This document shows, in pieces, positions 1 to 64,000 of a stretch of DNA of 64,000 nt; position 1 is the first letter of the stretch; every line of letters starts with the position of its first letter. Location: the NCBI GenBank assembly GCA_036345935.2, contig JADWOT020000001.1, forward strand, positions 1,674,001 through 1,738,000, read 5' to 3'. The DNA comes from Taenia hydatigena (Eukaryota; Platyhelminthes; Cestoda; Cyclophyllidea; Taeniidae). A program made the position numbers and the translations under genes. The notes beneath the pieces were generated by a model. That model worked only from the letters and a program-made list of their open reading frames with translations, did no database searches and was not told where the DNA came from.

Positions 1-2094
1 GTCGTCGCAAACCACGACTCATCATTGCTAAAGTCAGATACACCAGCAGTAGACCCAGGAGTAAAGCTAATTAAATCACCGTAAGCGTGACAGGAACATC
101 CGTTGTGCTATCGTTCTATCCCAGATTAGACTACTCGCTCACAAACTCGTCCTCTGAGGAGCGCATCTGCATTTAGATGGCCGTACGAACCAAATAGTTC
201 AACCAAACTGACACACGCCGCGGTGTATTGGTGGAGGAATTCACTGCTTGTGGAGCCGACATTTTGAGGAGGTGGACTGGTCAGAGGAGTGGCATGACAT
301 CAAGAGGCGAAAACTGCTTGTGAAGCAAATACGACACTCACAGTGAATGATTAAGGGGTGGTTAAGCCATCCACTCATTTTCTTCATCTCAATCTCTCCC
401 TCCTTCTTTTCTCTTTCCTATCATTCCTTTATTTCATTCCATCAGGCATACATCTTACTGCCACACACCTATCCACCAGTTTATTCCCTCATTCCTCCCT
501 CCCAGCCAAATGCCTTCCATTCAGTCCCCACTCAAAGAATCATAACTGTGTCCCTCTTCTGCATTTACTATCCATTTCGCACTACTATCAATACATACGT
601 CAGAAACCTGCATCCAATCTTTCATCACTCACTGCAATCTTCTCTTACCATGGACTGGGGTTGTTCTTTCGCCCACGCAACTGCTGGCACAACGTGAATA
701 ACCTCTGTCGAGATAGGTAGATAGAAAGTGAAGAGTCTGCACCACGTCTGTGCTCCCTTCGTCGTGGCAAATGCTGCATGCGTTGAGAGTGAACATGCAG
801 GACAACGAGGAGAGGCGATTGATTCCTCATCATCGTTGACACTCTTGGCAATCCAAAAGTGTCTTGGCAATGGCACTGCAATCCAATCATGCAATACAAG
901 CGCACGTGTCCCTCCTCCACCCTGCCTCCTTTGTCACCCTCTTCGTCTTCCTCCACGACCTCCACGTGCACATGTACCACCGACCACTGAACCGCTCCGT
1001 CGTGCAAACACACTGCTAAGCGACGAGTACGACGATGGCAGCAAGATGGTGCATGCTCCTCACCTACCTACTTCTGATGAATCCTCTCGGCATTTCAGGT
1101 TATGTCCATCAGAAAAGGCTCTAATGTGATGGTGGGCGCAGCATTTGGACGAGTGTTGCACATCAGTCTGCATGTTGTGTGTGGATGGTGTGGACGGTGC
1201 AGTAGAGCTTAGCAGAGGGAAGACATGTGCTCAAGTAAATGGAGTCATGGAAGAAGTGGAGAAGGAGAGGAGGCATTGGAATGTTGAATGGAAGGAATGG
1301 TTAGATGAATGGGTGGATGGGTTAGTGGGTGGATGGAGGAATAGAAGGAGGGAACTTAGATGGATGTAGGGATGTAGGGACGGATGGAGGGATGATTGGA
1401 TAGAGGGATGGATGGACGGATGGATGGATGGACGGTTAAAGGCAAGTGATGCATGCGATCGATGGCTGGACGAAGCAATTCAAGGCGAATAAGCAATGCC
1501 CGATTTGGCAATTGTGGATGGATATGCTGTGGATATAATGTGCTGCAGACTTCATACCCTTGACTCGTCTGGCAAAAATGATACACATTATGCCATTGGT
1601 CACGTATGCGAAGGGAATGTTACCGATGGTTGGAAAAGATTGCTGTGCGTGGTGCAAGACTGGAGGAGAATGGCTGGTAAATGAATTGGAAGTAGGGCAA
1701 ATGTCGCCTCAAGGAGAGAAGTAACTGCACAACAGGTGATTCCATGATGAGAGGAGTGAATGGAAATCATTCCAGCTGCAGGTGAGAGGGAGAGGGGGAA
1801 GAGTAGAAGGAAGTGATTGGTGAGTTGATGCATGGAAATGGGTTGAAAGATAATTGAGATGGAATGCTGGTTTGGTTGAGGAGGAAAGGAAGGGAGGCAG
1901 GTAGGAAGAGATTGCAAGGAAGGCGAATTGATGGGCGTATGGTGGGATGGTGGAAGGATAGGGAAGGGGATGGAAGTGGGAATGGAGGAATGAATGGATG
2001 GAGACGATAGAGACTGAAGAGTTGGCTTGATGAGTGGACATGTGGGTGAATGGGTGCCACCTGCAAGACTTTTTGACACTGTGAAGGGAGACAG
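1..2094 (+). repeat. Repeat unit U, copy 1
   Basis: No gene is supported here. The stretch matches, block by block, the order seen at about 39.7-41.9 kb (same strand), 28.6-26.1 kb (opposite strand) and 59.0-56.0 kb (opposite strand). First comes a segment with the motif CACAAGCAG near 250, then one with GCCCACGCAACTGCTGGCAC near 670, then one with CACGTGCACATG near 965, then a GATG-rich section from about 1145. The Ser/Pro-rich open frames in it (for example 347-720 and 1600-2160) follow from C/T- or G/A-rich composition. The same order in several places shows a dispersed 2-3 kb unit. Function is unknown and no transposase or reverse transcriptase is visible. Confidence 0.7.
1366..1440. repeat. 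GATG/GGAT simple repeat
   Basis: Imperfect run of GGATG and GGAC tetra/pentamers inside the GATG-rich part of repeat unit U. The reverse-complement equivalent (CATCC runs) recurs near 8040-8080, 26.2-26.7 kb and 56.3 kb. Confidence 0.8.
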
Positions 2095-2700
2095 TTAGAC
2101 ATGGCCACCAACAACTGCTGTTTCATCGTGCTGTGCGCACACATCACATAGTCTGGGTGCACACGATCACACTAAGCCCACGCACACGTACAAGCACACG
2201 CACGAGTCCACGTTGGCTTCGCAGGTGCTCACCCACTCACCTCTCTGCTTTCACAACTGTCTCTATCACTACTCATTCCACTTCTTAATTCGTTTTCCGA
2301 TTTAATTTGAATGTAGATGTAGTTGGCGACTTGAGGTCTGCCTTCATCACTGATTTCCAACAGGGGAAATTTCTAAGCGATAATTTGAGCGACCCTTGGT
2401 GGGTTATTCATTTGGTGTTGGTTTTTTGCCCTCTCATTGTGCACGCGTATCGCGACTCCTTCCGAAAATCTTCCATTACTGCGTTTCGTGATTAATGAAA
2501 TGTGATACGATTTCGGTTTTGGCAAAGTCGTCGAACAAGCAAATTGCAAGATCTTCTGGCAAAGGAACTTTGATGGATGCATTGCACTCACTGGTCATTG
2601 ATGTGGTAAGAAATTTTTGCTTACTAGAGATTAGCACGGTGCCAAGCACATACCGTAAATTGAAGGTTTGGCTTTTAAATACAGAAATGCTTGCGTAGTT
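2095..2700 (+). repeat. Dispersed repeat R1, copy 1
   Basis: R1 is recognised by ordered landmarks: a start near ACACATCACATAGTCT, then GAGTCCACGTTGGCTTC, then CTGCTTTCAC...CTGTC, then AATTTG...TGTAGTTGG, GACTTGAGGTCTGC and ATCACTGATT, then GCGACYCKTGGTG. The same series is read at 10.95, 15.77, 23.2, 52.9, 60.3 and 62.8 kb on this strand, and at 5.4, 18.9, 25.8, 44.2 and 50.4 kb on the other. It has no coding content. Its position upstream of pseudogene A repeats the arrangement at genes C, E and F. Confidence 0.75.
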
Positions 2701-3177
2701 CAGCAGACAAAAAGAAGCACCTGCTTACTGCACTACGATGCGCCGCCTTCTCATTCGCACTTTTCTATGCGTGGGCAAAGTGGTGTTAAAGGAGCAGAAA
2801 AATGTATCATTTGACAATCTATTTTACTGCTGGTAAATACATGCACAAATTCTAGCGACTGGGACCGTCAGTTACACATGGATTTGCATTGCATTAGTTT
2901 GTTCACAATATCTTGGCTCACCCAAAGTGGAAACAAATTGCCAAAAGATTTAAGGGTGAAGACTATTTGGCTCCAGCAGGCGTCTACACCAGAAAACCTC
3001 CACACAATGCCTCAAAGGACCCCATGCCATGTGTGATTCCACGGTGTGCGTGTGAAAGCGTCATTAGCTCCGTAGGTCAGGAGTAGACCATTCCAGTGGC
3101 TTGCATCTCCTTAACGCATGCTTATAAGCACACTTATGTGGGTTTCGCACACGATTTCCGTTTTTTTTCTGGAGGAA
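2701..3177 (+). other. Upstream flank of FnIII pseudogene A
   Basis: The first part weakly matches the flank that follows R1 at 23.7-23.9 kb. From about 2990 it resembles the promoter side of genes B, C and D: a GGTTCCAC-like motif, CGTAGGTCAG near 3072, a CCATT(C/G)G element and CTTATAAGCAC near 3120, where the intact genes have CTTATAAACAC. The TATA-like sequence is therefore altered. No other gene is seen. Confidence 0.6.
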
Positions 3178-4433
3178 AGTTGTCTTTTACTCTGCTTCAT
3201 ACTGCTGGCAACCTCATTCCTGTATGGCGATTTCGCACTGGCAGCAGGTAAGACACCTTCACATTCTTTGCTTTCACCGACAAAAGGATATAAGCATTTG
3301 GCAAATGCCTGTAAGCGTGTTAATTGGTAATCATAGCAATCCGGCAGGCATAACAAGTGTTTCTCAATGGAAAAATTGCTTAGGTGTGCTAAAATTACTT
3401 ATCTGCTGCAGCCTGTTTGCACTGCGTCATACCACTTCACATTCCATCTTGACACAGTCAAATAGACTTGGTGCCACCGGGTAGACTTCCTCGTTTCCTT
3501 GCACGGCCTCATACATCCTGGCACTTTACTCAATCCGCCAAGAATTAAAGTGACACACGCAATTCTATCAAATCACTTCTTTCTCCTTTCATGTATTCAC
3601 TTTGAAGCTTGAGCATTTTGCCCCTTTCTCACTTCATATGGCGACAGCAGGGCAAATGAAACTTAATCATCCTCTTAACGCTAATGCAGAAATATTTCTG
3701 CGTTTCCATTTTTGCTGACCCTAGGGCTCCGCAGAACGTTACACTTGAAGCGATCGGTCCTTCCAAGGTGCACGTGAGTTGGAAACCACCATCTCGTGCC
3801 AACTGGCGTATCACTGGCTGTAGTGTTCCTTGGATTGTTGAAAATGATTTGATTTAGTGGTACATACCCAACCAATTATGAGAATTAAATCACCTCAAAT
3901 TGAAAGCCAAAGCAAAAAAACGATTCAAAAGACCTTGGACACAGATTATGCGGTAATAAAGTGCGCAAAAACTACACCAAGTGTGGAAGAATGTGAGTTC
4001 TTCATGCTCCATTTGTCGAAAGCCAAGCTATTGCTTGTATGTAATGATTCCGCAGCTTCATTCCTAATATCCTCTGCCATGGAGTCTGCCACAGGTATTG
4101 AGGTATATTACACCTCAAGAGGCTGTTAAGAATTTGGTGAATTGTATGAGCAAATGTATAGATTAAAACTGATTCGCTACTTTGAATCGAAGGGCAAAAA
4201 TAGCCAATAGCAACTGTTAGTTCCGGAACCACTTTTACAATCGCAATGAATAGCAGGCCTACCCAGTCATCTACACCCGCCACGACATAACTATCCGTGA
4301 CGAATCCTGCAACGGCCTCTTTAACAGATTCCTCCTCCACGCCCACAACCACCATCGCACCACCACTGGAGCTACCTGCGTTGCTTTGGCCACTGCAGTT
4401 ATACTAGCTTCTACGGCTCTAGTGCTTGCATGA
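3178..4433 (+). pseudogene. FnIII oncosphere-antigen-like pseudogene A
   Basis: Three-exon EG95-type gene that is broken at every step. The signal exon (3178-3247) keeps its 70 nt length and GT donor but has AGT where intact copies have ATG; an in-frame ATG at 3118 is the only alternative start. The FnIII exon begins at 3718, but its acceptor reads TG instead of AG. It encodes APQNVTLE...VSWKPP and then shifts frame and stops near 3855. The GTGAGT donor at 3993 is kept. The tail exon (from 4193) opens with an immediate TAG and has further stops, yet its final ALVLA-like stretch before TGA at 4431-4433 is still recognisable. Neighbouring repeats match those around gene C, so it is a decayed duplicate cassette. 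Confidence 0.85.
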
Positions 4434-5399
4434 TCTTTCTTGTAAGCCTTTGCAATTCACCAATTGTTTCATCTTGCCCAAGTGTTGCAGCTCAATGTTT
4501 GCGTTTGCAAAACAGGTTCCGTTACTCCGCAGAATGTCAATTCGACAACAATCTCTCATCTGTACAGCAACTGTAGTAAACTGCTGTTGAGTAACAAAAA
4601 AATTCACCACGTTCTTCTCAATACTCATCGATGCTCAAACGGATTTCATCTTGTTGCGCATGCCTGACAAAAGACTGTGCAAATGAACAACTTGGTTAGT
4701 GAGTTGTCGCGTATGGTAAAGAAGGAGTTAAAAGACTGAACTACAATTCTGGGGCCACCCTTGAATCCAGAGAGAGACCTTGTTGTCTGAAGCGGCAGAA
4801 GCTTTCGTCTGCATGGCTTCTGGTGGTCGTCCGCTCCTAGTTGGCAGGCCAATTCGTTAACAGCGTATCAATTGCAGCAACAGGCACTCCAAGCTAAATG
4901 TCAATCAGTCACTAGTAAGTACTCAAGCCCAATATCCACTAGCCTACATCTTGGTTCACACAAGCACGCTGATCGGTTAGTTCACCCTTTCTGGTCTTCG
5001 AATCTGCTATTGATGAACCGGGAAGGACTGCCACCATTGGCGTCACTCACCCACAATGAAAACCAAGTCCGTTGATATTGCTTCCTTTATTCAGCCAGAT
5101 AAAATGCGCCCATTCTTTTGCCTTTTCTCAAACACTCTACGTTATATCGTTTCTTCCATTACCTTGTGAGGCCATAGCTCTGACTCAAGTCCCCAATCCC
5201 CATCGATAAAATCGAAAAAGGCATCCAAGCTTTTGGGCTCCACAATCTCTACTGATTACAATGCCTCATCCAATGAATCACTCCCATCATCGAAGGGTCT
5301 CGCGCTGTAATATTTGATTCAAAAAGGACTACGTTTTGATGGGACGCAATAGATAACGCCTAGTAAGATAACTCTTTGTTTAACTGTGTTCAATCTTTA
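4434..5399 (+). repeat. Downstream flank block shared with genes C and E
   Basis: No gene. The stretch matches 18058-18942 downstream of gene C and, in its first 550 bases, 55530-56010 downstream of pseudogene E. Shared landmarks are CTCCGCAGAATG near 4535, TTGGTTAGTGAG near 4691, TTGAATCCAGAG near 4762 and CTGCTATTGATGAAC near 5005. This shows that the duplicated unit includes about 1 kb beyond the coding exons. The AATAAA found after gene C has decayed here. Confidence 0.7.
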
Positions 5400-5880
5400 G
5401 ATGCTGCGCCTTCGCTTCGCGACATGGTCTTGGCATCATGCTACTTGTTCATCGAAATCACTTTACCTTCTTACGACATCAACACGCCCTAATCGCACTA
5501 CCTTCACCAGCCTTTTTTGAGAAGGCGTCACAATTTGCTTGTTCGATGACAGTGCTAAAAATCAACGCCGAATGCATTGTGCATCACGACTCGTTAAAAT
5601 GAGAAGTCGGCAATTTCACCTGATGTAATTCAGTGATGAATGCAGACGTAAAGTTGCCAACTGCATCTACTTCTACGTTAAATTGAAAGAGAAACTAAAG
5701 AGTGCAATCAAGTAGATGCGAAATGATAGAGGCTATTTTTAAAGCATAGAGGTCATTGGGTGAACGTGTGAGAAGTCAACGTACACGTTTGGATGAACAT
5801 GTGCTTAGTGTGAGTGTGTGTACATGGACTCTGTGATGTGTGCACGCAGCATGATGAAATAGCAGTTGTTGGCATGCTTG
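5400..5880 (-). repeat. Dispersed repeat R1, copy 2
   Basis: Reverse-complement R1: AATCAGTGATGAATGC-type and CAACTGCATCTAC motifs near 5630-5675, and the ACGTGTGAGAAG series near 5765. It follows the downstream flank of pseudogene A, just as the reverse R1 at 18.94-19.66 kb follows gene C. Confidence 0.7.
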
Positions 5881-6304
5881 AATGCTTCCCTCTTTGCGCG
5901 CCAGAAGGCATGGATTTAGTATTCATCCACTTACAAATTCACTCATTAATCTACCTCCTTATTCCTCACAATCTTTATCTATTTGTTCGTCCGTCATCCC
6001 TTTCATCCTCTAACCCATCGATCAACCATTACACCATGTGTCCATCAGTCCACCTTCATTCGCGATCTATCTCTCCCCGCCTTCCTGTGTTTTGCCTCCC
6101 ATCCATATAGTATTCCATCTAACTTACCACTTATCCCATTTACATACATCCATACATTTACTTCTTCTTCTCCTCTTTCTCCATTTGTGTGCAGTTCATT
6201 CCTTTTTTCATTCGCCACTTCGTCTAGGATCTAGTGTAAACTGCCAGTCATTTTCGTCCAGTCATTTGCCACCCACAGCAATATTCTCTCACCATTGGTC
6301 ACCA
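5881..6304 (+). repeat. Unit U fragment, CATCC-rich section
   Basis: C/T-rich sequence beginning with the GGCATGGATTT motif that opens this section in other copies (19.68, 26.1 and 56.05 kb). It runs through CATTCNCCACTTCGTC-like sequence and ends with CACCCACAGCAATATTCTCT. Overlapping open frames here are compositional. Confidence 0.65.
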
Positions 6305-7060
6305 TTGGCCAATCCAGTTGGAAAATGAAGTCTGTATTATCCCAACTTCACAGTGTATCCACTTCGTTTAATCCCACTCAGTAAGGCCGTTAGCTGTGGA
6401 AATTCTTCTCCTTCTCATTACCCTCCATTGATGATGCATCGAGGTGATGGCCATCGTTCGCCATATCGTCTGCGAATTAATCCAACCGATCGGAATAGGC
6501 CCTGTGCCATCTATCAAATGTGGAATGAAGTGCAAACAAAGTTAGTTAAGGCAATTAAGCACGGTGTTAGTCTGTCTACACAATGGTGGGTGTAATGAAC
6601 AGTTAAGCAATTAATTGGTGGAATAAGGGCCTAGAAAAGGCTGCGATTGCTGTACAGACATTGTTTCTCATCTGCAATACCTAGTCCCGTTGATTTTTCG
6701 CTGTACAGTACTACAAGTGATTGGTCCGAATTGCTCAAGTAGTGTGTTTAGTAGTTTGCTATTCTAGTGACGAGGGATTTTGATTAATGAGGCCTAATTT
6801 GTTGATAACAGTCAGGAATCTACCGAACCCTTTGCTATCCTTCGTCGTCTCCTTCTAGCTAAGGAAGTTGCGGACTCTGACTTCGTTCGATGAAAGGCAG
6901 TTATTACTGTTACCCTCGCCATAATCATCAACATCATCAATTGATGGAACATTCGAATGGTGAGTAAATGCGTCTTGATGATGACGACGTACTCCAGCCT
7001 TCCATGTGCTATGCAAATGCGAGGGAGACGTGTGGAAAATGAGAAGGAGATCCACTAGAT
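6305..7060. repeat. Inverted repeat IR-1, left arm
   Basis: The reverse complement of this arm is found at 12180-13245. Pairing is clear and tight for 6320-6553 with 13017-13240, for example GGAAATTCTT at 6398 against AAGAATTTCC at 13141. It continues with lower identity to the GCGAGGGAGACGTGTGG / CACACCTCCCTCGCAT pair at 7018-7035 and 12188-12203. Relative to the right arm, the left arm carries about 62 extra bases near 6553-6617. A further diverged copy of part of it lies at 52.5-52.87 kb. Confidence 0.8.
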
Positions 7061-7199
7061 AGCCAAATCAAATATTCCTTTCGCAGACTGCAACTATGGC
7101 CTTGAAAATTAGTCGAGGGTGATTTGGAGTCCTAAACGCCAGAATACGCCCTGTTAACAATTCGTTGGCATGAAGGAGTTAAAATATGTAGTGTAGCGA
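7061..7199 (+). other. Relic of FnIII-gene intron 2
   Basis: Contains GCCAGAATACGCC, AACAATTCGTTG and GGAGTTAAAATATGTAG, which match the end of intron 2 in gene C (17690-17757). It leads directly into the orphan tail exon. Confidence 0.55.
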
Positions 7200-7475
7200 A
7201 TTCGTTGGTTTGAACTGAATAGGAAAGTTTTTTTGACCAGAGCCCCAAGTCTCGTAAAGACTCTCACAATCACAAAGAATAGCAGATCGACTCACACTTC
7301 TGCGATTCCCACGACGAGGCCATCTGCATTGAATCCTGCAACGACCACTAAAATAGGACCCTCCACAATGCCCACAACCGTCGCTAGTGATGGATCTACC
7401 TCTTCTGCATTAGCCACCGCAGTCCTGCTGCCTTCTATGGCTTTGGTGCTTGCATTTATCCCTCCACTCATCTAA
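7200..7475 (+). pseudogene. Orphan tail exon of the FnIII antigen family
   Basis: This is an isolated copy of the third exon only. The open frame carries the CTCTCACAATCACAAAGAATAG start motif of the gene C tail, a Thr/Ser/Pro-rich stretch and the closing SDGSTSSALATAVLL...MALVLA hydrophobic GPI-type signal. The stop codon found at this point in C (GCA TAA) is replaced by TTT, so the frame runs a few codons further into the following repeat and ends at 7475. No FnIII or signal exon lies upstream; only intron 2 remains. It is a truncated duplicate rather than a functional gene. Confidence 0.8.
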
Positions 7476-8250
7476 ACATCCCCATCCACCTATTGCCATT
7501 TCTCTTTCCAGTCTCTTCTCTATTTTCCACCATTTCAGCACACGTCCATCGGTCCGCCATCTCACGCGACCCCTTCCTCCTCGACTCCACTTATTTTATC
7601 CCAACAACCCATCCTATTTCATTTAACGTATCCTTCATTCCATTTCCATGCATCGAGCCACAAGTTGCTTCCTTCTCCTCTTCCCGCATTCAAATGATTA
7701 CCATCTATTCATCCCATAATGGAAGCATTTGTTGTGCAGTCATTATCCTATGACACGCTTCATTTCGCCTCACATTCTATTCACTTGCCAGTAATTTCCC
7801 ACCAGTCTTCCACCACTCAAGTCAATCTTTTCCCACAATCAGTAACACTCCCATTTCACATGCAGCTATTGACACAATGTGACTCACTATTGCCAAGTCA
7901 GTTTGAAACTGAAGTTGGCATCACATTTTGTCCACAAGATATTCATCCATAATCCCACAACCAAACATTATACATTCGCCTTGAATACCAGTCCACATTA
8001 ATTTTGCACACCTCAAAGCAGTCATCGATCGCTTGCATGTCCTGGCTACATCCATCCATCCATCCACCCATGCATCCTCTTCTTATTCATCTTTCAAATC
8101 ATCCATGCACTCGCTAACCCATCCACACTTTTATCCATCCCTAATCCCCATTTGCCACTGAATTGCCTCCCATTCACCACTTTTCACTGCCACTATTCAC
8201 TTTAACACATGCATTCCTTCTGCTAAGCTATGCCGCACCGTGCGGTACGT
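7463..8250 (+). repeat. Unit U fragment, CATCC-rich section
   Basis: Begins exactly where the orphan tail exon ends. It holds CCATCATTTCAGCACACGTCC, a CATCCATCC run at about 8040-8080 and GCTAAGCTATGCCGCACCGT near 8223. The same order is seen at 19.75-20.42 kb and 56.3-56.5 kb. No gene. Confidence 0.65.
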
Positions 8251-9500
8251 GGACGGATGTGCAGTAATCGACGACATGCTGCACTCACCATTAGGCAGGA
8301 CCCGTTTTATGGTAGGCAATAGTTTGAAATGCCGGTGGGACTTATTAAAAGTTGAATAGTAAAGAATGTGCGCCTTCTTGCTGATGTAGTCGTTTCCGCC
8401 GCTTAGCAGTATATTTCAAACGACAGAGCTTTCAAGTAGGCGTAAACACATGAGCATTTTTAAACCCATCCATCTGTTCAACATTTGGGGGTCCATTGCT
8501 ATTCACGCAACTCTACACTGCGCAGTTGCCCTCTGTCCAAACAATCACTCCTTTCGTATCCCTCCAATCGTCCCATATTCATTCAATCATCCATGCACTT
8601 ATGCGCATTCCGGTCTCCCATCTCTTCACTTACATATCCATGGATCCACTCAACCACCCTTAATACCCTCGTCATTCGAATGTTTTTGCCTTACCACCGG
8701 CTTATCTTCTAGTACTCGCAATCGCAATGGCAAAACTTTTGGCAACTAATCAGGGGATGCGCTACATTAGGTCAAACGCTACGACCACTCTTGGTCAAGG
8801 CGATTTTGCTAGCCTAAAATGCAGAGAATTGTAAGATGCATTTAAATATTTCTATTTAAGAGCCTCTTTTGTGTAACCATTACCTTGTGCGCAGGTTCTC
8901 CTTTCGCTACGTCTTGCTGCACTGCCTAATGTATCAACTAACAGCATGTCGCCAGATGCACACCAGTAGGTAAGAATCAACGCCCACCGTCAGTCAAGGC
9001 TCTTCTACCGATAGACAATGCACGAAAAGGTGAAGCGAACTAATCAAAAGCAGGTAAATGAAGGGTATGCACCATCCTGCTGCTGTGCCTCTCATCCCAT
9101 CAGCAGTTAGTGGAAACGCCAGACCAGTGGGGAGTGGAGGAAGGACATATGTAAGTGGACAACATGAAGCACAATGAAGAGGGTTGAAAAGGAGTCGAGA
9201 AAGAGGAGGAACACCTCCACCTGGAAGATGTGGAGGACGGTGATGAGTGGCATAGACACATGCACATAGAAGACATTGATTAATCATCTTGCCTCTCCAC
9301 ACTGAGCTCCCCTTTTGCGCCTGCATTATTTTTGACTTTCTTGTTCGTCTTGACATAGAGTATCCTTCCAGTATATAAGGAACTCGTCGAATCGGCTTTT
9401 GCTTTATCACATCTGCTCTGACTGATTTCGCTTGCGGTACCTCTGCGATCTCCACTCGTGCGTTCATGCGGTGCACATGGTTGTTCGTCATGATGATGCT
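8251..9500 (+). repeat. Rearranged unit U fragments
   Basis: A mosaic of unit U pieces: GCTTAGCAGT near 8401, a short CATCC section 8520-8670, AAAAGCAGGTAAATGAAGGG with CACCATCCTGCTGC near 9047-9085 (as at 20.51 and 56.61 kb), and a CATGTG...GAAG...GGAGG stretch at 9150-9260. The open frames 8994-9510 on the minus strand overlap these pieces and are not supported as a gene. Confidence 0.5.
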
Positions 9501-10539
9501 CTGATGACACCTAAAGAGATGGTGAAATGGTTAAAATGTGTGGATGCACAAAGAAATGGATGTGTGGGCGGATATTTGGACAATCACGACTCTTCTTTAG
9601 CTGGTTCTATAACACAGCATAATATGCACGAGGAAGGGAAAAGACGTGGTTTCCTACTCAACTTCCTTTTGGGTAGAATGATTATGCCTGGAACCGGTGG
9701 CATACTCACCCACCCACTCACTCACCCATTCATTTATCCACTCAACCACTTAATACCTTGGCAAACGTTTACCTTTGAACTTCTAACATTGGTGGGCATT
9801 GGACGAGGGTGGACAGAACTCATGAGCAGTTCCTGTGGCCCATTTGCGGCAACTAAAGATCTTTAGAGTGTGGAAGCAGAGACCATGCCCATTATCTAAT
9901 GTCCTACCATGAGTATGCCGAACATCATTACTGTGCGGCAGACGCGATGGATGTGATCTCACGGACTAGACATTCCAGGCTACGGCAGCGAATGAGTATG
10001 ACACTAAGAGGTAAACGTGTCCATTGAAGTCAGTGGTATTGACCAATGAAGTGCGCATGACGCAGTGCCAAAGAAGCCGCAGTTCGATGGAAAACATTTC
10101 AATCAGGAAAGTTGCGGGGCAAAGAGAAGAGCAAAGAAGTAGTGTAAGTCCATGGGGTGGCTGAGGGTATGTGGGAGCAAAATTCCCTGAAATGTTTACT
10201 GTTGAATGAGAGGAAGTGTGCAATTTTGACTCTCACAACCACAGAACGCCGGGTTCGTAGGCTACTTCATCCGGAACAGCTCTCATATTAACAAGTAATT
10301 GTAAAAATGTTCATTGAAACCATCCATAATGCAGACAGATTAATATCGTACTATGATGCCTCGATCATTTGAATTATTTCTAGTCTATATGGCGAGCGAT
10401 AGTCATCACTTCGACGCATCATCATGGAGTGTGATGTAGAGGAGATGTATTTCTCACAACTTACGGCCTTACAGAGTGTAAATAAACGAAAAGGATATCC
10501 ACTGGAGGTAGGCTGATGCAGACAGCATTTATAAAAAGT
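9501..10539 (+). repeat. Block shared with 51.08-51.36 kb, plus unassigned sequence
   Basis: From about 9900 to 10150 the sequence matches 51095-51300 on the same strand. Shared landmarks are TATGCCGAACATC, TGTGATCTCACGGACTAGAC, CGTGTCCATT and TTGACCAATGAAGTGCGCAT. The end (10380-10510) matches IR-1 material: GGCGAGCGAT, CGCATCATCATGGAG and GGATATCCACTGG. I see nothing recognisable in 9501-9890; a 144 aa open frame there has no family signature. Confidence 0.5.
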
Positions 10540-10882
10540 TAGTCACGTTGTGCCAGTGTTTATGTAGGCGAAAGGACCGTGACCGATGGTGGGAGAGGAT
10601 TGCTGTGGGTGGCAAAAGACTTGACGAAAACGAGTGGCAAATGAATCGCATGTAAGACAAAATGGCGAGTAAAATAAGGAAAAATGCACACAAATGGACG
10701 AAGAGGCGAAGGACTTAATTGATGGCCTGATACAGGGGGAATGCGGTGAAAGATAGGTTAAATGGAATATTGAATGGATGGGAGACAAAAGAGAGGGAGG
10801 CAGGTGGGGACAGATGGACGCACGCTGTGATAAGAAAATGAAAGACAAGAAGAATGGATAAATGTAGACAGGGGTAAAGGTA
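10540..10882 (-). repeat. Unit U fragment, GATG-rich section
   Basis: G/A-rich block from GTGCCAGTGTTTATG...GGCGAAAGGACCGTG through GGTGGCAAAAGACTTGACG to GATGGGAGACAAAAG. It is the reverse of the section at 19.8-20.07 kb. No gene. Confidence 0.65.
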
Positions 10883-11660
10883 GCGCAAGGAGTGAAGATG
10901 TGAGTGGATGGGTGCCAAATCCATGTCTTCTTGGCACCGCGACGAGAGGCAGTCAAGCATGCCAACCAACTATTGCTATTTCACCATGCCACCTGCATGC
11001 AACACACGGCTCATGCATGCACGTCTACACCAAGCCAAAGCACACCCACCAGTCCACCTTGGCCTCTCACACGTTCACCTACTGACCTCTCTCTGCTTTC
11101 ACATCACTGTCCATCACGTCGCATCCACCTCATCTCACTTCTAATTTCTCTGCCAAATTAAGTTGCTTGCAGATGTAGCTGGTTATTTGAGGTCTGCCTT
11201 CACCACTCATTATGACGAGGCGAATTTGCTGACTTCTCATCATGGTGACTCGTGGTGGGTGATTTTAGTTGATGTCGGTTGTTAGCGCTGTCATCGAGCA
11301 AACCCATTGTGACGCCCTCCCAAACGAAGCTCCTGAACGTGGTGCACCCAGTGCGCATTGATGTGGGAAGGAGTTGACGTGATGTGGATGGACATGCTGT
11401 TCACTGCCGTGTGGAGGGTCTACGAAGTAATCAGCATGGTGCGAAGTCCATGTCGCGAATCCAAGACTTGTCCTCCAGAGGTCCAATGAACCACCTAGCA
11501 GATGGCCATCTTACTAAGCGACATCTTTCATTCCATCAAGACGTAATGTTTTGGGAATGAAATATTGCAGCGCGAGTCATTTCGGCGATGAAAGTGATTC
11601 GATAGGTATGGCAATGTGCTCAGTAGAGAACAGGGGGACTTAAAGCCTAGTAACAAAAGG
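10883..11660. repeat. Inverted repeat IR-2, left arm (contains R1 copy 3)
   Basis: The reverse complement of 18943-19720, nearly identical over about 775 bases. Paired positions sum to 30603: 10904 pairs with 19699 and 11265 with 19338. The open frames on both arms are mirror images with a few substitutions. Pairing ends at GTAACAAAAGG near 11660, where the arms diverge. Most of the arm is an R1 copy with its adjoining sequence. The arms enclose 7.3 kb that includes genes B and C. Confidence 0.9.
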
Positions 11661-12179
11661 TGGCAATTCCTTTTTTAGTCTTCGTAGCGTGCTACTAAAT
11701 TCATTTTGTAGGCACAGTATGACGAGTTCCGATTTCCTGCATACTTCTAGTTTATGTGCTTTAAATCGTTTCTTCTTTCACTGTTTGCTTCATTAGCCAG
11801 CAATTCCTTCAAAACGAATATTGTGCACTAGACTAAATCTAATTGTGTCATGTAGCGAGTAACGCCAGTCGGAATCCTTGCCTAACTTGGCTCACGTCGT
11901 CTGATGTGAAAAGGGAAGCACATTTTATGCATTTCGAATACCAGCATACAAGTCGCTGATAACTAGGTTCCCGGGTATTTGTGTACTAACAGCTAATTCT
12001 TTTCCACTTTTGTTGTTGATGGCAGATGTTGCCAGTTGGCTAATTCCAATGAGACACCAATAGAAATAATAGAGGCAGCCAGCTCCTTAACGCTGAACTC
12101 AATCCCCACTACCTCTTCGGACCATTGTTGCAGTTTGTAAGCGAAAATTTTGATTTGGTTTAAAATACATCTCGTTCTT
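11661..12179. other. Unassigned sequence
   Basis: No gene, RNA or repeat unit recognised. The part around 12010-12160 has a loose similarity to FnIII-gene intron or tail sequence (a Ser/Thr-poor open frame on the minus strand), but I cannot support it. Confidence 0.4.
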
Positions 12180-13245
12180 CTTTTCTGCACACCTCCCTCG
12201 CATATGGATGGCACATGGAAGGCATATTTGTTTGCCCAGTTAATCCATCAGCGCAGCCATCGCGTCGTCATCGGTACTGAGTGTGAGCAAGTTCGTCGGA
12301 TTAGCAAACTTTCATGGAGCCCACTAACCGATATCCTTATGGGGAGGTTCCATCAAACTCCTTGGATCAGGCGCATTTCTCACACTAAAAGGTGTATCAC
12401 ACGAATACCTGCTGCTATGTGGGGCAACATACCACCTTAATCAGCCTGCCAAAGCCCTTGACACTAGTGCAAACCTTTGCGAGGAAAGGGCACATCGTCT
12501 CCGCTGTCAACCCTGTCACTGTAATCAACAGTCTTGATAATCGGTCCCAACTGATATCGTTCATAAAGCGCAATTTAGCTATCCAAACCGTCTAAAACAA
12601 TGACAGAGGCACGATTCGCAGTTCGTGCTGTTGTTCGGTGCTGCCTCCATGCTCACCTATCAAATGCTCCACTGGGTGATGGTGATGATGGCAGCAATAA
12701 CTGGCTTTCGTCAAAGTCAGGGTCTACAGCTTTTGACGAGAAGAAGAAGTAGAAGAGGGAGAAGGGGAAGCCGATGGGAGTCAAGTGTTTGGTGGATTTC
12801 CAAACGCATTCAACAAATTAGGCGTCAGTCATTGAAATCCATCGTCATTAGAATGGCAAACCATTAAATACACTACCTAAGCAATTCAAACCAATCACCT
12901 GAAGTATCATGCAGCGAAAGTCAACGGAACTAGGTATTGTAGCTGGGAAACAATGTCTGTACAGCAGTCGCAGCCTTTTCTAGGCGCTTATTCCAGCCTT
13001 AAATAACTTTGTTTGCACTTCATTTCACATTTGATAGGTGGCACAGGGCCTATTCCGATCGGTTGGATTAATTCACAGACGATGTGGCGAACGATGGCCA
13101 TCACCTCGATGCATCATCAGTGGAGGGTAATGAGAAGGAGAAGAATTTCCACAGCTAACGGCCTTACTGAGTGGGATTAAACGAAGTGGATATCCTGTGG
13201 ATGTAGGATAATGTAGACTTAATTTTCCAACTGGATTGGCAGAAG
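12180..13245. repeat. Inverted repeat IR-1, right arm
   Basis: Partner of 6305-7060 (see that entry). The outer part pairs tightly. The inner part is longer here and includes 12560-12980, which also matches 52500-52870 on the same strand through AGGCACGATTCGCA, TTCAACAAATTAGG, GCAATTCAAACCAATCACC and GGAAACAATGTC. No coding function is supported. Confidence 0.75.
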
Positions 13246-13892
13246 TGGGTTACATTGTGCCAGTGGTTGCGTGCGTGAAAGGACCGTGATCAATGGCGAG
13301 AGAATACTGCTGTGGCTGGTAAAAGAATAGGGGAAAATGACCAACGAAGAATTGGATGAAGAACAAATTGATGAGTACGGAAAGGAAGAAATGAATTGAA
13401 TAAATATTGGTGTATAGATGCATGGAATCGGGATTAATTATGTGGTAGATGGGATGCTGGGTGGAAGTGGACAATGGAGAGAGAGGCGGGTAGAGAGGGA
13501 TCGCGAAGAAAGGTGGGCTGGTGAACGCAGCCAACTAGACGAACGCCTCTGCGACTTTGGGCATCAAGTTCTCTCATTAGATTCAAAGACGGCCTTAGAA
13601 TCTTAAGTCAGTCTTCATCCCCTTCTTTACGATACGCGACTGCCAACTAACTAAGTTGTTAATTTTTACAGTCTTTTGCCAAGCATATGCAACAAAATAA
13701 AACCCACCTGAGCATTGATGAGATTTGCATAAAACGCAAGTAATTTTATTTGCTATTCACAAATGGTTTACTGCAGTCGCTTTACAGTTAACAGATGGCT
13801 TTCAAATTGGCCATTCTGCTGCGTGACAGACAAATGTGAGCGCTGAGCTGCAATACTCGGAGTAGATTAAATTCTCGGTGAATTGCCAAGTC
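13246..13892 (-). other. Downstream region of gene B with unit U fragment
   Basis: 13246-13530 is a GATG-type unit U fragment, starting with GTGCCAGTGGTTGCGTGCG. From about 13610 the sequence matches 48450-48722, the region downstream of gene D. Shared landmarks are CAGTCTTTT..CAAGCA.ATGCAAC, TTTATTTG and TTTACAGTT. It therefore represents the 3' untranslated and trailing part of B. Confidence 0.65.
13745..13750 (-). terminator. Polyadenylation signal of gene B
   Basis: TTTATT on the plus strand reads AATAAA on the minus strand, about 145 bases past the stop codon of gene B. Gene D has the same signal in the same context (48562-48567). Confidence 0.65.
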
Positions 13893-15086
13893 TCACAATA
13901 GAGCCATGAAAGCTAGTAGGGCTGCAGTGGCTAAAGCAGCGGAGGTAGATCTACCGGTAGCGGCGGTCGTGAGCGTGGAGGAGGAATCTGTAAAATTGGT
14001 TGTCGCAGATTTCGACGCCGATGGCCTCGACGTGGCGTTTGTAAGAGACTGGGTGGACTTGTTATTACTTGTGACTGTAGGAGTCGTTGAGGAACTCGCA
14101 ATCGTTACTGGCCATTTATCCCCTGCAATCCGAAACAACAAATTTGCTTCATAAGATCTTTTGAATTTTACATTCCACCTGCGGTAGATTTTATGACAGA
14201 GGCCACTACAAATAAAGCTGTAAAAAAAAATACCTTCAAGCAGTAGTTCAGATTTTGGCAAATAGAGCATAAAAACTCACATTCCTCCCCACTTGATGTA
14301 GCTGTCCTTACTTCATCACTGCAGGCAGTGTATTTGTCTTCATTTAAAGTGCAAACAAATGCATAAATGGGTTCGTTTGGCCTCAGGCCTGAAATGGTGT
14401 AATCGTTGAATTTGGTGAGGTGAACATCGCCTTTCTGAATATTTTCATATTTCCAAGTGACGATGTAAGTAGTGGTAATCCCGTTGGGTGGAGAAGGCGG
14501 TTCCCAACTCACGCGCACGTTAGAAGGACCGATTACTTCAAGTGTCACATTCTCAGGAGCCCCAGAGTCTGAAAAAATGGGAATGCATAGATATGCCTGC
14601 ATTAGCGCAGAGAGGCTAATAAAGATTTATTTGTCCCAATGTGCTTCTACGTTCCAGAATGGAGTGCAAAATGCTCCAGCATTAGAATGATTGCCAGAAA
14701 GGGGACTAGGAGTGAATGGAAAGGCCTGCGTTGATTTCTGCACTTACTGACGGATCGAATTAAACGCCAGGAGGCATGAGGCAATGCAAGGGGATGAATA
14801 AGTCTTCGCAGTGGCACTAAGTCGACTTGACAGTGTCAAGATGGAATGTAAAGTGGCGTGACGCATTACAAGCGGGCTACAGCAGATAAGTAATTTTAGC
14901 ACTCTTGTTATGCCTGTCGGATGTGCTGAATAATTACTAACAAATGCACCAAATCTCTTTTGTCAAATGCTTATGACGACGTGTTGATGAAAGCAAAGCA
15001 TGCGTAGGTGTCTCACCTGCTGCTAGTGTGAAATCGCCATGCAAGAATAAAGTTGCCAGCAGTGTGAAGCAGAGCGAAAGGGACAT
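13893..15086 (-). CDS. FnIII-domain, GPI-anchored oncosphere-antigen-like protein B
   Basis: Spliced CDS on the minus strand: exon 1 15086-15017, exon 2 14568-14281, exon 3 14122-13893 (195 aa). Residues 1-23 are a signal peptide starting MSLSLCFTLL. Residues 24-119 are one FnIII domain with VSWEPP (strand B), TYIVTWKY (strand C) and the TISGLRP turn, plus a Cys pair (VC...CSD) closing a 9-residue loop. Residues 120-195 are a Ser/Thr-rich stalk ending in a hydrophobic ALATAALLAFMALL anchor signal. Introns are GT-AG: intron 1 uses GTGAGA and TTTTCAG, intron 2 uses GTGAGT and TTGCAG, both phase 1. Architecture matches the EG95/TSOL18-type host-protective antigens of taeniids, which are secreted or surface proteins of the oncosphere; the specific role here is inferred. 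Possible N-glycosylation sites are NVT, NAT and NFT. Gene C lies head-to-head. The tail is a few residues shorter than in C and D. Confidence 0.85.
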
Positions 15087-15334
15087 CTCGCCTCTAAAAG
15101 CGAAATCAGAACTCGTATGTACAGCTTACACACATGTGTTTATAAGCGTGTAGTAAGGGGATGTAAGCCAATGGCACGGCCTACTTCTGACCTACGGAGC
15201 AAATGACGCCCTCGCACGCACACTGTGGAACCACACACGGTATGGGGTAATTTGAGTGATTGTGATGGGTTTCTCTGGTAGCGACGCCTGACGGCTCACC
15301 TTCACACCATCAGCCATGGAGGCGCTTTTCGATT
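14661..15334. repeat. Inverted repeat IR-3, left arm
   Basis: The reverse complement of 16421-17094. Paired positions sum to 31755, for example CTTTTCGATT at 15325-15334 against AATCGAAAAG at 16421-16430. The arm covers most of intron 1, exon 1 and about 250 bases of 5' flank of gene B. It stops about 90 bases before the FnIII exon. A third copy with about 95% identity lies at 49.56-49.99 kb around exon 1 of gene D. Confidence 0.93.
15087..15185 (-). promoter_or_regulatory. Putative promoter of gene B
   Basis: On the minus strand TATAAA (plus-strand 15139-15144) lies about 55 bases before the ATG, and an ATTGG (inverted CCAAT) element lies about 30 bases further upstream. Genes C and D have the same two elements at the same spacing, and pseudogene A has altered ones. 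Function is inferred from conservation. Confidence 0.55.
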
Positions 15335-15624
15335 GAAGTGGATGAAGCAGGGAAAAGGAACTGACCCAACGACATGGGCCAGAACAGAAAGAAGAGCAAG
15401 ACTGCCTCTCTCCACAGTAGTTAGCAGACCCCAGCGCGTGCTTGTCTACCTCTTTAGCACGTTAACGTCAGTGGAACCCTTCATCGCATCAAGCATCATT
15501 CTCGAATCCCACTTTCCCAGTCCTTCTGCACCGCCTTACTCATATTTCGTTTCGTCTTGCTCTTCTTTCTGTTCTGGCCCATGTCGTTGGGTCAGTTCCT
15601 TTTCCCTGCTTCATTCACTTCAAT
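15332..15624. repeat. 71-bp inverted repeat (hairpin) at the IR-3 junction
   Basis: 15332-15402 is the reverse complement of 15554-15624 with a single mismatch (GTGGATG against GTGAATG), enclosing 151 bases. Both arms contain GACATGGGCCAGAACAGAA or its complement. Its outer left end overlaps the inner end of IR-3 by three bases, so the two inversion joints coincide. Confidence 0.93.
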
Positions 15625-16420
15625 CATTGCGATGTGCTACCTTCACCTTTGCTGCTAATAACGCTGGTAGAATTTCGGAGGACCCTGGAGCTGGCAGACA
15701 CCACGGAGAGGCGCGTGGCTCACCACTTATCGTTGTCATGATCGGTTTCCTTGTCAGATATGACGCGAGTGTTGTCAAGCATACCATCCAACTATTGCTA
15801 TTTCACCATGCCGCCTGCACGCAACACACGGCTCATGCCTACGCGTCTACACCAAGCCAAAGCACGCCCACCAGTCCACCTTGGCCTCTCACACGTTCAC
15901 CCACTGACCTCTCTCTGCTTTCACATCATTGTCCATCACACTTCTTCATTTCTCTGCCAAGTTAAGTTAGATGTAGCTGGTGACCTGGGCTCTGCATTTA
16001 CCACTGATAAGGAGGAGGTGAATTCGCTGGCTGCTCATCCTAGCGACTTGTGATGCATGGTTCTTCTATTGTTGAGCATTGGCACTGTCATTCAACAGGC
16101 GATAACAACTCCGTTCCCAGTAAAGCTGGTGAAGGTAGCGTTAGTCGCCTTACGATCCACTTCTCCTCCACTTTCATGCACTCAGTTGCGTGCTCTTTTC
16201 TCCTTCCTCTTGATTTTGAGTATTAACACATGCATGTCCACTCACACCAGGTCACTTGGGTTGGCATTTGCCTAACCGGAGACCTATCTCACTTCCAGAC
16301 ATTGTGGCAAGCACAGCAATTTTTACGTTGCGTAGATCCACCTAGTTAACAGAATGTATGATTGGAAGCAATCAACTCTCACACAGTGCGCATATTATGG
16401 TGCCTTATTATCGGCTAGGC
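15625..16420 (+). repeat. Spacer between genes B and C with R1 copy 4
   Basis: 15770-16090 is an R1 copy, including CCACCAGTCCACCTTGG, CACTGACCTCTCTCTGC and GATGTAGCTGGTGACC. From 16330 to 16420 the sequence matches 23930-24040 upstream of relic F: GTAGATCCAC, GGAAGCA.TC.ACTCTCACAC and GGCTAGGCAATCGAA. A 210 aa open frame from 15333 runs across the hairpin and R1 and is not considered a gene. Confidence 0.6.
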
Positions 16421-17094
16421 AATCGAAAAGCGCCTCCATGGCTGATGGTGTGAAGGTGAGCCGTCAGGCGTCGCTACCAGAGAAACCCATCACAATCACT
16501 CAAATTACCCCATACCGTGTGTGGTTCCACAGTGTGCGTGCGAGGGCGTCATTTGCTCCGTAGGTCAGAAGTAGGCCGTGCCATTGGCTTACATCCCCTT
16601 ACTACACGCTTATAAACACATGTGTGTAAGCTGTACATACGAGTTCTGATTTCGCTTTTAGAGGCGAGATGTCCCTTTCGCTCTGCTTCACACTGCTGGC
16701 AACTTTATTCTTGCATGGCGATTTCACACTAGCAGCAGGTGAGACACCTACGCATGCTTTGCTTTCATCAACACGTCGTCATAAGCATTTGACAAAAGAG
16801 ATTTGGTGCATTTGTTAGTAATTATTCAGCACATCCGACAGGCATAACAAGAGTGCTAAAATTACTTATCTGCTGTAGCCCGCTTGTAATGCGTCACGCC
16901 ACTTTACATTCCATCTTGACGCTGTCAAGTCGACTTAGTGCCACTGCGAAGACTTATTCATCCCCTTGCATTGCCTCATGCCTCCTGGCGTTTAATTCGA
17001 TCCGTCAGTAAGTGCAGAAATCAACGCAGGCCTTTCCATTCACTCCTAGTCCCCTTTCTGGCAATCATTCTAATGCTGGAGCATTTTGCATCCA
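16421..17094. repeat. Inverted repeat IR-3, right arm
   Basis: Partner of 14661-15334. It carries the 5' flank, promoter elements, exon 1 and most of intron 1 of gene C. The signal peptides encoded on the two arms are identical. Confidence 0.93.
16580..16668 (+). promoter_or_regulatory. Putative promoter of gene C
   Basis: ATTGG (inverted CCAAT) at 16583-16587 and TATAAA at 16611-16616, 53 bases before the ATG at 16669. The arrangement is the same in genes B and D. Confidence 0.55.
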
Positions 17095-18057
17095 TTATGC
17101 TTAATTAGGAGGTACGTGGAGGCACACTGGTACAAATGAAACTCTCTTTCTTCCAACGCCAATGGAGATATATTGCCGCATTTCTTTTGTGCAGACCCTA
17201 GGGCACCGCAGAACTTCCAACTTGAAGTAATCGGTCCTTCCAAGGTGCGTATGAGTTGGGAACCACCTTTGCAACCCCTCGGGACTGTTGCTGGCTATGT
17301 TATCACCTGGAATTACCAAAATGCTCTGTTAGGCGGTATACACCTCACCGAATCCGAAGAGTACACTATTTCGGGTTTGACGCCAACTAAACCCATTTTT
17401 GCATTTGTTTGTGCACAAATTCAAACAAATGCATCAAATCCACGTAAACTCACTGTCTGCAGTGACAAAGTGAGAATTACTACACCGAGTGCGGAAGAAT
17501 GTGAGTTTCTTCTGTTTATTTTGTCGAAGGCAAAAATGATCGCTTGAAAGGTACCAAGTCTAATTCAATCAATCGTACAATTGCACCCGTTTATTACCAC
17601 CCAAATACGATTTCGCTGCTTCTTTTTACGAAAAACTCTGACATGAACCTACTGTAGGCATTTCCGTTAGACCCGCCTCATGTGGCACTCCGAAATGCCT
17701 CATTTTACGCAAATAACTGTTCGTTGACGTGTTGGAGTTAAAGTATATAGTAAATGAAAGTTGTTGTTTTTATATAAAGGGCAAAAATCGTCGATAGGAC
17801 CTGCAAGTTCCACAACGACTCTCACAATCACAACCAATAGCAGTCCTGCTCAATCTTCCACAATCTCCACGTCTTCTACAACCACGACAAATAGCAGGTC
17901 TGTCGATACTTCTACTATCGCTTCGACAGGGCCTTATGCAACGGCCAATTCTACAGATTTCTCAAACACGCCTACGACAACCACCACTGATGGATCTACC
18001 TGCGCTGCTCTAGCCACTGCAGCATTACTGGCTTCTGTGGCTTTGGTGCTCGCATAA
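16669..18057 (+). CDS. FnIII-domain, GPI-anchored oncosphere-antigen-like protein C
   Basis: Spliced CDS: exon 1 16669-16738, exon 2 17195-17500, exon 3 17780-18057 (217 aa). Residues 1-23 are a signal peptide identical to B and D. Residues 24-125 are an FnIII domain with MSWEPP, GYVITWNY and TISGLTP. It has the family Cys pair, but the loop between them is 15 residues (9 in B and D) and includes NAS, a possible glycosylation site. Residues 126-217 are a long Ser/Thr-rich stalk (many TTT and SST runs) and a hydrophobic ALATAALLASVALVLA end, typical of a GPI-anchor signal. Donors are GTGAGA and GTGAGT, acceptors TTGTGCAG and ATAAAG, both introns phase 1. The start was chosen because the 70-nt exon is conserved in all copies. 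It is the longest intact member and sits head-to-head with B. Oncosphere antigen function is inferred from the family. Confidence 0.87.
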
Positions 18058-18942
18058 ATTATCTTGTGAGCCACTGCAATTCACCAATTACTTGACCTAC
18101 TCCGAGTATTGCGGCACAATGCTCACGTTTGCTTGCCACACTGTCTATTCTCCTTGCGGGTTTCATTACTCCGCAGAATGGTCAATTTGACTACCATCTC
18201 TCAACTGTAAAGAGACTGTGTTAAACAAATGTTAAACAATAAATAAAATTCTTTACATTCCTCTCCATTCTTGCCGATGTTTACACGGATTCTACCATGT
18301 TGCATTTGCTAATAATAAGACTGAAAAATGGACAACTTAGTCTGGAAACAACCTTGAATCCAGAGGGAGAAGATGTTGCCTAAAGTCGCGAAAGTTCTCA
18401 GCATCTTGGCTGCTTATAATTGTCCGCTCCAGTTCTCTGACCACTACGGTAACAAAACTTCAACTGCTACAACAGCCACTTTAGGCGCAATGTCACTCAA
18501 TCACTGGTAAGTGCGCCTAATTGAGTCGTCCGAGTGACTGAAGTTGCGTTAGAAAAGCACTCAGATCCAGATCTACATGCCGCAGACATGCAAACACTCA
18601 AGCCCAATATTCACCAGCTTACATGGTAGTTAACACACACACGCTGACCGACTAGACCACCGATTCTGGTCTTGGAATCTGCTATTGATGAACAGGGTGG
18701 GTAATCGCTAGCATTGGGTCAATCACCCACAACAAAATCCGAGGCAATTGCATCTGCTTCTTTTAGTCAGACAGACGAAATGCGTCTATTCATTGTCTTG
18801 TTAGGCCGAAACTCTGACTCGAGTCCTCAACCTCTGCCAATAATTTCGAAACAGGCATCCGTGTAAAGGAATATCTGGCAATGGTTGAGAAGTAAATCAA
18901 CATCCAGCGTAGGTACGTAGCCACTCAGCCAGGAATCGACAC
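18058..18942 (+). other. 3' region of gene C and shared downstream block
   Basis: AATAAATAAA at 18238-18247 is the likely polyadenylation signal, about 180 bases after the stop. The rest matches 4434-5399 after pseudogene A, including CTCCGCAGAATGG, TTGAATCCAGAGGGAG and CTGCTATTGATGAAC. No further gene. Confidence 0.7.
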
Positions 18943-19720
18943 CCTTTTGTTACTAGGCTTTAAGTCCCCCTGTTCTCTACTGAGCACATTGCCATACCTA
19001 TCGAATCACTTTCATCGCCGAAATGACTCGCGCTGCAATATTTCATTCCCAAAACATTACGTCTTGATGGAATGAAAGATGTCGCTTAGTAAGATGGCCA
19101 TCTGCTAGGTGGTTCATTGGACCTCTGGAGGACAAGTCTTGGATTCGCGACATGGACTTCGCACCATGCTGATTACTTCGTAGACCCTCCACACGGCAGT
19201 GAACAGCATGTCCATCCACATCACGTCAACTCCTTCCCACATCAATGCGCACTGGGTGCACCACGTTCAGGAGCTTCGTTTGGGAGGGCGTCACAATGGG
19301 TTTGCTCGATGACAGCGCTAACAACCGACATCAACTAAAATCACCCACCACGAGTCACCATAATGAGAAGTCAGCAAATTCGCCTCGTCATAATGAGTGG
19401 TGAAGGCAGACCTCAAATAACCAGCTACATCTGCAAGCAACTTAATTTGGCAGAGAAATTAGAAGTGAGATGAGGTGGATGCGACGTGATGGACAGTGAT
19501 GAGAAAGCAGAGAGAGGTCAGTAGGTGAACGTGTGAGAGGCCAAGGTGGACTGGTGGGCGTGCTTTGGCTTGGTGTAGACGTGCATGCATGAGCCGTGTG
19601 TTGCGTGCAGGTGGCATGGTGAAATAGCAATAGTTGGTTGGCATGCTTGACTGCCTCTCGTCGCGGTGCCAAGAAGACATGGATTTGGCACTCATCCACT
19701 CACATTTTTACTCAACTGAC
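18943..19720. repeat. Inverted repeat IR-2, right arm (contains R1 copy 5)
   Basis: Partner of 10883-11660, R1 in reverse orientation. The pairing ends outward near AAAATGTGAGTGG, read on the minus strand at about 19717. Confidence 0.9.
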
Positions 19721-20002
19721 TAACTCCTCATCCTTCATCGTCTCCAGTCATCCATTCTTCATTTACACATTCCATCCTCTTATCCATCCTTCCTCCATTT
19801 CAGCATGCGTCCATCAGTCTACCTTTTATCTTCATTCCTCTCTCGCTGCCTTCCGTTATTTTATACCTTGTTAACCAAAAATTTAATTTTTCTTATCATT
19901 TAACCTATTTCATTATCTATTGCTTTTTTTACTGTTTTGTCCTTATTCACTTGCCGTTGTGCCTTCTATCCATCCCATTTGCCAATCCTTTTCCATAGAC
20001 TT
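19721..20002 (+). repeat. Unit U fragment, CATCC-rich section
   Basis: C/T-rich sequence leading to CATTTGCCAATCC near 19977, the motif at which the giant palindrome begins. A diverged match (about 75-80% over some 40 bases) lies just outside the other palindrome end. Confidence 0.6.
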
Positions 20003-23000
20003 TCACCACCCACAGCAGTCTTCTCTCACCGTCGTTTGCAGGCCTTTTGCGCACGCAACTACTGGCACAATGGGACTCACGTTTGCCAAGCAAGTTGCAC
20101 AATTAAATCTGCAACGCATTTTATCTACAAAATAGCTATTTATAACTCTGATAGTAGGCATTGTGTGTTCGCCTGAAATCCCAGCCTGCATTAAGTCCGT
20201 TTCCCTTGATCCAGCCATCCATCGCTCACACATCCTACCTACATTCATCTCTGTGCTCTCCTCATCTTCACCCTTCCACCTACTAAACCATCCACCCATT
20301 CACCCATCCACTGCCTCCATTCAGCACTTAAATGCCTTTCCTCCACCACTTCTTCCATGGCTCCATTTATTTGTCCAGGAGCATTCCTTCTGCTAAGCTC
20401 TACTGCGCCGTCATTAACATCTACTTACAACATTCGGCCAGATGCTACGCCCACCATCAGACCGGACTCGTTTTATGATAGACGGTTATCCCAATTGCCA
20501 AAAGGAATGATCAGAAGCAGGTAAGTGAGGAATATGCACCGTCTTGCTGCTGTCGTACTCGCCGCTTAGCAGTGTGTTCAAACAACAGGGCAGCCAAGTA
20601 GACGGCAGCACATGTGCACGTGGAGGGCGTAAACGAAGACGAAGAGAATGACAAGGGATACAGGGTGGAAGAGGGACACTGCGTTTGGAGTGCATGCAAG
20701 AATGCAAAGAGAAGATTGTGAGGGGCAAGATAGAGGAGGGAGGAGAGTGCTTGTAATGTGGGAAGCACCCTACTGAGGTTATTAAGTAAGACCTGCATGA
20801 CGAGTTGTGTCTTATTTGCTTTCTGCAGTTTCTTTCTCCACTTCTCATGCTATTAGGCAGTGGTGGATGCCCATGTCATCAAAGCCATATGTTTCCTTTC
20901 TAATGCCTGACAATTGGCACTATGTCAGGCGAAGTAAAATGTTGACTTTCAAGGCGTAAAAGACGAAATTAGTAAATCGGTGTTTGTGTGAGTGGACTCG
21001 CACCCAGTCGAGCTGCAAAGAAGGGACATCGAGGCAATGGAGATGCAATGTGCGCTCCTTTAGTGCTGACGTGGATGCGTCTACTGGGTGAGATATGAGG
21101 ACAGACACATGCGTCTCTCATCCCAGTGATGCAGGCACTAATGTGTCCGTGTTAGTTGGATTGGCCTCCAACACTGCACGGCTGAGAAACACATTTGAAT
21201 TCTGCCTTCGTGTGTGTAACAGCAGGTCAACCATCAAAACATTGTGCACATTTTAGAAGTTGGGATGGAAATAGAGCACTTTAGACGTCCACGAGCATAG
21301 CTGTTGTTGGGCAAGCGGCGTGAACTGTGAATGCACTTATTCTACTTTGTGAGAGGAAAAAGCGTTTGTGCGAAGTAAGCAGTGCCAACATAAACAAGGT
21401 TGTTTGGCAAATTTGAACCTTACCTCTTTGTGTAGTGATGAACATTAGTTGGAATCTGCGCCTCACTGGACTCATGTTTTTCGCTGATGTTAGCTACTGA
21501 CTCTGCGTCAAATGCGACACACAAATTCACAAGTGCTAAGGAAAGTGTCATTTGTCTTTAAATTTTGGCGAAATCGGACCACATGAGTCTGGAGAGGCGC
21601 AGAATTCAGCGCACTTTCATCGCTACAAAGTAGGGTGAGATTAAGAACAAACAAAAATAATCATTTACATTGCCACCACTTACTGTTGTGCAGCGCCTTT
21701 TCCTTCGAAAATAGTGGTATTAGAGTGGAAACCTTTTTTTGCAAAAGGCCCCAATTTGTAATCAACAAGCATCCAAAGCCGAACTCTCCAACTTCAACTA
21801 TGCTCGGAGATGTCTGACATGCTCCATTTCCACCCGAACCTGCGAATGGTGCAGAGCGATCTAACACTCGAGCCATTGTCACACATACACACAGGGACAA
21901 TTCAAATGGGCTGACATGCTGTGTAATGCGGGGAGCCAATCAGACCAACGTGGATACGTCAGTGTGTCCATCACTGAGGTGCACCGCACTAACAGATGAC
22001 AAGGAGCCACACAGCTCACCTACTTCACGCAACACATTGTCGGACCGATCGTGCTAGGGACAAAATCGTTGAGGGAACGGCTTTTGTAATCCTAACTTCT
22101 TTTCTACAGAGAAACCGCGTGTCAGTGAAGTGGGCCACTGCTCAGAAGTGTGTTTTGTCGCCAACTTTGGGGATGAATTCTCTTCTGAGCCTCTCACTTG
22201 ACTCGCGCTCTCATACCACAACAGGTCATTGTCAACGATATGTGGACTAGCAGTCGCCTTGAATTTAAGACCAATGAAATCACCGTAGGCGTGCTAGAAT
22301 AGGGACACACGCTGTCTCCATCATTCAGTCAGCTGTCGCGTACACACGCACACACAAGCCCCGTGCGCACCCATCTTGCTTACTTGTACGAGGTCAGTGA
22401 CAAGGGCATCCGTTGTGAAATCGTTCTCTCCCTTCTTAGTCTGCTCGCTCATCGCCTCGTTCTCTGAGGCTCGAACCTGCATTTTGTTGGCCGCTAAAAT
22501 CAACCCAATGCAACCAGAATTCCACACACTGTGGTGGAGTGGTGGGGTAGGGAATGAAGCCACTGCTTGTGGAAGTGGCAAGGTGAGGAAGTGTGTCGGA
22601 CAGAGGACTCGCACAACTTCTCGAGGCTAAAAGTGCTGCTGAAGCGAATGACACATTCACGGTGGATGGAGGAGTGAGAGTTAGGACATCCACACGATTT
22701 GCCAGTGGTTGTGTGGCAAAAGAATCGTGATAGTTAGTGAGAGGAGAATGCTGTGGGTGGTGAAACACTGGAGGAAAGTGACTGGCAAATGAATTGGGTG
22801 CGGTAGAAAACAGCGAGTAGAAGAGGGAAACAACTGCACAACAAGTGGTTTCATGATGAGGAGAATGGAGGGAAATCATTTGAATGTGCGAAGGGGGAAG
22901 GAAGCAATTGGTGGCTTAATGCAAGGAAATAGGATGCGTGACAAGTTAAGTGGAATATTGGATGGGTGGGAAAGAAAGAAAGAAAGAAAGAAAGAAAGAA

Positions 23001-23199
23001 GGAAAGGGAGGCAGAGGGAGAAGGATTGTGAAGGAGGGCACATTGACCGGCATGTGCTGGAATGGTGGAAGGAATGTGAAGACAACGGAAGTGAGAATGC
23101 CGGAATGAATAGATGGGGATGATGGAGAGTTTGTTTGATGGGAAATACTTGGTTGGATGTGTGTCCACTTCCAGGCCTTCCAAGCACCCTAAAGAAAGG
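20003..23199 (+). repeat. Rearranged unit U copy in the left arm
   Basis: Blocks in order: CATCC section (20003-20400), CACGTG-containing block (20400-20830, with GTGCACGTGGAGGGCG near 20612), a block matching 58.38-58.72 kb (20860-21200), two related blocks matching 58.75-59.0 kb (21240-21480 and, reversed, 21600-21950), a block matching 57.4-57.9 kb reversed (22000-22640), and a GATG section (22700-23190). No gene is supported. Confidence 0.65.
22971..23000. repeat. (GAAA)n microsatellite
   Basis: About 7.5 AAAG units. The mirror copy at 45093-45126 has one more unit. Confidence 0.9.
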
Positions 23200-23930
23200 C
23201 GATTAAGCCTGCTAACCAACAATTGCTCTTTCAACATGATGGGTGCACACATCACGTAGTCTAGGTACACACGCCTACTCCGAGTCCACGTACACCCACG
23301 AGTCTGCGTTGTCTTCTCACGCATCCACCTACTCACCTCGATGCCTTCACGACGGTCTCCATCACTTCTCATCTACTTCACCCCACTTCTTAATTTCTCT
23401 TCCAACTTTATTGGGTGCTAATGTGGTTGGTGACTTGGGGCCTGCTTCCATCCCTGACTTTTAACAAATGGATTCGCTAAGTGCTCATTCGAGTGACTCG
23501 TATTGCGCGATCCACCATGTGTTGGTCATCAGCGCTCTCATCGAATGCGCAGATTGTAATTCCTTTCCAAAGAAGACTTCAATGGATGCAGTGACCTCAT
23601 TATGCATTGATGCAGCAGGAACATACTACTCACTACTGTAGAGAGGGTCTGAGTGCCAATTAGCATGGTGCGAAGGTCTTGTCGGTGAGCGAAGGCTTAG
23701 TGTTTACCCACAGAAATATTTGCATAGTTTGGCGGATAAAAAAACGAGACACCGTGTGTCTACACGAGGCTGCCAAGTGCTTTAAAGGAGTAGATGGCCA
23801 CAACGGGGCTTCGTGAACAGATGTGCAGCATTTGGCAATTGACCTCATCGCTGATGAACGCAAGCACAAAATGTATCGACTGAGACTATCATTCACGTAT
23901 GGAATGGCATTACATGGGCCCTGCGTGGAT
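23200..23930 (+). repeat. Dispersed repeat R1, copy 6, and following flank
   Basis: R1 landmarks ACACATCACGTAGTCTAG, CCCACGAGTCTGCG, TGGTTGGTGACTTGGGG and GAGTGACTCGTATTG. It is followed by a flank (23720-23930) that recurs reversed at 61590-61750: TTTAAAGGAGTAGATGG and CGCTGATGAACGCAAGCAC. Confidence 0.7.
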
Positions 23931-24700
23931 CTACGTACTTAGTGGAATGCGGAAGTGGAAGCAGTCGACTCTCACACGGTGCACGCCATGACATCTACTG
24001 GCCACATTACTGGCTGGGCCATCGAATGGCGTCTCCGTGGATGATGGTAAAACGCGAAATCTCCATCTTTCAGTCACTTCTACGCATTTATCTAGTCGAA
24101 TTCATAGCCGAGACTATTAATGGAGGCGCGTAACTTGAGGTTTGGAAGATCGGTGAATGCACTTGACCCACAGGAGAGCTATGACGGTGGCTGTAGCGCT
24201 GTGCAAAGGAATTAGTCTAGTCTTCTCGCTTAATCAGATGCTGACCCACGACTGCAAATTCACGGAATATTTTGGAACGCGCATCGAACAACGTCTACTT
24301 GCCACTACTGCGTACATTTTTGCATCACAACTGCTACATTCTGCCATGTACTTGATCACAGCAAATGGGGACTGGAGAGTTGGTGAGGCAATCTCGAGCA
24401 CCACATTATGTGCAGTGGAGAGTTGGCAGATGTACAGGGTTCGAAGATGCCATAAAGGACATGCAGACTTCTGGATGGAGTGGACGGGAGCATCCGCAAA
24501 GAAGACACCTCACTACGTCTGCAAAAACACGCCACAATCTCTGCGTCGAATTCTAAAGTCACCACAACTGGTAGCTCTGCATTCACTCTTTGCTATAGTG
24601 AACCTCGTGCTTGAGTGGTCGCAGCTTACGCAAAAGTGCTCGAATCAATCCTTCAATCGCACAATCTCATGCCTTACTTTGTCGTCATGCGGATGCAAAT
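23931..24700 (+). other. Upstream remnant of FnIII cassette F and unassigned sequence
   Basis: 23931-24060 matches 16330-16460 upstream of gene C. The promoter and signal exon expected next are missing. They are replaced by sequence in which I recognise nothing, covered by a 242-codon open frame from 24157 to 24885 that runs on into FnIII intron 1 relic sequence. Confidence 0.55.
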
Positions 24701-25820
24701 TCGTGCATCCTGCAAGCGTAATAAGTGTCCCTCAACAGAAACACAGCTGGGGAGTGCCAGAAGTGACTTACCTACTGTCACACATTTGGACCGCATCACA
24801 TCACAGTCAAATTAAATTGGCGCCCCTGAGTAGACTAATTCAATCCTTTGCATTGTCTCTTACCTCTCGATCCACCAGTAAGTGAAGTAATTAACGTGAG
24901 TCTCTCAACTCACTCGCGGTCACATTTTATGCATTCGCCCTGATGCTGGGACGAATGAAACTTCATTACTCTCTCCACACTAATGCAGACATATCTTTGC
25001 GGTTCCATTTGTGCAGACTCTGCAGCTCCTTAGAACGTGAAAATTAGCACAATCAATGCTTACAAGGTGTGACGAGTGAATCATTGGCTATAGTGTTCCT
25101 AGGGAAGTCGAAAATCCTCAGGTCAGCTTTACCCACCTCACCAACACGGAAAATTACACTATCGCGAATTTAAAGCCATATCAAATCATCTTTGCTATTG
25201 TTTGTACGCGCATTGAGAAGAAGGATGCAGATGGCCGTGAACACTGCGCCTACAGTGATAAGGTGAGAACAACTGCATTACGTGAGGAAGGATGTGTGTA
25301 CCTTATCATTTGAAAGTAAGCAGGACTAATGGAAGCATTCCTACAGTGACACCCATTCATTACTACTGCTCAAATGATTTCGCTGATTCGGTCTACAGTA
25401 TTTCTTGCCATTAAATCTACTGCAGGCATTTGCATCAGACTTGCCTTATGAGGCAGCGCAAAACGCCTTAACATGCACTTCCACCCGTTTGTTGACAGGT
25501 GTAAGGTAACACACGTAAGGAAACGAATTCATTGTTTTGGACTGAAGGGGAGAGCTGGTTAGTCAGAGCTGCGAATTACGTAAGGACTCCAAAATCACAA
25601 ACAATCGCAGGTCAGCCCACACTTCTACTACCACAACGCAACACCTATTCTACCTTCTCCAAAGGCCTCGACCCAATCCTTGCGTTTGCCAAGTACGCTC
25701 TCAATTCCTATTGCAGGCTTCATTGCTCCGAATATTGCTCGATGTGATAACTGCTTGAATATACTCTATACAAGCATGAGCAACTGCAGTAAACAATCGC
25801 TAAATGATAAATAAAATGAA
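24700..25820 (+). pseudogene. FnIII antigen pseudogene F (left arm)
   Basis: The intron 1 relic starts near 24700: CCAGAAGTGACTTACCTACTG, then CATTGTCTCTTACC...GATCCACCAGTAAGTG. The FnIII exon begins at 25017 after TTTGTGCAG and ends at 25293. It has several stops and frame changes, yet the piece with YTIANLKPYQIIFAIVC and a 13-residue inter-cysteine loop is readable. A tail exon starts near 25548 after CTGAAG and lacks the hydrophobic anchor segment. A polyadenylation-like GATAAATAAAATG is kept near 25807. No signal exon is present, so the copy is not functional. An almost identical copy is mirrored at 42.27-43.38 kb. Confidence 0.85.
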
Positions 25821-25839
25821 CACTTTGCGATTTCGGCCG

Positions 25840-26110
25840 GTGTAAATCAGTGATGAGTGCAGCCCTCAAGTCACCAACCGCATTTGCATCCGCATTGATA
25901 TAGAAGAGGAATAAAGAGGTGGAATGGAAAAGACGCGAAATGATGGAGACAGTTGTGATGTCACAGGGATCAGTAAGCGAATGTGCGAGAAGCCAAGGCG
26001 GAATGGTTGGCGTACGTTGGCCCGGTGTAGACGAGTATGAATAAGCCATGCGTTCTGTGCATGCAGCATGGTGAAGCAGCAATCGTAATTTGGCATGCTT
26101 GACTGTCTCT
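25840..26110 (-). repeat. Dispersed repeat R1, copy 7
   Basis: Short reverse R1 (CGGTGTAAATCAGTGATGAGTGC to AATTTGGCATGCTTGACTG) directly following dead gene F, the same placement as after A and C. Confidence 0.7.
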
Positions 26111-28600
26111 CCCCACGATGCCAAGAAGACATTGGTTTGCCACCAATCCACCCACCTCTTCACCCATCAAACTAACTCTTCATTCCCCATCATCTTCACC
26201 CATCCATTTTTCTGTCACGCTTCCATCCTCCCATCCATCCTCCCAACATTACAATACGCGTTCATCAATCCATCATCAATCCACACAGCATTCCATTTAG
26301 CTTATCATTCATCCCAATCCCACACATCCATTCATTCTTCTGGCACTTTTACCATCTTTCACTGCTCATTTCGCCCTACACATAATTCATTTTGCCAGTC
26401 ATATTCGTCCAGTCATTCACCACCCTCAGCAAACTCCTCTCGCCATCAGTCATGGTCCATTTGTCCGCGTAACGGTACAATGCGACCCACCTTTGCCAAG
26501 CCGGTGAACAAAATGAACTCTGCGCCACATTTTATAAGGGATGCCCATCCCTAATCCCCATACTAGGCATCATTTATTCAACTTGAGTTTCAGCCCACAT
26601 TAGGTCTGTACTCCTTGATCCAGCTCTCTATCACTTACGCATCATAACTACATTCATCCAGCCATGTGCCCTCCTTTTATTCATCCCTCTTTCCATCCTT
26701 CCACCCATTCATCTATCCATTCCTCCCATTCGCATTTATTTGCCTCTCCTCCACCACTGCTTGATGCCACTATTTACTTGAGCACAGGCTTTCCTTCTGC
26801 CAAACTCTATTGCACCGTCCATAACAGCATGTGACCAGATGCGCAACATTCAGCGAAAGGCCACACCCACCATCGGACCGGACTATTCATCCGATTGTTT
26901 AAGATCCCAAATGTAAAGAGGAATAATCAGAAGTTGAAAAATGAGCGTGTGCACCATCTTGCTGCTGTCGTGTTCATCGCTTAGCAGCAAGTTTAAGCAT
27001 CAAAGGGGTCAAGTAGGCGGAGGCGCATATGCACGTGGAAGGAGTGGAATAGGACGAAGAGCTTGACAAGAAAGGCAAGGCGGAAGAGGTTTCCGTGCGC
27101 TTGGAATGCATAAAAGAAGAGAAAGGGAAGAGTAGGAAGACAAGAAAAGGGAAGGCGACCAAAATTTGGAGCATAAAAAGCAAATAAACAAAGAGTAGCA
27201 GGAGCAAGAGGAAGTAAAGACGCTCACTACTTGGAATGGAGCCAACAACACTAATCATGTGTGGCAGTCATCCGTCTCCACGCGCTGTTCCGCAGGTCCA
27301 CTCTTAACACACTCAACAATTGCAGCGGCGAAGAGAGCGCAGACGTAGTGCAGACTTTTTACCATTTTTCTGTATTGGCAAGAGTGTGTTACGTTGTGTC
27401 AGTGGTCGCGTAGGCGAAAGCGCAACCACAGTCGATAGTGAGAGAATGCTGCTGTGGACGACGTAAGACAGGAAAACAGTTTCTGGCATGTTTGTTGATT
27501 GTGGCGCAAAGTGGACGGAAAATGTGGGAACTAGGCACAAAAATGAAACCACGATAGAGTGGAGAGATGGATGAAGGAAGTTGTAGGTGGATAAATGTGT
27601 GGAAATAAGATTTATGTTAGATGAAATAGAGTGAGATAAAGATGGGAGATGGAGAAGAGGAAGGGAAGGATTGAAATAAATAACACGCATGGCCGAACTA
27701 ACTGTTCCTCTCCTTCCTCCGTAAAGGTTCCATTTGCTTCACAAGCACTGTTAGCCACCAGAAGTCATTTAATTCCTCCTTACGGCACACTTCCCCGCCT
27801 TGCTGCTTCCACAGACAATTACATTCCTCCCTACTCTACCACCTCACTACAGCGCGCCAGTTCGGTTAAATAAGTCGATTTGAGCAGCCAACTAACGGCA
27901 ATTTTGCATTTTAGAGAACGCGGTGGCGAGCGAGTAGCCCAACCAGAGAGAAGACGGCAGCCTTACGGATGTTCTCGTAACAGACCTCGTACAAGCAAGC
28001 AAGATGGGTGCGTGCGGGGTCTGTGTTTGCGTGTGTGTGCGTATACATAACAGCTGGCTAGATAATGGAGACAGCAGAGGATTCAATTCCGGCACGCTTG
28101 CGGTGAGTTGATTGACTTGAAACCCGATACAACTTCTAGTCCACCTGCCAATGACAAAAGCCAACCATGTTTTGGGAGGCGAGTCAATTGAGAGGATCAA
28201 AGGAGTATTCATCTTGCGAAATTGCGAAAAAGCGCACTTCCCAGTGGACACACACTTCACTGACATCAGGTTCTTACTGTGCAAAAGAAGTTAGGAGTAT
28301 GAAGTTGTCCCACAACGATTTAACGTCCAGCACGATTGGTCTGACAATTTGTCATGTGAAGTAAGTAGGTGGACTGTAAGGCTCACTGACATCAGTTATT
28401 GCAGTGCACCTTAGCCTCCTCCTCTTCCTTATCAGACGATAGGTGGTGACTAGCAGTCGATAACTTAACATGCGCACATCGATGGCAGAGATTCGCCTCT
28501 CGCCATCCTCTTCCTCACCTCCTTCCTCTTCCCTTGCAACAATGAATGACACAAAAGTCAATTTCGTGACCAGGAAATGAAGACTTCGTAGAAGGAAACA
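26111..28600 (-). repeat. Repeat unit U, copy in left arm
   Basis: Opposite orientation to the copy at 1-2094 and the same order of blocks: CATCC section 26111-26800; CACGTGGAAGG block 26820-27260; GCGCAGACGTAGTGCAGAC block 27290-27470; GATG section 27540-27680; CACAAGCACTGTTAGCC block 27700-27990; then 28000-28600 with CAAGATGGGTGCGTG, CGCTTGCGGTGAGTTG and GATTCGCCTCTCGCC. The open frames in it are mirrored in the right arm only because the arms are near identical. Confidence 0.7.
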
Positions 28601-28860
28601 GTCTCATGCATTGCGGCCTGTTAAATGCCGCTTTGACGATTTTGTGGTTTTATAAAAGAAGACACCATTCTAAAAGAAGAGATGCAGTTGAAAATTATGA
28701 AGGTATGAGAGGCGGTCCTATTGAGTAGGTGCAAGTTAATCAATCAATGTCTTCCTAGTACATGTATATACGCAACTCTACATTGTCTTCCACAACTTTC
28801 ACGTTCACCTATTCTCGTCCTTTCTGTTTTCTCTGCTCTTTCCTTTACCGTCCAACCCGC
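28601..28860. other. Unassigned sequence in left arm
   Basis: Nothing recognised. It contains the short inverted motif TCTTCTTTT/AAAAGAAGA near 28655-28680. Confidence 0.4.
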
Positions 28861-30060
28861 CCTCCAGGTAAACATATTCAACTAATATTTTGCCGTCTCC
28901 ATTTGCATTTTAATCGTCTTCCCCGCCTTCCAAGTGCACGAGTTCCTCCCTCTTCTTCTTCTTATCCATTGTTCGCTTTTTCGTTCTCAATATCTTCGCT
29001 TCTGCCTCACACGCAGCTTTCCCGTCTTCCATGTCTTCCAAGTACGCGTGCTCCTCGTTCTTCCCTTCTCCTCCACTCTTCCACGCGCGTAAAAGGCTGG
29101 ATTAAAGGACTGATGAATGCAATGATGCTTGAGTAAGTTAATGAACAAGACTAACGCTTGCCAAGAGTCCATTAGCATCAAGGGCTTGCAGACGAGTATA
29201 TGGACGAATAACACCAAGTCACGGAGGACGTTGGTTTTGCTGAATATGTAGCTGCTTCCTAAAACACAAGGAATCCGTGTACTTAGAAGGCATGGAAGAG
29301 GAAACGGCGAGGAGGATGGGAAGAGGGGGAGGCGATAGACGCATACTTGGAAGACATGAGAGTTGGTGAAGTGCATTTAAGAGGTAACGCGAAGTAGAAA
29401 GGACACGTTTACTTGGATAATGGTGTTTCATTCTCGTGCACCTATCTCAGTGAATCGCCTTTTGTACCATCATTTTTATTCCACTCTTTTGTTCATGAAT
29501 GATCTTCCTTCGGACCTGCGGTAAGCTGCTGCCCATGAGTGTGTCATTTTCTTGTGCTGCTTTTTTGCCAATCGACTCTTCTCCATCCTCTACACCTGTC
29601 AAACCCTTTTGCATCAAAAATTGGTCTGTCTTTAGAGGCAACTGGGTCCATTCTGAATTAGTTTTGGGCTTAGAAGATGGAGACAAGATAGTAATGCAAG
29701 GAGATACGTGCACCAGAAAGGTAGGCAGGAGGATAGAGCGAAGAGCAGGGGATGCAAGGAGGGCGGGGTACACGTGCATTAGCATGACAGGTAAGCAAAT
29801 GTAGAAGAGATTAAAAGAGGCGGGAAGAACGAGAAACATGTGCTTTTGGAAGGCGTGGAAGACCATAAAGCGAAGGGTGGATTTGAATAAAAGAGGGAGA
29901 AAAACGATTACGTAGGAGATATCGAAAACATTTAGGCAAGGCTTGGAGGAGCAGGGAAGAAAGGAAATTAGGGAGACAATGAACCGGAGTAATAGAGAAA
30001 GTGCATTAAAATGGAGAGTGGGCAGGAAAGATGGATGGGTGCAATTCACTTGGATATATG
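28861..30060. repeat. Imperfect array of about 100-bp CCAAGTGCACG-type units
   Basis: Cores of the form CTTCCAAGTRCRCG or the reverse complement recur at intervals of roughly 70-130 bases. Examples are near 28864, 28932, 29036, 29283, 29348, 29407, 29708, 29772, 29840 and 30050, separated by CTTCTTC/CCTCC-rich or complementary sequence. The orientation changes near 29.1-29.25 kb. The CACGTG-containing block of repeat unit U (27.0-27.1 kb) looks like two of these units. A 216-codon open frame (30097-29447, minus) runs through the array and is probably compositional. Confidence 0.5.
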
Positions 30061-31870
30061 ATGGGTGACTAGATCGAGGGGTACTTGAATATGGCACACA
30101 TGAATACAGGGTGAATATGTAATGCAGGTTTACTTCTGCACCTTTGCTGAGACCCGCAGTAAGTCATGGAGTCTCACGCCTCCGCGTCTCGCCACCATAA
30201 ACAAGTGACACGAGAAAGACACAGCTACAACCGTCTGCTAAAATCACTTTGCGGCGAGCAATGAGGCGAAGCGGAGCAAGGCGTTTGCAGTGCAAATTCG
30301 TTGTATTGGGGATGAGCAGAGGGCGAATGAGCGAAAGGCGCTCCACCCACCACACCCAATGTCCGTCTTTTCCTACTTGTCTTGGAATGCAGAGTACTCC
30401 AACCTTTGCTCGAACTTTCTCTCAACACTCATCCGCCTTGAGGAACTAGTAGTAGGATCACGTTGTCGCCTTTAGAAGCTACCACCCTTTCCGGGCGCTT
30501 TGGCCTCCTATTTTACAAGCATGCAACACCGAGCACATTTTACAAGCATACGACGCTTAAGAAAGCAGGAGACATGAAAAATCTTGCCCACTCAAATTTG
30601 ATCAGCACTTTGAGATGAACTCTGCGAGAAGTCATTATTTCTAATTGTGGTACATAAGCCTTCACTCTGAGTTGAAGTGAAATGATAGGAAAGTAGGCCC
30701 TTGCATAGTAAGAAGGTACCTTGTTGAACCGACGTGCAGCCTCTACGCAATCGCTCCCATAAGCCTCGATGTGTTTTGCACTTGTTAGCCTACACACCCT
30801 CATCCACTTACACTGGTGACATTTCTGATTTATCTAAATCCACGCATCACTATCACCTACATCATTCAGAGACGAATGAACTTGGAAACGTTGTCTATTG
30901 TTAGGACGAAGTCATGTGGGAAGAAACGGAATGTTCGAGATAAAATGCCATGGGAAGCGCCTGACTCAGGCCAAACTACTGATTTAGGAAGCAAATTGTG
31001 ACGTCATGTCCCACCAGGAAAGATGTAAATTAATTGGATTGAAAAAATTAAAACAGAATAGCTTTGCTGTCAAATAGACTTGATAAAAGAAGACAAGTTC
31101 GTCGTGCCCTGACAGCATTTACTAAGAGATAGGTGTTGGGCAAGTGCATTGAGCTGAGTAAAATAGCTTCGGAGGCATTCAATGGTGGGACGCAGTGAGA
31201 TGCACACGATGGCAAACGATTGCTTCATCAGAAAAAGGAATAAAACTTGTCACACAGTCAAAAATATATCTTCTGTAATCTAAAGTTAGCGAAGGATGAG
31301 CGGTTGGAAGGAGGAGGGCGCGTAGCTCTCGTGTGCGCATGCGTGGAGAGGACTGTCACGTGAGACGATTCCCGCTCTTTGGTCTAGTGGCTTCGTCTAC
31401 GCAAGTAGCAATCTCGAGTTGACACACCCTACTTTGCAAGTACCGACAAAACCATGCGAAGGATTAATAACTTATTGAAGACTACAAGAATGATTTCGCA
31501 GCATGTTCGGTTAACCACTATGTTAGATGGTTTAGAAATGAGTAACATGTGCGCAACTGTGCTGGCATTGGCAATGATTTGCTTATAATGGTGGCGTGAC
31601 AGGTGAAAGTTAACGACAAGTATAGCAATGATTTCTGGGAGCGATTGAGTAAAATGTCTCGAGTCTGTCGCATCGCATAGTGGTCAGTGTTGTCTCTGCT
31701 TCGAGTAAACTACCTTAAACTGCCTTTCAGTTGTATATTTAAAAGACTCAAACACTTCTCCCGTTTATTTCTTATTGACATTTCGGCTTAGGAGTTCTAA
31801 GCTAATACAAATGGCTATAGAACAGAAGAAATATTTGATTTTCATGCAATTAGTAAAATTTTGTTGGAAG
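30061..31870. other. Unassigned low-repeat part of left arm
   Basis: I recognise no gene or RNA. Base composition is more even than in the U blocks. Open frames are all under 90 codons. A short direct repeat TTTTACAAGCAT occurs at about 30511 and 30538. Confidence 0.45.
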
Positions 31871-31871
31871 A

Positions 31872-32402
31872 TTGAGATTTGTCTCTGATTCAGAAACTGT
31901 CAGCATTAACTCAGCCAGGAGGCACGAAGGAGCTCCCTCGTTTCATTTCCATTCGGAGCGACCGTCTTCTGGTCGTGAGCAAATGAGTCCGGAAGCAGGT
32001 ATTCAATTTCAGGACATATGGACAGAATTATGGAGCATAGATATCCTTAATCTCATTGTGCTTCCACCATGTGCCAGAATGATATTTCGCGTTCCATCGC
32101 ACACATCAAAGATCGAAAATGAAATGCTTTCCCAACTCCATACTACAAGGCCATTTCCGCCTGTGAGATCCGACAGTAAGCATGACAGACTGTCCAATTC
32201 GTGGCAAGAACAAACAAATAGCGAAGCGGTATTAGACGAATGGAGAGGTAAGACAACGCCGAAGGGAGGGAATGAAGTCGGACGGAGGACAGTCATGTGT
32301 TGGCGCAGCTCACTTCACTGTATGAGCTCACATTTGTCGCTAAGCCGATATTATTACTTTTCTCGTGATTTCTGTTATAGTGCACTTGAATTGAGCCTAT
32401 AA
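31872..32402 (+). other. 176-codon open frame with a segment repeated in the spacer
   Basis: No family recognised. Its central part reads LWSIDILNLIVLPPCAR then IFRVPSHTSK. This resembles a frame at about 35496-35650 reading LWSVQILHLTVLALCA then FRVPLTHLK, with conservation better at the amino-acid level than chance. The hydrophobic run resembles a signal peptide core. The last 27 codons leave the palindrome arm at 32320, and the mirror copy (36211-35606) ends differently, so the full frame is not shared. It could be an exon of a secreted protein or a piece of a repeat. Confidence 0.3.
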
Positions 32403-35400
32403 AGTGGGCTCGAGCACGATGGCTAGCAATGCGAGGGGACGAGGGAATTCAGTTGAGAAGCCGTTTTCGAGTTACATGAATAGGCTGGCACGTTTTGATG
32501 CGATTTGCCGAGTACCTCAAGGCATTAAACATACAAGTGTGAATGCTTAAGCAAGTGAAAATGAGGCCGTTTATTGGGCCACAATTATTGCGGCAGTTGC
32601 TCTCCATTCTGATGTACTGCATCAGAAAAAGCAAAATACTTGCCAAAACGCTAGTAAAGATGGATGCTTACTCAGTCATAATGCAGTTTGGCATGGGAAG
32701 AAGTCTATAATGTTTGCATGTAGGGCTTTGTTTGCTCGGCGACATGCTCCATGATTTGCACAGCTGTCTAAGAGACATAGGCAAGATGTTATTTTCATCG
32801 TCGCTCAATCCAGTTCCAATCGTTTACCTTACGACAAAATGTATCTTAAAGATTTCTACGTTCCTCGTGTCCAATTCCACTCGGTCTGTTTTGTGAGTTC
32901 TGCATTCATTGTTTCATATAAATTCAGGCTTTGCGTCAGCTACTCTCACTGAATAATTTGCCGAAATTCAGGATTGTCGTTGTCTTCTCATCCTTCATCC
33001 ATCACTCAACCAAAATGTTCGCCGCTCCGACATGAAGAATCTGCATGCATTACGCTATTTAGAGGCTTGCATTCATTTCACCTAATTTTCTACCTTACTC
33101 TCTCGTAAAGTAGCAATGGAATCCTCACTTGCTACAGGGAGGTCTTGTCTAATAGGAACTTGAAGACGCCATCCTGCATAGCCGACGCAGAGGAAAGGCT
33201 TAAAACGGATTAATGACAGCGAAGAAGCGCATGTGAGAGGAGTGTGTCAGATTTCAGAAAACCCTTCACACGTCGATTTTAGATACTATCGTAAGTTCTA
33301 CCACTGGTATTACTCAAACCCTGCCTATATCATTCATTCTTACCCATCAACTAAGTGTTTCAGTCCTACTATCGCCTTCTGGCAGTCCAATAGGTGCCTG
33401 CAACACCCTTCCCGACTAATGCATAACCAGGAACTTAGAAGTAAAGTAAATCTACACCTCATGTGAATGAGTTTATTTGTACGCTTTTACTCAACTGAGT
33501 GGTCCATGCAAAGTTTAAGTACTGATGATGACCACCTCGAGACGACATGACGAGTCTGCATTGCATCTTTAACAGCGAAGTAGGCAGTTGAAGGTGTAGT
33601 CAAGACCACAAAAGAGCAGAAGGCCAGAGTTGGATGCTGAAAATAGGACCAATCCTAAGTGCATTCGTGGAACACGTCGAGGCGGACGAGATCCTAAACA
33701 GCACCTGCATCATTTCATTTTGGACCATTAACGCCACGTTTCCCACTACTCAGTCCTTCGGAACATTCTTAACCTGAGTTCCAACGCAACAGTACCACTG
33801 ATACAACATCACCTTTTGCTTCCTAAATAGCTGTCCACAGAACTCAAATTTGTTGGAGAATCAAACCTGCAGCCTTCAAGAAAATTAGCTGTGGACGATG
33901 TGCATTTAGTAAACAGGCCACAAAATTGTCTGAATATCTCAAGTCGCAACCTAGCAGCGACCTTATTGCACCACCAAGTGTCACTACGACTGTCTAAATC
34001 ACTCCCTGTATTATTACTTGCAGCACACACCACTTCCATCACTTCAAAGTCTTGCACGCACTAGGAGGGATTTTAATCAATTTCCTTCAAAAGAGGACGA
34101 ATTCCGTCAAAGTCACTTTTGATTTGTACAAACTCCTTGCTGACCATCGCTCCTAGATTTAACTGCTTCAAAAGTGCCGAATAATGGCATTCATTTTCAT
34201 AACGACAGGCTATATGGAGGCCGACACGGCTGGGGATTCCTTCCAACCCACAACTTCACAGTTGTGCTTGCTACCACACTGTTATTGTTGGCGTGGATAG
34301 CTTGTGACTTGAGCACGAAACATCAAGTGCAGTGTTTTTAAACAATGTAAGCAACGTTTCCTCCAAAAAAGGACGAGAAAGATTAATATGAGATTGTGAT
34401 CGCACAGTCGGGTACTGATAGCACACTCATAGTTGCAACCGCGTTCAATTTCCGTCTGTGGAAAGACAGTGAAAAGAAACCAGCACTGCAGAGTAGCCGA
34501 CAAATGATTAGATTTGGTTAAGACAAACAAAACTAGTGTTTTGAATGTGGAACCCACATAAATGGCCAAGTGGGTGCTAAAGTTGACACAACAGGAATAA
34601 GGCACAGGGAAAGTGGATTCGTTGAGATCTATTTTGTAGAGTGGAAAGCGACTGAGATTGGCATGACCGACTGTGGATGTAACGCAGTGTTTGCGCCTTC
34701 TAGACAGCAGCATACAAACGGTCTTGACTTGCCTCAATACCTCACAGCTAGGCAGGATGTCAGCATCACTTTAGGATCAGCACATGGTCGTGAGGGCACT
34801 CTCAGCTTTTCACCAAATACAGCACAAATAGATCCTCTGAAAGAAAGGTGCCTCATCAAACAATGAACGCAATGCTAGGCAATTCGTCACAAACTGCAGC
34901 GAAAACAGCAAATAGCTGTAGACTACATCATTGTCTTTCTAGTCAATAAAGAGGCGAGAATTAATCCCCACAAATTGTAGTTCACTGAGGTCAGCGCTGC
35001 AAATCACCTTCCCAAACTGTCATCGACATCTTGTGCGATAAGACATTTGTAACAGGTTCTAAGTCAAATAATGTAAAGCCATCTTCACATTAAGCTGAAT
35101 CGATTTACCTCTTAAAGCAATTAACTTTACTGTTTCGAGTCTTGTCGGAAGACACCGAGATCAGGGACATCCCTGTTTCGAGTACACCTCCTTCAACTTT
35201 ATTTCATTCATTAATTCAAGGGTCAGAACCCTGATAGTAAACATTTTAATGACATTACGAGTCAAAGTGTCTAAGCCAAGGAGAAGGCGCATAAGGCAGA
35301 TAAGATGGATGCCATTTATGTAGTTGGTGAATATTTGTTACGAATTGGGATCTACGGCTACCTTAGGAAGTGCCATCCTTTTATCAGGCAGTAGTCACTC

Positions 35401-35762
35401 AAGAGTTTCTTTAGTTAATCGAGATGTTAATGTCTTTTGAATGTGATCAAATTAACTAGAAAACAGGCATTTGGTTTTTTGGCTAGCGGTGAAAATTGTG
35501 GAGCGTGCAGATCCTTCATCTCACTGTGCTTGCACTATGTGCTGTCGTAGTATTTCGTGTTCCATTAACACACTTGAAGACCGCAAATGGAGTGTCTTCC
35601 CACCTTCATTCAGCAGGGCCACTTGCATATTCAGACGGCAATGCTTTGGACATGGTGCTGACGCAATGGAACCCGGCTGAAGAATTCCTTAGAGATCTAA
35701 ATAGCAGATTAAGGGACGTAGTTGTTAAAAATGAAGTGAGGCAGGGGCTGTGTGGGATATGA
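32321..35762. other. Spacer of the giant palindrome
   Basis: 3442 bases present once. No R1, T, U or FnIII material was recognised in 32321-35460. Open frames are 60-150 codons with no family signature; the largest is 34737-34282 on the minus strand. The last 270 bases hold the repeated LWS segment described separately. Confidence 0.5.
35480..35760 (+). other. Diverged copy of the inner-arm LWS segment
   Basis: The frame from 35496 reads LWSVQILHLTVLALCA...FRVPLTHLK...SSHLH, ends with a stop at 35759 and is homologous to 32030-32150. No ATG begins the similar region, so if coding it would be an internal or trans-spliced exon. It is inverted relative to the nearest right-arm copy (36074-35880), which lies 130 bases away. 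Confidence 0.35.
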
Positions 35763-38700
35763 CAGTAAAGTGAGCTGCGCCAACACATGACTGTCCTCCG
35801 TCCGACTTCATTCCCTCCCTTCGGCGTTGTCTTACCTCTCCATTCGTCTAATACCGCTTCGCTATTTGTTTGTTCTTGCCACGAATTGGACAGTCTGTCA
35901 TGTTTACTGTCGGATCTCACAGGCGGAAATGGCCTTGTAGTATGGAGATGGGAAAGCATTTCATTTTCGATCTTTGATGTGTGCGATGGAACGCGAAATA
36001 TCATTCTGGCACATGGTGGAAGCACAATGAGATTAAGGATATCTATGCTCCATAATTCTGTCCATATGTCCTGAAATTGAATACCTGCTTCCGGACTCAT
36101 TTGCTCACGACCAGAAGACGGTCGCTCCGAATGGAAATGAAACGAGGGAGCTCCTTCGTGCCTCCTGGCTGAGTTAATGCTGACAGTTTCTGAATCAGAG
36201 ACAAATCTCAATCTTCCAACAAAATTTTACTAATTGCATGAAAATCAAATATTTCTTCTGTTCTATAGCCATTTGTATTAGCTTAGAACTCCTAAGCCGA
36301 AATGTCAATAAGAAATAAACGGGAGAAGTGTTTGAGTCTTTTAAATATACAACTGAAAGGCAGTTTAAGGTAGTTTACTCGAAGCAGAGACAACACTGAC
36401 CACTATGCGATGCGACAGACTCGAGACATTTTACTCAATCGCTCCCAGAAATCATTGCTATACTTGTCGTTAACTTTCACCTGTCACGCCACCATTATAA
36501 GCAAATCATTGCCAATGCCAGCACAGTTGCGCACATGTTACTCATTTCTAAACCATCTAACATAGTGGTTAACCGAACATGCTGCGAAATCATTCTTGTA
36601 GTCTTCAATAAGTTATTAATCCTTCGCATGGTTTTGTCGGTACTTGCAAAGTAGGGTGTGTCAACTCGAGATTGCTACTTGCGTAGACGAAGCCACTAGA
36701 CCAAAGAGCGGGAATCGTCTCACGTGACAGTCCTCTCCACGCATGCGCACACGAGAGCTACGCGCCCTCCTCCTTCCAACCGCTCATCCTTCGCTAACTT
36801 TAGATTACAGAAGATATATTTTTGACTGTGTGACAAGTTTTATTCCTTTTTCTGATGAAGCAATCGTTTGCCATCGTGTGCATCTCACTGCGTCCCACCA
36901 TTGAATGCCTCCGAAGCTATTTTACTCAGCTCAATGCACTTGCCCAACACCTATCTCTTAGTAAATGCTGTCAGGGCACGACGAACTTGTCTTCTTTTAT
37001 CAAGTCTATTTGACAGCAAAGCTATTCTGTTTTAATTTTTTCAATCCAATTAATTTACATCTTTCCTGGTGGGACATGACGTCACAATTTGCTTCCTAAA
37101 TCAGTAGTTTGGCCTGAGTCAGGCGCTTCCCATGGCATTTTATCTCGAACATTCCGTTTCTTCCCACATGACTTCGTCCTAACAATAGACAACGTTTCCA
37201 AGTTCATTCGTCTCTGAATGATGTAGGTGATAGTGATGCGTGGATTTAGATAAATCAGAAATGTCACCAGTGTAAGTGGATGAGGGTGTGTAGGCTAACA
37301 AGTGCAAAACACATCGAGGCTTATGGGAGCGATTGCGTAGAGGCTGCACGTCGGTTCAACAAGGTACCTTCTTACTATGCAAGGGCCTACTTTCCTATCA
37401 TTTCACTTCAACTCAGAGTGAAGGCTTATGTACCACAATTAGAAATAATGACTTCTCGCAGAGTTCATCTCAAAGTGCTGATCAAATTTGAGTGGGCAAG
37501 ATTTTTCATGTCTCCTGCTTTCTTAAGCGTCGTATGCTTGTAAAATGTGCTCGGTGTTGCATGCTTGTAAAATAGGAGGCCAAAGCGCCCGGAAAGGGTG
37601 GTAGCTTCTAAAGGCGACAACGTGATCCTACTACTAGTTCCTCAAGGCGGATGAGTGTTGAGAGAAAGTTCGAGCAAAGGTTGGAGTACTCTGCATTCCA
37701 AGACAAGTAGGAAAAGACGGACATTGGGTGTGGTGGGTGGAGCGCCTTTCGCTCATTCGCCCTCTGCTCATCCCCAATACAACGAATTTGCACTGCAAAC
37801 GCCTTGCTCCGCTTCGCCTCATTGCTCGCCGCAAAGTGATTTTAGCAGACGGTTGTAGCTGTGTCTTTCTCGTGTCACTTGTTTATGGTGGCGAGACGCG
37901 GAGGCGTGAGACTCCATGACTTACTGCGGGTCTCAGCAAAGGTGCAGAAGTAAACCTGCATTACATATTCACCCTGTATTCATGTGTGCCATATTCAAGT
38001 ACCCCTCGATCTAGTCACCCATCATATATCCAAGTGAATTGCACCCATCCATCTTTCCTGCCCACTCTCCATTTTAATGCACTTTCTCTATTACTCCGGT
38101 TCATTGTCTCCCTAATTTCCTTTCTTCCCTGCTCCTCCAAGCCTTGCCTAAATGTTTTCGATATCTCCTACGTAATCGTTTTTCTCCCTCTTTTATTCAA
38201 ATCCACCCTTCGCTTTATGGTCTTCCACGCCTTCCAAAAGCACATGTTTCTCGTTCTTCCCGCCTCTTTTAATCTCTTCTACATTTGCTTACCTGTCATG
38301 CTAATGCACGTGTACCCCGCCCTCCTTGCATCCCCTGCTCTTCGCTCTATCCTCCTGCCTACCTTTCTGGTGCACGTATCTCCTTGCATTACTATCTTGT
38401 CTCCATCTTCTAAGCCCAAAACTAATTCAGAATGGACCCAGTTGCCTCTAAAGACAGACCAATTTTTGATGCAAAAGGGTTTGACAGGTGTAGAGGATGG
38501 AGAAGAGTCGATTGGCAAAAAAGCAGCACAAGAAAATGACACACTCATGGGCAGCAGCTTACCGCAGGTCCGAAGGAAGATCATTCATGAACAAAAGAGT
38601 GGAATAAAAATGATGGTACAAAAGGCGATTCACTGAGATAGGTGCACGAGAATGAAACAGCATTATCCAAGTAAACGTGTCCTTTCTACTTCGCGTTACC

Positions 38701-41700
38701 TCTTAAATGCACTTCACCAACTCTCATGTCTTCCAAGTATGCGTCTATCGCCTCCCCCTCTTCCCATCCTCCTCGCCGTTTCCTCTTCCATGCCTTCTAA
38801 GTACACGGATTCCTTGTGTTTTAGGAAGCAGCTACATATTCAGCAAAACCAACGTCCTCCGTGACTTGGTGTTATTCGTCCATATACTCGTCTGCAAGCC
38901 CTTGATGCTAATGGACTCTTGGCAAGCGTTAGTCTTGTTCATTAACTTACTCAAGCATCATTGCATTCATCAGTCCTTTAATCCAGCCTTTTACGCGCGT
39001 GGAAGAGTGGAGGAGAAGGGAAGAACGAGGAGCACGCGTACTTGGAAGACATGGAAGACGGGAAAGCTGCGTGTGAGGCAGAAGCGAAGATATTGAGAAC
39101 GAAAAAGCGAACAATGGATAAGAAGAAGAAGAGGGAGGAACTCGTGCACTTGGAAGGCGGGGAAGACGATTAAAATGCAAATGGAGACGGCAAAATATTA
39201 GTTGAATATGTTTACCTGGAGGGCGGGTTGGACGGTAAAGGAAAGAGCAGAGAAAACAGAAAGGACGAGAATAGGTGAACGTGAAAGTTGTGGAAGACAA
39301 TGTAGAGTTGCGTATATACATGTACTAGGAAGACATTGATTGATTAACTTGCACCTACTCAATAGGACCGCCTCTCATACCTTCATAATTTTCAACTGCA
39401 TCTCTTCTTTTAGAATGGTGTCTTCTTTTATAAAACCACAAAATCGTCAAAGCGGCATTTAACAGGCCGCAATGCATGAGACTGTTTCCTTCTACGAAGT
39501 CTTCATTTCCTGGTCACGAAATTGACTTTTGTGTCATTCATTGTTGCAAGGGAAGAGGAAGGAGGTGAGGAAGAGGATGGCGAGAGGCGAATCTCTGCCA
39601 TCGATGTGCGCATGTTAAGTTATCGACTGCTAGTCACCACCTATCGTCTGATAAGGAAGAGGAGGAGGCTAAGGTGCACTGCAATAACTGATGTCAGTGA
39701 GCCTTACAGTCCACCTACTTACTTCACATGACAAATTGTCAGACCAATCGTGCTGGACGTTAAATCGTTGTGGGACAACTTCATACTCCTAACTTCTTTT
39801 GCACAGTAAGAACCTGATGTCAGTGAAGTGTGTGTCCACTGGGAAGTGCGCTTTTTCGCAATTTCGCAAGATGAATACTCCTTTGATCCTCCCAATTGAC
39901 TCGCCTCCCAAAACATGGTTGGCTTTTGTCATTGGCAGGTGGACTAGAAGTTGTATCGGGTTTCAAGTCAATCAACTCACCGCAAGCGTGCCGGAATTGA
40001 ATCCTCTGCTGTCTCCATTATCTAGCCAGCTGTTATGTATACGCACACACACGCAAACACAGACCCCGCACGCACCCATCTTGCTTGCTTGTACGAGGTC
40101 TGTTACGAGAACATCCGTAAGGCTGCCGTCTTCTCTCTGGTTGGGCTACTCGCTCGCCACCGCGTTCTCTAAAATGCAAAATTGCCGTTAGTTGGCTGCT
40201 CAAATCGACTTATTTAACCGAACTGGCGCGCTGTAGTGAGGTGGTAGAGTAGGGAGGAATGTAATTGTCTGTGGAAGCAGCAAGGCGGGGAAGTGTGCCG
40301 TAAGGAGGAATTAAATGACTTCTGGTGGCTAACAGTGCTTGTGAAGCAAATGGAACCTTTACGGAGGAAGGAGAGGAACAGTTAGTTCGGCCATGCGTGT
40401 TATTTATTTCAATCCTTCCCTTCCTCTTCTCCATCTCCCATCTTTATCTCACTCTATTTCATCTAACATAAATCTTATTTCCACACATTTATCCACCTAC
40501 AACTTCCTTCATCCATCTCTCCACTCTATCGTGGTTTCATTTTTGTGCCTAGTTCCCACATTTTCCGTCCACTTTGCGCCACAATCAACAAACATGCCAG
40601 AAACTGTTTTCCTGTCTTACGTCGTCCACAGCAGCATTCTCTCACTATCGACTGTGGTTGCGCTTTCGCCTACGCGACCACTGACACAACGTAACACACT
40701 CTTGCCAATACAGAAAAATGGTAAAAAGTCTGCACTACGTCTGCGCTCTCTTCGCCGCTGCAATTGTTGAGTGTGTTAAGAGTGGACCTGCGGAACAGCG
40801 CGTGGAGACGGATGACTGCCACACATGATTAGTGTTGTTGGCTCCATTCCAAGTAGTGAGCGTCTTTACTTCCTCTTGCTCCTGCTACTCTTTGTTTATT
40901 TGCTTTTTATGCTCCAAATTTTGGTCGCCTTCCCTTTTCTTGTCTTCCTACTCTTCCCTTTCTCTTCTTTTATGCATTCCAAGCGCACGGAAACCTCTTC
41001 CGCCTTGCCTTTCTTGTCAAGCTCTTCGTCCTATTCCACTCCTTCCACGTGCATATGCGCCTCCGCCTACTTGACCCCTTTGATGCTTAAACTTGCTGCT
41101 AAGCGATGAACACGACAGCAGCAAGATGGTGCACACGCTCATTTTTCAACTTCTGATTATTCCTCTTTACATTTGGGATCTTAAACAATCGGATGAATAG
41201 TCCGGTCCGATGGTGGGTGTGGCCTTTCGCTGAATGTTGCGCATCTGGTCACATGCTGTTATGGACGGTGCAATAGAGTTTGGCAGAAGGAAAGCCTGTG
41301 CTCAAGTAAATAGTGGCATCAAGCAGTGGTGGAGGAGAGGCAAATAAATGCGAATGGGAGGAATGGATAGATGAATGGGTGGAAGGATGGAAAGAGGGAT
41401 GAATAAAAGGAGGGCACATGGCTGGATGAATGTAGTTATGATGCGTAAGTGATAGAGAGCTGGATCAAGGAGTACAGACCTAATGTGGGCTGAAACTCAA
41501 GTTGAATAAATGATGCCTAGTATGGGGATTAGGGATGGGCATCCCTTATAAAATGTGGCGCAGAGTTCATTTTGTTCACCGGCTTGGCAAAGGTGGGTCG
41601 CATTGTACCGTTACGCGGACAAATGGACCATGACTGATGGCGAGAGGAGTTTGCTGAGGGTGGTGAATGACTGGACGAATATGACTGGCAAAATGAATTA

Positions 41701-42264
41701 TGTGTAGGGCGAAATGAGCAGTGAAAGATGGTAAAAGTGCCAGAAGAATGAATGGATGTGTGGGATTGGGATGAATGATAAGCTAAATGGAATGCTGTGT
41801 GGATTGATGATGGATTGATGAACGCGTATTGTAATGTTGGGAGGATGGATGGGAGGATGGAAGCGTGACAGAAAAATGGATGGGTGAAGATGATGGGGAA
41901 TGAAGAGTTAGTTTGATGGGTGAAGAGGTGGGTGGATTGGTGGCAAACCAATGTCTTCTTGGCATCGTGGGGAGAGACAGTCAAGCATGCCAAATTACGA
42001 TTGCTGCTTCACCATGCTGCATGCACAGAACGCATGGCTTATTCATACTCGTCTACACCGGGCCAACGTACGCCAACCATTCCGCCTTGGCTTCTCGCAC
42101 ATTCGCTTACTGATCCCTGTGACATCACAACTGTCTCCATCATTTCGCGTCTTTTCCATTCCACCTCTTTATTCCTCTTCTATATCAATGCGGATGCAAA
42201 TGCGGTTGGTGACTTGAGGGCTGCACTCATCACTGATTTACACCGGCCGAAATCGCAAAGTGTT

Positions 42265-43383
42265 CATTTTATTTATCATTTAGCGATTGTTTACTGCAGT
42301 TGCTCATGCTTGTATAGAGTATATTCAAGCAGTTATCACATCGAGCAATATTCGGAGCAATGAAGCCTGCAATAGGAATTGAGAGCGTACTTGGCAAACG
42401 CAAGGATTGGGTCGAGGCCTTTGGAGAAGGTAGAATAGGTGTTGCGTTGTGGTAGTAGAAGTGTGGGCTGACCTGCGATTGTTTGTGATTTTGGAGTCCT
42501 TACGTAATTCGCAGCTCTGACTAACCAGCTCTCCCCTTCAGTCCAAAACAATGAATTCGTTTCCTTACGTGTGTTACCTTACACCTGTCAACAAACGGGT
42601 GGAAGTGCATGTTAAGGCGTTTTGCGCTGCCTCATAAGGCAAGTCTGATGCAAATGCCTGCAGTAGATTTAATGGCAAGAAATACTGTAGACCGAATCAG
42701 CGAAATCATTTGAGCAGTAGTAATGAATGGGTGTCACTGTAGGAATGCTTCCATTAGTCCTGCTTACTTTCAAATGATAAGGTACACACATCCTTCCTCA
42801 CGTAATGCAGTTGTTCTCACCTTATCACTGTAGGCGCAGTGTTCACGGCCATCTGCATCCTTCTTCTCAATGCGTGTACAAACAATAGCAAAGATGATTT
42901 GATATGGCTTTAAATTCGCGATAGTGTAATTTTCCGTGTTGGTGAGGTGGGTAAAGCTGACCTGAGGATTTTCGACTTCCCTAGGAACACTATAGCCAAT
43001 GATTCACTCGTCACACCTTGTAAGCATTGATTGTGCTAATTTTCACGTTCTAAGGAGCTGCAGAGTCTGCACAAATGGAACCGCAAAGATGTCTGCATTA
43101 GTGTGGAGAGAGTAATGAAGTTTCATTCGTCCCAGCATCAGGGCGAATGCATAAAATGTGACCGCGAGTGAGTTGAGAGACTCACGTTAATTACTTCACT
43201 TACTGGTGGATCGAGTGAAACGACAGAAGGTAAGAGACAATGCAAAGGATTGAATTAGTCTACTCAGGGGCGCCAATTTAATTTGACTGTGATGTGATGC
43301 GGTCCAAATGTGTGACAGTAGGTAAGTCACTTCTGGCACTCCCCAGCTGTGTTTCTGTTGAGGGACACTTATTACGCTTGCAG
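42265..43383 (-). pseudogene. FnIII antigen pseudogene F' (right arm)
   Basis: Mirror copy of pseudogene F. The FnIII exon starts at 43066 after TTTGTGCAG and runs down to 42790, with the same stops. The intron 1 relic extends to about 43380. Near 43213-43225 it carries 12 bases absent from the left arm, within the CGTTTCACTCGATCC stretch that other family members also have. The deletion is therefore in the left arm. Non-functional like F. Confidence 0.85.
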
Positions 43384-45092
43384 GATGCACGAATTTGCAT
43401 CCGCATGACGACAAAGTAAGGCATGAGATTGTGCGATTGAAGGATTGATTCGAGCACTTTTGCGTAAGCTGCGACCACTCAAGCACGAGGTTCACTATAG
43501 CAAAGAGTGAATGCAGAGCTACCAGTTGTGGTGACTTTAGAATTCGACGCAGAGATTGTGGCGTGTTTTTGCAGACGTAGTGAGGTGTCTTCTTTGCGGA
43601 TGCTCCCGTCCACTCCATCCAGAAGTCTGCATGTCCTTTATGGCATCTTCGAACCCTGTACATCTGCCAACTCTCCACTGCACATAATGTGGTGCTCGAG
43701 ATTGCCTCACCAACTCTCCAGTCCCCATTTGCTGTGATCAAGTACATGGCAGAATGTAGCAGTTGTGATGCAAAAATGTACGCAGTAGTGGCAAGTAGAC
43801 GTTGTTCGATGCGCGTTCCAAAATATTCCGTGAATTTGCAGTCGTGGGTCAGCATCTGATTAAGCGAGAAGACTAGACTAATTCCTTTGCACAGCGCTAC
43901 AGCCACCGTCATAGCTCTCCTGTGGGTCAAGTGCATTCACCGATCTTCCAAACCTCAAGTTACGCGCCTCCATTAATAGTCTCGGCTATGAATTCGACTA
44001 GATAAATGCGTAGAAGTGACTGAAAGATGGAGATTTCGCGTTTTACCATCATCCACGGAGACGCCATTCGATGGCCCAGCCAGTAATGTGGCCAGTAGAT
44101 GTCATGGCGTGCACCGTGTGAGAGTCGACTGCTTCCACTTCCGCATTCCACTAAGTACGTAGATCCACGCAGGGCCCATGTAATGCCATTCCATACGTAA
44201 ATGATAGTCTCAGTCGATACATTTTGTGCTTGCGTTCATCAGCGATGAGGTCAATTGCCAAATGCTGCACATCTGTTCACGAAGCCCCGTTGTGGCCATC
44301 TACTCCTTTAAAGCACTTGGCAGCCTCGTGTAGACACACGGTGTCTCGTTTTTTTATCCGCCAAACTATGCAAATATTTCTGTGGGTAAACACTAAGCCT
44401 TCGCTCACCGACAAGACCTTCGCACCATGCTAATTGGCACTCAGACCCTCTCTACAGTAGTGAGTAGTATGTTCCTGCTGCATCAATGCATAATGAGGTC
44501 ACTGCATCCATTGAAGTCTTCTTTGGAAAGGAATTACAATCTGCGTGTTCGATGAGAGCGCTGATGACCAACACATGGTGGATCGCGCAATACGAGTCAC
44601 TCGAATGAGCACTTAGCGAATCCATTTGTTAAAAGTCAGGGATGGAAGCAGGCCCCAAGTCACCAACCACATTAGCACCCAATAAAGTTGGAAGAGAAAT
44701 TAAGAAGTGGGGTGAAGTAGATGAGAAGTGATGGAGACCGTCGTGAAGGCATCGAGGTGAGTAGGTGGATGCGTAAGAAGACAACGCAGACTCGTGGGTG
44801 TACGTGGACTCGGAGTAGGCGTGTGTACCTAGACTACGTGATGTGTGCACCCATCATGTTGAAAGAGCAATTGTTGGTTAGCAGGCTTAACCGCCTTTCT
44901 TTAGGGTGCTTGGAAGGCCTGGAAGTGGACACACATCCAACCAAGTATTTCCCATCAAACAAACTCTCCATCATCCCCATCTATTCATTCCGGCATTCTC
45001 ACTTCCGTTGTCTTCACATTCCTTCCACCATTCCAGCACATGCCAGTCAATGTGCCCTCCTTCACAATCCTTCTCCCTCTGCCTCCCTTTCC

Positions 45093-45093
45093 T

Positions 45094-45125
<32 letters not shown>

Positions 45126-45126
45126 T
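45093..45126. repeat. (TTTC)n microsatellite
   Basis: About 8.5 TTCT units, one more than the mirror copy at 22971-23000. Confidence 0.9.
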
Positions 45127-48094
45127 CCCACCCATCCAATATTCCACTTAACTTGTCACGCATCCTATTTCCTTGCATTAAGCCACCAATTGCTTCCTTC
45201 CCCCTTCGCACATTCAAATGATTTCCCTCCATTCTCCTCATCATGAAACCACTTGTTGTGCAGTTGTTTCCCTCTTCTACTCGCTGTTTTCTACCACACC
45301 CAATTCATTTGCCAGTCACTTTCCTCCAGTGTTTCACCAACCACAGCATTCTCCTCTCACTAACTATCACGATTCTTTTGCCACACAACCACTGGCAAAT
45401 CGTGTGGATGTCCTAACTCTCACTCCTCCATCCACCGTGAATGTGTCATTCGCTTCAGCAGCACTTTTAGCCTCGAGAAGTTGTGCGAGTCCTCTGTCCG
45501 ACACACTTCCTCACCTTGCCACTTCCACAAGCAGTGGCTTCATTCCCTACCCCACCACTCCACCACAGTGTGTGGAATTCTGGTTGCATTGGGTTGATTT
45601 TAGCGGCCAACAAAATGCAGGTTCGAGCCTCAGAGAACGAGGCGATGAGCGAGCAGACTAAGAAGGGAGAGAACGATTTCACAACGGATGCCCTTGTCAC
45701 TGACCTCGTACAAGTAAGCAAGATGGGTGCGCACGGGGCTTGTGTGTGCGTGTGTACGCGACAGCTGACTGAATGATGGAGACAGCGTGTGTCTCTATTC
45801 TAGCACGCCTACGGTGATTTCATTGGTCTTAAATTCAAGGCGACTGCTAGTCCACATATCGTTGACAATGACCTGTTGTGGTATGAGAGCGCGAGTCAAG
45901 TGAGAGGCTCAGAAGAGAATTCATCCCCAAAGTTGGCGACAAAACACACTTCTGAGCAGTGGCCCACTTCACTGACACGCGGTTTCTCTGTAGAAAAGAA
46001 GTTAGGATTACAAAAGCCGTTCCCTCAACGATTTTGTCCCTAGCACGATCGGTCCGACAATGTGTTGCGTGAAGTAGGTGAGCTGTGTGGCTCCTTGTCA
46101 TCTGTTAGTGCGGTGCACCTCAGTGATGGACACACTGACGTATCCACGTTGGTCTGATTGGCTCCCCGCATTACACAGCATGTCAGCCCATTTGAATTGT
46201 CCCTGTGTGTATGTGTGACAATGGCTCGAGTGTTAGATCGCTCTGCACCATTCGCAGGTTCGGGTGGAAATGGAGCATGTCAGACATCTCCGAGCATAGT
46301 TGAAGTTGGAGAGTTCGGCTTTGGATGCTTGTTGATTACAAATTGGGGCCTTTTGCAAAAAAAGGTTTCCACTCTAATACCACTATTTTCGGAGGAAAAG
46401 GCGCTGCACAACAGTAAGTGGTGGCAATGTAAATGATTATTTTTGTTTGTTCTTAATCTCACCCTACTTTGTAGCGATGAAAGTGCGCTGAATTCTGCGC
46501 CTCTCCAGACTCATGTGGTCCGATTTCGCCAAAATTTAAAGACAAATGACACTTTCCTTAGCACTTGTGAATTTGTGTGTCGCATTTGACGCAGAGTCAG
46601 TAGCTAACATCAGCGAAAAACATGAGTCCAGTGAGGCACAGATTCCAATTAATGTTCATCACTACACAAAGAGGTAAGATTCAAATTTGCCAAACAACCT
46701 TGTTTATGTTGGCACTGCTTACTTCGCACAAACGCTTTTTCCTCTCACAAAGTAGAATAAGTGCATTCACAGTTCACGCCGCTTGCCCAACAACAGCTAT
46801 GCTCGTGGACGTCTGAAGTGCTCTATTTCCATCCCAACTTCTAAAATGTGCACAATGTTTTGATGGTTGACCTGCTGTTACACACACGAAGGCAGAATTC
46901 AAATGTGTTTCTCAGCCGTGCAGTGTTGGAGGCCAATCCAACTAACACGGACACATTAGTGCCTGCATCACTGGGATGAGAGACGCATGTGTCTGTCCTC
47001 ATATCTCACCCAGTAGACGCATCCACGTCAGCACTAAAGGAGCGCACATTGCATCTCCATTGCCTCGATGTCCCTTCTTTGCAGCTCGACTGGGTGCGAG
47101 TACACTCACACAAACACCGATTTACTAATTTCGCCTTTTACGCCTTGAAAGTCAACATTTTACTTCGCCCGACATAGTGCCAATTGTCAGGCATTAGAAA
47201 GGAAACATATGGCTTTGATGACATGGGCATCCACCACTGCCTAATAGCACGAGAAGTGGAGAAAGAAACTGCAGAAAGCAAATAAGACACAACTCGTCAT
47301 GCAGGTCTTACTTAATAACCTCAGTAGGGTGCTTCCCACATTACAAGCACTCTCCTCCCTCCTCTATCTTGCCCCCCACAATCTTCTCTTTGCATTCTTG
47401 CATGCACTCCAAACGCAGTGTCCCTCTTCCACCCTGTATCCCTTGTCATTCTCTTCGTCTTCGTTTACGCCCTCCACGTGCACATGTGCTGCCGTCTACT
47501 TGGCTGCCCTGTTGTTTGAACACACTGCTAAGCGGCAAGTACGACAGCAGCAAGACGGTGCATATTCCTCACTTACCTGCTTCTGATCATTCCTTTTGGC
47601 AATTGGGATAATCGTCTATCATAAAACGAGTCCGGTCTGATGGTGGGCGTAGCATCTGGCCGAATGTTGTAAGTAGATGTTAATGACGGCGCAGTAGAGC
47701 TTAGCAGAAGGAATGCTCCTGGACAAATAAATGGAGCCATGGAAGAAGTGGTGGAGGAAAGGCATTTAAGTGCTGAATGGAGGCAGTGGATGGGTGAATG
47801 GGTGGATGGTTTAGTAGGTGGAAGGGTGAAGATGAGGAGAGCACATGGATGAATGTAGGTAGGATGTGTGAGCGATGGATGGCTGGATCAAGGGAAACGG
47901 ACTTAATGCAGGCTGGGATTTCAGGCGAACACACAATGCCTACTATCAGAGTTATAAATAGCTATTTTGTAGATAAAATGCGTTGCAGATTTAATTGTGC
48001 AACTTGCTTGGCAAACGTGAGTCCCATTGTGCCAGTAGTTGCGTGCGCAAAAGGCCTGCAAACGGCGGTGAGAGAAGATTGCTGTGGGTGATGA

Positions 48095-48722
48095 CATTCT
48101 GGAGGAACATGACTGGCAAATGAGTTTGATATAGGCGTAGGCATGTGAATACTAAACCTGATTGTTTGTATGTGTGCGGCGTGTAGATCCAAGTCTGAGT
48201 GCCTTTGTCATGCAAATCACACATTCAGTTGACTCAATTAAGCGTACTTACTAGTGACTGATTGACATTCGGCTTGAAGTATCTGTTGCTGCAAATGCAG
48301 TTCTTTTACCAGAAATAAGTAGACAGCTAGAGCTCACGGCCATAAGCAGCTAAGCAAACAAAAACTTTTGCCATTTTAGATAACTTGTTCTTTCTAGATT
48401 CAAATGTGGCTCCAGAATTGTAGTCTAGTATTTATCTCCCTCTTCACCATACGCATCAGCTCACTAACCAAGATATACTTTTGTGCAGTCTTTTTCCAAG
48501 CAAATGCAACAAGATAAAATCCATTTGAGCATCGGTGAGAATAAAGAAGAATGTAAAGTGTTTTATTTGTCATTCAGCAAGTGCTCACTACAGTGGCTTT
48601 ACAGTTGAGAGATGGTTGTCAAATTGACCATTTTGAGGCGTGACAGGCAAATGTGAGCATTTGAACTGCAATTATCAGAGTAGACTAAATACTTGGTGAA
48701 TTGCAAAGGCTCACAAGAAGGT
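48095..48722 (-). other. Downstream region of gene D
   Basis: 48095-48230 continues the unit U section, diverged from the left side. From about 48230 the sequence is the FnIII downstream block reversed (ACTGATTGACATTCGG, then CTCACTAACCAAGATA). A likely polyadenylation signal, TTTATT on the plus strand (AATAAA on the minus strand), lies at 48562-48567, about 155 bases after the stop of D. Confidence 0.65.
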
Positions 48723-49848
48723 TCACGCTAACAATAGAGCCATGGAAGTTAGTAGGGCTGCAGTGGTTAAAGCAGCGCAGGTAGATCTACCGGTAGGGGT
48801 AATCGGTGTTGAATTGGCCATTGCAGGTTCCGACGCAGATGGCCACGAAACTGTGATTGTGGGAGTCGTTTCGATTCTCGGAGTTTTTTCTGGCCATTTT
48901 TCCCCTTTAATCAGAAACAACAAATTTGCTTCATAATATGTTTTGACTTCTATATGTCAACGGGCGTGCCTGACGTGAACATCTGCGGTGGATTTCATGG
49001 CAGAGAACACTATGAATGAAGCTACAAAATCATTGCCTTTAAGCGGTACTTCAACTTTTGACAATTGGAACATAAAGAACTCACATTCTTCCTCACTTGG
49101 TGTAGTTATTCCCACTTTATCACTGCAGGCAGTGTGCTTATCGCTATTTGATATGCAAACAAATGCAGAAATGGGTTCGGCTGGCCTCAGGCCTGAAATG
49201 GTGCAATCTTGGGACATGGTGAGTTGAACATCGCCTTTCTGAATATTTTCATATTTCCAAGTAACAGTATAAATAGTGAAAATATCTTTGAGTTTAGATG
49301 GTGGTTTCCAACTCACGCGCACCTTGAAAGGACCGATTACTTCAAGTTTTACATTCTCAGGAGCTCCGTGATCTGAAAAAGTGGAAATGCATGGATATGT
49401 CAGCATTGGTGTAGAAAGGCTGATAAAGCTTTATTCGTCTTAGCGCAAAATGCTCAATTATTAGAATGAGTGGGTAAAAGGTGGCAATGAATCAGCCACT
49501 TCACTTTTTGATGAACTAGGTAGAACGCTAGAAAGTGTAAGGCGATGCAAGGAAATTAAAGGAGTTTACTCAGTGGCACCAAGTCGACTTGACTGCGTCA
49601 AGATGGAATGTAAAATGGCGTGACGCATTACAAGCGGGCTACAGCAGATAAGTAATTTTAGCACTCTTGTCATGCCTGTCGGATGTGCCGAATAATTGCT
49701 AACAAATGCACCAAATCACTTTTGTCAAATGCTTATGACGACGTGTTGATGAAAGCAAAGCATGCGTAGGTGTCTCACCTGCTGCCAGTGTGAAATCGCC
49801 ATGCAGGAATAAAGTTGCCAGCAGTGTGAAGCAGAGCGAAAGGGACAT
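48723..49848 (-). CDS. FnIII-domain, GPI-anchored oncosphere-antigen-like protein D
   Basis: Spliced CDS on the minus strand: exon 1 49848-49779, exon 2 49372-49085, exon 3 48904-48723 (179 aa). The signal peptide (1-23) is identical to B and C. The FnIII domain (24-119) has VSWKPP, YTVTWKYENIQKGDV and TISGLRP, is about 69% identical to B by my count, and has the Cys pair with a 9-residue loop. The stalk (120-179) is short and Thr/Pro-rich and ends ALTTAALLTSMALLLA, a GPI-anchor-type signal with one NST site. Donors are GTGAGA and GTGAGT, acceptors TTTTCAG and ATTAAAG, both introns phase 1. Role as an oncosphere surface or secreted antigen is inferred from architecture. It lies 630 bases outside the giant palindrome. 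Confidence 0.86.
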
Positions 49849-50060
49849 CTCGCCTCTAAAAGTGAAATCAGAACTCGTATGTACAGCTTACACACGTGTG
49901 TTTATAAGCCTGTAGTAAGGGGATGTAAGCCAATGGCATGGCCTACTCCTGACCTACGGAGCAAATGACGCCCTCACACACTCACCGTGGGTTCTCCTGT
50001 AGAGACACCTGATGGCTCACCTTCAAACCTTATGTGTCTTTCTGTGTTAATTGAATGAGC
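49849..50060 (-). promoter_or_regulatory. Putative promoter and 5' flank of gene D
   Basis: The minus strand carries TATAAA (plus 49901-49906), 53 bases before the ATG, and ATTGG further upstream. It matches the IR-3 arms up to CCTACGGAGCAAATGACG. Compared with gene B it lacks about 40 bases between the CTCACCGTGG and TTCTCCTGTAG motifs. Confidence 0.55.
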
Positions 50061-51000
50061 TGCAATATTGTGAGTTGGTGATCTGTCCAGGCTTGCAGGC
50101 AAGTTCATTCAAGCACTACCACTACGACTACAATTGGGGTTGCGGTGATAAAATTGAGTGAGAGCAGAGCCATTAGACGTAATGGTCGCAGGGTGTGGCT
50201 CAATTCTTCGAAAAGGTATCAGTGTAAAAGAAAATCTGGCGATGGTTGAGAAGTGTATTAGCATTCAGTGTAGGCATGCAGGCATTCAGCCAGGAAATGT
50301 CATCTTTTCGTCACTAACCAGTAAGGCTTTATATTTCCTACTGAGCACAACGTCCAAACTATTAAGTCACATTGATCACTTCAAAGTCTCGCGCTACAAC
50401 ATTTTCTCCTTAAAGCACTACGTCATGATGGAATGAAAATAGATGCCGTTCATTGAGCAGGCTCTTTGTTTGACTGTGTGTTCCAATCTCTAGAGGCTGC
50501 GCCTTGGCACTATGCTTCTTGCCTCGTAGACCCTCCGTAGGGCAGTGAACAAAGTGTTCTTCTACGCTACTTCGATTTCTTACCACATCAATGCGCACTG
50601 AGTGCACTAATATCACGAGGCTCTTTTAACTAGGCGTCACAAGTTGCTTGTTGGAAGACAGCGCCAGTAACCAACATCAAATGAATCACGCACCACGGGT
50701 CGCTAAAATGAGCAGTCAGCAATTTTACCTCGCCTTAATAAATGATGAACGCAGACTTCAAATAACTAGCTGCATCTGCACACAAATTAAATTGGCAGAA
50801 AATTTATAAGCGAGATGAAATAGATGCAACATGATGGACAGTGATGTGAAAGCAGAGAGAGGTCAGTAGGTGAACGTGTGAGAAGCCAACGTGGACTCTT
50901 GGGCGTGCGGTGGCGTGGTGTAGACGTGGAGGCTTGGACCATGTGGTGTGTGCACGTAGCATGACGATATAGCAAGTCTAATGATCAAAATGCTTGACTG
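50061..51000 (-). repeat. T block and R1, copy 10
   Basis: 50160-50430 matches the sequence around 18.85-19.05 kb beside IR-2 (AAGGTATCAGTGTAAA..AAATCTGGC.ATGGTTGAGAAG). 50430-51000 is reverse R1 (CACGGGTCGCTAAAATGAG, AACGTGTGAGAAGCC). Confidence 0.6.
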
Positions 51001-51360
51001 CCTTACTTGATGATGCTTAGAGGGCATGAATTTGGCACAATTATCGATTTCTCTAGCCCACTTGTGACAATCAAATGTCTTTGAAGTGTAGAAGCCCTGC
51101 CATGGATATGCCGAACATCTCTGCCGTGTGGTCGGTAAGACGTATGTGATCTCACGGACTAGACACGCCAGCGACACCTGGAGTCAAACGTGTCCATTAA
51201 AATGAACAGCATTGACCAATGAAATGCGCATAACGCGATGCTCAAAAAAACCGAGGTCAATGGAGAACACTGCTAGTAGAAAAGGGGCGAGGAGAGAGGG
51301 AAGGGGAAGGAAGCATTTAAAGTCCACGAGGTAAATGGGGGTGGGTGAGGGTGAGATCAC
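51001..51360 (+). repeat. Block shared with 9.9-10.2 kb
   Basis: Same-strand match through TATGCCGAACATC, GTGATCTCACGGACTAGACA, CGTGTCCATTAAA and ATTGACCAATGAAATGCGCAT. No coding content. Confidence 0.6.
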
Positions 51361-52430
51361 TTAAAATAATCACTGTTAAACGGCAGCAACTGTTCACTTG
51401 TGAATCCCACATCAGCAGCTTGTCGGGTTTGGAAGTCACTTCATCTGGCACTGCTGCCATCGAAGCACTGCTTTTGATGAGTTTCCTTATCTTGCGTCTG
51501 CATAGGCATCTCAAAATCCTGACCACACGGAAGAAAAATCACTGCCACCCGGTGTGGCACCTTTCGCCATTTCGATGGACAGCTTTTTCATATTTTACGC
51601 GTCTGAATAAAATATATAATGGGCGCTTAACCATTACTCCTCTCTTCCCACCACGAGGCTTTACGTTAGAAGAAGAAGAAACATTTGTGCTGAGGGGATC
51701 CTTACACACCCACGCACATATACAGACAGAGGTTGACCACACAGGCTGTGCCATTTATCTTGCAGGTACTTTCAAACCTGCTGCCACAACTCTGCTGCAC
51801 GCATAAGTTCATGCAATATTCACCCACGCTAACCAAAGCAGCATGTACTTGTAAAATATATCCACCTATTGCTGTAAAGAAGCCCCATGGTTAGCTACAA
51901 GTCCGAGGCAAGCAATTTACCGGAGGCATTTACGCCACTTCAAAAAGATGACTGATTCACAAAGCAATTAGGAGTCGTACTTTGCCATTAGGAGGATGAA
52001 TTAGTTGGGTGCTTCCAAAGTTCGATGTGGGATGCACATTGCTGGCAAGTGGACACACCAGCCTCCTATGTGAAGGACTTGAAATGGTAGGACAAATGCC
52101 TCCTTTCCTCTTTTGTCAGCCTTTTTCAATACAAAAGACTTTCACATCACACTGCATGTGCCTATTTCATCGACTTGACATTGAGAACTCCAATTAGGGT
52201 GGGGAAAAAACCTTTGCAGGCTTTTAATCGTGAGACAGAGTCAGAAAGAAATAGAACTTGTCACGTAGTCAACTCCCCCTGCCCAATGTAATTGTAGCAA
52301 TACGACATGTTCCAAAATGACCGGATAGTTGGTGGTGCACACCACAACTCGCGATTCATTGCCTCACGCACTTTCGCGGATTAAATCGGTTGACTTTTGA
52401 TCACTCGTAAGTGATCGGATCATCCATTTT
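51361..52430. other. Unassigned sequence
   Basis: No repeat unit recognised. A 153-codon open frame (51345-51806, plus strand) ends with a His/Thr-rich part (LHTHAHIQTEVDHTG) and has no family signature. I cannot say whether it is an exon. Confidence 0.35.
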
Positions 52431-52870
52431 AACAGAAAATGTCATAGCACATAATCCCATGAGTCACAGCAACATCTGCCAACTTAGAGAGGGGGGGGGG
52501 GAAGGTATAATAAACCAACTATCGAGACCGTCTAAAGTGATGAGAAAGGCACGATTCGCATTAAGTGATGTTTGGCACTGTCTCCGTCTCTGCCAAACGA
52601 ATGCCCTACGGAACGATGATGATGATGATGATGATGATAGAGACTAAATTCCGAAAACTGAAGTTAGTATTCTGAGCGTATTTGGTTGATTTTAATGTAA
52701 TTCAACAAATTAGGTCTCATGAATTAAAATCGTCGTCACTAGAATAGCGAGCCATTAAATGCGCCACCAAAGCAATTCAAATCAATCACTTGAAGTACTG
52801 GGCAGTGAAAAATCGGCATGACTACGTATTGTGGTTCGGAAACAAAGTCTTAACACTAGCTGCAGATTGG
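52431..52870 (+). repeat. Copy of the IR-1 inner segment
   Basis: Matches 12560-12980 through GGCACGATTCGCA, ATTCAACAAATTAGG, AGCAATTCAAATCAATCAC and GAAACAAAGTC. It includes a run of 10 G's near 52491-52501. Confidence 0.65.
52615..52638. repeat. (GAT)8 microsatellite
   Basis: Eight consecutive GAT triplets. Confidence 0.95.
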
Positions 52871-54110
52871 TTTAGGCATCCTGCAGAAGGGCGGTCAAGC
52901 CTGCCGATCAACAATTTCTATTTCACCATAATGCGTGCACACATCACAAGGTCCACACCAAGCCACGTGCACTCACTAGATCCACGTCGGCTTCTCACAC
53001 GTTTACCCACTGACCTCTCTATGCTTTCACATCATTGTTCATTATGCCGCATCTACTTCATCCCACTTCTAATTTCGCCGCCAAATTAATTTGCCTGCAG
53101 ACGTGGTTAGTTATTTGAAGTCTTCATTCATCACTGATTAAGGCGAGGTGAATTTGCTGACTGTAAGTTGTAGCGACTCGTGGTGCGTGATTATTTTGTT
53201 GTCAGTTTTAACGCTGGAATCCAACAAGCAAATTTTAATTCTTATCCCAACAAGGCTCGTAAATGTGGCTAGATCAGCTCGCATTAATGTGGTAAGAATT
53301 TAAAGTGATGTGGAAGAACATACGGTTTACTGCCGTACGGAGAGTCTAAGGGGAATGTGGCATGGTGTGAAGGCCGTGTCGCAAGGCCAAGACGTAGCCT
53401 CTGGAGATTGAACACACGGTCAGAGAGTTATCCTACTAAGCGTTATCCATTTAGTTCCATCAGGACGTAGTCCTTTGGGAATAAATATTACGACGCGAGA
53501 CCCTGAGGCGATCAAAGTGATTCAATGGGTGCGGAATTTTCCCCAGTAGAGAATATGGGCCTTATAGTTTAGTAGCAAAAAGGTGACAATTTTAGGCTAA
53601 GTGGTTGCAAACATACGCTCAGTGTTGATTAACCTCTTAACCGTGGCTAGATATTCTTTAACACCGAAAGCTGATACGAAATTATTGGCGGAATTTGAGA
53701 ACTAGAGCCCGAGATTTTGCCTAAAAGGTAATAAGCAACGCATTCAGCGTTGAGTATGAAGGATAGGTACAAGAATAGAGGCATTTTACCCGGCTAAACA
53801 AAAGACGCAGGTGCAATGGTTTAGGTTTTTATTGTGGGTGAGTGGCTCTAATGATAGCGATTCCGCAATGTGTTCATCATTAGGCAGATTCGAAGTCCAG
53901 GAAGAGTGACCATATCGGTCAACGCGCCTGTGTCAACGTGGCTGTGGGCTAATGCAGACTGGGCTTCGCTGTGTGTGTGAGTGTACGGCTTTTTGGTCTG
54001 CGTCTGAGTTTGACTATCTTTGGGATGCCAATCAGTCACTTGGTTGACTCAATTAAGCGAAATTAATAGTGACCAATTGACATCAGGCTTATAGTGGCTG
54101 TTGCCGCAAT
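52871..54110 (+). repeat. R1, copy 11, followed by T block
   Basis: R1 at 52890-53580 (GTGCACACATCACAAGGTCC, CACTGACCTCTCTATGC, GACTCGTGGTGCGTGATT). T block at 53580-54110 (GAGGCATTTTACCCGGCT, AGGTGCAATGGTTTAGG, ATTGTGGGTGAGTGGC, GACTCAATTAAGCG, GACATCAGGCTT), which also follows R1 at 60.98-61.49 kb. Confidence 0.7.
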
Positions 54111-54355
54111 TAAAGCCCAGGTAATCCACCCACTCACGATATCACAGCTCATTCAAGTGGCACAGAAAGACATAAATGGTGTGAAGGTGAACCATCAAGC
54201 GTCGCTGCAAGAGTTCCATACCATGTGTGGTTCCAAGGTGAGCGTGTGAGGGCGTCATTTGCTTCGTAGGTCGAGAGTAGGTCATTCCATCGGCCTACAT
54301 CTTACTACACGTGTGTGAATTGTACATACGAGTTTTGTATTCTTTTGGAGGACAT
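54111..54355 (+). promoter_or_regulatory. 5' flank of pseudogene E
   Basis: Matches the upstream region of D (AGCTCATTCAAGTGGCACAG) and the promoter side of C (CGTAGGTC, CCATCGGCCTACATC). The TATAAA element of intact genes is missing: the sequence passes from ACTACACG to TGTGTGAATTG. Confidence 0.5.
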
Positions 54356-55529
54356 ATGCCCCTTCCACTCTGCTTCATACCACTGGCAACTTCATTCTTG
54401 CATGGCAATTTCACACTGACAACAGGTAAGATACCCTCGCGTGCTTTTCTTCCATTGACACGCGGATGTAAGCATTTGGCAGACGAGATTTAGTGTACTA
54501 GTTATTAATTGATTGGTATAATCAGCAGGCATAACAAGTGTTTTCCAATAGAAAAATAGCTCCAAAGTGCCAGAAATGACTTATCTGACGCAACTTGTTT
54601 GTACTGCGTCACACCACTTCATATTCTATCTTTACACAATCAAATCGACTTGGTTCCACTGAATAGACTCGTTCACTTCCATGCATTGCCTCATACTCTC
54701 TAGCATTTTATCTGACCCACCAGTAAGCGAAGTAAGAGACGCAGGTCTCTTAAATCACTCCTTGCCTCCTTGCATGCATTTTGTATCCATTTCACCTTAT
54801 TTTGGGGCACGTGAAAGTGCACCGGGATGAAAAAACTCCATTTTTCTTTCAACACTAATGCAGACGTATTTCTGTGTCATTTTGTGCAGACCCAGGAGCT
54901 TCTGAGAATGTGCAACTTGAAATAGTCTCTCCTTCCAGGATGAGCGGGACCCTCAATACCTATGTTGTCAATTGGAAATAAGAATGCGTTTCGTTGAGCG
55001 GTGTCTACCTAACCAAAGCCAAAACCTACACCATCTCGGGTTTGAGGCTTACTAAACCCATTTTTGCATACGTTTGTTCATACGTTAAGGAGGGCGCATC
55101 AAATCGACGTCGATACACTGCCTGCAGTGATAAAGTTCGAACAACTTCACCAGGTAAGGAAGAACGTGAGTTTTTATGCTTTATTTGTCGAGAGCTAAAC
55201 TATTGCCTGAAAGTAAGCGGGACTAATCAAATCAATCCTGCAATGGCACCCGATTATTACTACTACTAAAGTGAATTCACTGCTTCACTTTACAGCATCT
55301 TCTGCCACATCATGCTAAGTAAACGGTTTGTTGACTTGTAGGAGTTGAAGTACATAATAAACTAAATTTTTTCCTTTAAATAAAGAGAAAAAATTGCCGA
55401 TACAACCTACAAGTACCGTAACGACTCCCACAATCACCACGGATAGCACGACTACCCAGCCCACCCTCCACGCCTAAAACCATCACTGGACGATCTGGAT
55501 CTGCTGTTTCGGCTCTAGTGCTTGCATGA
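54356..55529 (+). pseudogene. FnIII antigen pseudogene E
   Basis: The signal exon 54356-54425 is intact with ATG and a GTAAG donor (MPLPLCFIPLATSFLHG...). The FnIII exon starts at 54890 after TTTGTGCAG. It lacks the VSWEPP segment through an internal deletion and has TAA where B and D read TGG AAA TAT GAA. The second half is readable (YTISGLRLTKPIFAYVC and a 15-residue loop to CSDK). The exon end resembles both AGGTAAG and CGTGAGT donors. The tail exon (from about 55396) is shortened and stops early, and ends near 55529 with the ALVLA-like finish. One stop plus deletions make it a recent but probably inactive copy. Loop length groups it with C. Confidence 0.85.
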
Positions 55530-56010
55530 ACTTTCTCGTAAGCCTTTGCAGTTCAGTAATTATTTTACCTACTACGATTGTTGAAGCTCAAGGCTTGCAT
55601 TTGCCACACACGCTATCCATTCCTACAGCAGGTTTCGTTACCCCGCAGAATGGCCAATTCGACAACCATCCCTCAACTGTAGAACAACTGTAGCAAACGA
55701 TAGTTAAAAACAAACGAAATTCTTTGCGTTATTCTCCATTCTCACCGATGTTTTAACGGGTTTTATGGCATGTGCTTGACAAGTAACTGTGCAAATGAAC
55801 AACTTGGTTAGTGAGCTGAAGCGTATGGTAAAGAAGGGATTGAATACTGATTTACAATTATGGGGCCATCTTTGAATCCAGAGGGAGACTTTGTTGTCTA
55901 AAGTGGCGAAAACTTCCGTCTACTTGGCTTCTGGTGGTCGTTTGCTCCTAGTTTTCTAACCATTACGTTAGTGGCACTTCAATTGCGGCAACAGTCACCC
56001 CAAGCAGCAC
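55530..56010 (+). repeat. Downstream flank block after pseudogene E
   Basis: Matches 4434-4890 and 18058-18500: CCGCAGAATGGCCAATT, TTGGTTAGTGAGCTG, TTTGAATCCAGAGGGAG, TTCTGGTGGTCG. It is cut at about 56010, where unit U begins. Confidence 0.7.
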
Positions 56011-59010
56011 GGCATTCTTGAATACCTCTCTCCACGGTGTCCAGAAGGCATGGATTTGGCACTCATCCACCCACAAATGCACTCGTCAATCTACCTCTCC
56101 TTTCCTTACTGTCTCCAACCACCCATTCCTCCATTCGCACTGGCACAACTTGACTAATGCTTGCCAAGCCAGTTGGAGAGTGTTGTCTGCATCACATGTT
56201 TTTTACAAGACACCCATCCATAAGCCAAAACCTAAACATTATACATTCACCTTGAATTGCAGCCTACATTAGGAGCGTATTCCTTGGCCCAGACGTCGAT
56301 TGCTTACATAACTCACTTATTTCCATCCATCCATCCATGCACCTTCCTTTTATTCCTCCATCCGCCCATTCATCTATCCATTCCTCCCATTCAACATTCG
56401 AATACCTCCTTTCCTCTACTTTTTTTTGATGGCTCCATTTGCTTGAGCACAGACTTTTCTTCCGCTAAGCTCTACTGCACCATCCGCAACATCTGCAGAC
56501 AACGTGCGGTCTGATGTGCAAACACTCGTCGAAACGCTGCGCCCACCATCAGATTGGAACCTTTTCTGATGAACAATAATCTCAAATGTCAAGAAGATTA
56601 ATTAAAAGCAGGTAAGTGAGGAGTATGCACCATCCTGCTGCCGTCGTCGTACTCGTCGCTAAGCGGTGTTTGCACGACGGTAGATTAAGTAGGCGGAGGT
56701 ACATATACACTTTGAGGCTGCGAAAGAAGACCGGGAGGGTGACAAAGGATACAAGTTGAAAGAGGGACGCAGGCTCTTTAAATGCACGGAAGTAGATAAA
56801 GTAGAGAGCAGAGAAGACAAGAGAATGGAGGGCTACCAGCGCTTGGGAAGTGGGAAGCGATAAGGGAAGGAGTAGAGGAGGCAAGAAGAAGTGAGGACAT
56901 GGGCTGTTGGGACCCACCATGGAGTCAATAGTGTTTACAACATGTGACAGTCATCGGCCTCTCTGCGGTGTCCTGCAGGTCTAATCTTAACACACTTAGC
57001 ATTTGGCACGCCGAAGAGAGCACAGACGTGGTGCAGATTCATTGCGCTTTGTCTGTCTTGACAGAGGTTTGTCACGTTGTGCAGGCAGTTGCGTGGGCGA
57101 AAGAACAACCATTGTGGATGATCGAAGACTGGATGTCAGTTACGAAGTGCAAAATGGATGAAAAATGCAGAATGGGGACACAAATCAAAATTTATGATGG
57201 GAGAGTAAATGGAAGGCATTTGGATGGAGGGAGGAATGAAGAAAGAAATAGGCGGATGATAGTATGGAAATGGGATGTTTGCTAGGCTGCATGGAATGAG
57301 GGAAAGATGGGGGAGTGTAAAGAGAAAGGAAGCGACTAACATAAAGAAAACGTACGGACGTCCTGACTACTTCACGCCCATCCACCGTGAAGGTCCTATT
57401 TGCATTACAAGCACTATTAGCCTCGAGAGGTCATGTTACTCCTCCGTCCGACACATGTCATCATCTTGCCGATTCCACAAGCAGTGACTTCCTTCCCTAC
57501 GCCACCACTTTACCGCAGTGTGAGAGTTTGGTTGAATTAGTTACTTTCAGCAGCCAACTAAATGCAGGTTCACACTTTAGAGGACGAGATGGTGAGCGTA
57601 CGGGGCATGTGCGTGTGTGTGCATGTGACAGATGACTAAATGCTGGCGACAGCGGATGCTGCTAATCTGGCACGCTTACGGTGAGTTGATTAGCTTTCAA
57701 CCGGTGGCTGTTAGTCCACATATCATTGACGATGACTAATCGTATTTTGGGTGAGCGTGCCAGCAAGAGATCTGTAAGCGGAATCATGGATGAAAACAGC
57801 AAAAAGACGCATTTATATGTAGCGACGTACTCCACAAACATCACGTTCTTTCTGTAGAGAAGATAGGATTACAAAAGCTGCCCCCTACTACGATGTTATT
57901 CTCTAGCATGATTGATCCGCCAACTTGTCACGTGATGTGGGTGGACTGTTAGACTTATCGCAATCAGTTAATGCAGTGCGCCTCAATCTTCCCCTCCCTC
58001 TTAGATCATGAGCGCATGGCTAGCGGTTAATAACTTAACATGCGCACGTCGATTGTAGCGATTCGCCTCTCGACAAAATTTCCCTCACCTCCTTCCTCAT
58101 TCGTTAGCAGCATTGATTGACAAGAAAGTCACTTTCAAGCCTGGAAAAGGAAGACTTAGTAGAGGGAAACAGTGTTGTGCATGTCGTGTTGCCATTTGAA
58201 AACTTAGTGTATGTGAGGGCATAATATTAATAGAGGCAGTGACGTCTTTCGCCTTCATTGATGGGCGAGCCGTGCTACTGAAGTCATTAAGTAGGCACTG
58301 CATCACAAGTCACGAGCTTATGCAGACGTTGTGTTGATGTGCTTTCTGTGGTTTCTTCTTCCGCTGTTTGTGCTAACGGCCATCAGTGGATGCCTACGTC
58401 ATCTGAACTGAATGCCTCATTTCTAATTCTCTCCTAATTGGCGTTAGTTTGGGTGCAGTAATGTGTTTGATTTAAATACGTATAAAACGAATTGAATAAA
58501 GTGTTTGTGTGGGTGGGTCGCACCCAGTGGAGTTGCAAAGCCGCGACATTGAGAGAATTGAGAATGCAATGTGGGCTTCTTTTGTGCAGACTTACACGTG
58601 TCAACTGGGTGAAATTTGAGGGTGGGCACACGCGCCTCCCATCCCAGTAGTGGAGACACTGGTGCATCCCTATTAGTTTGAACGACTCCCACATTACACC
58701 GCTTGTTAACACACTTGAAGTCTGGCTGTGTGTGCGTGTGTGTGTGTATGTGACAGTGGACTAGTCTCCAGATCGCTCTGGGACTCTTGGAGTTTGGGTT
58801 GGAAATAGAGCAGTGCAGACATCTCCGAATATATTTGAGGTTGGACAAGTGGCATTTGCCTTCTTCTTGCTTATGTAACCAGCCATTTGTGCATAAGAGC
58901 AGTGGCTGCATTGACGGTACTTTTGTCATAGGAAAAAGCAGTTGCGCAAAGGCAAGTGGTGACAATATAAATAGTAGTTTTGTGGATCTGAGTCCCACCT
59001 CACTGCAGGT
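56011..59010 (-). repeat. Repeat unit U, most complete copy
   Basis: Order: CATCC section (56011-56500), block with CATCCTGCTGCCGTCG (56520-56950), GCAGACGTGGTGCAGATTC block (57000-57120), GATG section (57140-57330), CACAAGCAGTGACTTCC block (57380-57660), CGCTTACGGTGAGTTGATT block (57670-57960), GATTCGCCTCTCGAC block (58000-58440), and blocks also seen at 20.88-21.5 kb (58440-59010). The same blocks are scrambled at 20.0-23.2 kb. Open frames in it are not supported as genes. Confidence 0.7.
58724..58750. repeat. (GT)n microsatellite
   Basis: TG dinucleotide run with one C interruption, ending TGTATG. Confidence 0.85.
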
Positions 59011-60340
59011 TAGTTAAAATAGTTGCCTCACGGGACTCGCTTTATTGATCATGAGACGCAGCAATTAAAGCACTAGGAAACGTTTAATTCTGACTTGCTA
59101 CCATTGTGTGGTCGTCGCGTACAAGATGTGAGCTGTAATACTTATATTCTTTAAGTGTGCTTCGTAAGTTAGAGGCGGGTAAACAAGTTGAATCTGGTGG
59201 CGGGGCGGCGCGGCGACTTACAAGAGCGTAATCCGTTTCCGTCCTAAATTCTCGTACTAGGCCTTGCTGTACTATCTTCGCCCCGTAATAAAAATGTCGA
59301 AGCGTGTTCCGACTTCTAATAACAGGGGCGACCAGAAGGGAGGGAGAAACCCTCCACATGAGCACCCTCATACTTGGCAGCTTAAGTCTTGATAGCCTCC
59401 TTTTAGGACATTTTGTTATGACCACGAGATGGTGGAATTCAATTAGGCAGACATATGGAGCTGATTTGCTCAGCTCTGCCTGCAAGTGTCAGCACGAGTG
59501 ACGTCTAGAAATGCAATGAGACGTGTCGGTGGCTAGCAGCCGAGTTGGAATCCTCGTCAAACGCAGACTGTTGGTCGCGGCACTGAGATCGAGGCGCCCA
59601 CATGTTCAACCTACTTCTACTACCCTTCCACTCGCATTAAATTATCCGCAAAGTAATCTCCGCATCTTCCAATGCAAGCAATGCAAGCTTAGTGAGTAGC
59701 TTGCATTTGTTCATTTGGGAATACATGGATATCACACCAGCTTAATGTTAAAATGAGTCTTCAATGCTTTAAGCCACCAAAAATTGCAAAACATTTGAAC
59801 AGGTGCATCTCTTTGATGCACTTGTTAAATTGCATTTGGTAAACGTTAACTTCCCAATGCCAAACTACATGTCCATTTAGCCGCCCTAATCTGCTGTGGA
59901 TTTTGGCTCGCTAGGACTCAACTCTACCGTGCAATTTGATTATAGCAAGTAAAAGGGTGGAACCCGAGGTGCAAGGTCATAGTTAAAGAAGTCAATGGGA
60001 TTGGGAGTGTTATTTGGTTTTTACTTTTGGTGTGGGCACTAGCTTTACCATGATAGTTGACTCAGGCATTTTCGTGAAAGGCATAGCTAAAATAATTTGA
60101 CCTTGTGATAGTTAGTGGATTTAATCACTATCAGGTTAACAGATTTGGGGAAAGTGAGGGAGTTGAGTGGTCAGAATTTATTTCGTGCGAGGAATTTTGT
60201 ATTTTGGGTGGAAGCCTGGGTGTCTACTTTCATACCAGATGCTCTCAATCGGTCCTGATGAATCGTTGGCGCGGAATTCACGCTGTCACTGGCACTGATC
60301 ATAGGCGGTTTGGCCAAATTTTACAAACCCGCATAGAAGA
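59011..60340. other. Unassigned sequence with a G+C-rich patch
   Basis: No repeat unit recognised. 59170-59330 is richer in G+C than its surroundings (GGTGGCGGGGCGGCGCGGCG near 59196). A 133-codon minus-strand frame (59485-59084) covers the patch. No domain is recognisable. A degenerate mobile-element fragment is possible but unproven. Confidence 0.35.
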
Positions 60341-61500
60341 CGGTGCATAGCCTTCACACATCACATGGTCCATGTACACACGTCTACATCAACTCCACGA
60401 ACGCACATGAGCCCACGTTGGCTTCCCACACGTTCACCCAGTGACCTCTCCATGCTTTCAAAACAGTCTCTATCGTTACTCATTCTACTTCAAAATTTAT
60501 TTTCCAACTTTGTCTGGATGTGGATGTAGTTGGCGACTTGAAGTCTGCATTCATCACGCATTAAGAGGAGGTGAACTCGCTAACTGCCCATCTTAGCAAC
60601 TCGTGTCGCGTGTTTCCTTTGGTGTCGATTGTTTGTGCTGTCATCCAATAGGCGAATTGTGATGCCTTCGCGAAGTAGCCTATGAAGGTAGTGCGCTCAG
60701 CGTGCATTGATGTTGTGGGAAGGTGAAGTGGTGTGGAGGAACACACTGTTCACTGCCGTACGGAGGGTCTAAGAGGCAAGTGACATGATGCGAATGGAAG
60801 GCGCAGCCTCTAGAGTTTGAACACACAGTAAAACAATGAGCCGGCTCACTATTTGGTATCTGCTTTTATCCCATCAAGACGTAGTCCCTTGGAATTAAAT
60901 GCTGCAGCGCGAGACAATAAGGTGATGCAAGTGGTTCAACGGGTGTAGCATTCTACTCAGTCGAGAATATGGAGACTCATAACTTAGTAACAAGAGGGTG
61001 ACATTTCCTGGCTGAGTGTCTGCCTAGCTAGACTGAATGTTGATTCACTTCTCAATCATTGGCAGGTATCCTTCCACACCGATGCCTACTAGGGAAATCA
61101 TTGGTGGAGGTTGAGGACTTGAACCAGAGATATGGCCTAACAAGGTAATGGAGGAAGCGATTTCCAGCGTTGAGTATTGGAGTAAAGGCAACGGAATGGA
61201 CGCATTTTATCTGGCTGTTTAAAACAAGCAGGTGCAATGGCCTAGGTGTTCATTGTGGGTGAGTAGCCCCAATACTGCCTAGTCATCACCTTGCTCATTA
61301 ATAGGCAGATTCGCGGACCAAGAAGGCTGATCTAGTCAGTCAACTTGCGTGTATCAAACCGCCTGTGGGCCAGAGGAGAGTAGGCTTGAATACCGGGCTT
61401 GGGTCTTAAGCTAAGTGCTTTTCGGTTGACTTAATTATGCGTATTTGCTACTAACCGATTGACATCGAGCTCGGGGTGACTGTTGCTGCAATTAAAATGT
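60341..61500 (+). repeat. R1, copy 12, followed by T block
   Basis: R1 from CACACATCACATGGTCC (60355) to about 60980; T block to 61500 (GCATTTTATCTGGCTG, AGGTGCAATGGCCTAGG, ATTGTGGGTGAGTAGC, GATTGACATCGAGC). Confidence 0.7.
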
Positions 61501-61800
61501 GCCTAACGTAATGGCCAGACGACCAGGAGCCGACGACCGAGTGAGTGGTGATGCCTACCACATTCCTATGAGCAGCCAAGTAGACGAAAGCCTTCGCAAT
61601 GCGAATTTATGTGTGAATGACGATCCCACTCACTACATTTTGTGCTCGTCTTCACCAGCAGTGAGGTAGAGTGCCAAATGATACATCTCAATTTTCTAAG
61701 CTCCGTGCAGTCATTTACTTCTTTAGGGCCGCTTTGCTTACGCATGAAAAGTACGAATAAGAAGGTGGCTCAGACTTTGTGATGTGTGCTCGCAACTCGA
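61501..61800 (-). repeat. Reverse copy of the flank at 23.72-23.93 kb
   Basis: CACTACATTTTGTGCTCG, AGTGCCAAATGATACATCTC and TTTACTTCTTTAGGG mirror the sequence between R1 and relic F. Confidence 0.6.
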
Positions 61801-62750
61801 TGAAGCAGCAATTGTTGGTGGGCATGTCTAATTCTCTCTCTCCACAGTGCCAAGAAGTCTTGAAGGTAGCACCCATCCACCTGCACGCTCACTCATTTAA
61901 CTAACTCTTCAATCTTCGTCGCCTATATCCATCCATTCCTCCTTTCCCACTTCCCTATCTTTCCACCGTCCCAGCATACGCCCATCAGTTCGCCTTCTTT
62001 GCAATCTCTCTTCCCCTGCCTCCCTTCCTTTTCTCCTCAACCAAACCAGCATTCCATCTAACTTATCATTCAGCCCATCCTTGTTCATCCAGCCACCAAT
62101 CGCTTCCTCCACTCACGTCCCCACTGAAATAATTCCCGTTCACTCCTCTCATCATGGAATCAAGCGATCGACGTCTGGATATAGGAATGCAGACTTAATG
62201 TGGACTGCGATTCAAGGCAAATACACAATGCTCAGTTTCGCGATTATGAATGGATATCCTGTGGATGTAATGTGCTGCAGAGTTCACTTTCCTACTGGTT
62301 TGGCAAGAGTTGGTCACGTTGTGCTAATGGTTACGTGGACGAAGGGACCGTGGTCGATGGTGAGTGATGATTGCTGAGGGTGGTAAGTAACTGGACGAAA
62401 ATAACTGGCCAAATGCACTTGATGTGGGGCGAAAGAGGAGTATAAGAGGGCAAAGCTGCAAAAATGGAATGAATGCATGGGTTTGGGTAAAATGATGAGT
62501 AAAATGGAGTGTTAAGTGGATGAATGATAAAAGAAAGGGAGGCAGTAGGGGAGGCAAAGGGAGAGAAGCAAGGTGGATTGATGGGCGAATGATGCAGTGT
62601 TGGAAGAATGGGGAGGCAGATGGAAGGGAGAGTGGAAACGGATGGATGGATATAGTGAGGGTTTGAGAGCTGGATTGATGAGTGCATTTGTGAGTGAAGT
62701 AGTACGAAATCAATGCCATCTGTGCCTCGTGGAGAAAGGCATTCATGATT
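61801..62750 (+). repeat. Unit U GATG/CATCC sections, head-to-head
   Basis: A CATCC-type section (61801-62160) is followed by a GATG-type section in the opposite orientation (62190-62750), meeting near 62160-62200, so the pair forms an imperfect inverted repeat. Motifs include GTGCCAAGAAGTCTTG (61849) and GGATATCCTGTGGATGTAATG (62252). Confidence 0.6.
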
Positions 62751-63640
62751 GCCGATCATTGAAATTGCTATTTAATTATGCTGCGTGCACACATCACATG
62801 GTCTAGACTGAGCCCACGTACACCCACGAGTCCACATCGGCTTCTCACACCTTCACCTACTGACCTCTGTGCCTTCAAAACAGTCTCCATTATTTCGCAT
62901 CTACTTCCTCCTACTTTTGATTTCTCTGTCAAATTAATTTGCTTGCAGGTGTAGCTGATTGTTTGAGGTCCGCATTCATCACTGATTAAGATGAGGTGAA
63001 TCTGCTCACAGCTCATCCTAGCAACTCGAGGTGCCTGATTCATTTGGTTTCGGTTGTTAGCGCTGTTTTCCAACTAGCAAATTTTAGCACCTTGAATAAG
63101 CTTGTGAGAGCAGTGCGCTCAGTGCGCATCGATGTCGTAAGAAGGTGAAGTGGTGTGCAAAAACCTACAGTTCACTGCCGTACAAAGAGTATAAGAGGCA
63201 AGCAGCATGATGTAAAGGCCATGCAGCCAAGAAAAGTCGCAGTCTCTAGAGGTTGAACACACGGTCAAACAAAGAGCCTACTCATCAGCTGGTACCTACT
63301 TTCAAGCCATCAAGACGGCATTCTTTGGGAATAAAAGGTAGCAGCGCGAGACCTTTACGTGATCAAAGTGATTTAATGGGTGCGACATTCTGTCCAGTGG
63401 AGATTGTGGAGCCTCATGGCCTTTTAACGGAAGGGTGACTTTACTGGCTGAATGGCTGCACACCTAAACTAAATGTTGATTTGGTTCTCAACCATTGCCT
63501 GATATCCCTTCACACGAATGCCTGTTGCGGAGTAATTGGCGTAGGCTGAGGACTTGAACCGAAGCAATTTAACGCTGAGTTTCAAAGGAAAGCAAAAGGA
63601 TAGACGCATCCTATCTGGTAGTGACAATCTTGTTAAGTTT
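62751..63640 (+). repeat. R1, copy 13, followed by a truncated T block
   Basis: R1 from GTGCACACATCACATGGTCTA (62787) to about 63430. The T block (TGTTGATT...CTCAACCATTG, GAGGACTTGAACCG) is interrupted near 63640, where FnIII relic G starts. Confidence 0.7.
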
Positions 63641-63644
63641 AAAA

Positions 63645-64000
63645 GGCGATTTTCAACGCACGTGCACACTGTGAGGACCGATTGCTTCAAGTTCCACGCT
63701 TTGAGGAGGCTTAGAATCTGCACGAAAGAAATGCGGAAATAATCTGTATTAGTTATAGGAGAGCGATAGAGTTTCATTTGTCCCAGTGCACTCCCACGTG
63801 CCCCCAAATGAAGCAAAGTGGGTACAAGATGCTCAAGTCTCACAATGAGTGCGTAAAAGGTGACTAGGAGTGATTTGAGAGACCTGTGTCGATTACTTTG
63901 GCTTGCCTGTGGATCGAGTGAAACGCTAGGAGGTACAAGGCAATGCGAGGTGACAAAGGAGCCTACTCTGAAACGAAGAGTTGATTTGATGATGGAATGT
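63645..64000 (-). pseudogene. FnIII antigen relic G (continues past window edge)
   Basis: On the minus strand, TTTCGTGCAG is followed at 63717 by an exon start reading D-SKPPQSVELEAIGPHSVHV, then a stop. This is the first quarter of the FnIII exon, after which the match ends. Upstream (63718-64000) is intron 1 with the conserved GATCGAGTGAAACGCTAGG motif. The signal exon, if present, lies beyond 64000. The exon is truncated, so the copy is a relic. Confidence 0.75.

Follow-up and report, generated by a model that had tools for sequence, protein, structure and literature searches.

The palindrome and its surroundings

The window analysed here comprises 64 kb of Taenia hydatigena contig C1 (C1:1674001-1738000; genome of 306,030,797 bp in 1,354 contigs), consists solely of A, C, G and T, and contains in the assembly a large palindrome, termed P1, with fibronectin-III (FnIII) genes on both sides:

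14281-15086, reverse strand: gene G2, exon 1 at 15017-15086 and exon 2 (FnIII) at 14281-14568, from the sequence
16669-17500, forward strand: gene G3, exon 1 (signal peptide) at 16669-16738 and exon 2 (FnIII) at 17195-17500, inferred from splice signals
18931-20002, forward strand: left outer flank, an X repeat heading towards the arm's Y repeat (paralogue alignment)
20003-32321, forward strand: palindrome arm A (BLAST, alignment)
25017-25293, forward strand: decayed FnIII exon 2 (G4) in arm A, with in-frame stops and a frameshift, from the sequence
32322-35761: spacer of 3,440 bp (alignment and genome search)
35762-48094, reverse strand: palindrome arm B, matching arm A in inverted orientation (BLAST, alignment)
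42790-43066, reverse strand: counterpart of the decayed FnIII exon in arm B, from the sequence
48095-48151, reverse strand: right outer flank, about 57 bp weakly resembling a diverged edge of the repeat on the left side (alignment, shuffles)
49085-49848, reverse strand: gene G5, exon 1 at 49779-49848 and exon 2 (FnIII) at 49085-49372, from the sequence

The first-pass annotation had described a 28-kb palindrome with near-identical 12.3-kb arms, and this was confirmed by BLAST and by two aligners: the arms are 99.7% identical along 12.3 kb, with 31 or 32 substitutions depending on the aligner (transitions 26/31 or 27/32) and three indels, of 4 bp (a GAAA unit), 12 bp and 2 bp. A single inverted BLAST self-match joins 19944-32321 to 48151-35762 at 99.451% over 12,395 columns, and a chance origin is excluded by the length and identity of the arms. 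The microsatellite unit and the 12-base indel had been recognized previously, the 2-bp indel had been overlooked; together they explain why the coordinate sum changes from 68097 outside to 68083 inside (4+12-2=14), as had been reported. The outer ends had been placed correctly at 20003 and 48094, the about 57 bp beyond being clearly less alike (38/48 ungapped positions). The spacer is slightly shorter than the 3442 bases given before, and its uniqueness holds in that one full-length genome copy was found among the best 40 of 354 candidates scored, together with 70 partial matches at 65-79% identity, mostly on contig C3. Genome copy number within P1 was taken for the spacer and for arm piece 20500-21500 only; the latter has two full-length copies (100 and 99%), all others among the best 40 of 64 candidates scored being partial. 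There is no N within the 264 kb around P1 (C1:1574001-1838000). A search of the genome for COX1 found nothing.

G5 is an inverted relative of G3 on the opposite side of P1. An intact gene in the arms was considered and rejected, because the FnIII exon is broken in both and a six-frame search over 20003-35001 found no Pfam family at E 0.1, although genes lacking a domain would escape this search; Rfam gave no match anywhere in the window. Genome-wide there are at least 150 exon matches (all 150 scored of 458 candidates), the weaker of which may be other FnIII proteins. Positive selection on the FnIII exons is unsupported by dN/dS ratios of 0.34-0.56 in 10 pairs, which are whole-exon averages.

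Three paralogous stretches align across the left junction of arm A at 20003, and thus the X-Y repeat order there looks old; none aligns across the right junction. Strictly outside the arms, flank-to-flank homology reaches a score of 45 versus 46 for the best of 100 shuffles. The match sits at the boundary, in register. On this weak score, P1's outer end possibly lies inside an older inverted repeat; a first score of 52 versus 37 (20 shuffles) was discarded because it contained a few arm bases. At the inner junction, shared sequence was not seen.

Uneven divergence in P1 and other inverted pairs

The substitutions between the P1 arms are zoned: 25 lie in the outermost 3.9 kb, and the adjoining 8.2 kb and the innermost 190 bp have 3 each, corresponding from the outside inward to divergences of 0.64%, about 0.04% and 1.6%. 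The alignment delimits the following stretches:

20003-23894, forward strand: outer zone of arm A, containing the GAAA unit and 25 substitutions (0.64%)
23895-32134, forward strand: near-identical tract of arm A, 8.24 kb with 3 substitutions (25208, 28191, 29423) and two indels
32135-32321, forward strand: 187-bp inner edge of arm A with 3 substitutions
35949-44198, reverse strand: arm B counterpart of the near-identical tract

The "many substitutions" noted previously are thus a property of the outer third and not of the remaining arm. For the low-divergence interval 23894-32135 the log-likelihood gain is 22.3, a value that none of 2000 uniform placements attained, and the zoned divergence therefore does not fit one duplication followed by uniform mutation. 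In the three stretches GC content is 0.474, 0.468 and 0.452, and the observed/expected ratio of CpG is 0.65, 0.85 and 0.76. The differences at the arm edges could also have arisen from the joining event.

G2 and G3 form a second inverted pair, in which alignment reveals two tracts of high identity:

11021-11620, reverse strand: outer tract, 98.7-100% identical to 18983-19582
14714-15313, reverse strand: inner tract, about one difference per 600 bp to 16442-17041

The inner tract covers the upstream region, exon 1 and part of intron 1. Homologous sequence between the tracts is 74.6% identical (788/1057), that beyond the outer tract 79.7% (365/458). The FnIII exons of the two genes are 56% identical in protein, and their exon-2 dS is 0.62, next to 600 bp with about one difference.

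P1 had been regarded as exceptional for a compact invertebrate genome. Within this region it is not, since 294 kb of C1 contain four inverted pairs, P1 among them, whose arms reach at least 6 kb and at least 97% identity. Among pairs of at least 1 kb and at least 95% identity in these 294 kb, 6 are inverted versus 2 direct (42.4 versus 6.6 kb; not all independent), which speaks for the conversion reading; against it, the 172 self-matches within the window, those of arm B dropped, comprise 86 inverted and 86 direct ones. One further palindrome, with a spacer that is almost absent, was found on C4 near the same kind of FnIII gene, in a stretch picked because two FnIII matches there scored equally in opposite orientation (1 of 1 such stretches examined). 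These counts refer to C1 around the window and to this stretch of C4, both at FnIII loci.

Zoning is also seen in P2 and P3, where log-likelihood gains of 26.1 and 27.3 compare with null maxima of 10.9 and 10.3 (100 placements each). In P5, 6,554 columns are 99.85% identical, and the collinear continuation drops to 68.5% (356/520; alignment score 327 versus 37 for the best of 100 shuffles). P3 has a second copy, P3', and in the last ~165 bp of their arms there are 14 columns with L=L', R=R' and L not R, next to only 2 variable columns in the preceding 1.5 kb; edge differences predating the P3/P3' split thus adjoin homogenised sequence. Further out, deviations confined to a single arm form blocks of 33 and 104 columns. 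A third copy could be the source of such single-arm blocks. The two spacers differ at 13/6120 positions (0.21%), which may be allelic, and P3' is possibly the other allele because it terminates at 100 consecutive N. A half copy of P2 at C1:1854499-1859764 includes an arm and part of the spacer and was dismissed as proof of conversion since, with the second arm absent, it may predate the palindrome. Descent of P1 and P2 from one ancestral palindrome was likewise rejected, as all 23 matches (E 1e-10) between the surroundings of P2 and those of P1 fall beyond P2's right arm.

Possible origin and maintenance of P1

Judged from the sequence, P1 is probably (with a probability of about 0.7) a real inverted duplication in a repeat-rich stretch with genes for secreted FnIII proteins, which was later homogenised by arm-to-arm (ectopic) gene conversion. 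Among the three options proposed in the first-pass annotation (a palindrome maintained by arm-to-arm conversion, a germline amplification intermediate, an assembly fold-back), the first is best supported, by the zoning of P1 to P3, the identity step in P5, the blocks in P3/P3' and the G2/G3 tracts. The age argument for conversion comes from P3/P3' and P5; P1 is without an outside copy to date its arms. An inverted duplication would have formed P1, and conversion between the arms would have homogenised them afterwards, the 8.2-kb near-identical tract representing a putative conversion tract of one long event or several. More speculatively, P1 might have formed by repair using the older outer inverted repeat, for which the evidence is weak, and the inner closure, where no common sequence is visible, might have occurred by non-homologous joining. 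As only a decayed gene is seen in arm A, the upkeep of the arms looks like a by-product of their closeness and inverted orientation, and not like an effect of selection acting on a gene in the arms.

A recent single inverted duplication, with all arm differences due to later mutation and no conversion, would readily explain the high overall identity of the arms. The paralogues crossing only arm A's left junction would also be expected if arm B had been newly copied, and the P2 half copy has just an arm and part of the spacer. Such an event is nevertheless unlikely to be the whole explanation, given the uneven divergence along P1, the abrupt identity steps in P5 and G2/G3, and the blocks in P3/P3'. 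An assembly artefact, either a fold-back or a head-to-head fusion of two haplotypes, appears similarly improbable. P1 is known from assembled sequence and not from single molecules, its arm difference of 0.26% is near the possibly allelic spacer difference of P3/P3', the arm middles could have lost differences through polishing or misassigned reads, and the nearly spacerless C4 palindrome has the shape expected of a fold-back. However, the sequence outside the arms is unlike on the two sides, the surrounding 264 kb are free of N, arm piece 20500-21500 is present in two full-length copies among the candidates scored, and the arm differences are rich in transitions and include indels of 4, 12 and 2 bp. 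In addition, the two copies of P3 share their arm-specific inner edges, and the differences in P1 extend 3.9 kb from the outside and 0.19 kb from the inside, and thus not one read length each. Head-to-head haplotypes, suggested earlier as a possible explanation, fit poorly because the outer flanks differ and the best 40 of 354 candidates scored include one full-length copy of the spacer. Based on the assembled sequence alone, misassembly of P1 is thus disfavoured.

Serial palindromes might even be the route by which the antigen-like FnIII family grows and changes, with long inverted arms providing templates for conversion throughout the cluster and also on other chromosomes, and with inverted copies swapping sequence such that upstream regions and signal-peptide exons stay alike and FnIII exons stay apart. 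We consider this extension doubtful.

Comparison with known systems

Sex chromosomes are the best-known setting of large converting palindromes, which are explained there by a missing recombination partner. Tapeworms are hermaphrodites, and several palindromes on one chromosome stretch, with a further one on another chromosome near a gene of the same kind, would, if real, mean that such a missing partner is not required as an explanation; they would also offer a mechanism by which a gene family laid out like vaccine antigens could expand. In the PMC literature, to which most subscription journals do not belong, we found no flatworm report of such converting palindromes. P1 is a known kind of structure in an unexpected place: it consists of long inverted arms of ~99% identity or more flanking a spacer, with identity distributed in tracts (according to the zoning of P1, and with the age argument from P3/P3' and P5).

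Arm-to-arm gene conversion is described for mammalian X and Y palindromes (PMC8981503, PMC3403216, PMC3723533), which resemble P1 in their multi-kilobase inverted arms of >99% identity, their spacer and conversion. For human P6, minimum conversion tract lengths are given as 2,068 bp on average and up to 9,023 bp, and the 8.2-kb tract of P1 is comparable to these. In contrast to the mammalian palindromes described there, only a decayed gene was found in the arms of P1, and their identity is patchy. P1 may also differ in not lying on a sex chromosome, of which no sign was seen. In Caenorhabditis, inverted paralogues are reported to be more alike within than between species, and conversion was proposed; the locus described has 2,207-bp arms, a 126-bp spacer and genes, whereas P1 has 12.3-kb arms, a 3.4-kb spacer and a relic (PMC1803023).

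The genes around P1 are laid out like the taeniid oncosphere-antigen genes EG95, TSOL16 and TSOL18, for which a signal-peptide exon 1 and an FnIII exon 2 are described (sites 5-74 and 699-1004 of the eg95 alignment; PMC2671473, PMC2706984). G2, G3 and G5 have this order of exons, exon 1 is 70 bp here, exon 2 of G3 is 306 bp, and a hydrophobic tail follows further on in G1-G3. This likeness is one of exon layout: no sequence match to a named taeniid antigen was made, a protein search returning the window's own protein only and a PDB search returning general FnIII proteins. The Eg95 family is described with seven isolated members (PMC2671473), EG95 appears to be absent from the 1.26 Gb genome of Spirometra according to its report (PMC4265353), and for Taenia hydatigena itself the oncosphere families TSOL16B and Tsol15 are reported as expanded (PMC8384839). 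The at least 150 exon matches found here compare with four Eg95 genes reported for E. granulosus (PMC8894454).

Structure and ends of the palindrome

The dominant inverted self-match of the window in BLAST searches is the 28-kb palindrome P1, which the first-pass annotation had proposed from the sequence; self-match and closer alignment confirm it in the assembled sequence, with coordinates that had been correct to within a few bases. Closer alignment gives the following parts.

Parts of P1 (window positions)
20003-32321 (+): arm A
32322-35761: spacer, 3,440 bp
35762-48094 (-): arm B, inverted copy of arm A

The arms differ by 31 or 32 substitutions, depending on which of two aligners is used, and by three indels (identity about 99.7%); transitions make up 26 of the 31. 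The substitutions are unevenly spread: counted from the outer end, the first 3.9 kb contain 25, the next 1.3 kb a single one and the following 6.9 kb two, whereas the innermost 190 bp contain 3. An interval scan delimited a low-rate interval at 23894-32135 with 3 substitutions inside, whose gain of 22.3 log units was reached by none of 2000 random placements.

At the left outer end (20003) repeat X passes into repeat Y, and alignments of three paralogous stretches span the junction; an apparent fourth is the mirror image, in arm B, of one of the three. The paralogous stretch at 10534-11671 matches strongly until about 19.7 kb and more weakly past that. No paralogous stretch spans the right junction, where about 57 bp beyond arm B possibly represent an edge, now diverged, of the repeat seen at left. 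The flank-to-flank match strictly outside the arms is not significant (score 45 versus 46 for the best of 100 shuffles). Further out, the fibronectin-III (FnIII) gene copies G3, at 16669-17500 (+), and G5, at 49085-49848 (-), are inverted relatives with 65-77% identity, and an older inverted relationship therefore encloses P1.

No significant homology was seen at the inner ends. The right end of the spacer (35131-35624) is weakly related, in direct orientation (70-73%), to the inner end of arm A (31655-32156). Partial matches to the spacer, at 65-79%, occur among the best 40 of 354 candidates scored; contig C3 carries 58 of the 71 matches listed, spread from 0.77 to 10.3 Mb, which suggests a dispersed, chromosome-biased repeat.

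FnIII gene copies around P1

The small gene present in several copies in the window (G1 to G7) consists of a 70-bp signal-peptide exon, an intron and an FnIII exon, with exon ends inferred from splice signals; G1-G3 additionally carry a serine/threonine-rich stretch and a hydrophobic tail at the end (G2 at least in the part seen). Among eight proteins submitted, all three intact exons exceeded the Pfam fn3 cut-off. Published descriptions give taeniid EG95 and TSOL-type oncosphere antigens the same gene layout; protein and PDB searches gave no match of the window's FnIII proteins to a named EG95/TSOL member. With one FnIII exon as query against the genome, all 150 scored candidates (the best 150 of 458) matched; those at the weak end, where identity drops to 27%, may represent other FnIII proteins. 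Exon-2 dN/dS is 0.34-0.56 (10 pairs), and these exons therefore look constrained. The copy within P1 is broken in both arms.

G2 and G3 form a second, head-to-head inverted pair. Their inner tract (14714-15313/16442-17041; 600 bp, about one difference) covers the upstream region, exon 1 and the intron, while the FnIII exons are 71-72% alike. Past this tract identity is 74.6% (788/1057 positions, exon 2 included; score 632 versus 43 for the best of 20 shuffles), rises to 98.7-100% over a further tract of about 600 bp, and beyond that is 79.7% (365/458; score 399 versus 41 for shuffles). This mosaic is the trace left by patchwise conversion between inverted copies.

Sister palindromes

A genome search (306 Mb) placed the window at C1:1674001-1738000 (C1, contig JADWOT020000001.1), and the region C1:1574001-1868000 was surveyed for sister palindromes.

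Inverted pairs on C1
C1:1795702-1822516: P2, arms 11.7 kb, 72 substitutions, spacer 3.4 kb
C1:1753321-1772033: P3, arms 6.3 kb, 101 substitutions, spacer 6.1 kb
C1:2028358-2046187: P3', second copy of P3, spacers 99.79% alike
C1:1828223-1845059: P5, 6.55 kb at 99.85% (near-identical part; outer end indistinct)
near C1:1633174-1661818: P4, older, about 94%

P1 belongs to a series of palindromes, which the first-pass annotation could not have seen. The arms of P2 are unrelated to those of P1. P1, P2 and P3 share zoned divergence, and in all three the divergence rises within the innermost 500 bp; in P2 this rise consists of 6 differences within the final ~20 bp, possibly a breakpoint effect. Contig C4 has a 10-kb stretch that is palindromic almost throughout, with ~50 bp at the centre and 14 differences along the visible 4.96 kb of arm. 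This palindrome could be longer than the stretch examined, and its near-spacerless form is also that expected of a fold-back artefact. At C10:8899369-8908642, two equal-score FnIII matches lie 9 kb apart in opposite orientation, possibly a further palindrome.

In P5, identity falls from 99.85% to 68.5% (356/520) within one collinear inverted homology, the continuation scoring 327 versus 37 for the best of 100 shuffles; an alternative figure of 71.3% came from a stretch reaching ~75 bp into the near-identical part. P3 and P3' were compared over gap-free columns of their four arms; of the columns dropped because any arm was gapped, ~1 kb lies where one P3' arm is shorter. Among the 214 variable columns, single-arm differences account for 106 in one P3' arm, 4 in the other, and 47 and 12 in the P3 arms; of the remainder, 31 pair each arm with its counterpart in the other copy (arm-identity columns), 9 pair the two arms of the same copy and 5 cross. 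These columns fall in blocks: the outer 3 kb holds 104 of the 106 P3' single-arm and 17 of the 31 arm-identity columns, the middle 1.5 kb holds 33 of the 47 P3 single-arm columns, the following 1.5 kb only 2 variable columns, and the last ~165 bp 14 arm-identity columns. In P3 and P3' alike, the two arms therefore differ by ~8% at their inner edge but are identical beside it. Conversion by a third copy could also have produced the single-arm blocks; whichever their source, sequence moved between copies. A stretch of 100 N marks the end of P3', which could be an allele instead of a paralogue. C1:2022001-2046411 and C1:1745593-1779209 form a larger inverted duplication, mostly 91-99%, containing P3, either a paralogue or the other haplotype.

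Artefact, origin and maintenance

P1 is known here from assembled sequence, and the 0.26% difference between its arms is roughly what allelic variation could amount to here. An assembly artefact is nevertheless improbable: sequence beyond the arms differs between the two sides, the surrounding assembly has no gaps, the spacer has one full copy (best 40 of 354 candidates scored) and an arm piece two (best 40 of 64), and P3 occurs twice with the same edges. We favour conversion between the arms, with a probability of about 0.73. P1 may have arisen from a break whose repair used an inverted repeat as template, with the inner end joined without homology; such an origin would fit its anatomy, the outer end pointing to it weakly, and repeated conversion after formation would then have left the tracts. 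No function need be invoked for P1, whose arms hold a relic gene. Structures of this kind are known, but the setting of P1 is unexpected.
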